Source of the DNA: Dichotomocladium elegans
Lineage: Eukaryota; Mucoromycota; Mucoromycetes; Mucorales; Lichtheimiaceae
DNA: 64,000 nt
Reading direction: 5' to 3'
Assembly (NCBI GenBank): GCA_025716815.1
Contig: JAIXMN010000005.1
Span: 1,054,001 to 1,118,000, forward strand
Shown: in pieces, positions 1 through 64,000 of the stretch
Layout of the letters: each line of letters begins with the position of its first letter
Numbering within the stretch: the first letter of the stretch is position 1
Position numbers and translations under genes: made by a program
The notes under the pieces: model-generated
What the model was told of the DNA's origin: nothing
The model's input: the letters and a program-made list of their open reading frames with translations, nothing else
Databases searched by the model: none

Positions 1-2052
1 TGCTTGTTGGGTTCTAACGACAAGAAATGTTCTGATGAGTTACACATCAGCGGACATCGCTAAGACATTTGACTTGCATGTATCCATTGCCGTTTAATAA
101 GGACGAAAATAAGCGAGGATAAGAAGATGGCAAGGGGTACGGCACGCTATCCAAGAATGTTCTTTTTGTTTTGTTTTGTAGAAAATATTAGCCATTGATG
201 CCTAGAAGAAATAAAGTATCCACTTACGGTTGGGATTGTAAAAATGTATTGTCGAGGCGGCGGGTGTATTCATAAAGACCTTGATCACTCGAGCGGACTG
301 CTGATCTCGGTAAGCCGCGAACTACTACCTCCTCTGCAAAAACGTCAAGTGTCTATTGAAAAAGGCCATTAAACCACTGCATTATTAATCGTTTCGTTAT
401 CAATATTACTCGTCCCATGGGCGATGATGTTGTAAGGTCCAAAAGCGGTACGATATCGTCATGGAACTGCTCAACCGTGGCAGAGAAGCCCTCGTTTTTA
501 AATGGAAGAGGTAAAGCTACTGCAAGACCCGCCAGCTTCGTTGACCCTTGACCATTCAGTTTGCTTGTCAAATCCGACATCGTGGCCGGATGGTGCTTCA
601 TTCTATAAGAAAGCGATACTGTTTCGATCGCAGCAGCAAGGATCGCGCTTGAATGGTACATTAGGTTACACTGACCCTTACGTTAGTCGATTATCTTCTC
701 TCCCTCCCTCCTTCGCTCTCTCTCTGTATACTTGCATTTGGCTTGAGATATGGTGCAAGGCCAGACTTCTGGATCTGCTTAGTCGACGGTGTGGAGAGAG
801 GGATATAGGCCGATGATAGATCCAAAAGTCGCGTCATTGCAAGCGCTCTGTTTAAAGTCACTTTATGCCTAGAGCGCTATAAGTGGTGCATGAGTCCGCC
901 GTCTGAATCATCCAATTCTTGAACCTACCTCTTTCTCGCGTGGGGCGGATGATTGCAGACCGTATATCATAACAGGTGTTTTCGCGAAATCATCTCGAAT
1001 GTCATGCATCATACCTTCGGTAAATCCTCCAAAGGCATCATCAACATCTGTAAATATCTGAAAACCTTGAAGATTGTCACATTCTTCTGTAAAACGGCGA
1101 AAGTTATCCTCAAATGTCTCGGTCTCCTGCGAAGGTTGTCAGCTCGACTACTGTATCGTCACGAGAAAAAAAAAAGATCACTTACGCGCTCGTACTCGGC
1201 ATACGACTGGCGTCCCACGGTATAAGCGTCGTACGGTTTGATGGAATCATTCATTTGATGGGTTGTAATCTGGTTGATAGACCGAGGGTGATAATAGAGT
1301 CGATTAAAATCGGACCATGTAGTGACCGAAGTGTCCAATGATGCAATCGCCTCCGGTTCTATCTCGAAATTTTGGTCCTAGATGGATACACTTTTCGTCT
1401 GAGTGGATGTCCGGTGCCCAAAGCTTGGGGAGGGGCGTTTGATTACATATTCCATTCGTTCTAGCTGTTGCTGATACATATTCTTTGGATATCTATCCGA
1501 GACCACTCGGTTGACGCCTTGGTCCCTGGAGTTTTGTTCCCGTTTAAAACCCTCCAAGTATTGCCAAACGAAATTAATTTACCAATTGACTGGTGCCGAT
1601 CCTTCGTCTTGTGCTGCAAACAGTGCGTTGTACTTGTTGAGCGACCCAAAACCACCTGTGAGTTTAAGGTTTATCAATACGATAGATCTGGTACAACCGT
1701 GCGGTTATGTGGCACCTTTTAAATCATACACGAGCACGCGAGGCGTATATGTTTCCACACCCTTAAAAAAAAAGGAAACGAGTCTGTTTAAAATCATTAG
1801 GATATGGTGGAGTCAAATTACTGTCGAGGACATTCCCGCGCGGTAAAGAACATCGTGCTCGAGCTGAGTGGGTGGAAGATTGTCTTGATCAGGACCATAA
1901 CAGAAGTACTCCTCCTAAACACCACCTGTCAATGAATGCAAGGATTCACAGGATTGTGCACACAACGCTCTTTATTGAACCTGCGTATTCCAAAAATGAG
2001 TGCCGACAAAATTAGCCAATTGGCCAAATTGAAGCGTGATCACTTCGCGCAT
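1..2052 (-). CDS. DML1: Misato/DML1 family protein, C-terminus beyond window
   Basis: Misato/DML1 proteins are tubulin/FtsZ-related factors needed for mitochondrial distribution and morphology. Reading the minus strand, exon 1 (2052-1981) begins MREVITLQFGQLANFVG and ends THFWNTQ, the family start. Exon 2 from 1914 gives EEYFCYGPDQDNLPPTQLEH followed by DVLYRAG. Later exons give YTPRVLVYDLK, GGFGSLNKYNALF, WSDFNRLYYHPRSINQ, EECDNLQGFQIFTDVDDAFG, LNRALAMTRLLDLSSAYIPL, SSAILAAAIETVSLSYRMK and PYPLPSSYPRLFSSLLNGNG. These follow the DML1 order, including the tubulin-like second domain. At least seven introns separate them. The reading frame is still open towards the left edge, so the last exon(s) are missing. 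The start is the only ATG ahead of the conserved N-terminus. I see no disruptive lesion. The family identification is firm; exact splice sites are approximate. Confidence 0.88.
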
Positions 2053-2349
2053 ACGGACAAAACACTACGTGTATGGGTAGGAGGGAAGGTTGAGTCGTGT
2101 AAAAATAGGCGGGGAAGGAGCTTCTCGGAGTTTGCAATTTCCCACAGCAGCAGCACACAGCGCGGCTTTATTCGATCCCATGGCCCTAGACAGCAAGGGA
2201 TGCTAGACGGAAAGAAATATAAAATGACCAACATCCCTGCTACCTTGATATAGTCGTTCTTAATAGTTTTCCAGCCTGGTCCCGCTATTTTTGGTAACTC
2301 ACTAATACGGTAGCTTGGTGGTGACCCCATTTTCCCAAGTATCCATATA

Positions 2350-2898
2350 CACCGTCGAAGTCGCACCTTTACATAGCGGTTGTAAAGTCGCAGGATCATG
2401 CACTAGAAGTCGGGTTTCGCCCAGAAAGCTTTACACGTGACGACAAAGCTCGGAGAAAAATGATGAATCTTTGTATTGACTTCTGTTTTTTTTATTGAAT
2501 CTGACACCCTCTGCCCTTGGTGGATTGACTAATCGCACCCGTACCTGGTAAATCATGGAAGAGAGGTCAAAGAGGAAACTGTGCCGGACCGCTCGATGGA
2601 ACCGCGATTTGGCTGCCTTCGAGCAGGGCCTTCACCGCTTCTTTGTTTTCCTTTTTACATAGGAGCCGTTGCTTCTGGCATTGCCTGTCCTTACTCCTGC
2701 TGCACCCACCCATCCTTCGCCATGGTTATCGCCAGGTGCTAACCAGGATACATACGCCCGGTGTGATAAATCAAAATGTAACGGGTGGTAAATGTCTTTT
2801 GTTGACTAACGGAATATTTTACCTGTTCTTACCAATTCCATATCATCTTGTGCGACTTGTTTTGCCATGTCCATGAAATTTTATTTTGGGGAAAAGGG
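2350..2898. mobile_element. Short deletion derivative (MITE-like) with the Fanzor/Tc1 element termini
   Basis: After a TA at 2348-2349 the left end reads CAC...AAGTCGCACC, then TGTAAAGTCGCAGGATC and CCAGAAAGCTTTACACGTGA. These line up with the first ~130 bp of the two Fanzor elements (28018, 44801). The right end near 2850-2898 has TGTGCGACTTG and a T-rich ATTTTATTTT stretch resembling the 3' end of the same family, followed by TA. The ~0.3 kb between has no transposase or nuclease similarity. It looks like an internally deleted, non-autonomous copy. The left end is the better supported; the right end is tentative. Confidence 0.45.
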
Positions 2899-3484
2899 TA
2901 TTGGGGGCGTTATGGCTGTGGTGTTGCGTCTGCGCTTCACCTCCGGTATTGAGCGTCATCCAGGAAATATAAGGTGTGCAGTATCTGCAGAATATGATGA
3001 TGTGGGACTTATTTTGAGTAAAAACTGCTTTGATCATATTCTCTTCTCTAGCAGAGAGTTCAATGAATTCCAATGGCGTACATGTACGCTCTTTTCAGAA
3101 TTTCATTATTATTAATGATGTGCTCGATTGTATCCTCCTAATTATAGCATGTATGAATCGCAAGCAGACTGCATACTTGAAACCCCCGGGCCTCAAGACC
3201 AGAAGGGGGTAGAAATGAAGTTCAGCTGGATGGTAGGCACTGAGCGTCGAGATCCACATCCCACGCGAGAATTTCCTAGAAAGGCTAGAGGATCTGTTTC
3301 AATTAAAAACAATGAAGAGTGCATGAGGAGTTTCGCAAAGCGCGAATGACAAGGGTCACAGTCTAGGAGGGTAAATTAAGAAAAAAAAAACAATACGTGC
3401 TCAGAGGCACTGGGAATCTTCTTAACGCCTCTATACTTCTATGAATCGTTTATATTCTAATGATATCGCATATACCCATTAAGC
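2899..3484. other. Intergenic, no gene seen
   Basis: This lies between the putative MITE and the 3' end of the pyridoxal kinase gene. Only short unconserved reading frames are present. An A-rich run near 3380-3390 is the only feature of note. Confidence 0.5.
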
Positions 3485-4916
3485 TTATTGTAGACGTGCC
3501 ATCTTGATAACATCTTTTCCAACCAGATCTGGGTTCTCAATCTCGGCCTTTCCTTTCACCATTTGAAGTTCGCAACAATAGATGAGGGCGGGATCAGTAG
3601 GCCTTCCATCAAGCTCTTCGATGGCGCCGTTCGTCACCATTTTGACGTGCTTCTTCTGATATTCCCAAGTACGGCGCGTGATTGCATTAACGGTGGATAC
3701 AATACGTTTGGTGGCCTCACCCAAAGAATTTTGTTTTGTGGTGAGTTGTTCCTGCCAACGCGCAACTGCGAGTGCCGAGAACATGTCGCCCGTCCCGCTG
3801 AAGTAGCCACGGTAAGTAGGAAAAGAGATGAGCTGTTGCTCATCGCCATTATCCCTACTCGATAAGCAATAAAGCGATTCGTCTGTTGCGCCAGGTAACC
3901 GTATTTCCTCTGGTACCTCAGCAACAGGGAGTTTGAGCGTGGTGATAATCACTTTAGAAACACCAAACGAATGCAACTTGAGGGCAGCTTCACGGGCCGT
4001 TTGGAGCGAATCAATCGTGATCTGCGTCAATACCCTTATCCGGCTCTCATATGAGAACGGACAATGCAAAAAAAACATTGGACAAACAGAACTTACTCAG
4101 CCTCAAACTGATTAGGTGTCGCAATATCAACCGTCTTCATTATGTTGCGATAAAGCGGAACGATTTCTGGCGCGACATAAAGCCTTCCCCAGTCGCCCAT
4201 AACCGGATCACACACTTGTCACCAAGAGTCCTGTTGAGCATGCGTGTGCCTACCTGCGTATGTAGTCAAAACGGAGTACCTACCAAAAATCAGGTTGGGA
4301 TTGATCCGCTTGAGTTTATGAACAAATTTCTCAATGGTCCTGAGGATGGCATAGTTTCCGATATAACCTAAGGGTTATTCAGACGATTCGTTCGCGATTT
4401 CAATAATGTCCCTTTTCCTCCTGTCCCCCTCCTCGTCGATTACATACCGGTTAAAACATGGGTATATTCACGGGTAAGGCCATTAGTCTCCAGGCCGTCA
4501 AAGAGATCCTGTACATCTTTTTCATCCAATCGACTACCTGTCCATGAAGGATAGCCTAAATGGATCATATATCTACGATTTTAGCTCGATATTATCCTCG
4601 TTCCACTTGACCAAACAACTGACCTGTATGATTCGAAAATTGGACAGTGTTTAATATATCAACCTCAAATCCAAGCGTCTGAAGTGGGAATGCAGCAGCC
4701 TTATTTCCTAATGGTGCAGGATCGATAAGCGTTTCTATAGCTGTGCCAAGAGTCATCGCGTTTTTTCGTCCTGAAGAATCGTACCGCAATAGCCCGAGAC
4801 CTTCTCGCAAACAAGAGAGTGAGATCACTATCAACTAAATGGAAAGTAAATGATGTATTTACCATGTGCGATTGAATGCTAAGCACTCGGTACGATGGAT
4901 CACTTTCCTCTTGCAT
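3485..4916 (-). CDS. Pyridoxal kinase (PdxK/BUD16 family)
   Basis: Phosphorylates pyridoxal, pyridoxine and pyridoxamine with ATP in the vitamin B6 salvage pathway (cytosolic ribokinase-like fold). Exon 1 starts [19 protein letters not shown] at 4916. The next exon has [20 protein letters not shown] and TVQFSNHTG. Then follow [40 protein letters not shown], an exon with [20 protein letters not shown] and the TPNQFEAE motif, and the last exon with the GTGDMFSAL phosphate-binding motif whose Asp is the catalytic base. All hallmark segments are present in order and length is typical (~330 aa). It is divergently transcribed from the GRINL1A-like gene with only ~147 bp between the starts. Confidence 0.93.
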
Positions 4917-5063
4917 GGACGATATTGCGGGTGGTAGCGTAGCTTGGAAAAACCTATAAGTCTTTTTGATTCGCGGAGTGTGAAAAATACAAGTCAAGAG
5001 GCGAGGACCATGTAACACAAAAAACTCGTTCTTTTCCTGCCAGCTTAAAAATAGAAAGATAAC
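4917..5063. promoter_or_regulatory. Compact divergent promoter region
   Basis: Only about 147 bp separate the start codons of the pyridoxal kinase (-) and the GRINL1A-like gene (+), so both promoters must lie here or overlap the 5' ends. No specific element could be assigned by eye. Confidence 0.5.
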
Positions 5064-6087
5064 ATGGACGCTGACACCCGGGCGATCGTCTCTGAATTAC
5101 AAAAAGCACAACAACGAGCACAGTCTAATGTACGGCCGGCCAACAATCGGCTCCTTGATGGCCTCTCTTCCTCGCTTACCACAAAACTCGAACATTTATC
5201 TCGCAATCAATTACTTGAGCTTCGCGAGCGCGACGAGAACCTTCTTCAAAACACGTACATATAAGCACAACGGAGCAACGCGTCTGAACATTTTGTTAAA
5301 TCATCGCTGTATTAGAAATCTGATTGCAACTTTGCCCGACAAAGGTGGCAAATTGAGAGCTAGCATTGCCCAAATCAATGCGCTTCTTGCACAGCAAGAA
5401 CATACGGAGCAAGGAAGCGACGGGAAGGACAACGTTCGACAGGCGATAGTTAATCGAGCAAACACAGAGAAAGAGCAAGGTGATAGGAGTCACCGCCTGC
5501 TCCTTCCGAAAAAGAATGAGGAGCATCTGGTAAAAACAGCATTTGACTAACCTTCAAATACAAGATAATCATGGTTTTAAATACCGGAGATTGCATGAAT
5601 CATATAGTCAAAGACACGCATGATGCAGCTTGATGAGTCCATGAAGCTGCAGGACGAGCAACAACAGCACATTAAGGTGCGCACTCTAGTGAGGCGTATG
5701 GGTTTCTTACTATGCTTTTCTAACGTGGGATCGAAAAGGAGGAAAGACTGAAAAGACAAATGGAAACGCTTGGCCTCGGCGCTGTCGTCGGTGGCAGTAA
5801 AAGAAGGAGCATTCCGGAATCCATAGCAGATGATCTCAGGTAAATGAAAAACGGAGTTTAGCTCTAGATGGGAAGGAGCACGTGAGCCTTTCTTTATATT
5901 GTGGTGCATGTATAGTTTGAATATGGAACGCATGAAGCTGAACCCCGAGTTGGGGCCCCATCGACCTCAAGATGATGATTCCGACGAATATGAAGAAGAT
6001 AGCGAAGACGAATATTCGCTTGGCGAAAACTTTTATGACGACGATGAGGGGTTTGAGGAAGACGATAGCTACATTGGGCATTGTTAA
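5064..6087 (+). CDS. GRINL1A/POLR2M (Gdown1)-like protein
   Basis: The N-terminal half has LSRNQLLELRERDENLLQN, an intron, then NLIATLPDKGGKL and SIAQINALLAQQE. This resembles the GRINL1A/POLR2M region (leucine-rich 'LRE...RQERLLRN' then 'LPDKGKKI'). In animals that protein (Gdown1) is an RNA polymerase II-associated subunit. Later exons give LDESMKLQDEQQQHIK, ERLKRQMETLGLG and KRRSIPESIADDLR. The C-terminus, MERMKLNPELGPHRP, is followed by a very acidic tail (5970-6080: DDDSDEYEEDSEDE and more) ending at a TAA. At least four introns, placed by eye. The motif match supports the family; a Pol II role here is inference, and the tail is not part of the known domain. Confidence 0.6.
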
Positions 6088-6256
6088 ATAAAATAGAACG
6101 AGTGATCAAGTGATGATGATGGGAAAAGGAAGCACACATCTCCGACCATCCTCCCACCCCAAACAAGCATTAACCATGCAGCGCAGCCTAAACTCCGCCA
6201 CTTAGCAGCACCCGCTTGTACTCGCATCTTGGAGTTCCCTCTTTCCTAAATACGCA

Positions 6257-7801
6257 ATGGGGCAAACAAAGAGTAAAGAGAATAGGGCATTAGCGCGGAA
6301 GACGCATTGTAAGAGAACAATCTCCTGATGGCCTGGAATTACGTACGGAGTTCACCGCTAACACTAACTGCCGCATGATATATATAGTTTCTTCAAAGGA
6401 GATTCGGCATCTCCGGCATAATCTGGAGGCTTCCACTTCCAAGCGCCCTGACCATAGCAGTACCAGCATAACCGAAGATGTGTTTCGAGAGGTAACAATG
6501 TGCACTCTCGATATATATCTCGAGTGTACCCGAGTGCATGTGCTCACGATCACGAACAATACACCATAGGCAGTTAAGAAGTACGTCCCGTCCATGTCGT
6601 CGAACGACGATGTCTTTCTGAGACGCCTTTATGCGGCATTTGATGTAAACAATAGCAATTCAATTGACTTTGAGTAAGCGTACATGCAGGAGCTAGAAGA
6701 GGCGTAGACACCTGCTTTGTATTGACTCGATGGAAAGAGAATTCGTAGACGGTTTGAGTGTGTTTATGAAAGGCACCCCGGACGAGAAGCTCGCACGTAT
6801 GTCGGAAGTGTAGTCAGGCAGAGCGCCACGTACGTCTAACACATGCTTTTGGCTAGTTTCGTTCAAACTGTACGATGCGGATCATGATGGATACCTCACG
6901 CAACCTGATTTGGAGCGAGTGATGCTGCAACTTGTAAACACGGCTGTACAAAGTCATGCTTTTCCGTATGCTAATCTGTCCTTTTTTTTTTTTGGCTTAT
7001 GCAGTCTCACACTTTTTCGGAGGAGGACCAGACAAGTGAAATCAAGGGTATGATTGCACGCATGTTTGACGACCTTGACGTGGACAATGATGGCAAACTT
7101 GCAAGTGTTCTCATTTCTTTTATATGTGGGATGGATGAAGATGCAGGATAGATAGAAGAGCTTGCTCTGACGGAGGAAAGGGCCCTTTTTTTAGTCATTT
7201 GAGGAGTACAAACTGTCAGCAATGAAGGAACCTTTGATTGTGGATTTTCTAGAGCAGTTTCTAGCAGAACACAATCTGTCGAACTACCCCAAGGTCCCAT
7301 CACGACCGGCATCGGTGAGGTCCATCAAATCGGGCCGATCCTTAACACCGATGAGCGGATGTGGACATCCTAGTCCAAAGACGCCTGGTTCACCCAAGTC
7401 ATTTGTAAACAATAGTCAACGACTGTCTGTACGACTATCACAAGCCGAATTGCTCGAGTATAGCCATCAGCAGCAGCAACATCGTTTTGGCAGCATGCCT
7501 ACCACACCCACCTCCTCGAGCCACAGCCTCACATCACAGCCCATGGCAGGACTCCCGCCAAGCCCTGTACGTAGCGCAAGTCCTGTGGTACGTCGTTTTT
7601 TCCTCCTCTCGTTTCCAAGTTTTGTATCTTAGTTTTTTTTTTTGGATGTCCCCAAAGGATCATGAAGAATTTGACAGGAACCATCGCCGCTCGTCTGCAG
7701 CGGCCGCGGCGACCAACCCGACCTCCACCCATGCCAATCTAGGGGCAGTCACTCCAGCTGTTACTGCTGCCACTACAGCTTCGACGAATGCTCAACAATA
7801 A
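6257..7801 (+). CDS. EF-hand Ca2+-binding protein with predicted N-myristoylation and long Ser/Pro-rich tail
   Basis: Starts MGQTKSKENRAL; Gly2 and the basic/Ser context fit an N-myristoylation site, as in NCS-1 and calcineurin B relatives. Exons carry HLRHNLEASTSKRPDHSS, then DDVFLRRLYAAF and three EF-hand loops: DVNNSNSIDFEEF, DADHDGYLTQPDL and DVDNDGKLSFEEY. All have acidic or oxygen ligands at positions 1, 3, 5 and 12, except that the second loop ends in D/L. The middle block FMKGTPDEKLA...FKLYDADHDGYL is calcineurin B/calaxin-like. After the EF-hands the protein runs on ~190 residues with Ser/Pro/Gln-rich sequence (SRPASVRSIKSGRSLTP, SPKTPGSPKS, HQQQQH). That is unlike compact NCS proteins. 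About seven introns. Specific subfamily not resolved. Confidence 0.75.
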
Positions 7802-8537
7802 CATTTCCCCGCATAAGCTCCTCCCCAATCCAACCAACGTTTCTTCTTTCTCGCTTGCCTCTCCCTTTCCCTGAATATTGCCTAACGCATTCTATATATC
7901 TTAATCCTAGTTATGATTTATACTAGTACGAATTGATACTTCTTGTTTTACGATTCCTAAAGGAACGAAAAATTGAGTGCGTCGCAAGTGCGAGGGTCCT
8001 TGTATTCAATCATGCAACACCACATGACCTGATCCCAACCCCAATCAACGTCGGGATACAATAAATCAGCCTACATCTTCCGACTACGAGTAACACACGC
8101 ACGCACGCGCTCGCTTTCCCTTTCGTCGGAGTGATCTCCACCGAGTCGAAATTCTGGTTGGGACAATCTTTTTTTTTTTTTCCCTTCTGGAGCCAGTGGT
8201 TCGATGCCGCTCTAAGCTCAAGCTACCTTTAATATCTGCGAAATTTATCAGAAAGAAACAGAATAAGGGGGATAGAGAGTCAATAGAATGCATGGACATC
8301 AGGTCAACACCTGTTGCCTCTTTGTAAGCCTGATGTCGATGTCGCGTGGGCGCCCCAGTGGGGGGCCGGAGTTTTTTTTTGGGGGAAAAGCATTTGGCAG
8401 CAGCAGGCATGTGAAATAGGAAGCCAAATTATAAAAATTAAGGTACCAGAAAAGAATTAGACCGACTCGATACGCGTTTCTCACTCACTTTTTCCTCTTT
8501 TCATCGATACTTCCATAAGCAAAGGAGATAAAACAGA
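7802..8537. other. Intergenic between two plus-strand genes
   Basis: Holds the EF-hand gene 3' UTR and the cytidylyltransferase promoter. No conserved reading frame was seen. Homopolymer T and G runs (8168-8180, 8367-8383) are the only repeats. Confidence 0.5.
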
Positions 8538-10273
<1,736 letters not shown>

Positions 10274-10768
10274 CAAGATGCTCCTTACCTGTCCGTCCTA
10301 CGCTCTCTCTCTCTCTCTCACTCTGCTTCTACATATTCCACCCGCCTTCCCTACTTTTTTTTGTCGCATCACTTTTCCCTTCTTTTATTTTTACTCTTTT
10401 ATATTACCCGCGCTTATCTCTTGCCCGTTGAATTCATCTTCAACGCTGTGTTTATCATTTTCGATTCTTCTGTGTACTATACATACCCAAACAAGCAATA
10501 TGCTTCAGCTACCTTCTCTTCTCTCGCCCTATCCTACAGAGAAGTGAGAGAGGAACTGTACTTGATTGCAACCTATTGCGTGTAAAATGATCCGTGAAAA
10601 AGTTTTGTCTTAGCAGCCCCTTTCCCACTCCACGTTCAACCGTTTTTTAAAGAAATAAATTTGCTTTTTGGAAAGTATTCCCAACGGACGTAGATGAATG
10701 GCATGGTTGATGTTTTTATTTAGAAAAAAAAAACATTGGTATATATCAATATGTGCTATTTTCCTTCA
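10274..10768. other. Convergent 3' ends
   Basis: The cytidylyltransferase (+) and PDI (-) genes converge here. The sequence is AT- and pyrimidine-rich, with AATAAA at about 10654. No coding potential was seen. Confidence 0.55.
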
Positions 10769-12487
10769 TTACAACTCATCGTGACCAATTTCCTCGTCTT
10801 CGTCCTCAGCGCTCTTCTGGGTGTTGCTAGATTCGACTGTGATCTTGGCACCAGAACTTCCGTTCTCATTGAGGAACTGTACAAGATCCTCCAACGAACG
10901 ACCGCCCTGATATTCGATCAGCTCATTCGTACCGGCCTTAAAGTACACAATTGTAGGGAACCCGGAGACAGTGAATCCAGCCTCTGGGGGGACATCATTT
11001 TCGGTACCATCCATCTTTGCAATCACTACCTTGTTAGCAGCGTCTGATTTCTCGACGACCTCGCCGAGTTCGGTCCAGATGGGGCTCAATTTTTTGCAGT
11101 GACCGCACCAGGGAGCGTATACCTCGAGGAAGACATCCTTCGACTCGTCCAGAACAATATCCTTGAATTGTTGGGCAACAACCACCTTCACCGGACCATT
11201 GTTGTCCTCAGGAATGTCGGCGGACTTGAGCGTAGGTTTGATCTTGCCCTCAATGTAGTCGTCAACGAACTTCTCGATGTTCTCCGTGGTGATTTCGGCT
11301 GATTGGTCGAAGGGATATTTGGCGCCAGTGTCGATGTGCTGGATACCAAATGCGGGCCAGGTTTCCTTGAGGCCGACATTGGCTGCATGGGGCCCATACT
11401 TCTTGGCATCGATGTGTACGAAGCTGATACGACCCTTGTACTTGAGCGCCACCGGCTTCACCTGTTCAACAAGAGCATCGACCTGGTCTCTGTCGTCCAC
11501 AAAGATGTACGCAATAGGCAGACCGGCCTCGGCATACGACGCAAAGTTGGATGCATCCACCTCGCCCAGGAGTGGCGAAGTGCTCACCTTGACAAACTCG
11601 ACTATCTTTGTCTTCTCATCGAGCTCGGTCAGCTCCGCACGACCACCATCGACCTCTACATCAAATTGCTTGTACGCCACCAGTGAGGGAACAGTCGCCT
11701 TGTGTTCCTTGGCAAGCTCGCTGTCGACAACAAGGCCAAAAAAGTAATCGTCGCGCAACTCATCGGCAACGGCCTTGACAGCAGCCAAGCTCGCTTCGTC
11801 AGACGAGTCAACATACGCAACGAGCACGGCCTTATCCGTTCCCTTAAACTTCTCAAAATTGTCCGCATCCAAATTGACGATGGAAGGAGATGCTTGCCTT
11901 AAATTTGTTTAGTCTTCGATGCAATTTCCTCCCTCCCTCCCTCTCTCTCTCTCTCTCTCTCGCCAATGCGTGTTTCTCTTTTCTCCTGGCAGTCAAGCAC
12001 CGCTCACACTTCCCGAAAGAAGAAAACTCACTTTTGCATGTAGCTCACGATACCGGGTGCCTTGCGAGTGCCTTTATATTCGGATGTGTTACCATTTCTG
12101 AACACCTTGAGAGTAGGGAAGCCACGCACGCCATACTCGGTGCAGAGGTCCTGGTTGGTGGTACAGTCGACCTTGCCCAACTTGACTGTATCCTTGAGCT
12201 CCGTGGCTGCAACTTCGTATTCAGGGGCTATTAAACGCGCAGCAGAGGATCAATACAAGACAAATGCAAATCTGCTGCTTTTGATATCACCACACAAACT
12301 TACCCAGAGCCTTGCAGTGGCCACACCAGGGCGCATAGAACTCGACGAGCATCAAATCCTGATCCAACACGTTGCTTGCAAAATTTGATTCATCGAGGTC
12401 AATGACATCGCTCTCAGCGAGAACAGTGTTAGTGAGCGCAGCAAACGTCAGAGAAAGTGCAGTCCAAAGCAGAGTTTTCTTGACCAT
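10769..12487 (-). CDS. Protein disulfide isomerase with HDEL ER-retention signal
   Basis: Oxidative folding enzyme of the ER lumen. The start ATG (12487-12485) gives a signal peptide, [18 protein letters not shown]...VLA. The first thioredoxin (a) domain has [17 protein letters not shown]. Exon 2 has [20 protein letters not shown] and PTLKVFRNG. The long last exon (11872-10769) covers the b, b' and a' domains, with the second active site [19 protein letters not shown] and [11 protein letters not shown]. It ends [16 protein letters not shown], so the a-b-b'-a' architecture and ER retrieval signal are complete. Length ~500 aa is typical of canonical PDI. Two introns flank exon 2. Confidence 0.96.
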
Positions 12488-13739
12488 CACGGAAGGAAGG
12501 AGGTGAGTCGACGGGAATGGAAAAAGAGAAAACCGGCGTTAAGGCGCAATAAATGCCAAATGATGGAGTTTTATAAGCATCCTGTGCTGTCTGGCGGTGA
12601 TTGGCTCTGGAGTTGAATAACAAGGGCTAACTTAATACTGCTCGGGGCAAAACGTGCCCACAGAGCAATCATGACAGCCGCCCACTTTTAGGTGTCTTCC
12701 GCCACCCCCTTCCTTCCGAACCCCGCTAAAGAACACAGGCACATGCGAGCATTTGCCTGATTAGCACATGCAACCCACTTCGTTCAGTGCGCGTTGTTGA
12801 TCATTGGAATGACGCCGTCATGCATTGCGAATATTCCTTTGAGGCCGATGGCAAGCTGCTGAAAAACATCATGTATGCAAACCCACTCCTTTTTGGTGAT
12901 AAGGTGGTCAAGTTTGGGCGGCAGCTTTGGTCAATTGCTTTCAGGTCTCAAAAAAAAGGGCTACCTCCAAAGGTCGTCGCATGTGCGAGCGAAATACAGG
13001 GCCTTAGGTAGCTGCTTTCTTTTTTGAGAACCGGCTTCTTGCATCCAATATACCTCGAACAGTTTGGTATTATTTAAACGGAGGGTTGAACATAAAGAAT
13101 TCTTCTTTCCGATTAGCACTGTTACTCTTCATAAAAGCTTGAGTAGATCGACCTGCTCTTCTCGGCTGTCTCCTGCGTTAAGGATGTTTTTTTATGACAC
13201 AGATACCTTTTCGGCTTTTTGAATGCTAGTGTTTTTGAACAGCTGTTTGATAATAGATTGTTTGCTCGCACGCGTATGTCGCGTTTTTCATATACTTTTC
13301 GGACAGAACAGCTTATTATACCCAGGGGTAATCCTCGTCGAGGACGTTGCCATGAAACGGCAACTTTGGAGACAGCAGTGCATCACCAAAATGGCTGGAA
13401 AATTTGCAACGTTCGTTGCCAGCATAAGGGGATGAGGTTACTGGATTGGTGAAACTCAAAAAAAAAGCAGCCGGACGCTGTACCATTGGGCAACGAAGTG
13501 CTTCGCATCTTTCCTAGATTGAGAAAAACAAGTCATTCCCAATAACAGAGCCACATGGTGATTTGTGACGAGACTCTCCATCATCATTGACTAGTCACAT
13601 ATCCTCCTTCGAGTCATTGGGAATACGGCGCGCGTTCGACCTCTTCACAGTTGCTAACAAAAGATTAGCATACCTATTAGTTGCCCAGTCCATCAGTCGT
13701 TGCCGCCCACAATTTTTCTGTGTGCAACTACTTTAGTGT
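12488..13739. other. Intergenic with unassigned reading frames
   Basis: Starts with the PDI promoter region. A plus frame at 12787-13011 (contains HCEYSFEADGKLLKNIMY and NPLLFGDKVVKFGRQLW) reads like protein but I do not recognise a family, and no start or flanking exon is convincing. It may be a relic. The rest shows nothing conserved. Confidence 0.4.
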
Positions 13740-13865
13740 CAAAAATATAAAATTGGTCGCATGCATAGGAAGGCCGAGATACACCCGTTAATCAACAGAC
13801 CGTATCAGCCCCTTCGTACCATTCAATTCACTCCAAAGGTAGCATGGTGTTCTATTGCAGTAACA

Positions 13866-14127
13866 ATGGCGGAACAGGGAGGAAAGGAAGAAGCCGGAGC
13901 TGTTGAGTTTCAACGGTGGATGCGAAGGCGGAAGGGGTGGAGGAAGGAACGAGGAGGGACGACGACAGACCAACGACAACACCAGCAGCAGAAGCTTCGG
14001 GGGAAGCACCAGAGGGAGCAGACAAAGACAAATGCACCTCGACGAAACCATGGTAGGAGTCCTGCATGGGATGCAGTCAAACCACGGTCCCATCTCCTCT
14101 CCTCTCGACCCCGTTGAGTTAGGCTGA
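13866..14127 (+). other. Conserved antisense reading frame downstream of transposase
   Basis: Starts MAEQGGKEEAGAV and continues Arg/Gln-rich (RRRKGWRKERGG, QRQHQQQKLRGKHQREQ). It runs tail-to-tail towards the transposase remnant. The same frame is open in copy B (24361-24101, minus) with few amino-acid changes. Low complexity and lack of a recognisable domain leave open whether it is coding or merely purine-rich DNA. Confidence 0.3.
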
Positions 14128-14155
14128 TATCGTTATCTACAGAGCATCCGGAATA

Positions 14156-15289
14156 TTAAACGATTGCAGAATGGAACAAGGGTAACCTATTGCCTTTTAC
14201 TTTGGCTCTTGACAACTGACCAAGCTGCTCAATAGGATTGAGTTCGGGCGAGTACCGTGGAAGATAGACGCATTGATATCCTCGACATTCGATGTATGTA
14301 GAGATATCCTCAGTCTTATGGATAGGTGCATTATCCTTTACCGAAGAATGGCCCCTTCATATGTTCATACTTATCCATCTCGTCCATTGCAGCTTTAAAA
14401 AGTTGAGATAATGTTCAGTTTCAGTCCCTCTGCTCGCAACTTCAGATGGACATGCCCTCTTTCTTTTCTTGGTTGGTGGTTGCAGGATTCTCAAGCTACA
14501 TTTAATGATGCCTGATGCTGAAATCACTCCCAAGATTGCGATTGTCTTTGGTATTGTGGCCACTGCTGGAGTCCCTTTCTTGAACCATGCCATGCTGCAT
14601 TTAGAACTAATATGGAATCCAGAGTCATCAAGAAAAACGCAGTTTTTTCTAAAGTCAATGTTGTTCGTGTCTCATCTGAGCACCCAGTCAAGGCGCTCTT
14701 GCACCTTCGCAGCACTATTCCTGTCAGCAGGCTGAAACCGAGGTCATTTTCAATGACATGTTGCATTCGTATTTCATAAATCAATGGAACATTACTTTAG
14801 ATACTTTGATACCCTCAAATCTTTGAAGCATTTGCTCCATCAGCTGCTCTAGAACGATGGATGGATTCTCACCAATACATTCTAAATAACGCCCTTATGC
14901 TCTTCATTGAGAATACGCGAACGTCCCCTCGCGTTAGGATGTTTAAAAATGCTATCAGTGTTCTTTCTCGTGCTGTAATTCCCATCGCTGGGCTGAACGA
15001 ATATGGATTCCTAGCAGCTGATGCACTCAAGACTTTCTCAAAAATCCGCTTGAAAAAATCTGACCTTGTCTTGGTCCGTGTATGCTGTGTAATTGCGCTT
15101 GATCTCTGCTTATTTCATCTGACTGTCTGTATCCTTTCGCTTGGGAATTGGTGTGCTCATCAGCTCAGAGTTATCTCTGCAAGGTATGCTACGCAGATGT
15201 TCAGTGCGAGAACAAATGGATTGCAGTGAGTGCATTTCTTCATCAACGACATGACCTTGGCCATCTTCATAGAGAAATAGGTTGCTCAT
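14156..15289 (-). pseudogene. DD34E (Tc1-like) transposase remnant, copy A
   Basis: The best-preserved N-terminus of the family: MSNLFLYEDGQGHVVDEEM, IPKRKDTDSQMK then a stop. Further on are IRSAQRW-like and DSIFKHPNARGRSRILNEEH helix-turn-helix segments. The catalytic core has a Ser/Gly-flanked first Asp in the segment matching FLDDSGFHIST, AWFKKGTPAVATIPKT, the second Asp in VKDNAPIHKTED, and YLPRYSPELNPIEQL with the Glu. Spacing between the second Asp and the Glu is 34 residues, the Tc1 pattern. Several frameshifts and stops separate these blocks, so it cannot be translated intact. It ends at a TAA (14158-14156). Confidence 0.75.
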
Positions 15290-15375
15290 TTCAGAAGGTA
15301 AAAGTGTATAAAAGAGAAAGAATCAAAAAGCAAGAGATGGGAAGCGACATCTTTCGATGGATGTCTGTGTTTCTC

Positions 15376-16130
15376 GGGAACCTATCAAAATAAAGGATCT
15401 TCGGTCCTTTTTCGGTTAAGCATAACCATTACCGCCCCTTTATGCAGGTGTGACGGGACCATTCGAGGCTTACTCCATCAACTGAATAGCAAAGCTTGAC
15501 GTCTCGCCATCGTTTGAAGAGCGGTTGTCGGAAACACACACACACACACACCCTGTAATATCTGCTTTTCTCCTCAAGCCGTACACTCGCGGTTTCCTGT
15601 CATGGCAGGCAATGGGAATACCGGAAGAACACATACAAATGACGTCTGGGAGACCCCTGAACAACCCCCTTGACATCTCTCCTTTCCTCCTTCTCCCCTC
15701 AAGCTCCGGAAGCGATCTATTATTCGCTTAGCACACAGTTCCGAAAGTTCTTAAAAGGATAGTGGCCAAAGCGAAATTAAAAGGAGGTGTGGCGGGTGGA
15801 TGTCCGCCATTGGGCAAAACACAACCATTAGCCGGGAATAAAGCGCATTAGAGGGACCCCCCACCTTCGGACACGAAGAATTTTTATTTACAAAAAAGAC
15901 GAAGGAACGAACAAATGAAAGAACTATCTAATTTCCCCACATAGAGCTACAGATAAAAAAAAAAGATGGGTGACAAGGAGCGTGAGGAGTATGAAGTTGC
16001 ACGTTCTCTCTCCGTGAATGAATGAGGGTATTGGCCATACGTTATGCAGAAGGAGAAAAGAAACACAATAAGAGTGAATAGATAGTATAGAAGGAATGGT
16101 TATAACTATGAATGAGAGAGGGGAGAGGAA
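15376..16130. other. Intergenic, 3' flank of CDC24
   Basis: No coding potential seen. A short (CA)n run lies at 15534-15551. Confidence 0.5.
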
Positions 16131-19100
16131 TCAAACGCTAACAAACAAATTAAGTGCTGCACTGCGGTTTTCAAAGGCCATCAAAACATCATCATCCGAG
16201 TTGATTGTAATGAGATCGCCATCTTCGTCCTGGTACTTGAGACGCAACGTGTCCGTGGGTTTTATAGTGCCCACAACCTTGATCTTTTTCTCGACCTTTT
16301 CCATAAGTTCTAAAAAGGTGATCTCCTCAGAGGCGAAAGTCACATAGATACCGTCGTTGTAGTTCAGTTTGATCTTGACGTCGCCTTGTGGATTGGGCAC
16401 TGCCGAGGCGACGCGATCGACTTGGGACTGGAGCGGTTGGGTTGCTTCAGACAGTCGTCCAAAGGTAGGTGCGTTGGAAACTCCTGCAGCAACACTGTTA
16501 TTGCGGATTGCACTGCTGGTGTGGTTATTATAGAGAGTCCGTGAATTAATCGGCATCTGGGGCATGTCTTCCCATTGTGACGAGTGAATGTGACCATTTA
16601 GGTTCTTGTGGATATTGGGGCTGCTCTGCGACCGGACGCGAGTCTGGTTCTTCGGTTGTGAAATTGGTGGCGGCTGCTGGGTCGGGTAAAGAGGAGGGTG
16701 GCTGGCCACTGAGTGGGATAAGCTTCGTGCAGGTGACGTGCCAAGCATCCCCCGTCCAATGTATTCATCGGAAGGAGGAGCAATAGAGTCGGTTGCAGAC
16801 ATGAATTTGCTGCCAATATCGATCAGGGTCGAATTATTATCGTCGCCGCGACGGTGCCATGTAGACGAGGTAGATGAAGTGCTGGTGGATATGCGGGACG
16901 GTGTTCCAGGTGACGATGGGCCGGACGGTGGGGGAGAGACTGGGAATCCGGAATAATCGAGTGGTGGAGTAATAGGATGATGTCCATTGACCCGCGAGAG
17001 AGGCGCCAGGTTCATACCAGGTGTCCCAGGTTGATAACGACCGTTGGAGGAGACAAGAAAGGAGGACGCATCCTGGCTATTGTTTCGAGACATCTTCGGC
17101 CGCATGTTCATCATTTGCTGCGGTGTGACGGAATTGCTGCGCGAGCGTGCAATGAAGAAGTCATCTTCCTCGTCGTCGTCGTCGTCTTCATCCTCGTCGT
17201 CGTCATCATCGAGATATAATCCTTCACCCGAGTGAACAGGCGTCATCGGTGCTGCGCCCATTGAAAGCAGATGAGTGTTCGGTACATGCGATTTGTGGAA
17301 GGATTTGACCTTCTCAAATGTAGATTCCCAGAGCTTAAGTTGCTCTTCGTTACGGAACTTGAGAACGAAGCGCTCGATTTCCTTGTCCTTGTATTCCACT
17401 GCCAACATCCAGTTGCCTGCAGGACGAGACGATATATGTTATACACCATCCAAATACAATAAAAAATGTGCTTACCAGGATGGGATTTGTTGATGACATT
17501 AAATATGCGGTTGGTATAAATCTTGCCTTTCGGCTGAAGACTTGCGCGTCTCTTCTTTTTGATGAGCGTATTAGACTTTGCGAGTCTATTCTTTGAAGAA
17601 TCCTTTGTTTCCTTGCATATCAAGAGAACCTTCTCAAACAGATAGACGAGGAATTCACGGTCGTTATCATTTCTGCTCATGGTAAGCTGACCCTGTAATA
17701 GGATATTGCCATGCCCCTCAACAATATCTCGCTAATAGCCCGAGTAGTGAATAATTATTGTCCAAGTATAGGAGTGTTTTTCCTCCTTTCAACAGGGGAG
17801 ACTTACATCGGCCTCATCTATGCGGTTTCTGAGACTCTCAACGGCCTGCAGATTCTCGTGCTTTCGCTGCGTCTCATTGACTTTTTCTGCAACACGTTTG
17901 ATGGCTTCCAAGCCTTCCTGCATCTCTTCTTGGTGTGGCCAGTCCTTGTTGGTTGTCTTGATGAGCTGTCCCAGGAGGAGCGGGTATTTACAGATGCGCT
18001 GGACGGGTTTGATAAGCATCGAAGGGAGTTCGTATTTAGGCTCCAGAATCTGAGACAATTTTTCGAGCTTGGGTGCTTCTTGTTGCACCAAGTCCTGCGC
18101 GGAAAAATAATTGGCGCAGTAAGGCTCGTAGACCGCAAATGCATCCTCTTGTTGGATGAACAAAAGGCAGAACCTTTGCTCCTCAGGAGCATTCTCCGCA
18201 GCATTCTCGAGCTGGATAAGAAATCGGCGTTGGAAGTCTACGAGGGAGTTGAGGTTACCGAAGAGGTAATGAATAGTAACAGGCGACAAGATTTTTGACG
18301 TCTGGAGCTCACGCATGTAATTCTGTATTCGCATTTGTTATAGAATTAGCAAACCAAAGCATAAGAAAATGGCAATGTAATCACCTGAAGCACTTCGAGA
18401 TCTTGCACGTACTTGCGCTCCGTTGCGAGGAGCTCAAGAACAACTTTGTCGCGTGTATCCTTTGGGGCATCAGGGTCTGAATTGCGATTCGACGAACGCA
18501 CGGTAATGAGCCCGTCCTTCTCGAGGAGGTTAAGGATCTTGTCGACGGTGTTGACCACCTGACCAAGGCAAAATGGTAAGGTTAGCAAAACAATTAAAGT
18601 CAGCCAGACCGGCCCAAAAGGATTGACATATCCAGATTACCTTCACAAAACCATTGGTGTCGTTCTGGTAAAGGTCAGTAATAGTGAATAGATCGTCTTC
18701 GGCGAAATTGAGCTGGTCTCTGCAGGCGACAATAAAGTGGTAGACACTGGCCTTACAGGCGTTGAGTTGGTTTAAGCTTGGATTCCGATCCACCTTTAAG
18801 GGTTTCTCAGGCTGAAGGACATTGAATAACGTGCAAAGCGGAGAACCCCGACGACAGAGGGTCCAGAGTTTTGAGAGTGGGTCGCTGCCACTAGATGTCG
18901 ATGGTTCCGATGAGGCTAATGATGATTGCTGAATCTGTTCGGCTTCTGTCAAGAAGTCTACCATGCCCTCCACGGCGGAGAGCTTGTCGAGCACAGAACG
19001 ACAGGTGTGATAGAGCGATGAGCCCTGAACGGCGGGCTTGTTTGTGACAGAGGGGGCGGCCACGGGGGTATCGATAACGGATATGTTGGGCATTGTAGGA

Positions 19101-19147
19101 AGAGTACCGAGGGAAGGAGTTGTTCGCTTCCTGGCTAAGGTGGCCAT
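16131..19147 (-). CDS. CDC24: Cdc24-type Rho/Cdc42 guanine nucleotide exchange factor
   Basis: Activates Cdc42 to set polarity. The N-terminal exon (MATLARKRTTPSLGTLP...) includes the Cdc24 calponin-like region: SLYHTCRSVLDKLSAVEGMV, DPLSKLWTLCRRGSPLCTLF and DLFTITDLYQNDTNGFVK. The DH domain follows, with TRDKVVLELLATERKYVQDL, FCLLFIQQEDAFAVYEPYC and MLIKPVQRICKYPLLLGQLI (the conserved DH helix). The PH domain has FLVYLFEKVLLICKE, YTNRIFNVINKS and FRNEEQLKLWESTFEK. Then comes a long Ser/Pro-rich linker with an Asp/Glu run (~17160-17215). The C-terminal PB1 domain has KIKLNYNDGIYVTF and LRLKYQDEDGDLITINSDDD, the acidic OPCA motif that binds Bem1-type scaffolds. The full architecture is intact; about five introns. 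Confidence 0.95.
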
Positions 19148-21214
19148 AGCCTGCTTTCGAACTTATGTAAAAGGGGGTGGGTGGGATTGAGGAGTGAGAA
19201 GAGAAAGGGAAAAAGAAGAGAATAATAGAAGAGGTAGTCGATGAAATATTAAGGTGGGATTAATTACAGTCTGTGCAACACACCTTTAGCTGAAGAAGAT
19301 CAATATCACAATTCCACCCACCCCTTGCTCGCCACATCCCCTCCTTCACCTCCGCTCAATAGCCTTGTTTTTTCATTCTTCTTTCATAGACTAAATCCAT
19401 TTGTGCACCCTTTTTTGTGGTCCGGACTTCATCTGTATTGACCTATTCTCGCGGATTTCGGACTCTGGACTTGCCTGTTCGACCGACCACGCTCTTCTGT
19501 ACCTCTCTCGAAATGCGGTCATTTAATTTTTTTGGATGGAAAACAACTGCGATTGTATAAGGCATCATTCAACCCATCTCCCGCTTTATTTTCGAAGAGA
19601 ATAAGAAAGGATAATGTCGCACAAAATACAAGGAAATGTGGCATAAATTTATAAAGTTGTTGGATCAGAACAATAGAAAGAGATTGCATCGATGGGTTGA
19701 AAGCTATCAACAGAAAATGCTATTCCTTCTCCAACTTGTCATGTTCACCAAGGATTTTGCGACAGTGAATGTGTGTAGTCGTGGAAAAGGTGTGCTTCTT
19801 CCCCTCTGCCCCTCCCTTCCTCTTTATTCGTGGAATCCCATGCTCTCCTGCAACATACGTATATGACACTTGTTCTCAATACATTCTATGTATAACCATG
19901 CAGATTGCAGGCACTTGAACCCTGTCCTTGTGCCAGTCTCATCATGGCATTGAGGTCTGTCTTAAAATTAAATGAGTCCATTCCCAAAGAGACGAACGCG
20001 CATAACATCACATCTCCTTGTCAGGAAAGCTAACTTTCAGATCCTAATAAACGGCTATTATTGCGTTCTGCTTTACGCAAACAAAACTACAAGTTCTGAG
20101 GATAGTATCCATATTCGCGGATGCACCATTAGGTAGCCTAGATCGCAACGGTGATATAGGAGTGCCATATATTTCTAAGTTATTCACGCATCGTATAGCA
20201 TGGAACGGATGTAGGAAATAAACGCTGTTCTTGTGCAACGTCTTCCTGCTAATGAAGAACACAGTCCTCGAGCACTCCTTCCCTCTCTCTCTTTTTTTTT
20301 TTCTTTCTTTCTTTCATAGGCATACTCCCTGTTTTTTCTTATTATACCTGGCATCACTGGCCCGCTTAACCTGGTTTCCCCCGTCCCTTCCATAAAGCCG
20401 AAGGCATTTGGTGTCTGGATTTAAAATTCTTTCCACGCGTATTTCTGTTCCACTCAAAAAAAGGAAAACAGGATATATACCCCGGTCCCACAGGCGACGC
20501 TTTGACTATAGTTTGCATATCGCGTGATCAAACATAATTAAACTAGCAATTGACCGTATTCCTAGGAATAGGAATGCACACCGAATTAGCTTCTTCCATA
20601 CAAATTGCATTATAATATTTCGAAGGCAGTGAGTGACATTACCTTTCGTCCATACTTGTACAACAGTAGAAAAGTAAATGCACATGAGCAATTGAAGTGT
20701 ACGGCACGTGGGCTTCGCGTGCTACATTGACCCCTTAAGAAAAAATGCCGTGCCTGCGTCCTCTACTTACTTTATTTGACATTATAAATAGGCAAGTACA
20801 GTCACTCAGTTCTGTGTGTTCTCCCACGTATTTCTGTCTCGGCTTTGGCAGACAATCAGTTCGCAATGGGAAAATTTCAGAGGTCATACCCTTCCAAGTA
20901 AACACGGGTGGGAGGAGGCCGGGGAAGTACAGAGGGGAACTCATTAAACGAGAGGGGAAATGGTCATGTTTGTCAAACGTAAGGGGATGTGTTCAAAGTC
21001 TTCCGTGTGAAGCCCCTTCAGCCCAGCAGCATTCTATAAGATTAACAGGCACGGGATCTGGGAAATCAGCTAAACCCACGAGGTGCATAATTCCCGCCTT
21101 ATTGATAAACCCGAAAAAATACTTCATCGATCCATCATATCAGCAATGTAACATCAGCGTATTGACAAGCAGAAAGGCGCATGAATATTTTATTTATTGT
21201 GGGAGGGACGACAT
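19148..21214. other. Long intergenic region, no gene supported
   Basis: Contains the CDC24 promoter side and the RPL5 3' flank. T/C-rich tracts occur near 20280-20320. The longest plus frame (20745-21302) overlaps the end of RPL5 antisense and has no protein-like composition. No transposon motif was recognised. Confidence 0.5.
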
Positions 21215-22576
21215 TTACTCTTCAGCAGCAGCCAACTTCTTATGGAAAGCAGCCTTCTTGGTGGCAACGTTGTTTTCGCGCTGCTTCTTGTTCAAGCGCT
21301 GAGGACGCTTGTAGGCCTTGTAAGAAGTCTTCTTCTGAGCAGGCTTGGCAACAGGGTCAGCGCGGATGGCCTCGTGAGCCTCGGTGTACATGTCTTCAAC
21401 CTTGTCAGAGGTGATACCAGCCTTGAGGAAGGTGGCGAATTGCTTCTTGTAACGCTCCTCATCTTCCTCCTCAAGGTACTCCATGTACTCAGCGACGTGA
21501 ACACCGTAGATGTAGTTGCGGAGCAGCTCATCGTCGTTGGTCTTGGTCTCAATGTCATAACCAGGGAAACGGTTGCCGGAGTGAGGAACGAAGATACCAC
21601 CATCGGAAGCACCCTTCATGGCACCGAAGACACGGGCACCAGTGGAAGTGCGGGCAAGACCAACATCAAGGAAAGCCTTGAAGGGGCGGGGACCCTCCTC
21701 GTTGGCCTCAATCTCCTGGACAGTGCCATCAGGCTCGGTAACACCCTCGTACTTGTCAGCAAGGCCAAGCTTGGTCAAGGTACGGCGAGCCAACAAGAGA
21801 CCAGTAGCGTAGGCTACCCGGAGACAATTTAGGTTAACAAAAGCGACAACCGATAAAGCACCCACAAAATTGATTTACCAGCAGCCCAGTTGGTCAAACC
21901 ACCCTTGATGCCATAGCGGGGAAGCTCATGGGCATAGGCGGCGCTCAAGACGTAGTCACCCTGGATCTTGGCGTAGACGATCTGGCAGATGATGTCCTTG
22001 TTGGTGAAGCGGACAACAAGTCTGTACTTGGGCGAGTTGTACTTGTTCTTGGCCTGAACAACCAATCGCTTGCGAGCGTAGTAGTCAGTCTTGCCCTCTA
22101 TAGATATACAATACAGGATTAGTATATCATGTATACAAGCCAGCTCGAATGCATGTGTCTATCGAGAATAGACTATGTGTACACTGTAGATCCTGTCAGG
22201 TAGGAGCGAAAGACGTAATTTTAAATCAACACGGAATGGATTGCAAAGCCATTATCAGTTGAACTATGCTTTACGAACTCATCATGGTAAAGGATCGCCT
22301 AAAGTGTACACATATTCTATCCTCATAATAGGCTCACAAAGCAAGAACGCAACATTACCTCTTCTTCTGCGGTACTTGACCTGGTAACGCTTGAAGTACG
22401 CCTTGTTCTTTTGCTGCTTGACGAAAGTCTAGTTCGATTGATAGCGTGTAAATATTCATTCATCCATCTGTCTGTCCACCGTTCGTCCATCCATCTATCA
22501 ATCCATCCATCCATCCATTTCCTTCATCCAGTCGTCCATCCAGTTTGCTTTTCCCGTTCTTCCTCCTTCATACCAT
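21215..22576 (-). CDS. RPL5: 60S ribosomal protein L5 (uL18)
   Basis: Binds 5S rRNA in the large-subunit central protuberance. Exon 1 is just the ATG (22576-22574) followed directly by GTATGAAG. Exon 2 reads [20 protein letters not shown] followed by RRR. Exon 3 reads [59 protein letters not shown]. The last exon reads [60 protein letters not shown] and AHEAIRADP, ending KKLAAAEE. Joining across the phased introns restores the family sequence without gaps. ATG-only first exons followed by an intron are a common ribosomal-protein gene design. Length ~300 aa is standard. Confidence 0.95.
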
Positions 22577-22872
22577 GACTACTATAAGCTTGGGAAAGGA
22601 AGGACCTGGGATGTGCGATGTGCGTGTATTTTTTGTCGCTTCGGACGGCGGTGTTTAAAGTTTGTATGAATCGCGCCCTGCTTCCCTCCGTCCTATACGC
22701 TCAATGAAAACAGGTGTTGAGAGACAAGTTCCGTGTTTGGATATTATTATCACTCTGCTTTTCCTATACAACAGCCTTCTTCATATTCATCATTAATAGA
22801 ATAGCATAATTTTCAGAAGGCTGCAGCGATCATGGTAGAAGGATATTTACGATGGACATTATTGCAGACATA
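22462..22872. promoter_or_regulatory. RPL5 first intron/promoter with CATC-rich repeat
   Basis: The first intron of RPL5 carries a CCAT/CATC-rich tract (22462-22521, five near-perfect units at 22497-22517). Upstream of 22576 no specific promoter box could be assigned. Transposon copy B begins 296 bp upstream of the start codon. Confidence 0.45.
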
Positions 22873-24556
22873 CACTGTTTCCATAATCATAGTCCCACCC
22901 CTGCCAGTTCTAAAGTCGCAGGATCACACAAAAATAAAATCGCGTTTTGTCCAGAAGACGCGTGATGACAAATTAAATGTCACATGCATCCACGGAAGGA
23001 TGTCGCTTGGCAAATCCATCTCTAGAAAAATTCGTCCTTTTGACTCTTTCACTTTTATATGCATTACATTCTGAAATGAGCAACCTCTTTTTTTACTGTC
23101 AGATGAAAGAAGCGGGGTAAGCGCAGTTACACAGCGTACACTGACCAAGGCAAGGTCAGATTTTTCAAGCTGATGTTTGAGAAGGTGTTGAATGCATCAG
23201 CTCTTGCAAAATAGCTAGGACCCCATATTCGTTCAGCCCAGCGATGGACATTACAGTACGAGAAAGAACCCTGATAGCATTTTTAAACATCCTAACGCGA
23301 AGGGACGTTCGCGTATTCTCAATGAAGAGCATAAGGGCGTTATTTAGAATCCATTGATGAGAATCCACCCAGCGCTCTAGAGCAGCTGATGGAGCAACTG
23401 CTTCAAAGATTTGAGGGTATCAACGTATCTAAAGCAATGTTCCATTGATTTATGAAATACGAATGCAACATGTCATTGAAAATGACCTCGGTTCAGCTTG
23501 CTGGCAGGAATAGTGCTGCGAAGATGCAAGAGCGCCTTGACTCGGTGCTCAGATGGGACACGAACGACATCGACTTTAGAAAAAACTGCGTTTTTCTTGA
23601 TGACTCTGGATTCCATATTAGTACGAAACGCAGCATGGCATGGTTCAAGAAAGGGACTCCAGCAGTGGCCACAATACCAAAGACAATCGCAATCTTGGGA
23701 GTGATTTCAGCATCAGGCATCATTAAATGTAGCTTGAGAATCCTGCAACCACCAACCAAGAAAAGAAAGAGGGCATGTCCATCTGAAGTTGCGAGCAGAG
23801 GGACTGAAACTGAACATTATCTCCACTTTTTAAAGCTGCAATGGACGAGATGGATAAGTATGAACATATGAAGGGCCCATTTTTCGGTAAAGGATAATGC
23901 ACCTATCCATAAGACTGAGGATATCTCTACATACATTGAGTGTCGAGGATATCAATGCGTCTATCTTCCACGGTACTCGCCCAAACTCAATCCTATTGAG
24001 CAGCTTGGTCAGTTGTCAAGAGCCAAAGTAAAAGGCAATAGGTTACCCTTGTTCCATTCTGCAATCGTTTAATATTCCGGATGCTCTGTAGATAACGATA
24101 TCAGCCTAACTCAACGGGGTCGAGAGGGAGGAGATGGGACCGTGGTTTGACTGCATCCCATGCAGGACTCCTACCATGGTTTCGTCGAGGTGCATTTGTC
24201 TTTGTCTGCTCCCTCTGGTGCTTCCCCCGAAGCTTCTGCTGCTGGTGTTGTCGTTGGTCTGTCTTCGTCCTTCCTCGTTCCTTCCTCCACCCCTTCCGCC
24301 TTCGCATCCACCGTCGACGCTTAACAGCTCCGGCTCCTTCCTTTCCTCCCTGTTCCGCCATTGTTACCGCAATAGAACACCGTGCTACCTTTGGGGTGAA
24401 TTGAATTGAACGAAGGGGCTGATATGGTCTGTTGAACTAATAGGTATGTCTCGGCCTTCTTATGCATACGACCAATTTTATTTTTTTATGCGACATTGAT
24501 AATATTTTGTGTCATAATTTCCCTCCCCTTGTGAAATTTATTTTTGAAAATGATAT
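22873..24556 (+). mobile_element. Degenerate Tc1/mariner-IS630-type transposon, copy B
   Basis: Left end follows a TA (22871-22872) and starts CACTGTTTCCATAATCATAG, then CTGCCAGTTCTAAAGTCGCA. This aligns base for base with the start of the Fanzor elements (CACTATTTTTC...CTGCCAGTTCTGAAGTCGCA). The right end near 24500-24556 has TATGCGACATTGATAATATT and AATTTATTTTTGAAAATG, which match the Fanzor right end. Ends are imperfect inverted repeats flanked by TA, as expected for this superfamily. Internal order is transposase remnant then purine/pyrimidine-biased block. Confidence 0.75.
23076..24072 (+). pseudogene. DD34E (Tc1-like) transposase remnant, copy B
   Basis: Begins MSNLFFY but lacks ~150 bp found in copy A. 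Then fragments RSAQRWTLQYEKEP and DSIFKHPNAKGRSRILNEEH occur in different frames. A long open segment (23452-23871) carries the first catalytic motif NCVFLDDSGFHISTKRS, AWFKKGTPAVATIPKT and SASGIIKCSLR. After a frame change, VKDNAPIHKTEDISTYIE and YLPRYSPKLNPIEQL give the second Asp and the Glu 34 residues apart. The catalytic triad is preserved, but frames are broken at several places. Confidence 0.75.
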
Positions 24557-24654
24557 AATAGTCCTCATTCTCTACTCAAATACATAAGAAGGGTCATGAA
24601 GCAGAAAGGATAGCCCTGTACATCTCACCTAGCGCGGCAGTAGCTGAAATTCTT

Positions 24655-25972
24655 GAGAGAATAAAGAGTGCAATTCAACATGCTAACTGCCTGGTTTCTA
24701 TCCATTTATGCACATGCATCCGCGAATATCAAGCTGAGAAAATTCAATTAGAGCGATTGGTTTATTAATACATTAACATAAAATAAAAGAAGTTGGCCAT
24801 GCAAGTGCAGGAGTGCGATTCCCGATGGTTGGATCTAATACGACGTGGGGGTCCGATATATGAAAGGAATCTAGCTGATAGCAGGACTTTCACTGCAGGA
24901 ACATGCTGCAACGACAAGCGTCTAGCCGGTGGCTTGCGGTTCGCCGACCTACAGGTATACAGATACACGTACACTGCGTCCAGAGAGCCTCACATGTGCC
25001 ACTCAATAGAACGAAGAGCAGGCCGCTTGAATGCAGATTGCTATAAAGCAGGAGAGAGAGTGAGTCTTGCTTCCGAGAGGAAGACGGTCTTGTCTACAAG
25101 AGGATGAGGGTCTTTTCTTAGAGCAGAAGAGAGTTTTATTTTGAAAGAAAATGAGTCTTTGATTCTATGGCAGAAGGAGTCAGTATTGCCCATAACAGAC
25201 AGTGACGAGGTGCTTACTTTGACATGGAAGCAGAGACGGCAGGCAATGGTTGGGATCTAATATGACGTGGCGATCCCAGACACGAAAGGAACCTGGCTGA
25301 TAGCAGGACTTTCACTGCAGGAACCTGCTGCAACGACAAGCGTCTAGCCGGTGGCTTGCGGTTTGGCGCCCAACAGGTATACAGCTACTTGTTGACTGCG
25401 TCCAGAGAACCTCACATGTGGCACTCAATAAAGAGAAGAGTAGGCCGGTTGAGTGCAGTACTGCTATAAAAGCAGGGGAGAGAGTCTTGCTTCCCACCGA
25501 GAAGATGGCCTTGTTTCTGAAAGAGGAGGGTCTTGTTTCCGGACGATAAGACGGCTGCTGCGTCTTTAGGCTTGTCAATATCAGCCGCGCCAAGAAGGTG
25601 CTCATTTTGGATCTGGTCTTGATAGCATCTGTCATGCATAGCAGAGAGAAAGAGTATATTGCTTCAGCCGCTCTGATTGCGGCAAAGGACCAAGCGATTA
25701 CTGCTGCGTTATCATTACAGACTGTGGAGGTAAACAAGAAGTGAAGAAGAAGTGTGCGGTCCGGTGAAAAAATAGGCATGTGCGTTTTATCAACGAATGT
25801 CATTGGTTTAACAGTACTGGGCTAGCCGTTTTTCTACCTGACTCGTTCTCACGCCCCCGCTGAAAACTTCCAAGCATGTCCCATTATCCTCAATACAATC
25901 GTCCCATTCATCACGGTGCACAAGAAATTTATTCCAACGCAAAAACTCGCCCCATCATCGATGGAGATCAGT
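24655..25972 (+). repeat. Left arm of a large palindrome
   Basis: Every sequence block here recurs in reverse complement at 26190-27903. A 163-codon reading frame at 25312-25803 (-) is identical at 26359-26850 (+). A 104-codon frame at 24793-25107 is identical at 27451-27765 (-). The arm itself contains two diverged units (~24830-25110 and ~25240-25530) sharing GCAGGACTTTCACTGCAGGA, GACAAGCGTCTAGCCGGTGG and a TATAAA followed by GCAGG. The units resemble promoter-bearing LTR-like repeats, but no LTR pair with internal retroelement genes was found. Confidence 0.85.
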
Positions 25973-26189
25973 CTCCTTTTGTCCTGGTAGAGGCAACAGT
26001 GAAGCAGAAATGACCGTGTGTAATACCCCAACGACGGTTCCACAGCTAGCGCTGTCGGCATCCATTCCGAAGCGGTGATTGAATCCGACCTCCTCATGAC
26101 CATTACTCCTTTTGGAACGGTGATCTGCTCGCATTCACGCGGCTTCGTTTTTCACTTCAGTGTTGCGTACTTCATCGTACGAAAAAGAA
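25973..26189. other. Palindrome central spacer
   Basis: About 217 bp of non-repeated sequence separating the arms. It contains nothing recognisable. Confidence 0.75.
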
Positions 26190-27903
26190 ACTGATCTCCA
26201 TCGATGATGGGGCGAGTTTTTGCGTTGGAATAAATTTCTTGTGCACCGTGATGAATGGGACGATTGTATTGAGGATAATGGGACATGCTTGGAAGTTTTC
26301 AGCGGGGGCGTGAGAACGAGTCAGGTAGAAAAACGGCTAGCCCAGTACTGTTAAACCAATGACATTCGTTGATAAAACGCACATGCCTATTTTTTCACCG
26401 GACCGCACACTCCTTCTTCACTTCTTGTTTACCTCCACAGTCTGTAATGATAACGCAGCAGTAATCGCTTGGTCCTTTGCCGCAATCAGAGCGGCTGAAG
26501 CAATATACTCTTTCTCTCTGCTATGCATGACAGATGCTATCAAGACCAGATCCAAAATGAGCACCTTCTTGGCGCGGCTGATATTGACAAGCCTAAAGAC
26601 GCAGCAGCCGTCTTATCGTCCGGAAACAAGACCCTCCTCTTTCAGAAACAAGGCCATCTTCTCGGTGGGAAGCAAGACTCTCTCCCCTGCTTTTATAGCA
26701 GTACTGCACTCAACCGGCCTACTCTTCTCTTTATTGAGTGCCACATGTGAGGTTCTCTGGACGCAGTCAACAAGTAGCTGTATACCTGTTGGGCGCCAAA
26801 CCGCAAGCCACCGGCTAGACGCTTGTCGTTGCAGCAGGTTCCTGCAGTGAAAGTCCTGCTATCAGCCAGGTTCCTTTCGTGTCTGGGATCGCCACGTCAT
26901 ATTAGATCCCAACCATTGCCTGCCGTCTCTGCTTCCATGTCAAAGTAAGCACCTCGTCACTGTCTGTTATGGGCAATACTGACTCCTTCTGCCATAGAAC
27001 CAAAGACATTTCCTCCTTCAATCAAGACCCTCCTCTTTCAGAAACAAGGCCATCTTCTCGGTGGGAAGCAAGACTCTCTCTCCTGCTTTTATAGCAGTAC
27101 TGCACTCAACCGGCCTATTCTTCTCTTTATTGAGTGCCACATGTGAGGCTCTCTGGACGCAGTCAACAAGTAGCTGTATACCTGTTGGGCGCCAAACCGC
27201 AAGCCACCGGCTAGACGCTTGTCGTTGCAGCAGGTTCCTGCAGTGAAAGTCCTGCTATCAGCCAGGTTCCTTTCATGTCTGGGATCGCCACGTCATATTA
27301 GATCCCAACCATTGCCTGCCGTCTCTGCTTCCATGTCAAAGTAAGCACCTCGTCACTGTCTGTTATGGGCAATACTGACTCCTTCTGCCATAGAATCAAA
27401 GACTCATTTTCTTTCAAAATAAAACTCTCTTCTGCTCTAAGAAAAGACCCTCATCCTCTTGTAGACAAGACCGTCTTCCTCTCGGAAGCAAGACTCACTC
27501 TCTCTCCTGCTTTATAGCAATCTGCATTCAAGCGGCCTGCTCTTCGTTCTATTGAGTGGCACATGTGAGGCTCTCTGGACGCAGTGTACGTGTATCTGTA
27601 TACCTGTAGGTCGGCGAACCGCAAGCCACCGGCTAGACGCTTGTCGTTGCAGCATGTTCCTGCAGTGAAAGTCCTGCTATCAGCTAGATTCCTTTCATAT
27701 ATCGGACCCCCACGTCGTATTAGATCCAACCATCGGGAATCGCACTCCTGCACTTGCATGGCCAACTTCTTTTATTTTATGTTAATGTATTAATAAACCA
27801 ATCGCTCTAATTGAATTTTCTCAGCTTGATATTCGCGGATGCATGTGCATAAATGGATAGAAACCAGGCAGTTAGCATGTTGAATTGCACTCTTTATTCT
27901 CTC
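26190..27903 (-). repeat. Right arm of the palindrome, with extra ~399-bp tandem unit
   Basis: Reverse complement of 24655-25972. It is ~396 bp longer because a block starting at 26624 is repeated at 27023 (both begin CAAGACCCTCCTCTTTCAGA), a tandem duplication of about 399 bp absent from the left arm. Junction sequence ...CATAGAACCAAAGACATTTC differs from the unique copy ...CATAGAATCAAAGACTCATT. Confidence 0.85.
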
Positions 27904-28214
27904 GATACCGTGCTAAATACTTGAAAGTTATTCCGTATCTGTTCGGGATATGCATATCGCGTTCTCTAGATTAATACGCCTGTGGAGTTATTCAGACTAC
28001 CCATTCATATTGCCTACGATTATACACTATTTTTCAAAATCAAAGTCGCACCCTGCCAGTTCTGAAGTCGCAGGATCGCAAAATATAAATCGCATTTTTG
28101 CCAGAAATCTTTACGCGTGATGACAAAGCAAATGTCGCATACATACACGGAAAGATGTCGCAAATCCATCTCATCCTTATGACTCTTTCTCTTTATAAAC
28201 TTTTACATTCTGAA

Positions 28215-28680
28215 ATGAGCAATCTATTATTTTACAACGATGGCCAAGGTCATGTCGTAGATGAGTGTGGCTGACCTGAATCTACGGACTATGTCATTGA
28301 TGAGGAAATGTACTCACTTCAATCCTTTTGTTCTTACACTGAATATCTGCGTAGCATATCGTGCAAAGATAACTCTGAGTTTACTGCCACGCACATACCC
28401 AAACGAAAGGATCCAGACATTCGGATTAAAGAAGCGGGGTCAAGCGCAGTTACATAGCATACAATGATTAAGGCGAGGTCAGATCTTTCAAACGGATGTT
28501 CGAGAAGATCTTGAGTGCATCAGCTGCAGCAAAACTGCTAGGAATCCATGTTCGTTCAGCACAGCGATGGGCATTACAGTAAGAAAAGAACCCTGACAGC
28601 ATTTCAAGGAGCGTAGAAGCAGAGGGCCGATTGTGTATTCTCAATGAAGAGCATTAGAAAGTTACAATACATTTATTGTT
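28215..28680 (+). pseudogene. Transposase N-terminal fragment inside Fanzor copy 1
   Basis: CTGAAATGAGCAATCTATT starts the same MSNL...DGQGHVV segment as transposase copy A, and IPKRKDPD and the sequence around CTCAATGAAGAGCAT also match. It has an internal TAG, where copy 2 (44998-) has GTTGATGAG at the same place, plus frameshifts. The catalytic domain is missing; homology to the transposons stops near 28660-28680. Confidence 0.7.
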
Positions 28681-29111
28681 CTAGAATCCAATTGTCGCTT
28701 AAAATAGCCGTACTCAAAAGAATCCTATATCGAGAAGAGTAAGTTTATTCTTGGAGTGTGCTTGTCTCTTTGTCAATGAGCCATTCCAGCTAGGAGATTG
28801 TAACTCCCGAAGCTGGTTATCAAATGGAATAATGAAGTAATGACTTTCAGGAGACTCCTGTGTTCTCATTGTAATATTCAGAGAAATTATTCATTATGTA
28901 CCTACACTTCCTGAACGTATGGATAAGGATGACAGCAGAGTCGTGTTTTGTTGCGTTGTAAGAGACTGAGAGAGTACGAAAAGAAGTACAATCTTCCTAC
29001 ACTACACAAGTGCCGGATATGTATCGAATTATTCTTGAGATGGTCTCTTGGAATTACTTGTTGGAATTGTTTGGGATTTCATTGTTGATTTCAGACCGCC
29101 TCACGTCGATA

Positions 29112-29252
29112 CAGTGGCCGCCCCTTATAGTGATACCCTCGGTTCCAGGAAATCGCATCAATATAATGAATTATCACTGTAACGAATTGGAATAAGCCCT
29201 ACCTGGCAATTTTGTTCTTCATAAAGTGTATCGCTGTAACGAGCGGCCACTG
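29112..29252. mobile_element. Nested 141-bp TA-flanked MITE
   Basis: TA-CAGTGGCCGCCCCTTATAG ... CGAGCGGCCACTG-TA. The ends form ~25-bp imperfect inverted repeats with the CAGTG/CACTG termini and TA duplication of Tc1/mariner MITEs. It is present at the same site in Fanzor copy 2 (45895-46035), so it inserted before the element duplicated. Confidence 0.75.
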
Positions 29253-29496
29253 TAAAACCACATTAAGGAACCCAGTGGGAAAAAGAAAAACACTGTGGAG
29301 ATGGATCATTGCTGACACTATAAATAGTGATGCTCAAGCAAACTGTCCCTTTCCATTATCCACATACAAAACTAGAGCCCATACAGCCTACAGAAAATAA
29401 CACAGCACCACATTTACGGTTGAAGGTAATACGGCCGCTTTCATACTCGGCTCTGCGATACTAAGAAATAATATACCCTAGGTCTTCACCCACCAA

Positions 29497-31689
29497 ATGG
29501 CCCAATCCCACCGCCCCGTCATTCCCGAAGGTATGCGCACTGGCCACAATATTGACCGCACTGGCCGTATAATTGGGGTGAAATCGTCCATACGGAGCAT
29601 CGGCTGGCGACAGCAGTACCGTGAACGTCTGTATCAGTTGGTCGACCTTGTTCACAACACCACAACACAGGCGTACGCGTTCGCCAAATATATTTTCATC
29701 AACGAGACAGCGCGCGATCCAACTTTTAACATCCAGGAAAACATCAAGGAGAAGTTCTTTTCAGAAGTTTGGCTCTCTATGGTTAACAAAGCCGAACGCC
29801 GCACCCAAGGTGAAACTGCCCGCATCCGAGAACTAATTAATTGCCACAAGGATGAGTACCTTCGGATATCCGGATACGACAGACCTGCGTTCCCTTATTC
29901 CCAGCAATGTTCTCTTATGAAGGCACCAAGATTTATACTGCTTACGTGAATAATGTCCACATGCGGTTCGGGCAACACCTTCGGCGTGTCATCAATGTCA
30001 TCCTGAATCTTCGTCAGCGAAAAGCCGACCGCAAGCGAGAGTTAATCGCACAGGACCTAAGCCTCGATCAAGTACGCCAGGGCATTTATGAAATCATCAC
30101 CCGGCATGCCACAGGATTCAAGCTAGCAATTGCCCGTCGAGGTGTTTTGAGGGAAGACATTAATGCCGAACCTGGATTTCTTCGGGAAGCATACGATATC
30201 CTACAGCCTGTTTTAAACGCTTACCCCCGAAACCACCAATTCCAACACCAGAGTATCTATTACGACGCCAAGGCCAATCCTGTTAAGCATTTCAACGCCT
30301 TCTTCAGCTTGCACGTGTTTGTCAACAGAACGGAATACGCGGATTCAACTGTTTTCCACTTCGTCGCTCGTGGTCACCATGCTACATGGAGATCGATACG
30401 AAAATCCTTTGCTACCATATCCTGGGCTGCAAAATGGAATCCCACACAAGCAATATGGAGTAATGGAGACGGGTTGTAAACCTGAAATCAAGAGCTTTCA
30501 AACCCCAAGAATCTGAGCTGCTCCAATTTCGTGGGACTATTCACACTGACGGCGTCGGTGTTACTGTGTTCAAGAAGACAAATGGCCTTCAATCAGGTTT
30601 CGGACAGAGATTTGGCATCCAGAGCGAAGATATCGAGTACGTCACCCCACAGATAGTCCGGAACGAAGACTATAGAGGACAATGGGTCACTATTGATCCT
30701 GGCAGAAGGGACCTGTTGTATTGCGTTCATGAGAACTCGTCACCCGACAACCACCAGACCTTCCGATATACAAAGCAGCTTCAAGATCATACACGCAAGA
30801 CCAAACGGTACCGCAGACTCCGAGAACGACTCAAGTTAGAGCGACCCGAGGTCGCGTTGGCTGAGCAGAATCTATCCCAATTTCAAAGTCATACGCTTTC
30901 CGTGCCCAACTACGACGGATACCTCGCTGCCAAGAACAGGGTCTCTGTAGTTCTCAAGTCTTTCTACGCGACAACCACTACGAAGCACCCGAACCCACAA
31001 TTTCTTTTTCGAAAACTTCGCCTGTCAGCGTTTTACAAGAAGCAGCAAGCAGATGAAAAGCTTCTCGGCTCTTTGAATGCGAAGTTTGGCAGTAGGTCTG
31101 TTTTCGTGATGGGAAATTGGTCTGCCCCGCATACAAGATATCACGAGCCTATCCGTGGTGTCGGCTTCCGGCGGCTGTTGAAGAAGAACAATTGCAATAC
31201 TTATTTGATCGACGAGTACAAGACAAGCAAGTGCTGCCCTATATGTGACAATGAAAGCCTTGCTACCTTTAAAATGGTTCCTAATCCACGCCCATATCGG
31301 CGGCCCGACAATCCCCTCACGATCTGCCATGGCCTGCTACGGTATGAAGGACGGGCATGTTGTGTTATATTTCCAAAAAGATTTTAATATTTTGATGTTT
31401 TAATAGATGCACAAATCAAAACTGTACAGCAGGCATGGCAGAGGGTGTTTGTCAACCAAGGTTATGGAACCGGGATCTGGGGGCGGCTCTCAACATGCAT
31501 CATATCCTCCGGGGTCTTCGGGAAGATGGTATCATCCCAGCAAGGTTTCAGAGAAGAAATGCTGCACAAGCGTCCGCAGCTGGTGGAAGGCCACACTCAC
31601 CTGAACCAGAGCAGCGCAGCGTGAGACCACGACGGGCAAGGCCAGGAAGGCCACGAGGCGCACGCTCTGGCGGGTCGAGACGACCGTAA
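29497..31689 (+). pseudogene. Fanzor (TnpB-like RNA-guided nuclease), copy 1, broken
   Basis: Fanzors are eukaryotic relatives of TnpB with a C-terminal RuvC nuclease. N-terminus MAQSHRPVIPEGMRTGHNID; WRQQYRERLYQLVDLVHNTT. The domain before RuvC has ESELLQFRGTIHTDGVGVTV. RuvC-I is VTIDPGRRDLLYCVHE (Asp at ~30695). A second segment has MGNWSAPHTRYHEPIRGVGF. A zinc ribbon has SKCCPIC (~31231) and ICHGLL with Cys in an exon after a probable ~70-bp intron (31359-31429). RuvC-III is RLWNRDLGAALN (31465). The tail is Arg/Pro-rich (RPRRARPGRPRGARSGGS). Lesions: a 1-nt loss near 29911, a 1-nt shift near 30345 shared with copy 2, and TAA at 30461. Intron splice sites are uncertain. Confidence 0.85.
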
Positions 31690-31800
31690 GCCCGACCAAG
31701 AATTTTCCGCGTCAGTTATCGCTGACGCACCCAGGATAACCACGGCCCTTCGGGGCAAGCCCCCCCTTCCTTTGTAAGGACGGTGTGTTGTAGGTTAACG
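31690..31800 (+). ncRNA. Candidate Fanzor guide-RNA (omega/fRNA) scaffold, copy 1
   Basis: Immediately after the nuclease stop. Three consecutive hairpins: GCGTCAG/CTGACGC with a 6-nt loop (31709-31728); GCCC-TTCG-GGGC (31745-31756), a perfect stem closed by the very stable UUCG tetraloop; and TCCTT/AAGGA (31768-31780). A further nested pairing CTGTT/AACAG within GGATT/AATCC lies at ~31800-31850. The first two hairpins are unchanged in copy 2. Location 3' of the nuclease gene and before the right end matches where known Fanzor and TnpB guide RNAs arise. RNA expression is not shown. Confidence 0.55.
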
Positions 31801-31950
31801 GGATTGGAGAAGGCGTACTGTTTTCCGCTGACTAACAGGGTTTAATCCATGGATGCGAAATCTTTTTACCTATTGATACCACAAATTTATATAATTCTAT
31901 GCGACATTTTTCTTGTATTTTGCACGACTTTATTTTTGAAAATAAAGTAT

Positions 31951-33390
31951 GCGGATTAGCCGTTTCATATGGTTTTATTAGCTATGCTGTATCATCTGTA
32001 ATTGTAGTTATTTGTACTAGTACTCCTTCGCGTATATAGACTTACTGTTATTAGTATTAAAGAACGGATGATCTTGTTTCTTTGTTTCCATCCAATCCAT
32101 CCATTTCACCATTTCGTTGGGATTTGTGGTTCTGACTTCTTGTATTGCTCTTTTTGGAAAGTCCGAAATCTTTCTGTCAAGTCTTTCTTTGTCTTTTCTT
32201 TTCTCGTACGTAACTCTCCGTCTCTATTCAGTCCAACCTCCTTTGTGTCCTCATCCACATACCTTGCAATTCCTCATACCATACCAGTCACATATAATGA
32301 ATAGACCCCGCATACCGCCTGCCATTCCCTGGGAAGTCCAAGATTTATGTACGTATTCTAACGATGAATGCCCACAGTACAGGCATGGGTTAGTCTTTGT
32401 GACTTGGGTACACAGGAACACTGTAGGCTTTGGTAGATATTGCCATTTTTGGTCGCCTGAGGGTTTTTCTATCAGACTTGGGCTTATAAAGTAGTACGCA
32501 GAGAAGTTACACGTACCCACGTTCTGCTACGAATCAAAAATATAAGCTATCTAATGATTTGGTGGTTTTAAGTCATCGGCCTAGCTTTCTCTCAACAATA
32601 ACCTGTTGCATTTGCGTTTATTGTAATAAGGTATTATTTTCTGCCAATAGGTACGAGAATCGCTAACCAATGTGGTTCTTGAACTGTGAAAGAGCGCATC
32701 TCTGCGGCCTATGACGCCACTATATTCCGAATCGGATCGGTTACTGTTAAGCCGCCCGTTTCACATATTGTTCCACAAGATTCTTGTCGCTATCACAACC
32801 TTTTCATTTTTGCAGAAGCCATTGCTTCGAAGTTCATATATTCTAATGCTTGGATTGTGAGGCTAAGAGATCTCCGAATACAAGAGAAGTGCCTGAATCT
32901 TAGTCCATTTATATATGTAATATCATGTCAAAATGTGTCAGGGTGCCTTTGCTCGCTTGTCGGATGTTATCAATCCGGGTCCTACCCATGCCGTCGGATT
33001 TTTTTCCAAAGATGTGAAATAGTGCCACTTGACAACCAAGTTGGCAATAAATGGCGCTCTTTAACACCCCTATAAGGATGTGACGTGTGTGCTTGGGAGC
33101 TTTCGTTTTGTTTGGCGTACATGGCGTCTATTATTAGTATGCGAGATGTGCAATACAAGGACCGGTTGCAGCTTCGCAGCGTATGATCAGTTAAGCCACT
33201 TCTGAGGAGAAGGCTTATACGTATTCCGGACTTGTAGAACATCGACACTTTTTCTTCAAAGCTTGTGTGACTTCAGCCCCATTTTCAAGCTGTGAGGCAG
33301 GTCTACCAGCCTACAGCCATCTCACAGAATATAAAAGGGTGAAGAAAAGGTCCTCTAGATGACCATCCACTCAGTTCTTTATATACTACT
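31951..33390. other. Intergenic between Fanzor copy 1 and the M13 peptidase
   Basis: No conserved gene. A short frame from ATG at 32297 (MNRPRIPPAIPWEVQDL) has no recognisable relatives. Upstream exon(s) of the peptidase encoding a membrane anchor or signal peptide could lie here but none was convincing. Confidence 0.4.
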
Positions 33391-36164
33391 ATGCCAAGCA
33401 TATATTCTCGAGGCCCTGCTCTTGAAGTATGCCAAACACAGACATGCCTTACGGCCGCAACCGAGATCCAGAACTTTGTGAACTTCAATGTCGATCCTTG
33501 CGACGATTTTTACCAATTCGCATGTAAGCCATCCATTATTTGTGCCACGGAGAAAGTCGTCTTTGATCTTTCTCATTTGTAAAAAATAATATCAGGTGGA
33601 AACTTTCTTGAGCATACGGTGGTCGACGAGAATAATCCAAGTACGTGCTTGTCAATCCACGTTTCCTCGAGAAGTTGAAGTATTAACAATAACGATTACT
33701 CTAGGATCGGGCCCTTTCATCAGCGGTGATGCCAACATTATTAACGGTATTGCCAGTATCCTGAATGGATCTTATGAGGAGCTTCTCAGCGTCAATCTTG
33801 CTCCTGACTTTGTCGAGGGCGCCAACTATTCCAGCGAGGCAGATCAACGGGTGTTTAACTTTCTGAAGTCTTACTATGACTCGTGCATGGACACAGCTAC
33901 CGTTGAAAAGGAAGGCCCGATTCCGCTCTATCCACTCCTCGGAAACATCGACTATGCATCCTCTTCCGGTCTTGATGCTACGGAGATACGTACTGCCTTG
34001 ACAATTCATGCTGATTCTTTTGGTTTGGTGAACCTCTGGAAAACGACGGTGGCCCCCAATCCTTCAGAGGCGGGTATGAACATGCTTGCTCTCGAATCCA
34101 TAAAATACGGCTACCTGGAGAGCTTGAACAGCAGTAACCCCGAAGAAGTCGCTAACTTCAAAACAATGCTGACGGGAATTGCGGATGCGATTTTTGCCTC
34201 CAATAATACTGACTATGTACAAGCTGCCCAAAAGGCTAGCTTTAAGCTCTGGGCAAAGGACGAGATGGAAGCGCGCATCGACCGGGTGATCCAGTTCCAG
34301 GCCGGGATTTTTGATCTTCTTAGCACCCTAGAGGAGTATGTGTAGCGTCAAGGAGATGCTGATTCAATATATACAGATTAACCGCGCGTGGTGACTGACA
34401 ATTCTCTTCCTTTGTTTATAGTGTGGATTTCTCTGGTCACATTAAAGAGAGCACAAAGACTATCGCCGAAATTCAGGAGTCCTATCCGATTGTTAACTGG
34501 GAGATGTATTTCCGCTATTTTGTCCCTAGCGATAGAGACGTTCCAACTGAAGTCGTGGTTGCAATTCTTCCGGGATATCTTGATGAACTGACTAAGCTAG
34601 TGAGCTCTACGCCGTTGGAAACATTCCGAGACTACTTGCTGTTCCAAGTTGGATTGCAGAATGCTGCCGAGAGCGGCTCTCAAATACGGTCCATCATGGG
34701 CATCGCAGATGAAGACAGACAAGCTACATGCGTCGGTTATATTCGCAAGTATTGGGATATCCCAATGGTGCGCTATTATGCCATGAAGTTTTTCGGTGGA
34801 GCTGAGAAGCGAAACCAGCTCTATCAGCTTGTGAGCAATGTCCACCAGGCATGGACCAACCGTCTCAGACGTCTGGACTGGCTCGATGACACGACGCGTG
34901 CCAATGCAGAAGACAAGGTATGCAGCTACCGATAGTCTGGACACAGATTTGGATCTAATGGAGCAACATAGATTGCGAAGATCGGTCAGTGGGTCGAGTA
35001 CAACCTGAACTATCCTGATGATCGCACCCCGGCTGAGCTGAGCGATTATCTCGGCCCAATCGAATTTACTGGGTCTTTTGGATCAAATCAACTGCTTGCC
35101 AAGCGATTTGTTGCAGTGAGACGCAATTTCCTCGACGTTGGAAAGCCGGTGAACCGTGAAAACTTCGCTTTCCTCCCCGATATCTCGCTTCTTGATATGA
35201 ATGCCTTCTACAACTCACTGACGAACTACGTACGTATGCCGTTTCTCCGTTTCGCCAAGTGCTGCCTCTCTCCCGCTCAATCCGGTTTATAAAGAGGAAA
35301 CACTCATCATATCTATTTCAAACAGATCACTATCCTTCCAGGCTTAGTCCAAAGTCCGAATTACGACTCCAACTACCCTGCTTATCTCAATTACGGCAAT
35401 ATTGGCGCGACAATTGGACATGAGTTTACGGTAACTACAGAAGCATACTACGTGAAATCGGCTGGTTCTCCTGGATTTTGAATCTAACAAAATACCTCTC
35501 CAACAGCACGGATTCGACACCCAGGGCCGACTTTTTGATGGTGATGGTCGCTACCGGGACTGGTGGACAGAAAGCACGACGGCTGCTTTTAGCAAGAAGA
35601 CAATGTGCTTGATCAACCAATACAATAACATGACCGTCGAAGGTCCAGGGAATACCTGGCTGCATGTGGATGGCAATGTATGTCTCACTCATTCTCAAGG
35701 GTCCTATGCAAATCGTGAACCCTTACCTACCATGTCCGTTAAATACTTATTGTTCTTTTGTTCGATTTCTAGTTCACTCTGGCCGAAAACGTCGCTGACA
35801 ACGGCGGTATCGGCGCAGCCTATGAAGCTTACGCCACCTACTGGAACAGCGGTGCAGAGAAGCAGATGACTTTGCCAGGTATAGATTTGACCCCAGACCA
35901 ACTCTTCTTTGTCAGCTTTGCGCGCTTCTTCTGCCTTAAAACCACACCAGAGTACAATGAACAGAGCGTAAGTACAAAAAAAAAGTATTCCCTAGACTAC
36001 GTGCTGACGGGCCATCTCTACCTCGACAGCTCCCTCTGGATAACCACTCGCCCAACAGCATACGCGTCAAGGCTACCCTGCAAAATTCTGTCGACTTTGC
36101 AAAAGCATACAATTGCCCTGTTGGGAGCTACATGAATCCAAAAGAAAAATGTTCCGTCTGGTAG
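33391..36164 (+). CDS. M13-family (neprilysin-like) zinc metallopeptidase
   Basis: Neprilysin/PepO-type oligopeptidase. The N-terminal signature is VCQTQTCLTAATEIQNF then DPCDDFYQFAC. Next are GNFLEHTVVDENN, SYEELLSVNLAPDFVEGANY and FNFLKSYYDSCMD (peptidase_M13_N). The catalytic part has YPAYLNYGNIGATIGHEFT|HGFDTQGR: HExxH with the second His encoded after an intron (35431-35507). ENVADNGG (third Zn ligand Glu and Asp) and the C-terminal CSVW also match. At least eight introns. Start at 33391 (MPSIYSRGPALEVCQ) is tentative: M13 enzymes usually have an N-terminal transmembrane anchor or signal, which I do not see, so an upstream exon may be missing. All catalytic residues are present. Confidence 0.88.
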
Positions 36165-36604
36165 CCGACACCCGCACTATATTGCCATCCACTTGTATAT
36201 AGTACTATTTCTTAGTGGGAAAACATTATTTAATAAATGAGTATATTTTTTCTCCATCTGCTTAACCCGTACTGTCTCTTAAAAAGTAACAGACAAAGGT
36301 TGTCATTATTGTCTCGTTTTATGTTAAAACAGAAAGACCTTTATTCTAAGACCAATGGCTATGAATCTCCAGACTATTTGCAACACGCGATCTCGATATC
36401 CATATCACTCGAGCAAAAAGCAATCCAATGCTCGTGATCCTTTGCATTTATAGTGAGCTTGCCATTCGTAAACTGCCAAGAAGGAGGAAAAACTTAGCAC
36501 CTTCTACTTTCATTCATTGCAACGTCTCTCAGCAAGACAGTATTTATTGTGTTTACGAAGTAGTATTTCTTTACACGTGTATGGATTGATGTCCATTTGG
36601 ACAA
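36165..36604. other. Convergent 3' region
   Basis: Lies between the M13 peptidase (+) and SIN3 (-) stops. AT-rich with AATAAA-like signals at about 36229-36236. No coding potential. Confidence 0.5.
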
Positions 36605-39600
36605 TCAACTGTTGATAGTGGGGGATTCTGACAATTTCTTACAGGGTCCCCTCTTTACCTTTAAATAATCCTCAGTCCCAGTAACATAGAACAACCTGTA
36701 GGTGTTCTGGCATACTTTATACTCCTGCCCTACTTCGCCACGCACATCCAGAAATTCCTTGACGTTGCGCTTAAGAAAAGGCTTCCGCATGCTTGCGCTT
36801 AGCAAAATATCCGTGTCATCGCCAAGCGACTTGAGGTACTGCACATAGTTGTGGTACTTTTGCGCCTCCTTTTTACCCTCGATATATATATTTCCTAACA
36901 CCGATATTGAAATCGTAATTTTGTTTGTCCCGCTGGGCTACAAAATGCAGTTATAGATGTGAATTATCTTATTCTTCTAGATATATATATATATATATAA
37001 ACATACCACTGATATAAAAAGAGCATAGAGATGCCCTTCATCTTTTTGGATATCTTCCGCCTTCAGGCGATATGGCAATAGAAGAGTCAGACTTGGTTCC
37101 GGAAGCGAGCCTTCTTCGGACCTGTATAGCTCGACCAATTCGCGTGATTTCAGGTCTGTGACTGCAATGTAGGCTTGATGCGATAGGGCGAAGAGGAGTC
37201 TATCGATAGTGAAGAGCACGTAGGCTTTCAGTCCAAATATGTAGCGGACACATGCTTCAAATGTAGATTGATCAATCGAGTTTGCAAGCAGCCGCTTTAT
37301 GAGGTCCACCATGGTAGTGTAGTAGCCATTCGTGAAGTCAAGTTTAACGCCGTGATACTGCGTCTTCCTGCAGCTGAGGTCAATTTGTGCCCGACAGCTT
37401 CGCTTGGTTCCTTCTGGATCATTAGCATATTTAGATGCGATGTTTTTCATTGTTTCTAGTCGCTCATAAAGTATCTATAGACGCATTAGTATATCTGAAT
37501 CATGTCTATTCTGATATTTTTACTTACTTGGTATAGTCGGAAGAAACAATAGAGAGTATCATTTGCCAGAAAGCCGTTTACTAGATTACAATATTCAGCA
37601 CGGTTGTAAACTCATGAACTAGCCTGATTTTACCTTCGGCATCACGTTTCACTGGTGGGTCTGCTTTTATGAGCGGATGAACAAAGGTGGCGAAGAATTT
37701 CTGTATATTACGGACGACTGATTCACCATAAATGACTCGATTTGCGTTGAATGTGGTCAGGATTTCTTCAATATCAGTGAATATATCGCGGTCTGTAAAC
37801 TCATGGACTATTTGAGGCGTATTATCCCCGTCGTTGTCCATCTGCTGCTCAAATCGCATGCACTCAATCTCAGTGACTAATGACTTTATGGAGAGCGCCT
37901 GCTTGTCCGTGCTTTTAAAGGTGGCGCATCTACTGTCTAATGCTTTGTAAAAGTTTTCGGTCTCGTCCTCTTTCCATGTCTTGTCTTGAGCTGCCTTTTG
38001 GGAACATATTAGGCTCAATCGGTCGATAATATCCTCGGTTGTCCTCAAGAATACCTTTTTTTTCTTCCATTCGTCCAGCTTAGTCTGTAACAGTTTAAGA
38101 ACCGCAGGTATAGTTTGTGATGGATTCGCATACATCAACGCCAAGATCTTATCGGCGTCCTTATTGTACAGCTTTTGAACCGCCACCTTATATGCTAATT
38201 CTGACCTAGCACCAAGATATTGTGGCGCACGGTAGTTTCTGAGCTGATCTGGAGAGAAGGTCCGCATAGTATCCGAGATGCGATTCAGTAATCCAAACAG
38301 GTGGCTTCCTGAATCGATCAGACGATCGAGCTCGTAACGTTGTTCTTCAACATTGTGGAGCACCTCCTCAAACTGATTCTTCTTGGATGCAACAAATCCA
38401 CCGTCTTCGCTCGCCCATATGGGATGAGACGCATACTTATCATTCAGGACCTGACTGCAGAGATCATCTCGCCCGGAGCATCGCTGCATCTCCCTCTACC
38501 ATGCCTGATTAAGTCAATGGAAAACGTTAACATAGGCTAGAAGACTTACTGCTTTCGATATACGACGGTAACTCGGACCTGAAGATTCGAAAGTCTTGGC
38601 TTGAATCAGCACCTTACTCCAATATACCACAGGCGGACACTATACCATCTTTTGCCTACGCTGTCTTGGAGGCTCTTTTGTTGGAGCATTTTGTCCGCGA
38701 GAAATTGAGTTTTCGCCTAGACCGCTATCATGATACGCGAGCATCTCTTTGAATTTGGCAAAGAGCTGTGGGTCACCCTGCAAAAAATCTGATGCTTTGC
38801 GCACGGTCGATTCTCGATCGATCATCCCTTGATTAAAGAGATTTATCACCTTGAGAAACATTGAATAAGTTTGATCATTGCCAAGCAGCTCTTTCACACG
38901 GGCAAAAAAAGCCAGGTTTTCCTGTCCAAATTGGATTTGCCGTCCTGGCGTCGATATTTTCTGTTTCTTGGATGTCTATCAAACTCTGGATATCAGTAAT
39001 GATTTTATCTCTCTGTCTGCTACACACATGATGCAAATCCTCTGGTATGGTATTGGAACGGTATCGGTCCATGCTCTGGTACGCTATGGTGAAAATGTCA
39101 TTTAACGTATAAATTGTTAGCGCGGAGATGAATCAAATCATTACCATCACTGGCGGGTAAGAACCTTAGAAATTCACCCATCAAAACAGGGTCATCTCCA
39201 AAAAGTGTTTCAGCTTTGAAACGCACCTATATTGAATATTGAAGATGTAAATGTGCAACTATCTTGTATGAATATATTTATCTGATACCTACATCTGTCG
39301 CTGTACATCGCATCTCCTCAAAGTCATATAACATCCGCTGGAATTGCGCAAATGCTCCGGGTTTGTTTGACAGCCGTTGCTATCTCAAACCCGCTTTACT
39401 ATGCTTCCTGTCTGAATAACTGAAGTTGAGGTGGGTATACCTTCGCAAAATTTACAAAGCGGATAGCTAGACTGAACTCCACTTGTTTTCTGTTACTAGC
39501 GTAATGCTAAATGTCCATTCAAACACATTAGCAAAGGCTTTTACGCATGGAACGGTAGCTTACCGCGTTTGTTTCTGGAGAGTTAGTAATATGATAACCT

Positions 39601-40909
39601 TGTGGGATGAAATAGTTGAATCCAGAAATCAGCCAGGGATACCCATAAAAGAGTTCAGAGACACATGCAATAGTCTGTGACATGGGCTGTCTTCCAACAG
39701 ACAATGGATCATGTCAGAAGAAGATTCTCTAGGTATATTTATGTGTACTCACTGGTATAATCGTGCGGCTTTCATTATATCCAGGAACCGGTTGTATTTG
39801 TCCGGATGATGGCGAAACACCATTTTCACCTCCTGCAAAAACCTGATTGCCTCACTAGCATAGTTGGGTGTTGAATTTACTTGTTGACCATACGGATGCC
39901 GGAAAGAGCTGGTCCGGCGATGATGCTCTGAAAAGGTAGCCGGGTTAGACTCTGTCGTAGAAGAGTAATGGCTAGAACGGATTCCTGTCTCTCGGTTCAC
40001 TAAGCCATGTGCTCCGCTCCCAGGCAAGGTTGAAACCGGGCGATTATTTGGTGGCGCTGGCGTAGCTGCTGCTGTCACCGATGACGGATCGAGTGCAAGT
40101 TGTTCCTGACTCTGCGCTTTGAAAGCGCCATTCTTTGATTTTCGGCGTTTGCTATTATATCCATCACGCTGACCTCCCGCAGAATCCTTTGTCAACTCCG
40201 GACCCGTTATATTGGGCGAATCGCTGGGTGTGTTTGATAAAGCGGGAATCTGACTATTTATCGGCAATTTCCCATCTTCATTATTCGCGACAGGCTGCTC
40301 AGAATGGTCGTTTCTGCATGTCTCTTGTGTTACGTAAGCAATAGTGGACGGAGTGTCAGTTAGGAGCTTTTGGCCGACGGTGCTATTGCCTTCCTCATCG
40401 CGCGCTGATGGCGATAATTCCATAGATGCTGTGGAAAGATCCTTTAGAGAATGCGCAGAGGCATCAACTTGATTATTTTCTAGTATTCGTTTTCTTGAAG
40501 TAAAAATAGGGATTGCTTTTTGATTTTTCTCAGAGCAGGGCTGATGATTTAAGTCTGAATCTATAGAATGCGAAAGGCCGTCGCGTTTAAATTGACTCGA
40601 ATGATTGTTCTGAGGTTGAGTCGAGCTGCATCTTGAAGCATTTCTAGATCCATTAACGTCCTCTGGATATTCGTTACTCGTGTAAACAGCGTGTGATGCT
40701 AAATGGACTGAACCAGAGAAGTTGTCTCTCAAGTTAACATCATCGATCGCGCGGTCCCTGGTAGCAGGCGGCAACGAAGATTGACGCGGAATTGACGCGG
40801 CTGATGTAGATCCTTCAGATGGTTCGTTTTTTGGATCATAATTTGTGTACGGGGCTGATGGCGCGTCCTTACTGTGGGGATCCATAAGGACAGGTGGCAG
40901 TGAAGGCAA
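36605..40909 (-). CDS. SIN3: SIN3 transcriptional co-repressor
   Basis: Scaffold of the Sin3/Rpd3 histone deacetylase complex. The long N-terminal exon (40909-39749) is Ser/Asn/Pro-rich with a basic SKRRKSKNG patch and ends in PAH1: AIRFLQEVKMVFRHHPDKYN, FLDIMK; continued by LISGFNYFIPQGYHI. PAH2 has LAIRFVNFAK and AETLFGDDPVLMGEFLRFLP. PAH3 has FFARVKELLGNDQTYSMFLK and GDPQLFAKFKEMLAYHD. Then come GPSYRRISKA and the HDAC-interaction domain: CSGRDDLCSQVLNDKYASHP, GFVASKKNQFEEVLHNVEEQ. The C-terminal SIN3 domain follows, with LANSIDQSTFEACVRYIFGL and KAYVLFTIDRLLFAL. It ends at 36605. Many introns; one contains (AT)n at 36981-36999. It is more diverged than typical SIN3, perhaps a paralogue. 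The start could lie further upstream. Confidence 0.9.
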
Positions 40910-41858
40910 AAGAAAATCGAAAGCTGCCGCTGCAGGAATGGGAAACGTCCGTATTTAGAAAGTGGACTTATCAGCCAATAAAAGTGTTTAACGAAAATCA
41001 GTAGCGTGGGATTGGTAGATAAGAAGCTGAATCACGGTGAGTAGCTGCGTTGCGTTATCGGATGATCGCCAGTCAACGTGAGCCAAGAGTGAATACCGTC
41101 GCGCAAACACGGAAAACTAGAATAGGGCCAAACCGTATGAACGTTGACTGGTGGTTGATACAAACGCCCCGCCTATGTTGTCTAGCAGCAATAATAAGCG
41201 CTGTACATCACGGGGTCGTCGCATCCTATAACTGTGCCAGCTCTTTGATTCCGTCACCTTTTATCCCATATATTGAAATCGAGGATCTAATTGCTTTTAG
41301 ATAGACAATCCGACCATATCCTTATATAAGTTCGAGTGGAGGAGAGGGCACCTCGCATTTTCTTTCGCGCCTCTGTGAAGAATGGTTAGTATCCATCTGA
41401 TGCAAGAAAACTATACAGACATCATTCCCCTTCTCTCTGCTTTTAAGCAAGATTTGGTTGTCATGATGGTATACAAGGTAAAATGAAAAACGCACGACCT
41501 CGGTCTTGGGACTTTCCGGTCACGCTGGCATGTGTCGTCTCATCTTTGCTCCTAAAGCTCCGGTGTCCTTAACGCTGCAATGTCGAGTATTCGGAGGATG
41601 CTGTATGAGGAGGAACCCCACTTAAAAAAATCTTTCTCTACAGTCATAATGCATCTAGTCCTACTCCCCAAAATAATGAGTGAACTGATCTCGACAACAA
41701 AGATACCAGGTGTTCACTTGCACATAACGCGTTCACTTTATTCGAAATTCCTGTGCTTTAATAAGCGACTATGGTCAAATACCCTCCCTTTCAATCTGCA
41801 AGTGCCGCCATGGGATTCGCCGCCATTTATACAAAGAAGGAGGATACAGGAGAACAGA
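40910..41858. other. Intergenic, SIN3 promoter side and TFB5 3' flank
   Basis: A good TATA-like stretch (CCTTATATAAG at ~41319) lies ~65 bp before an ATG at 41383 that is followed by GTTAGTATCC and a pyrimidine tract ending TTTTAAG. This resembles a gene start with a first intron, but no recognisable protein follows. It is possibly a decayed gene. Confidence 0.35.
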
Positions 41859-42089
41859 TCAACGTTCATTCTTGCGGCTATCTCGTTCCTCCGTAGAAAT
41901 CGTATATGAATTCTCGTCCAAGATTCGATCTAGCTCATACTGGAGTTCTTGCACACATGTCGCTTCCACAAAAAGATGTGTTTCGTCGAGGTCCTCAATC
42001 ACAAAATTCCCGCTTTCGTTGAGATTGAGAACAATCTGCTTGACCGTAGGATCACATTCCAGCAGAACGCCCTTGACAGCTTTCACCAT
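41859..42089 (-). CDS. TFB5: TFIIH subunit TFB5/TTDA (GTF2H5)
   Basis: Small TFIIH core subunit that stabilises the complex and stimulates its XPB ATPase in nucleotide excision repair. A single ~76-residue exon: MVKAVKGVLLECDPTVKQIV, then NFVIEDLDETHLFVEATCVQ, ELQYELDRILDENSYTI and a charged tail. It matches the family from end to end in length and motifs. I chose the internal ATG at 42089, which starts the conserved MVKA, over an upstream in-frame ATG whose extra 36 residues are unlike the family. Confidence 0.93.
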   Translation of the reverse strand: MVKAVKGVLLECDPTVKQIVLNLNESGNFVIEDLDETHLFVEATCVQELQYELDRILDENSYTISTEERDSRKNER

Positions 42090-42531
42090 GGCGGGCAGAG
42101 AACAAAGGGTAGAAGAGCTGGCGGAGCGGCAAATGATTTGTCTTTCCCCTGGTGAGCCAAGAGAGATGACTAGTTGGCGGCCAATAGGAAATATCAAACA
42201 CTTCTCCGGACGATTTTAAGAACGGATGTCCACCTTCAGACACCGACTTACCCTCCCATTATCGCTACAAGTTTTCGCTGCGCGAGTCTTCGCTCGATAG
42301 TCGCTTGCATCATTTCGATAACATGGCGCGCATATTGACGATTTGTCTGCGGTGGTAAAACGCTTCCGGCCCCATCTCATTGTTACCCACGCAAATCGAC
42401 TACAGTATTTAAACCTTCCAGAGCATCATATTCTTCACTTTTTTTTTTTAGCTTGCTACATAGCATTCGTTTCATTCCTGTCGCTATTAGAATAAATACC
42501 ATTTTCTACAAAGAAAAACTTAACCCGAGTG

Positions 42532-43470
42532 TCAGCTACATGTCCTGTTGGGGTTGGTAATTGCGTAAGAACTGAGTAGTAACGGCAGAAGCAACTGCGA
42601 CCACTCTTGCTGGAGCAATGCAGAAGATGCAACGTGCATCTCGGTGAAGCCAGGGTTGGAAGCCATGTGCTGTTCCCGAATCCTTCATCTATCCAATGAT
42701 TTATTTCCTCTCTTCTTGTAACAACGAATTAAGCACATCGATACCGTCGATACAGCTATGTGCTCACAGGTGTAGGACAAATGAGATATTGGGAACTGAT
42801 CCTTACCGTCCAGGAATGGTTGAACGGTAACCCCGACCGTTTGGTGTTCATGTGGCGACCCAGCCGGACAGCTGTTGCACATGACCAAATCGTCGCCGCC
42901 TGAGGAGCAGGAATACAAGAGGTCTAGGAACACAAGTGAAATGCGTGGTGCAAGGCGCGGCATCCGATTATCGCCGTATCTGTCGCTCTATCCGATGCTA
43001 TTGATTAGATAATGTACTCTGGATGTCTCCTGGATTATTCACGAAACATACCTCGAAATGAGTGGTGTATTTGCTGCGAGAGTCAACGCCTCTTTCTCGC
43101 GGTGTTCGGCCATGATCGCACTGTATAGGTCGGCTGCCACCTTGAACTGATCTATGACGGATCATAATCTCCATTTAAATGAACAGAAGATATATTCGTG
43201 GACCACTTAACTAGATAAACATACCTTGTAAAATATGACATTCCACAAGAAAATTTCCCGCTGGCGTTGTCAGCCTATCCGACGGCCCAAGATCATCCCC
43301 TACAGCGCGTTGACGAATAACCTATTCCAAATCTCCAAGCGTATACCATTTAAGGTATGGGTTTGCAGGTTTGTACACATCATTCTCCGAAACTCTCCTG
43401 GCGATGGTTCTACGCCGTCGTGCACAGCCCACGGCATAACTGTATCTCTAACCGACGCAAATCAAAAGGC
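42532..43470 (-). pseudogene. Unidentified multi-exon gene or gene remnant
   Basis: Exon-like minus-strand blocks are joined by plausible GT-AG introns: HTLNGIRLEIWNRLFVNA; DDLGPSDRLTTPAGNFLVEC followed by HILQ; QFKVAADLYSAIMAEHREKE followed by ALTLAANTPLISR; and either ALHHAFHL or DNRMPRLAPRISLVFLDLL, depending on frame. The last block is NPGFTEMHVASSALLQQEWS then LLLPLLLSSYAITNP, ending at TGA 42534-42532. A stop between the first two blocks and frame ambiguity later suggest decay. I recognise no family. No start was identified. Confidence 0.35.
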
Positions 43471-44800
43471 AATCTACGCTGAGAAATGTCGATGTTTTCG
43501 CCTTTGAAGCTACTTTCGGATACCTTTATGTCGCGGGGCATGCACCGGTATTGCGAGGAGTTGTCCATTGTCTATGCATGTTGAGCAGAAGGTTAGATCT
43601 TTAGACATTCTAATTTCTATCCATAGAAACATACGCTATGAAGCGATCGTTCGCTGCTTAGAGAGACACAAAGTCTTTCTTCATCCTGAGCCTATGACCA
43701 TGGATCACACTGTCATACGTCGTGCGGCATGCAATCGTACTGTGAAGGGAATTTTCATTCGATCTAACCATGGATATAGATTTTAAAATAGTGGTTAGAT
43801 CCTTGATCGTCGTCTTTTGCTTTTTTCATTCAACTTGCTTTTGTAGGCGGGTTTGTTTGGTTGCAAAACGCAGGTCTCCGTCACCCATGACAACCGGCAT
43901 AGCCCCAGGCACTAAAGGAGCATTACGTTTCAGCGAGTGGCAGAGCATCACGCTATGATAGACTGGGAATCCAGATTGGGCAGGTGCACAAGTTTGAAAA
44001 GAGATGTTGTTGGGTTGACCGTAAGAGACTGCGTTGGTAACCGACCCGCGTTGCTTGCGCGTCGGATCTCATTGTTAATGACCTGATAGAGGCACGTCCG
44101 CTACACCATTTGCACTGGAATTCACGGCCAAGCAAAAGGTAGTTAGAGATTTCGATGGGCCGAGCGCCGATGAAAGCGATATTCACGATCTCAAGGGATA
44201 ATGCTTGCGTAGCGTAAGCTGTCCAATGGCCAGCCACATTGTGGCAGAAAACCGAGACACATGATCACGGGGAAAATCAAAGGAATTCATAGGTACCCGC
44301 ACCAGAGATGCCAAAGACATAGGAAGTACACCTTGAGCTATCCGAAGCCATATTTTTCCCGGTTGGGAAGGAGGTGGACCTCGGTAAGGCGTTGGACGAT
44401 GTCAATGAAGAGGGACATATTCGACGAACAATCAATTTGTTTGTGAAGATAGACAGGGCCTTCTTCCTGATGAACATGACTACCGATTCAAGTTTATAGT
44501 TTCCTGGGTGATTTCTGAGTGGATCATCCGCAGCAAAACAGCGAGAAATAACCCTTCATTCAGTGTAATCATGGGAAAGGGCTCTGATGCGTACATAATA
44601 GCGTTTTTAACAATCAGAGTCAGAAACTGCTTAGGCATCCTCAAGGAGACTACAGCATAAAAGACCAAACACAATCTTAAGAGCATTGTTCATTAAAGCT
44701 TGACACTTCTGAGATGGATAAACATGAACCCATGAAGAGCACTCATGGATGAGGATGAAGTTATTTTGAATACAGCGACTTTTCGCCATTGATCCGCCGT
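43471..44800. other. Intergenic / decayed sequence left of Fanzor copy 2
   Basis: Fragments of protein-like minus frames (44480-44686, 44277-44477, 43953-44237) occur in inconsistent frames. One has FGISGAGT, reminiscent of a P-loop but lacking the Lys. Nothing here supports a functional gene. Confidence 0.35.
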
Positions 44801-44997
44801 GATTATACACTATTTTTCAAAATCAAAGTCGCACCCTGCCAGTTCTGAAGTCGCAGGATCGCAAAATATAAATCGCATTTTTGCCAGAAATCTTTACGCG
44901 TGATGACAAAGCAAATGTCAGATACATACACGGAAAGATGTCGCAAATCCATCTCATCCTTATGACTCTTTCTCTTTATAAACTTTTACATTCTGAA

Positions 44998-45463
44998 ATG
45001 AGCAATCTATTATTTTACAACGATGGCCAAGGTCATGTCGTTGATGAGTGTGGCTGACCTGAATCTACGGACTATGTCATTGATGAGGAAATGTACTCGC
45101 TTCAATCCGTTTGTTCTTACACTGAATATCTGCGTAGCATATCGTGCAAAGATAACTCTGAGTTTACTGCCACGCACATACCCAAACGAAAGGATCCAGA
45201 CATTCGGATTAAAGAAGCGGGGTCAAGCGCAGTTACATAGCATACAATGATTAAGGCGAGGTCAGATCTTTCAAACGGATGTTCGAGAAGATCTTGAGTG
45301 CATCAGCTGCAGCAAAACTGCTAGGAATCCATGTTCGTTCAGCACAGCGATGGGCATTACAGTAAGAAAAGAACCCTGACAGCATTTCAAGGAGCGTAGA
45401 AGCAGAGGGCCGATTGTGTATTCTCAATGAAGAGCATTAGAAAGTTACAATACATTTATTGTT
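44998..45463 (+). pseudogene. Transposase N-terminal fragment inside Fanzor copy 2
   Basis: Equivalent of 28215-28680. The segment MSNLLFYNDGQGHVVDE is open here, whereas copy 1 has a TAG. Relative to transposase copy A it carries an insertion of about 36-40 nt after this segment and then loses frame. The catalytic domain is absent. Confidence 0.7.
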
Positions 45464-45894
45464 CTAGAATCCAATTGTCGCTTAAAATAGCCGTACTCAA
45501 AAGAATCCTATATCGAGAAGAGTAAGTTTATTCTTGGAGTGTGCTTGTCTCTTTGTCAATGAGCCATTCCAGCTAGGAGATTGTAACTCCCGAAGCTGGT
45601 TATCAAATGGAATAATGAAGTAATGACTTTCAGGAGACTCCTGTGTTCTCATTGTAATATTCAGAGAAATTATTCATTATGTACCTACACTTCCTGAACG
45701 TATGGATAAGGATGACAGCAGAGTCGTGTTTTGTTGCGTTGTAAGAGACTGAGAGAGTACGAAAAGAAGTACAATCTTCCTACACTACACAAGTGCCGGA
45801 TATGTATCGAATTATTCTTGAGATGGTCTCTTGGAATTACTTGTTGGAATTGTTTGGGATTTCATTGTTGATTTCAGACCGCCTCACGTCGATA

Positions 45895-46035
45895 CAGTGG
45901 CCGCCCCTTATAGTGATACCCTCGGTTCCAGGAAATCGCATCACTATAATGAATTATCACTGTAACGAATTGGAATAAGCCCTACCTGGCAATTTTGTTC
46001 TTCATAAAGTGTATCGCTGTAACGAGCGGCCACTG
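45895..46035. mobile_element. Nested 141-bp TA-flanked MITE (copy 2)
   Basis: Same element and same position as 29112-29252, with CAGTG...CACTG ends next to TA. Confidence 0.75.
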
Positions 46036-46279
46036 TAAAACCACATTAAGGAACCCAGTGGGAAAAAGAAAAACACTGTGGAGATGGATCATTGCTGACA
46101 CTCTAAATAGTGATGCTCAAGCAAACTGTCCCTTTCCATTATCCACATACAAAACTAGAGCCCATACAGCCTACAGAAAATAACACAGCACCACATTTAC
46201 GGTTGAAGGTAATACGGCCGCTTTCATACTCGACTCTGTGATACTAAGAAATAATATACCCTAGGTCTTCACCCACCAA

Positions 46280-48472
46280 ATGGCCTAACCCCACCGCCCG
46301 GTCATTTCCGAAGGCATGCGCACTGGCCACAACATTGACCGCACTGGCCGTATAATTGGGGTGAAATCGTCCATACGGGGCATCGGCTGGCGACAGCAGT
46401 ACCGTGAACGTCTGTATCAGTTGGTCGACCTTGTTCACAACACCACAACACAGGCGTACGCGTTCGCCAAATATATTTTCATCAACGAGGCAGCTCGCGA
46501 TCCAAATTTTAACATCCAGGAAAACATCACGGAGAAGTTCTTTTCAGAAGTTTGGCTCTCCATGGTTACCAAAGCCGAACGCCGCACCCAAGGCGAAACT
46601 GCCCGCATCCGAGAACTAATTAATCGCCACAAGGATGAGTACCTTCGGATATCCGGATACGACAGGCCTGCGTTCCCTTATTCCCAGCAATGTTCTTCTT
46701 ATGAAGGCACCAAGATTTATATTGCTTACGTGAATAATGTCCACATGCGGTTCGGGCAACACCTTCGGCGTGTCATCAATGTCATCCTGAATCTTCTTCA
46801 GCGAAAAGCCGACCGCAAGCGAGAGTTAATCGCACAGGGCCTAAGCCCCGATTAAGCACGCCAGGACCTTTATGAATCCATCACCCGGCATGCCACAGGA
46901 TTCAAGCTAGCAATTGCCCGTCGAGGTGTTTTGAGGGAAGACATTAATGCCGAACCTGGATTTCTTCGGGAAGCATACGATATCCTACAGCCTGTTTTAA
47001 ACGCTTACCCCCGAAACCACCAATTCCAACACCAGAGTATCTATTACGACGCCAAGGCCAATCCTGTTAAGCATTTCAACGCCTTCTTCAGCTTGCACGT
47101 GTTTGTCAACAGAACGGAATACGCGGATTCAACTGTTTTCCACTTCGTCGCTCGTGGTCACCATGCTACATGGAGATCGATACGAAAATCCTTTGCTACC
47201 ATATCCTGGGTTGCAAAATGGAATCCCACACAAGCAATATGGAGTACTGAAGACGTGTTGTAAACCTGAAATCAAGAGCTTTCAAACCCCAAGAATCCGA
47301 GCTGCTCCAATTTCGTGGGACTATTCACACTGACGGCGTCGGTGTTACTGTGTTCAAGAAGACAAATGGCCTTCAATCAGGTTTCGGACAGAGATTTGGC
47401 ATCCAGAGCGAAGATATCGAGTACGTCACCCCACAGATAGTCCGGAACGAAGACTATAGAGGACAATGGGTCACTATTGATCCTGGCAGAAGGGACCTAT
47501 TGTATTGCGTTCATGAGAACTCGTCACCCGACAACCACCAGACCTTCCGATATACAAAGCAGCTTCAAGATCATACACGCAAGACCAAACGGTACCTCAG
47601 ATTCCGAGAACGACTCAAGTTAGAGCGACCCGAGGTCGCGTTGGCTGAGCAGAATCTATCCAATTTCAAAGTCATACGCTTTCCGTGCCCAACTACGACG
47701 GATACCTCGCCGCCAAGAACAGGGTCTCTGTAGTTCTCAAGTCTTTCTACGCGACAACCACTACGAAGCACCCGAACCCACAATTTCTTTTTCGAAAACT
47801 TCGCCTGTCAGCGTTTTACAAGAAGCAGCAAGCAGATGAAAAGCTTCTCGACTCTTTGAATGCGAAGTTTGGCAGTAGGTCCGTTTTCGTGATGGGAAAT
47901 TGGTCTGCCCCGCATACAAGATATCACGAGCCTATCCGTGGTGTCGGCTTCCGGCGGCTGTTGAAAAAGAACAATTGCAATATTTATTTGATCGACGAGT
48001 GCAAGACAAGCAAGTGCTGCCCTATATGTGACAATGAAAGCCTTGCTACCTTTAAAATGGTTCCTAATCCACGCCCATATCGACGACCCGACAATCCGCT
48101 CACGATCTGCCATGGCCTGCTACGGTATGAAGGACGGGCATGTTGTGTTATATTTCCAAAAAGATTTTAATATTTTGATGTTTTAATAGATGCACAAATC
48201 AAAACTGTACAGCAGGCATGGCTGAGGGTGTTTGTCAACCAAGGTTATGGAACCGGGATCTGGCGGCGGCTCTCAACATGCATCATATCCTCCGGGGTCT
48301 TCGGGAAGATGGTATCATCCCAGCAAGATTCCAGAGAAGAAATGCTGCACAAGCGTCCGCAGCTAGTGGAAGACCACACTCACCTGAACCAGAGCAGCGC
48401 AGCGTGAGACCACGACGGGCAAGGCCAGGAAGGCCACGAGGTGCACGCTCTGGCGAGTCGAGACGACCGTAA
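46280..48472 (+). pseudogene. Fanzor nuclease, copy 2, broken
   Basis: Same protein as copy 1, with the motifs IDPGRRDLLYCVHE, SKCCPIC, CHGLL and RLWNRDLAAALNMHH preserved. Lesions here: the third codon is TAA (46286), although an in-frame ATG at 46316 could still serve; TAA at 46853 where copy 1 has CAA; the 1-nt shift near 47129 shared with copy 1; TGA at 47248; and a 1-nt loss near 47661. It keeps the frame at the position where copy 1 is shifted (near 46695). So the two copies decayed largely independently, after inheriting one common lesion. Confidence 0.85.
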
Positions 48473-48580
48473 CCCCAACCAAGAATTTTCCGCGTCAGTT
48501 ATCGCTGACGCACCCAGGATAACCACGGCCCTTCGGGGCAAGCCCCCTTCCTTTGGAAGGACGGTGTGTTGTAAGTCAAC
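48473..48580 (+). ncRNA. Candidate Fanzor guide-RNA scaffold, copy 2
   Basis: Same hairpin series as copy 1: GCGTCAG/CTGACGC (48492-48511), GCCC-TTCG-GGGC (48528-48539) and TCCTT/AAGGA (48549-48561). The differences between copies fall mainly outside stems: a loop T-to-G change in hairpin 3 and loss of two C in the single-stranded C-run between hairpins 2 and 3. Confidence 0.55.
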
Positions 48581-49018
48581 GGGATTGGAGAAGGCATAGT
48601 GTTTTCTGCTGACTAACAGCGTTTAATCCATGGATGCGAAATCTTTTTACCTATTGATACCACAAATTTATATAATTCTATGCGACATTTTTCTTGTATT
48701 TTGCACGACATTTATTTTTGAAAATAAAGTATACTTCGTGGATCTGAACGTTAAGTGAAAGATATGAAGTACAAGTGTTTGCATTTTCCGTTGATGAATA
48801 AATCTCTTTCTTGCGTATAACTTGATACGGAAGAAGGGCAATATTTGTGATACTAACTCGCTTGTACAGATTAGTAGGGGGAGTTTTCGTGGCTGCCATT
48901 CCTCGGCGATTGAGCGTTTCCATCATGAAGCATTTCATCCGTCGCGGAGCCAAGATTATCTGGGCATGAAAGCGGGAATACCGTATAATTTTTTGCCCCT
49001 CACTTGTCTTGTTCACTT

Positions 49019-50946
49019 ATGCGACCTGCCGATACAACAGAGACCGCTTTGCAGCTAGAGAACAGCCTCCTACGTCAAAAAATCGCTGAGCTCGAGGCCA
49101 AACTCGATCCAAATGCTCCTTCCCAACCGCCACTGGAAAAAGTAAATCAGCTCGAAAATCACGAGATTAAACGATTCGGACGGCAGCTGATCTTGCCTGA
49201 ATTCGGCGTTGACGGTAGGCCCCATGCACGACATTCCTCCGATTGATCTAATGCGATTTGATGGATCCAGCCCAGCTGAAGCTGCGGAACAGCTCTGTGC
49301 TCGTGGTCGGTGCAGGCGGTTTGGGTTCGCCTGCTCTGTTGTACCTCGGAGCTGGAGGTGTTGGAAGACTCGGTATTGTGGATCACGACGTGGTGGATAT
49401 TTCGAATCTACATCGCCAGGTCATTCACAGAGAAGTCACGCAAGGGGTGAATAAAGCTGTTTCTGCCATGATGGCTGTACACGGGTAAGTCGCGCACAAA
49501 GTATGAACCTTTTCGCACGCATACAATAGCGATAGTTATTATTGTTTGTATCCTCTAGGATCAATCCCTACTGTCAGGTCACGCCTTATCCCATTCTTTT
49601 AGACAGCACAAACGCACTCGATATTATCCAGCAGCAAGTAAATAATAGATGCAGCAGGCATCGTGCGTTATTGACGATATGCAATATCTAGATATGATGT
49701 CGTTGTCGATGCTACAGACAACGTCGCCACACGTTATCTGTTGAATGACGCTTGTGTTCTCAGCGGAAAACCATTGGTGTCTGGCAGCGCCTTGAGACTA
49801 GACGGACAGGTAAAGAATATACCAATGCTAAAAAAAAATAAAGAACAAGATGAATAGGTTTTTTTCTAGCTCACTGTTTATAACTATAACAACGGGCCAT
49901 GTTACCGCTGTCTTCATCCAGTGCCGCCCCCACCAGAAACAGTTACTAATTGTGCAGATGGAGGAGTTCTGGGAGTAGGTAAGAGGTTTCGGCCGAGAGT
50001 GTGATCTGTTTCAAGCAACTTACCAATTTTGGCCTTATACCGTCAAAAAAGTGCCTGGCGTGATTGGAACGCTCCAAGCACTGGAAACAATCAAGGTTAT
50101 CACCGGAATGAGTGGTATATAGATGCTCCCGCCTGGCGATATTTAGGCAAGGTTATACTAACACGGTGGTACAAGCAAATGATTCCCCAAGCTTTCTTAT
50201 CTTTTCAGGAAAATACTCTCCTATGTTCAGGACAATGAAGCTTCGTGCCAGAAAGAAGGATTGTATTGTATGCGGTGATAACCCGAGGATCAAGGAACTG
50301 ATTGATTACGTCGAATTTTGCGGCGCCGGCGCCACGGACAAAGTAAGCCCGAATGTTTATGCGGACAGATTGCATGCGTGATCGGTGCCTTGGTGTATTC
50401 GTTTATTTACTTGCTCGTGGTAAAATGAATTAGGGCTCGTCGATATCTCTTCTCAAACCTTCAGAGCGCATTAGCGTCATGGTATTATGCGATATATATA
50501 CCCCTCGTACCGAAGCCGCCTGCAAAACTTACATTTCTCATGTCCTCCGTGTAACTTTGTTCACAGGAATATCACACGATTGTGGACAAGCGCACGCCGC
50601 ATGTGCTCCTCGACGTACGCCCTCCTGTGCAATTCGGCATTTGTAGCCTCCCTGAGAGCCTGAGTATACCGCTAGTCGATCTCGAGAGCAGGATAACGGA
50701 ACTTAAGGACAAGATGACGGAAAAGAAGACTGAGAATGGTGAGTGCCTTGGTCGGTATAATGTATTAGAAACATTACAAGCTAATTGCTCCGCATCTGCT
50801 TAGTCTATGTCGTGTGCCGTCTGGGAAACGATTCGCAACTAGCGGTCAGGCTCTTACAGAAAAACGGTGTTGAAAACGCTCGCGATATTATTGGTGGCCT
50901 CTACAAATGGGCAACCGACGTCGATGAAAGTTTTCCTATCTATTGA
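49019..50946 (+). CDS. UBA4: Uba4/MOCS3-type E1-like adenylyltransferase and sulfurtransferase
   Basis: Activates Urm1 (tRNA thiolation) and, in MOCS3 relatives, MOCS2A for molybdopterin. The N-terminus is a coiled helix ([19 protein letters not shown]) then [19 protein letters not shown]. The ThiF/E1 fold has [58 protein letters not shown] and [17 protein letters not shown]. The Zn site is CYRCLHP and CIVC; the crossover-loop Cys segment is [20 protein letters not shown]. The C-terminal rhodanese domain is [14 protein letters not shown] with active loop [10 protein letters not shown] (Cys persulfide carrier). It ends DESFPIY. About eight introns. The start chosen is the ATG that opens the coiled N-terminus. 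Confidence 0.94.
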
Positions 50947-51498
50947 CTGCATTCACGAAATCATCAAGCACAACCCCTGCTGTGTGTTGTCTAATAAACT
51001 TAGAATAACATACACTTAAGGATCATCGCGTGCGAAACAAGAGTAGCGTACATCTAGCCGCATGAGTATCTATGTTGTTTTTTTTCAGTACGAAGTGGTT
51101 CCAAAGAACAAAGCTACCATTACCAAAGTATGAGTGGAGCGAGAGGGAGGCGAGATTGGCTTGTGCGTGGGTGCGATCGTCTCATAGGAAAATGTTACTT
51201 CACTACATTGTCATATTTATATATTCGTATTGTCTTATTCGAATCCATTAATTCGTGCCTTGTAAAGTAATATCGCATGAATACAGTACATTACATACAG
51301 TATTGCATCCACGTCAACTTTTGCAGCAACTCGCTTGCCGTCTGTCACACATTTAGTTTTTTGGTTCGAGGGTTAAAACGCCCAATCGGACATATCTATT
51401 CTTCGTCTGATTACATTTGCCGAAGAGGGCTGCGATTTCTCATAGCAGCATTTTATTACTAAGTGGCAAAATGTAGGACTGATCTGAAGATATCAGAG
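50947..51498. other. Convergent 3' region
   Basis: Lies between the UBA4 (+) and LAMMER kinase (-) stops. AT-rich. No coding feature seen. Confidence 0.5.
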
Positions 51499-53603
51499 TT
51501 ATCCACTCGGTTGCACTTCATCTCCGTACTGGTCAAAATCAATGTGAAAAAAGCGATGTCGAAGCGCCTCGCGAGCAGTAATGCGTTTTGCAGGATCGTA
51601 GGTCAACATCCTCTGTATCAAGTCCATGAACGCAGCATTTGCCCTGGTCTTTGGCACAATAATGTTCCTGAGCGGATTAAGACTCTTGACATAATTTAAA
51701 CTTTGCGGGCTGACTTCGAGCGGTGGGTAGCAAAGCCTGCCGTTTCGGAAGTACTTGGCTGCTTCGGGACTACGCTGGACTCATCAGCTCACATTTCCTT
51801 CGGACGAAGAGTTCCCGCTCTCTCTGCTTTTCATCCTTTATTTTACCTTGCTGCTTGTATCAGTCGTGCGGGTATCTTTCCAAGTACCATTTCCATCATG
51901 GCAAGGTGCTCGAGATTGTCGTGTGTCTGGAATAGCGCCTCGCCTGTAAAGAATTCGACAAGAATGCATCCGATTGACCATACATCACAGGGGTAAGACC
52001 AGCCTAATCCTTCAGATGCATAAAGTCAGATAGCCGCGCAGAGAAATAAAAGCAGTATATTACCTAGAATGATTTCAGGCGCGCGATAATGCCGAGTAGA
52101 CACCACAGACGAATGATAGTCTTCTTCAAAGGTAGCCGATCCAAAATCGATAAGAACTATATCTGTGCTGTGCAAGACCCGCATGGACCCATGCTTATAG
52201 GATAGCAGAATGAGGATAAGCTTGCCTTCTCTTTGTCATTGTCTGTGTAAGGAGGTTTAGTCTTCGTTACCTTGGAGCGCGGATTCTGGATTTCGCTGGA
52301 TGCGCGGCTCTTCAACAAAATGTTTTCGGGTTTTAGATCAGTGTGGATAATTTTGAGTTCATGTGTAACTGTACATAAGCAGAGTGAATACGACCCCTTT
52401 GTTGAGCCGCCCAATGCGGATATCGGCATTTTATATGTGTATACGTACATGCGACGCTTGTCAAGAGCTGCTTGGCAAATTGTTGGATATGGCTGATGGG
52501 AAATGGCTCAAAATGGTTTGCTTTGAGAAAATCAAAGACTGACTGGTCCAGAAGCTCGAACACCATGCACACGTGATTACAGTACTCGAAACATTCGACG
52601 AGATGAATGCATTGACTAAAGGGAGTAATATTTAGAATTGTGTATACTTGTACGCGCGCATGTGTGTGCTTACTTAAAGTTGAGCTGGTCGTTTTCCTTG
52701 AGGGTATCGAGGACCCGAATCTCCGTCTGGCTAGCCTCTTTGTACTTTGGGATGGCGCGTATGATTTTGATTGCTACATAGCACCGGCGAACATGATCAT
52801 AGCATTTCACGACTTTGCCGTACGTTCCCTGACCAAGCAACTCATGGATTTGGTCTAAATTTATCCCGCGTCAGAAGTTCATCCTGTCTGGCTGTCTCTT
52901 TCAGCTTGCCCACATACATCGGTCCGTCAAGTAATCGCCGTTTCGAACGATGAAATGCCCGTCCTTATCGGCAAGCGTCCGTGGTCGCTAACAAAAAAAT
53001 CAGTCTTTTTACTTTTTTTCCTACCACGAAATTTTCTTTCTACTTACCTCCCAAGACGTGGTATGGGATACGCCGTCATTGGCTGCTGTTATGGATATAG
53101 CAGTCGTGGTATTCATGGCGTCGGCAGCAGCAGCGACATTTGGGTAGTACGATGAAGCTAGATAAAAATAATATATCAGCCACCCGCTATCGATATAGAT
53201 ATAGATACACACCAGGGTTTGCGGGCGCGTTGAGCGGTTGGTTGTATTGTTTCCGGCGCCGCTTATTAGACGGTGTGTAGTCAATTGGTTTTGGTGGGGC
53301 GTGTATTTCAGAGGTGGCGCCGATGGTTGTCGCCAGAGGTGGTGCTTGAAGTGGCGGCAAGCGTGATTCAATATTATTACGAGAGCGTTTATTGCGTTGG
53401 GCCATGAGGGAGCGAGGCGGTGCAGGACCTGGAACCACAGTGTATTTTGCATTGGCAGCTGTCGTGGTTGAAGAGGATTGGGGCTGATCGGGCGGTGGAG
53501 TGTCCTCAATCACGATAATCTCTTTCGGGTAACCATTCTTATAAAACTCGGCTTCCCAATTTGATCCGCGGTTTCGTTTAGTTGAAACGATGGTGCTGGT
53601 CAT
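51499..53603 (-). CDS. LAMMER-family dual-specificity protein kinase (CLK/KNS1/Lkh1 type)
   Basis: Phosphorylates SR-type splicing factors and other targets. N-terminus [20 protein letters not shown], then [17 protein letters not shown] and a bipartite-like basic cluster (SNKRRRK). Kinase domain: [20 protein letters not shown] followed by GKL; VAIKII (Lys); [17 protein letters not shown]; catalytic loop [16 protein letters not shown] in [48 protein letters not shown]; and [14 protein letters not shown], the LAMMER signature in subdomain X with Met where Arg is usual. C-terminus [17 protein letters not shown] and [17 protein letters not shown]. Many introns. The start at 53603 fits the conserved N-terminus; a longer in-frame extension upstream looks like UTR. 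Confidence 0.92.
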
Positions 53604-54560
53604 GAACGTGTTGCAATTGTATGTGTGGGGTGATTGCGATTGGGTCTTATGTTGCAAAGGAAATGATAATAAAAAAAGGGTTGAAGAAAGAGAGAAATAG
53701 AGTGGGTGGGAGACGGAGGTTAGTGAATGAATATGTGCGTTGGGTGCGTGTGTGTGAAGAAAGAGAGGGGGTAGTGGGGGAGTTGGGGAATAAAAAAGGC
53801 GGCTATGCAAATAAAACGTCCACTTAAAACGACCTCCACATCCAATAGGGCAAGTTTATGACCGCATTCAATAGCGAGCGCAAGCGGTATGAGCTTGTGT
53901 TTATGTGTGTGCATAGCAGGCACCCAAATACTCATTCAAATGCCCCAGGGTGTCGGAAACAACGTTTGAGGCTAGCGTGACACTCGAAGGGCACACACAC
54001 ACACACACATACAGTCATCGTCATTCATTCTTTTCACACTCCCCAATCCACATCCAAGGACTGAGCCAGGAAGGGCACCCTTCATTTACAGTTCGCAAAA
54101 CTTGACGGTATGCGGGAAACCTGTTCACAATACTAAAACCAGCAAATGGACATTGATCAAATTGCCTGATAAGGACTCGGAGATATGCATAAATACTGCT
54201 ATTGAGAAAGCGTACCAATGTAAAAAATAAATGTAATGTCTTCATATCGTATAGGATTAATAATAATAAAAAGAGAAGGCGCGCTCTATTTTCCATATGT
54301 AAGAGAGGGGAGTAAAGAAGAAGAGTGAGAGAAAAGACACATCATATAGAGAAAAAGACCATATTAGTGAATAGAAAGAAGAGAAAAGGAGATGTTTCTT
54401 CCCTGGCCCCACTTCTTCTCTGGCGAAGGGTTAAACAAGCCTGAAGAATGCGTGAGAGTAGGTGTGTGTGTGTGGCTGGGCAAGGGTTTTCTGTTTCTTT
54501 TTCTTTTTTTTTTTGTTCGGAGCGGTGGACTTGCCAGTCATGGAATGAAATGATATGTTT
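53604..54560. other. Intergenic, kinase promoter and C2H2 gene 3' flank
   Basis: Purine-rich runs (53660-53780, 54300-54400) and a short (CA)n at 53993-54009. No conserved frame. Confidence 0.5.
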
Positions 54561-55451
54561 TTACAGATTGCGATACCTCCGTTTGCCAGCGCACTTCATG
54601 GCCTGGATCACAGGGCTCGTGCGGCAAGCTTCTTCCATCCGCAGGTGGCGCTTAAGGGCATCTGTGCGAGCGAATGCCTTTTTACAGCAAAGGCAAGAGT
54701 ATGGCTTATCCCCGGTGTGGACACGCACATGCCGCTGAAGATCGTGCTTGCGCTTAAAGGCCCTGGAACAGATTAAACATTGGAAGGAACGGCCTTGCAC
54801 ATCAAGGGCAGGATCACCTGCAGTATACGACGATTGTGGCGACGGCGGTGGCGAGGACGGCGACGAGAAAGTCGGGGCAGTGATAATAGTCGCTGGTTGT
54901 TGACAATGTTGAAGGAGCAGAAGTGTATCATCCTGAGGCGATGGCATGGGTGACATGCACGATGATAATGATGAGGGCGATGACGATGAGGAGGGGTATA
55001 GTATGACTTGGTAGTGATGATCCTTCGTAGTAGAGAGGGATTTTAAGGTAGGTGGTGATGATATATGGCCATATAGAGGGTCGTCCAGCGGCGAAGCAAA
55101 ATCCGAGAACGATGAGGCCATAGCGGCATAAAAAGAATCCTGCTGAAGGGATAAGGGCGGCGGTGGGACACAATAGGAGGGGGAGACAGGGTCATTCATC
55201 TCGTGGTGGGATGGAAGACAGGTGGTCGATGATCCCATGGGGTCCATGTGCCAGGACATCGGATCGGACATGATATATGATGGGTGCTGATTTGATATGA
55301 TGGCCGCCGATGGAGGTGACGATGAGAGACGATGCTGATGTGTTGTATGCGTTGTCGTGTGCGAGAATGGCAATGGATGAGGAGGAAGCATACTTATCAT
55401 GGGATCATATGGTTCGGTGTGGCTGCACTGTTCGTGTTGATGGTAATACAT
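54561..55451 (-). CDS. C2H2 zinc-finger transcription factor (Crz1/Azf1-like finger pair)
   Basis: Single-exon gene of 296 codons from MYYHQHEQCSHTEPY. Most of it is low-complexity His/Pro/Ser-rich sequence with several SSPPSPP-like blocks. The C-terminus carries two tandem C2H2 fingers: FQCLICSRAFKRKHDLQRHV..H, the HTGDKPY linker, and YSCLCCKKAFARTDALKRHL (final zinc ligands H...C in RHLRMEEAC, i.e. C2HC). It ends KCAGKRRYRNL. The finger pair and its HDLQRH...DALKRH helices resemble fungal Crz1/Azf1-like factors, but the N-terminal region gives no subfamily clue. The internal ATG was preferred because the 49 residues before it look non-coding. Confidence 0.82.
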   Translation of the reverse strand: MYYHQHEQCSHTEPYDPMISMLPPHPLPFSHTTTHTTHQHRLSSSPPSAAIISNQHPSYIMSDPMSWHMDPMGSSTTCLPSHHEMNDPVSPSYCVPPPPLSLQQDSFYAAMASSFSDFASPLDDPLYGHISSPPTLKSLSTTKDHHYQVILYPSSSSSPSSLSSCMSPMPSPQDDTLLLLQHCQQPATIITAPTFSSPSSPPPSPQSSYTAGDPALDVQGRSFQCLICSRAFKRKHDLQRHVRVHTGDKPYSCLCCKKAFARTDALKRHLRMEEACRTSPVIQAMKCAGKRRYRNL

Positions 55452-58016
55452 ATTTGTCCTTGTGGAAAATAGGCGAATAGGTCTGTGAAGAAAGAAGGAA
55501 GGTGTGGATGGATGGCACATCCTTTTATATTTTGGATTGTATTCTACAAGGCTGTGCGTTGCGTGGAAAGATGTGGCATGGCCAGCACGGCTAATCAAGC
55601 GCCCCGACCCTCCCCCCCCGAGGGAATCCTCCTTTCCTAATGTCTATCAATGCAATAGCATTTTGGCATCGACCCAGTCCGCCTCCCTTTGTGCGGAATC
55701 CCCTTATCCTCTCCTCGCGCGCACATTAATCAACAATAACCGACGAGCGTCCATACTACGGTATAATAAGCTGCGGGTCGTATTTACAGTTGCAGCTATT
55801 GCTGCAGATCGCCCAGTGTCGCGCGCGACAGCCTTGAACATTCTCCTATTTATCCCCATCTCTTCTTCGACACCTTCCATCACGCGCATGGGTCATCACT
55901 TGGCATCCATCTGTGCGGTTACTTTGTCTATCGAGATCATTATGAATGCTCTGTCTTTTTCTGACAATCATAAGGGCTGCCGATCCGAAAGAAGATTAAT
56001 ACCTACCATGTTGGTGCTACAAGACAATGTGCCTTCTGGACGCGCTTTATCGCAGACCGTATTCCCGAATAGTCCACCCCTCCGGAATTATGCTTTAGGG
56101 GGGTAGTGCTGAAGTCTTATAATTATCATCACACTAGCCCCCATCCCTCTCACTCTCTCTTTCTGAGCTGCTGTTACTGCTGGTAATGATGTTAATGCAG
56201 TTGCTGTTGTCGTGTGATGCCTTGGTTACTGGCTATAACCTTGATTATTCAGGCGACGCAAGACAACAGTTGTCAATAGATAGAGAGTTCCAATAATTAT
56301 AACATATATATATATATATATATATATAATGTAATAACGGGGCCAATTCAAGCCATGTTCCTATTGAACAAATGAGCGGTATATCCGAATCCGAGTTACT
56401 GTTTCCTAATATATGCGACTTTCTAAGTTTATTTCTTGTGTTTTTTGTCTCCTCTCCCCCGCGCAGTACTGGCCCATAACTCCACTCCCCAGTGTAAAAA
56501 GAATAGAGAAAAGCCAAGGAAAAAATACTCCTTGATGATGATCATTTTTTTACCCAGCATTGATGCATAATGAGCAAAGGTTCTACTTACATCCATTGCG
56601 GAAGAGGGAGAGAAATGCACAGCGAGATACTGTAGCTGTGTGCGGCCGAATAAAAATGGGGACTTTATACAGAACAAAGGGTTTGCCATGTCCGATGCAG
56701 GTCGCTTTAGGGTCAAATCATATTGCTTGCTCTTCTTTCTTTATCTCCTCTCACTTCCTCTCTGCCACTCGCTTTGGATGTCCCCTCCTTCTACACTTTT
56801 ATCCATTCTTCTGGGAAAAATACAGAATGGAGAGAAGAAAAAACTTCAACCACATAGGTATGGAGTGAATCTTGTAATCAAGCAAATGCAACCATATGTA
56901 GGAGAGATAAGGAACGTGGCAGACCACATCCACAAGGACGTAGACAAAACAAAAACAGAATTGCTGTCATGTAAGTTAATAATAACAATGAGATTATCAC
57001 GATATCCGTACGAGGCAACCATGTCGTCTAAATGCAAGGGCTGGGAAGGTTAGTAAGCCAAGAATGGCTACAAGATAAATTGCATCCAGGAGCTGATCGT
57101 TACCATAACTATGAAATCCCCATGTAATTCGATCGCCATAACTATTATGTGCGCTTGATTATACATGAGGTATATTGGCTCCTTGTTAATCCTTGGAATA
57201 GGTGCACGGCCCCACAGCTATACTGTCAACAGCTTTGCGAAGTGGAAGCGTGAGAGAGAAAGTGTGTTGTGCTTTTGTCTTCACTTTCTATTCTTAGTCT
57301 CCTTTTGATTTTGCGAAATGCTCAAGATAGTGTTTGCCCTAATTTGTAAAGGATGAACTTTACTGTCAACAAACCGAAAATCATGCACATGCACCTTCCC
57401 ATTGATCAGGGAATCGTAATATTTTAATTTTGACCCACGAATAGTACGATCGATCATCATCTGCAAAGCCACCCATGGTTTTTTTTAAACAAGGTTCATT
57501 TATTCAATCCCACACTCTTCTCTATTACTACCACATGGCGATATCTACGCTTGATCCTTAACGAGATAGAATAACCTAAATACAAATCCATGTCAGTCTC
57601 AGATTCATCTCGAGTTTTGGATAAAAAAGAGAAAGAGGGAGGTATATGTCTGCTTCGCTACTAAGAAGAGGGCCACTAGATAGTCTGCCGTCTTCAACTC
57701 TACGCAAAGCAACTCCGTCTCAGTCGCAGAGTACTCTAGAACAGAGACCCACAGTCGAGGCGAAAAGTTTCTTCTTCCACGAGTGTAACGGAATATCTTC
57801 ATAAGAGATAGGCATGAAGCCTCGAAGATCTACCTGACAAAACTACGTGGGGGTGTGTGGATAGGGAAGGGGATTGGGCTGTGGGTAGGAGAGGGAATAA
57901 CTGGGATAGGAAAGCTTACCAATGATGATGAAAAAGCACAAAGAGAAACAAAAAAGTAAACACGAGTTCCAGTTTTTATAGAGGAGGAAGTGAGAAATTT
58001 TTTTTTATGCGCCGAT
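55452..58016. other. Long intergenic region without a supported gene
   Basis: Likely large 5' regulatory region of the C2H2 gene plus the ELO 3' flank. A (TA)n run sits at 56304-56329. Minus frames at 57281-57472 (KYYDSLINGKVHVHDFRF) and 57605-57802 (RLWVSVLEYSATETELLC) look slightly protein-like but match no family I know and have no clear exon partners. Confidence 0.45.
56304..56329. repeat. (TA)n microsatellite
   Basis: About 13 uninterrupted TA units. Confidence 0.9.
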
Positions 58017-59010
58017 TTAAGTTGTCTTTTTCGTGCTGCTGACCGATGCCGCCCCAGCGGGACACGTCGCCCCAGTCGCAGCGCCAGCAGCGTTGTCCCC
58101 ATAAGTCTTTCGGGCAAAACGCGCAAACAGGCCCAAAAGAATGAAGGTATAGGATACCGCAAATCCAATAGTAAGGCGCTGCTCTAGAATGCGAGTGCAT
58201 CCAGGTACGAGGAGATAGCTCAAGGCTACACAGTTTCCGAAGACAAACTGAGTAATTTGCATCGACGTCACATACTTCTTGCCGGGCGGATGGATCCCTA
58301 CAGTGGTTGCTGCATAGTAGGCATACATGACTGTATGAACGAGCGAGTTGAAGGTGCAAAATATCCAAAATGCATGGGTCCGGTACCGGATGCCCATCCA
58401 CATCGTCACCATGGCGCCTGCATGATGGAAAGTCTGCAAAAACGACGGCCTTCGACCTTTGAGCAGGATGATGACCGTGTCGACGACCTCGTAGTATTTG
58501 CTCAGATAGAAGAGGTAGCCCCAGTATCCAAGAGTAGTATGCCAGTAGTAACTGTCAAGATCGCATGCCTAGATAAGAGCTATGAATAAGGAGATCGCCA
58601 TTGTATAGAGGAAGAGCAAGAGGAAGCACTGAGTGGGGGAGGACGGGAAAGAGCAGGTTCTACTTTGTGACCTTGACAAACAGGGAGGGTCCGTCCCGTG
58701 TTCGTGCGTTGTGAAGTCCGAGTGCCAGGTGATAGAAAGATACAGCGGAGTAGCCGCAAAGCGCCAGATTATGGAGAAGGCAAAAGGTTGTCATCGACAA
58801 ACTTGAGTTCGTCTTCGCAACAGTACCATGTTTCTTGGCTACTACGCGGGACATGGATCCCGCAGACGTGCCTGTCAAATCCGCCACAAGATGAACACCA
58901 GTAACATAGCATGCTGCAATTGCCAGCGGGGTCTTCCAATCCATGAGTAATCCATAATACTGCGGGAATGGGACACCTGCAATGGGTCTGAGTGTGGCAA
59001 GATCTGACAT
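58017..59010 (-). CDS. ELO-family fatty acid elongase (3-ketoacyl-CoA synthase)
   Basis: Condensing enzyme of the ER fatty-acid elongation cycle. Exon 1 (MSDLATLRPIAGVPFPQYYG...) holds the first membrane segments. A ~90-bp intron (donor GTAGAACC, acceptor ATCTAG) leads to exon 2: ACDLDSYYWHTTLGYWGYLF, YLSKYYEVVDTVIILLKG (KxxExxDT motif), SFLQTFHHAGAMVTMW, CTFNSLVHTVMYAYYA (NxxxHxxMYxYY motif), TSMQITQFVFG (TxxQxxQ motif) and two further membrane helices. The first motif reads Q-x-x-H-H instead of H-x-x-H-H, a variant seen in some polyunsaturated-chain elongases. There is no dilysine-type retention signal beyond the terminal KKTT. Substrate chain length cannot be told from sequence. Confidence 0.9.
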
Positions 59011-59207
59011 GGGCCGTTACGGAGAGTAATAAGAAAAACTAGACGAAAGAAGAAGATGACTGGATGCAAGATGAAGGTCAAAATAACCTCGTGGATGTGC
59101 CACAAACAACAAACAAAAAAGGGGTGCTATGCGTGTGGGCCGAATGGGCGCATTCACGCATACACATGCAATCGCTCACTCTGATTCACTAAGATTCTTA
59201 ATATGCT

Positions 59208-59670
59208 TCATGCACTGAACCTGCTTATCCCGTCAGCCAGTCGTTTCTCTGATGGGCTGCTCTGATCTTCTTCATGGGCACCACCCAGGGTGTATCTCGT
59301 ACATTTTTGAGGCCATACATAGAGTCTGACTTTGCGTTTGCAGGCGTCTGCGTGCAGTAGAGCATCTATGATGGATACAGATTCATACCCCTTCCTGGAA
59401 TCATCGTTAGCATTGTGTCTTTCAACGTATCTACAGCATTGATTGTAAAATCTGCGAATCGTGGTGTGGTAATGGGGTTCAGTATCCAAGTACACAAGGA
59501 GATTTACATTGCAATCGCATCGCATTCCTTGCGAGCGATTGCCTTCGAAGCTCTCCAGTACCGTTCAATCCAATTAGTTTCGCAATGGTACTTGGGGTAA
59601 AGCTCATATCGACATTGTCTTGAATCAGTGGCTCCTCTCGTGCAAATCTGGCTGGTAAATAAGGTTCCAA
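59208..59670 (-). pseudogene. DDE transposase C-terminal remnant (YPKYHCExNxIExYW family)
   Basis: Minus strand: EEPLIQDNVDMSFT, then in another frame LYPKYHCETNWIERYWRASK followed by AIARKECDAIA, then TTIRRFYNQCCRYVERHNAN and GYESVSIID. This block (YPK-HCE-N-IE-YW, then IRRFYN-C) is the C-terminal signature of a fungal DDE transposase group distinct from the Tc1-like copies elsewhere in the window. The N-terminal part is not recognisable and the frames are broken. Confidence 0.6.
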
Positions 59671-60439
59671 TGTTCATTGTTTGCCTTATATGCGATACGA
59701 CGTAAGAAAGCTACTTCGAACTGCTACGTTTGACATACATCTTACCGTGCTCTTCTCAAAATCCTAAATCTCGTCTCGGGCAATTGTCGATATGCTCTTC
59801 ATATACCACACTTGGAGAATTCGGTGGTAGTAGAAGGGGAGCTCTAAGCGTTTCATTTCTTCATAACCCATCTAGGCCTGTCCCCGTTTGTGATGGTCTG
59901 AGAATGTTCTCACTGAGTTCCGCATCGTATAAAGTATATCTAGACACCAACCGTGCATTGTCTATATAAAAGCAGTACGCTAGCTTGAGTAATCGAACAA
60001 AGAAAAATAGACCTGGCAGTCTTCAAGCAACAATTTGAAAAGCATCAACGCATCATTTCTGTGCCCTGCAAATAGATCCTTTGATTTTCCGTAGCTTTCA
60101 CTGTTGGCACCAGTTGTAAAAGAAAATGCGGGAGGTCCAATTCATCTGCAGTATTGTTTCCGTGGTAAGCGCATTGGGAACTCGCCGACCCTATTTGACC
60201 CGCCTGGCGACTTACGCCGAAGAACGCTCGCGCTGTCATGCAGCCCTAGAGCCATTAGAATGTACGATCAAGCTCAGGCTCTACTTTGATTTCGTCATGC
60301 TCAACAGCAAAAGTTGACATGCACTTTTTATCGTTCATGTTTTTCTATATTCGACCACAGCAAGGCGCCCATGACCGTCCAAGCGAACATCTTTTTCTTT
60401 GCTATAGGTAAGTGTATGTAACCCGAATTCGTAGAGGTA
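59671..60439. other. Decayed sequence between transposase and Fanzor relics
   Basis: No intact coding sequence. It may contain the eroded N-terminal part of the minus-strand transposase or of the plus-strand Fanzor relic, but no motif was certain. Confidence 0.35.
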
Positions 60440-61345
60440 GAGATATAAACCAAGATCCAATATGAGCTCAGGAGCGGAGAAGGTGCCAATTGAATAAGTG
60501 GACAGAAGGACCATCGTGAAGCACCGAGACATACCAGGCCAATGCGTAACAATGGATTTTGGGCGTAGAGATATACTATACTGCGTTAATAAACGTTCCA
60601 CGCTCCTTGCTTTTGTCAAGCTTTGCTACGTCCAAGCAGGAGCAAGACACGTAAGATGAGAAAGGCGAAGAGGCAGTAACAATGGATACAGGGGCTCAAG
60701 GACCTGGACCTGGACCTGGACCTGGGTCGAGCCAAAATCAATCTCTCCGGGCATCAGAGCAATATGTACTTTGGAAGTAGAGGACTATGGCTGTTCCCTT
60801 GGCGTTTCTAGGGCTGCAGTCGTCTTTTCTGTCCTTACAGCAGTTCGATGCATCACTACCGAAACTTTGTTTTTCATCGTGGTTCAACAGACAGCGTTCC
60901 GATTGAAAGCTTATCAATAATCTCAAAAGAAAATTCGGTGAAAACGTTAGTGTCCATCATGGCACAACTGGTCGGCTCTCCATATGCGATTTCATCAACC
61001 CATCCGTGGAAAATGGTGTTCAGACTTCTATTGCGGAAGTATGTGTTTTAAAAGATGTTGTTCAACATGCCCTCAGTGAGACCTTACCGACTTACGAGCG
61101 AGTGCCAAAGCCACGACTCACCCACCGAGGACGGGGTAAAAAGATGGTGTTCTGATGTTATCTGTCATGATCTACTAACATATGGGAATGTCTTTTACCT
61201 TGAAAGTAACAATGATAGTTGGTATATATTTGCTATTTCCAGTAAATTCCGTCATCAGAGCGGCATAGTAAACATGACATAGGGCAGTCTTCAGCTCCGT
61301 CTGTGGAATCGAGGTTTAGCGACATGGAGCCTTATCGGGTTTTCA
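60440..61345 (+). pseudogene. Third, highly diverged Fanzor relic
   Basis: RTIVKHRDIPGQCVTMDFGR followed by RDILYCVNK (60500-60590) parallels IVRNEDYRGQWVTIDPGRRD followed by LLYCVHE of copy 1. Downstream, MAQLVGSPYAISS and KMVFRLLLRK (60959-61040) mirror MGNWSAPHTRYHE and GVGFRRLLKK. TYERVPKPRLTHRGRG (~61083-61135) mirrors TFKMVPNPRPYRRPDN. VICHDLLTYGN (~61160) mirrors TICHGLLRYEG. LRLWNRGLATW (61295-61325) mirrors RLWNRDLGAAL, with the last catalytic Asp changed to Gly. Motif order and spacing are preserved across several frameshifts. It also contains a GGACCT repeat (60700-60724). Confidence 0.7.
60700..60724 (+). repeat. GGACCT short tandem repeat
   Basis: Four consecutive GGACCT units inside the Fanzor relic. 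Confidence 0.85.
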
Positions 61346-61879
61346 TGATGCGATCACCAGAGCACGAAGAACAGCGGCACCAGGGCCACGGCGCACGCAG
61401 ACACAGTAAACTCCTCAATAATTACGAGGAGCACCATGGCATGTCGAGTAGCGTACGACTTACCCGCTTGCGATCCGGCACCGTGGTTCACTCCAACGTG
61501 TATGTATTCCACTATGTCCTGCTCACTCTCGCAGCATTTTAGTGAATTCTTCTGTCTGCTTCCTTGTATAATACAATGTTGCTCCATACCCAGACCTTCG
61601 CCCTATGCCACTTCCCTTCTATAGGTATCTATGTAATCAAAGTCATTTAGGACGCATTGGTTCATCAAATAAACAGCAGTATTCATTCTTTCTGTTTTTG
61701 GTGGTCACACTACCTTCAGAGTCAGTGCAACTATTCTCCTTGCGGTGATTCTCTTGCGCATTACCTATTTCTTTACTACATCATTATACGATCATAATCC
61801 TATTGTTTATTGCCCGGCAGCCGCAAGTATCCTATATAAAAGTAAGAGTTGCCTCTGGGTCCAAATTTACAACTACCTA

Positions 61880-62130
61880 CCTCAACACGTTTTTATGTTC
61901 TTTATGGAGAATACATGTACGACCTCTCTTCATTTTTTTTAAAACATATTTCATGGATTCTCACGTACCTGCTTTGCACTCAAAGCCTTCACAAACATCA
62001 GCTTGAGCAATCTGGACTTGTTCTTGGTCAATGTTAAGTGCTGTGTCTGTGCGCATAGCCTTGCTTTCTTTTACATATCCAAATCTCTGCGTACTTGCAA
62101 CTGCAGTGCTCCTGTGGGCAAGATAAACTA
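61880..62130 (-). mobile_element. Relic of the Tc1-like transposase N-terminal region
   Basis: Plus-strand text CTTTATGGAGAATACATGTA, ACAAACATCAGCTTGAGCAA followed by TCTGGAC, and TTCTTGGTCAATGT aligns with the reverse complement of the transposase 5' region of copies A and B (CTCTTCATTGAGAATACGCG; CAAACATCAGCTTGAAAAAT followed by CTGAC; CCTTGGTCAGTGT). An internal stretch of ~70 bp is missing. Too decayed to translate. Confidence 0.5.
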
Positions 62131-63739
62131 ACGTACGCAGAGATTCGGCGTGAAATTAATAAATTTTGGAGAGCACGCTTCACCGTCAATAAACATCATC
62201 CATAGGCACAGCGCAGCCGGTGCATATCAATAATAAGTCAGCTACATAGGGATTACAAGAGGCTGATTTAACCCAGCCCAATGGTCATTATTTACAATTT
62301 CTGTAAAATGCAATACGAGCATTCGTTCATGCACCTTTGGTCAATGGCGAGTGTGAAGTTATCCATTTTAGAGTGCGACCCACCTAAACGGGACGTAAAT
62401 ATATATCTTGCACCAGCCAAAAGTTCGTCTCCCACAGCTGCTATGACCTTCTCTCATGTGCTATCCGTTCCTCTCGCCTTCCCAAAGCACCGAATTTACC
62501 TTTAGTATGTACATATTCTTTTGCGCAGAAGTCTGTGCGTTTTTTTTTTATTTACAGCCATTGAGCGGATAGTTGTGGCGCTGTCCTCATGTACATGCTG
62601 TCACGTGCAGATTTCCAGGGCTGTGTTGATCGTGACAGCGCCAGGTGGCAACAGGCTTTGGGTAACTGCAGATACCTGTAAGCAGTTACCCGCACGTACC
62701 AATGTTCGCTCTCTCGCTTCTGATACGAATCGTCATCAAAAAAGGCAGCATGGTCATTTGGAACTGGCAGCCACACAGGGTAAACGGCGCCTCACCCTTT
62801 TTTCGAGTGCTTCTGGAATCCTTTTATTCGGCCAAAACGCATATGCTGGCATTACAATGGTTATATAAGTCATGCAGAACATGAGATACAGTGCGTGTCG
62901 CTTCAGAATCCCAAACTTGGACTGTCATTCCTCAGCAGCAACCCAAAAGAAAAACGGCACTCTAGTTTCAGGCAATAGATGCGGAACTCAAGTTAGCATA
63001 AATGGTAATGAGGAATTTTGACAAATAGGCTCTGTATTGCAATGTCTGGATCGTTCGATCAATTATGCATGCAATCGTATGCAGGACTTTATCAGCTCTC
63101 GCTTGGGGTGATGGTATCATCACCATCCGCGTTCATGTTTAGCAGCCATGACATAATTGCGGATTGGACCGTGGGTGTAAAATGAAGGGTAGATAAGTAC
63201 CATTACATATGAACCGCATATTTTGGCGTATTTATTCGTTGTTTTAGGCAGTGGCATACTCATGATTTGAAAACCATGGGGTGCTTTTTTTCTGTTACGG
63301 AAACATATTCTACATAAGGCGCAACGAAAGACGAAGAGAACATCTTTCTAATGTTGATATATTGTAAGAGCTGATTCATGATGAAGTGAGACGGATGACT
63401 TTCTTTGGTGATAAATATCCTCACCTCCAGTCAGCATTTGGCCGACACGGCTGACAGATCCAGGATGGGTGCTAGAATAACTTGGAAAAGCTTATCACAT
63501 TTCTCCTTGTTGTCACGGCAGGTATCTTGTAGCGGGAGAAGGCAGAGGCATGGAATTTGACCAAACGACCAGAGGGGATCGTGGGAAAATTACGATTCGT
63601 CATCTCATTGCTTAGATGTAATAAAAAAAACAGAAGGTACAGATAATCCTTTCCGGGCAGTCTTGTCTATGTATGTATTCTACCCTTTCGACCAGGTTAA
63701 GCGGGTGATTTTTGTCATTTATGCAGGAACAAACGACGT
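62131..63739. other. Region without recognised genes
   Basis: Short unconserved frames only (for example 62521-62868). It is probably eroded transposon DNA, given its neighbours, but no motif was identified. Confidence 0.4.
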
Positions 63740-64000
63740 GCTCTCTTACATTTAATAATACATGACCTATGATGCTCCCAAGATGGTCCTTGCGTTTTCG
63801 CTCATATCTTTGGTACTGCAGCTACTACGAGTTCATCCGTTGGACCATGCCGTGCTGCGTCTCATGTTCAGACTCACCATCAAGGATAATGCAGTCTGGT
63901 CGAAGGCCAATTGTCACTTAGTAGGTCTATCTCCACCCTCCCCCATTGGCATACCCAGTGGAAAGCTCATACAGTATATTTCTAGCGGCGGGATGATGCA
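63740..64000 (-). mobile_element. Relic of Tc1-like transposase catalytic region, cut by window edge
   Basis: Plus text CTCCCAAGATGGTCCTTGCG, TTTGGTACTGCAGCTACTAC, GACCATGCCGTGCTGCGTCT and CATCAAGGATAATGCAGTCT parallels copy A (CTCCCAAGATTGCGATTGTC, TTTGGTATTGTGGCCACTGC, AACCATGCCATGCTGCATTT, CATCAAGAAAAACGCAGTTT). This is the antisense of the first catalytic Asp region and the AWFKKGTPAVATIPKT block. Its 5' half lies beyond position 64000. Confidence 0.6.

Follow-up and report, generated by a model that had tools for sequence, protein, structure and literature searches.

A multi-copy Fanzor1 element of apparent Tc1/mariner descent with a candidate guide-RNA region in Dichotomocladium elegans

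Fanzors have been described in DNA transposons since 2013 and as RNA-guided nucleases since 2023. One of the described systems is the SPu-1/SpuFz1 element of Spizellomyces punctatus (Bao and Jurka, 2013, PMC3627910; Saito et al., 2023, PMC10432273). Like the element of D. elegans described here, SPu-1 carries a Fanzor1 within terminal inverted repeats and (putative) TA duplications and is present in many copies, part of them intact; no transposase was found between the SPu-1 ends. Both also have Fanzor-less relatives that retain the ends and the 3′ RNA region, and in Spizellomyces such Fanzor-less "ghost" elements with a common 3′ RNA region have been reported (Saito et al., PMC10432273). However, the D. 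elegans element, at 3.9 kb, has a recognisable mariner N-terminus, unlike SPu-1, and its Fanzor gene contains an intron, whereas that of SPu-1 is a single frame. Both elements have a conserved dinucleotide to the left of the left end (CA in SPu-1, mostly TA in D. elegans). The Fanzor-less relatives examined in D. elegans are mostly transposase-type mariners, in contrast to the 550-nt ghosts of SPu-1.

A Fanzor1-bearing, transposase-poor mariner derivative is a kind of element that is already known, to which D. elegans adds another case. Among the hosts of the mariners PGv-1, PUl-1, PUl-4 and HMa-1 there is presumably one oomycete, as judged from the name prefix. These elements likewise have Fanzor1 within TA-flanked mariners, with or without a transposase; their published hosts are viruses and Hydra (PMC3627910), whereas D. 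elegans belongs to the Mucorales and has several families within a single genome. MCi-2 and MCi-5 of Mucor circinelloides have in common with the D. elegans element a Mucorales host and multiple copies, and MCi-2 additionally a conserved Fanzor part next to variable 5′ parts, but they differ by target-site duplications of 11–12 bp or putatively 6 bp, by the lack of clear TIRs and by links to Crypton- or Harbinger-like transposases (PMC3627910). The closest solved relative is PpFz1 of Parasitella parasitica (Xu et al., 2024, PMC11423790; PDB 9cf0), which has the same catalytic motifs.

The stretch analysed (the window) comprises 64,000 nt of the 39.4-Mb D. elegans genome. The initial annotation had pointed to two near-identical direct copies of about 3.93 kb with different flanks, and self-BLAST of the window bears this out: 28018–31950 and 44801–48732 are a direct repeat with 98.1% identity over 3935 columns (69 mismatches, 4 gap openings, E 0), embedded in DNA that is unrelated on the left as well as on the right. 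Those limits hold for the repeat, while the true element ends lie a few bases further in, at 28025–31947 for copy A and 44808–48729 for copy B. The element begins with CAC (28025/44808) and ends with AAAG (31947/48729), each bordered by TA; the GATTATA common to both copies left of CAC includes the target TA and a preceding TA. The features are as follows.

28023..28024, no strand: left target-site duplication TA of copy A, with another TA directly before it
28025..31947, + strand: copy A, Fanzor-bearing element, apparently mariner-derived, 3923 bp
28025..28050, + strand: left end of copy A (CACTATTTTTCAAAATCAAAGTCGCA)
28155..28582, + strand: N-terminal (HTH) remnant of a Tc1/mariner transposase, start read from the sequence
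29497..31341, + strand: Fanzor1 exon 1 of copy A, with two one-base deletions and one stop
31342..31406, + strand: intron GTATGA...AATAG, at the same position as the intron of the 57%-identical second family
31407..31689, + strand: Fanzor1 exon 2 of copy A, with the second half of the zinc ribbon (RCTNQNC) and RuvC-III (WNRD)
31703..31813, + strand: candidate omegaRNA scaffold of copy A, with closing stem UUUUCC/GGAGAA, SL1, SL2 (UUCG loop) and SL3
31929..31947, + strand: right end of copy A (TTTATTTTTGAAAATAAAG), which is self-complementary and in part repeats the left end in inverted form
31948..31949, no strand: right target-site duplication TA of copy A
44806..44807, no strand: left target-site duplication TA of copy B
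44808..48729, + strand: copy B, Fanzor-bearing element, apparently mariner-derived, 3922 bp
46280..48124, + strand: Fanzor1 exon 1 of copy B, with two one-base deletions (one common to copy A) and three stops
48190..48472, + strand: Fanzor1 exon 2 of copy B
48486..48594, + strand: candidate omegaRNA scaffold of copy B
48730..48731, no strand: right target-site duplication TA of copy B
22870..24487, + strand: decayed mariner relative without Fanzor, transposase fragment at 23452–23871
13741..15367, − strand: second decayed mariner relative, 94% identical over 1398 columns to 22870–24487, in opposite orientation

The RuvC-I, zinc-ribbon and RuvC-III motifs named in the initial annotation were all located in copies A and B, namely DPGRRD (30695/47479), CCPIC (31232/48015), CHGLL (31325/48108) and WNRDL (31465/48248). 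In copy A the first three lie in one frame and WNRDL in a different one, while DPGRRD of copy B is in yet another frame. The motifs are split because of the intron between CHGLLR and WNRD and because of real lesions in both copies. In the L013 copy, splicing of the two exons gives a frame of 709 aa that contains IDPGRRD, the RuvC-II glutamate of DEYKTS, CCPVC...HGLLRC..NC and WNRD, all aligned to both PDB chains. A phmmer search of PDB matches this protein to PpFz1 (E 1.7e-129, residues 22–666 in two blocks) and to SpuFz1 (E 3.3e-51, residues 39–665). The annotated Fanzor-type nuclease is upheld by these matches over most of the protein, which by sequence is a Fanzor1; its nuclease activity and guide position are predicted. 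Residues 1002–1094 of PpFz1 (93 chain residues), which lie between the two phmmer blocks, are without counterpart in the D. elegans protein and are taken to be the cyclophilin-binding RuvC insertion described for PpFz1 (PMC11423790).

A second Fanzor family in the same genome has 57% amino acid identity and the intron at the same position. In total, 114 relatives of the Fanzor protein were retrieved, the named ones presumably all from Mucorales and other early-diverging fungi. Pfam gave only sub-threshold matches for the Fanzor frames, the fitting one being Cas12f1-like_TNB, and a Mucor relative had no match in a phage collection. The label PF26935 is present only as a precomputed label of homologues.

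In L013 the 5′ remnant is a frame of 129 aa that has 71% identity to the N-terminal part of the transposase at locus L088, an intact DDE transposase (DDE_3) of 473 aa located elsewhere in the genome. In the copies compared, this N-terminal remnant was all that was found of an own DDE transposase; because that transposase is lacking, the element is filed as a non-autonomous derivative, to judge by its sequence of a Tc1/mariner. Its two ends match each other as inverted repeats only in part (89% over 18 nt), and they recur in mariners with transposase sequence. L057 has both ends in common with the element (the left with one mismatch), transposase remains and the 3′ fold, but no Fanzor; L046 and L047 have the right end in common, and the left end of L058 is identical. 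In all four loci the transposase is damaged. The left end before the intact transposase in L088/L108 differs at several positions. In the second Fanzor family, frames derived from a transposase lie upstream, and its right end is that of the first family. Within the window, the relative at 22870–24487 also has the left part of the element, and its 3′ end aligns with the candidate omegaRNA region. Mobilisation in trans by a mariner is probable.

Downstream of the Fanzor frame lies a conserved, covarying fold, which starts 14 bp past the stop codon. SL1 has 7 bp with compensatory changes, and 88.8% of its cells are paired (67.0 after shuffling), 23 cells are changed on both sides (9.9 shuffled) and the covariation score is 0.677 (0.298 shuffled), values that 0 of 500 shuffles reached in each case, while slid registers are only 26–47% paired. 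Other measures of covariation set SL1 less apart: its number of pairs changed on both sides, five of seven, was attained in 329 of 500 shuffles, and its number of pair types in 90; in another covariation run these counts were 210 and 500 of 500. Rfam gave one match, at chance level (E 0.27). The fold proposed here agrees with the small omegaRNA of PpFz1 in having 7 pairs in SL1 and 4 in SL2 (PMC11423790). It is likely that the 3′ fold is an omegaRNA.

Alternatively, since the fold is also present in mariners without Fanzor, the structured region might belong to the mariners and have no connection with Fanzor. It would then be a transcription terminator, a transposase-binding hairpin or similar, and the omegaRNA would be the terminal right-end stretch only, or would not exist. 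Of the 23 mariner loci that were examined, 10 have the SL1/SL2 fold, and in these no Fanzor lies between it and the transposase. These loci comprise L088–L107 (20, mostly chosen for open frames), L057 and L058, chosen for the left end, and L085, which is not an independent find because it was chosen by its 3′ match to the RNA region of the second family; without L085, the fold is in 9 of 22. For seven of the ten SL1 rows the search pattern put no constraint on either arm, whereas L095 (from a scan with a minimum of 5 pairs) and L100 and L103 (from a paired-consensus pattern) lean towards pairing. The fold was not found in the remaining 13 loci (L058, L088–L092, L094, L096–L098, L104, L106 and L107), and the two window mariners align in the fold region with damaged stems. 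Moreover, the right-end terminus, which adjoins TA, is itself a hairpin (TTTATTTTTGAAAATAAA, read from sequence), in line with published scaffolds in which TIR and TSD are included (PMC10711439). Against this stand the covariation of SL1, its start no more than ~20 nt past the Fanzor stop in both families, its 7 pairs, the number found in SL1 of three solved Fanzor1 omegaRNAs (PMC11423790), and the precedent of the Spizellomyces ghosts with their 3′ RNA region (PMC10432273), which together make a mariner feature rather unlikely.

With the omegaRNA reading, the element as a whole is probably a non-autonomous Tc1/mariner that carries a Fanzor1 and a 3′ guide-RNA region and has lost the catalytic part of its transposase. 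In the proposed mechanism, a related mariner transposase would act in trans on the common ends, by which copies would be inserted at TA. The Fanzor protein would bind an omegaRNA whose template is the stretch from the Fanzor stop codon to the right end. If the right flank supplied the guide, the protein would cut the unoccupied allele or the excision site, and repair from the occupied copy would restore or spread the element. The chances that the guide derives from the right flank and that Fanzor serves retention or homing are about even. Solved Fanzors have a tight scaffold–guide junction, whereas in D. elegans the distance from SL1 start to right end is variable (201–268 nt, once 108), so that the guide could also be internal to the element and constant.

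Purifying selection on the Fanzor frame is shown by a pN/pS of 0.20 over 17 intact copies and a dN/dS of 0.17 against the second family, whereas the transposase stump in the same elements has values of 0.6 in 19 copies with an open frame and 2.5, based on few changes, in 12 copies and is under no clear constraint. These values bear on whether the frame could be a passive passenger, the element spreading as an ordinary non-autonomous mariner to which the nuclease contributes nothing. Broken copies such as A and B do persist, and L084, in which an internal deletion has removed the greater part of the Fanzor frame, still has both ends, TA and the 3′ region; yet such constraint over intact, dispersed copies is unexpected for a passenger and is missing from the transposase remnant of the same copies, so that a passive role is improbable. 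L084 and also L057 are ghost elements in the sense of Saito et al., with the ends and the 3′ RNA region but without Fanzor (L057) or most of its frame (L084); L085 has no right end by pattern. Since the nuclease is kept under selection in many copies and Fanzor-less mariners keep the presumed guide-RNA fold, the D. elegans genome offers a natural setting for the question whether Fanzor promotes retention in trans. The fold in Fanzor-less mariners suggests, but does not prove, a division of labour in trans between Fanzor elements and Fanzor-less mariners. A stronger form, which is doubtful, would be mutual dependence: mariners with an omegaRNA but no nuclease, and Fanzor elements without a transposase, would each supply what the other lacks, with Fanzor as a retention factor common to the mariner lineage. 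If true, the covarying SL1 in Fanzor-less mariners would be a trace of that dependence.

The genome contains 39 copies or fragments of the element, including A and B. Ends were located for 35 on the left and 35 on the right, and TA stands beside them nearly throughout (left T 35/35, A 34/35; right T 35/35, A 35/35). A 28-base left-end pattern (at most 3 mismatches) occurs 185 times genome-wide, and its reversed control 0 times. Together with the unrelated flanks, the TA duplications and the copy number confirm that the repeat is a mobile element, as had been proposed, and the suggested whole-genome search yielded intact Fanzor frames in 17 of the 39, A and B both being broken. A search for empty sites with the joined flanks of 25 of the 39 copies, within the D. 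elegans genome, gave one uninterrupted relative only, L060 for L012 (~81% over 65 bp), which, with TA counted once, aligns across the junction without a gap. L059 was rejected as the empty site of L014, from which it differs by a stretch of ~47 bp.

To the left of the left TA, T is found in 33 of 35 and A in 34 of 35 copies, compared to 22 of 35 and 31 of 35 at the mirrored right positions (Fisher p 0.0027 and 0.36). The left-side motif, T[A/G]TA or CATA, is only suggestive as a TAM. The same motif occurs at at least 22 left ends without a nearby Fanzor match among the matches listed (T 22/22, A 19/22); three of these have their flank in common, and another, L075, belongs to L084. Derivation of a TAM from insertion sites was dropped and none is claimed, because the motif is thereby not shown to be Fanzor-specific. 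As the target site is nearly palindromic (TATATA), most of the motif can be a transposase preference.

The initial annotation had read the identity of A and B as a sign of recent mobility, which is too strong in that the pair does not stand out as especially recent: it ranks 238th of 741 by identity, intact copies elsewhere reach up to 99.6%, and its synonymous divergence of 0.045 exceeds the mean among intact copies, 0.022. Local (segmental) duplication or gene conversion, instead of transposition, is very improbable as the origin of A and B: they are mutually closest among the 39, have a one-base deletion in common, and the left flank of A with a short left-end piece of the element is found again at three other loci, but the deletion is located in CC and may have occurred independently in each, both copies stop exactly at the element ends with TA, and the matching flanks that had been named as the mark of such a duplication are absent on both sides. 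Since both are broken and have that deletion in common, A and B look like two members of a decaying subfamily.

The repeated Fanzor element of D. elegans represents a well-supported family of Fanzor1-bearing, non-autonomous mariners. To our knowledge, the species is not known for such a family, and no description was found in the openly licensed literature (titles and abstract starts of the papers listed), absence from which is weak evidence. Two of its members lie in the window:

28025-31947: copy A
29316-29332: TATA-box-like sequence upstream of the Fanzor gene of copy A
44808-48729: copy B

The initial annotation presented these as a near-identical pair with different flanks, and they are indeed 98.1% identical over 3935 columns, in the same direction and with unrelated flanks. 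In the 39.4-Mb assembly (122 contigs) of this host, a member of the Mucorales (family Lichtheimiaceae), at least 61 places match the element. These fall into the two copies of the window plus another 37 loci, the shortest with about 1.7 kb of the element, and sequences of all of them were obtained. Exon 1 is open over 639 codons in at least 16 places among the best 70 of 860 candidates. The search for intact siblings was successful, as 17 of the 39 copies have a complete 709-codon frame after intron removal; the other 22, including A and B, are broken. A one-base deletion is common to A and B, while their other lesions are separate. Recent mobility had been read from the identity of this pair, which is no evidence for it, since it ranks 238th of 741 pairs and intact copies reach 99.6%; the family as such did spread fairly recently. 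The 5′ part varies between copies: in L031, L032 and L034 the first 700 bases are 86-88% identical to copy A and the downstream part 94-95%, a pattern resembling an exchange of 5′ ends among subfamilies.

The Fanzor motifs had been assigned to one protein. Unspliced, they do not share a frame, chiefly owing to an intron between them; splicing unites them. The intron is obvious in family 2 (loci L046 and L047, with a 57%-identical Fanzor), where splicing gives HGLLRC-x3-NC...WNRD, and the same splice applied to family 1, that of A and B, rebuilds both the zinc ribbon and RuvC-III. It also improves the matches to the PDB references PpFz1 (E from 1.6e-119 to 1.7e-129) and SpuFz1 (1.6e-42 to 3.3e-51). 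The splice is a prediction from sequence. The pN/pS ratio is 0.20 among the 17 intact copies when pooled relative to the majority (0.21 from 136 pairs) and 0.32 for the 22 broken ones. Between the families dN/dS is 0.17, a rough figure because dS is about 2, near saturation. The transposase remnant of the same elements has a ratio of 0.60 over those copies with an open remnant frame (19 of 39), and of 2.5 in 12 of the 17 Fanzor-intact copies, a figure based on very few changes. These ratios indicate that the nuclease is kept, and the transposase stump is without comparable constraint.

The mariner origin is visible at the element ends, which read TA|CACYATTTTTCAAAATCAAAGTCGCA...TTTATTTTTGAAAATAAAG|TA. 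With up to three mismatches, the left-end pattern occurs 185 times in the genome and its reversed control not once. A transposase fragment of the window, used as query, has 150 scored relatives among 1204 candidates. Locus L057 (1.7 kb) has the same two ends, the left one with one mismatch, enclosing a damaged transposase and no Fanzor. Two other loci carry an intact transposase:

C44: L088, transposase of 473 aa (DDE_3, E 1.8e-30)
C57:1659200-1664900: L108, third Fanzor type and mariner transposase

The two are 99.5% identical over 2229 bases in the transposase part. In L013, the 5′ part of the Fanzor element is a remnant of 129 aa that shares 71% identity with the L088 transposase at its N-terminus, and it lacks the DDE part that family 2 has. 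On this sequence evidence, the Fanzor element is a mariner derivative having lost the transposase core. At L108, a third-type Fanzor (52% aa identity to family 1, 609-codon open first exon) adjoins the transposase in convergent orientation. The arrangement may represent an autonomous Fanzor-mariner; a second end did not come to light.

A conserved stretch, the candidate omegaRNA region, begins 14 bases past the Fanzor stop codon in family 1 and directly after it in family 2. RNAalifold predicts a closing stem UUUUCC/GGAGAA enclosing stem-loops SL1 and SL2, plus SL3 in family 1. Folded as single sequences, the full stretches give unconvincing z scores (-1.7 in family 1, with -3.0 for the first 74 nt, and -0.45 in family 2); covariation is the stronger support. 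In 24 sequences of both families, double-sided changes affect two SL1 pairs (8 cells versus 1.7 shuffled); in 10 mariner plus 4 Fanzor sequences they affect 5 of the 7 pairs (23 cells versus 9.9 expected), where no slid register comes near the true one. Cells, pairing and score exceed shuffles; pair types do not, nor does the number of double-changed pairs, reached by 210 of 500 (24 sequences) and 329 of 500 (14 sequences). Within a class, 6 to 7 of 7 SL1 positions pair (4 in L085, a mariner locus). Mariner arms combined with family-1 or family-2 arms pair at 2.6 to 3.5, and those of the two families are partly interchangeable. Solved Fanzor1 omegaRNAs are described with a 7-bp SL1, and PpFz1 with a 4-bp SL2 (PMC11423790); family 2 does not keep the 4-bp SL2 helix of family 1 in register.

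The same fold region is present at the 3′ end of 10 of 23 mariner loci examined, i.e., L057, L085 (picked for its fold match and thus not independent) and eight more, for which the reading covered 700 bases following the transposase, where no Fanzor could fit ahead of the fold. Their SL1 stems pair at 7 of 7 positions in four, 6 in two, 5 in three and 4 in one. Locus L084, derived from the Fanzor element by internal deletion and 1.2 kb long, keeps both ends, the TA and the 3′ region. The logic is comparable to that of Spizellomyces, for which 134 ghost elements are reported and help in trans is discussed (Saito et al., PMC10432273). The point of interest is that nuclease, transposase and presumed guide RNA are split among separate elements within a single genome.

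The bases left of the left TA are T in 33 and A in 34 of 35 cases, the mirror positions on the right matching in 22 and 31. Left ends lacking a nearby Fanzor match, among the matches listed, have T in 22/22 and A in 19/22. The L088 type has CA here, as is conserved in Spizellomyces elements, SpuFz1 having the TAM CATA (PMC10432273); one sentence in PMC11423790 gives the opposite assignment (CATA for GtFz1, TTAA for SpuFz1). A Fanzor TAM of type YATA is predicted for D. elegans.

Immediately left of copy A lies a large near-palindrome:

24655-27903: inverted repeat (arms 24655-25538 and 27020-27903, 99.4% identical) with further internal repeats

The left flank of copy A and the first ~60 bases of an element left end recur at L061 (reverse strand), L062 and L063, about 300 bases into each, followed by other sequence. 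This recurrence probably reflects amplification of the repeat together with an old insertion in it. Just upstream of the intact copy L014, its left flank seems to hold the 3′ terminus of a different, diverged Fanzor gene: LWNRDMAAC can be read there by eye, within the first 600 bases of the locus. Syncephalis plumigaleata, which parasitizes Mucorales, has Fanzors that rank with the closest relatives (43-46%; protein matches P0002-P0004, P0007, P0008 and P0012), a relatedness that could reflect transfer between parasite and host.
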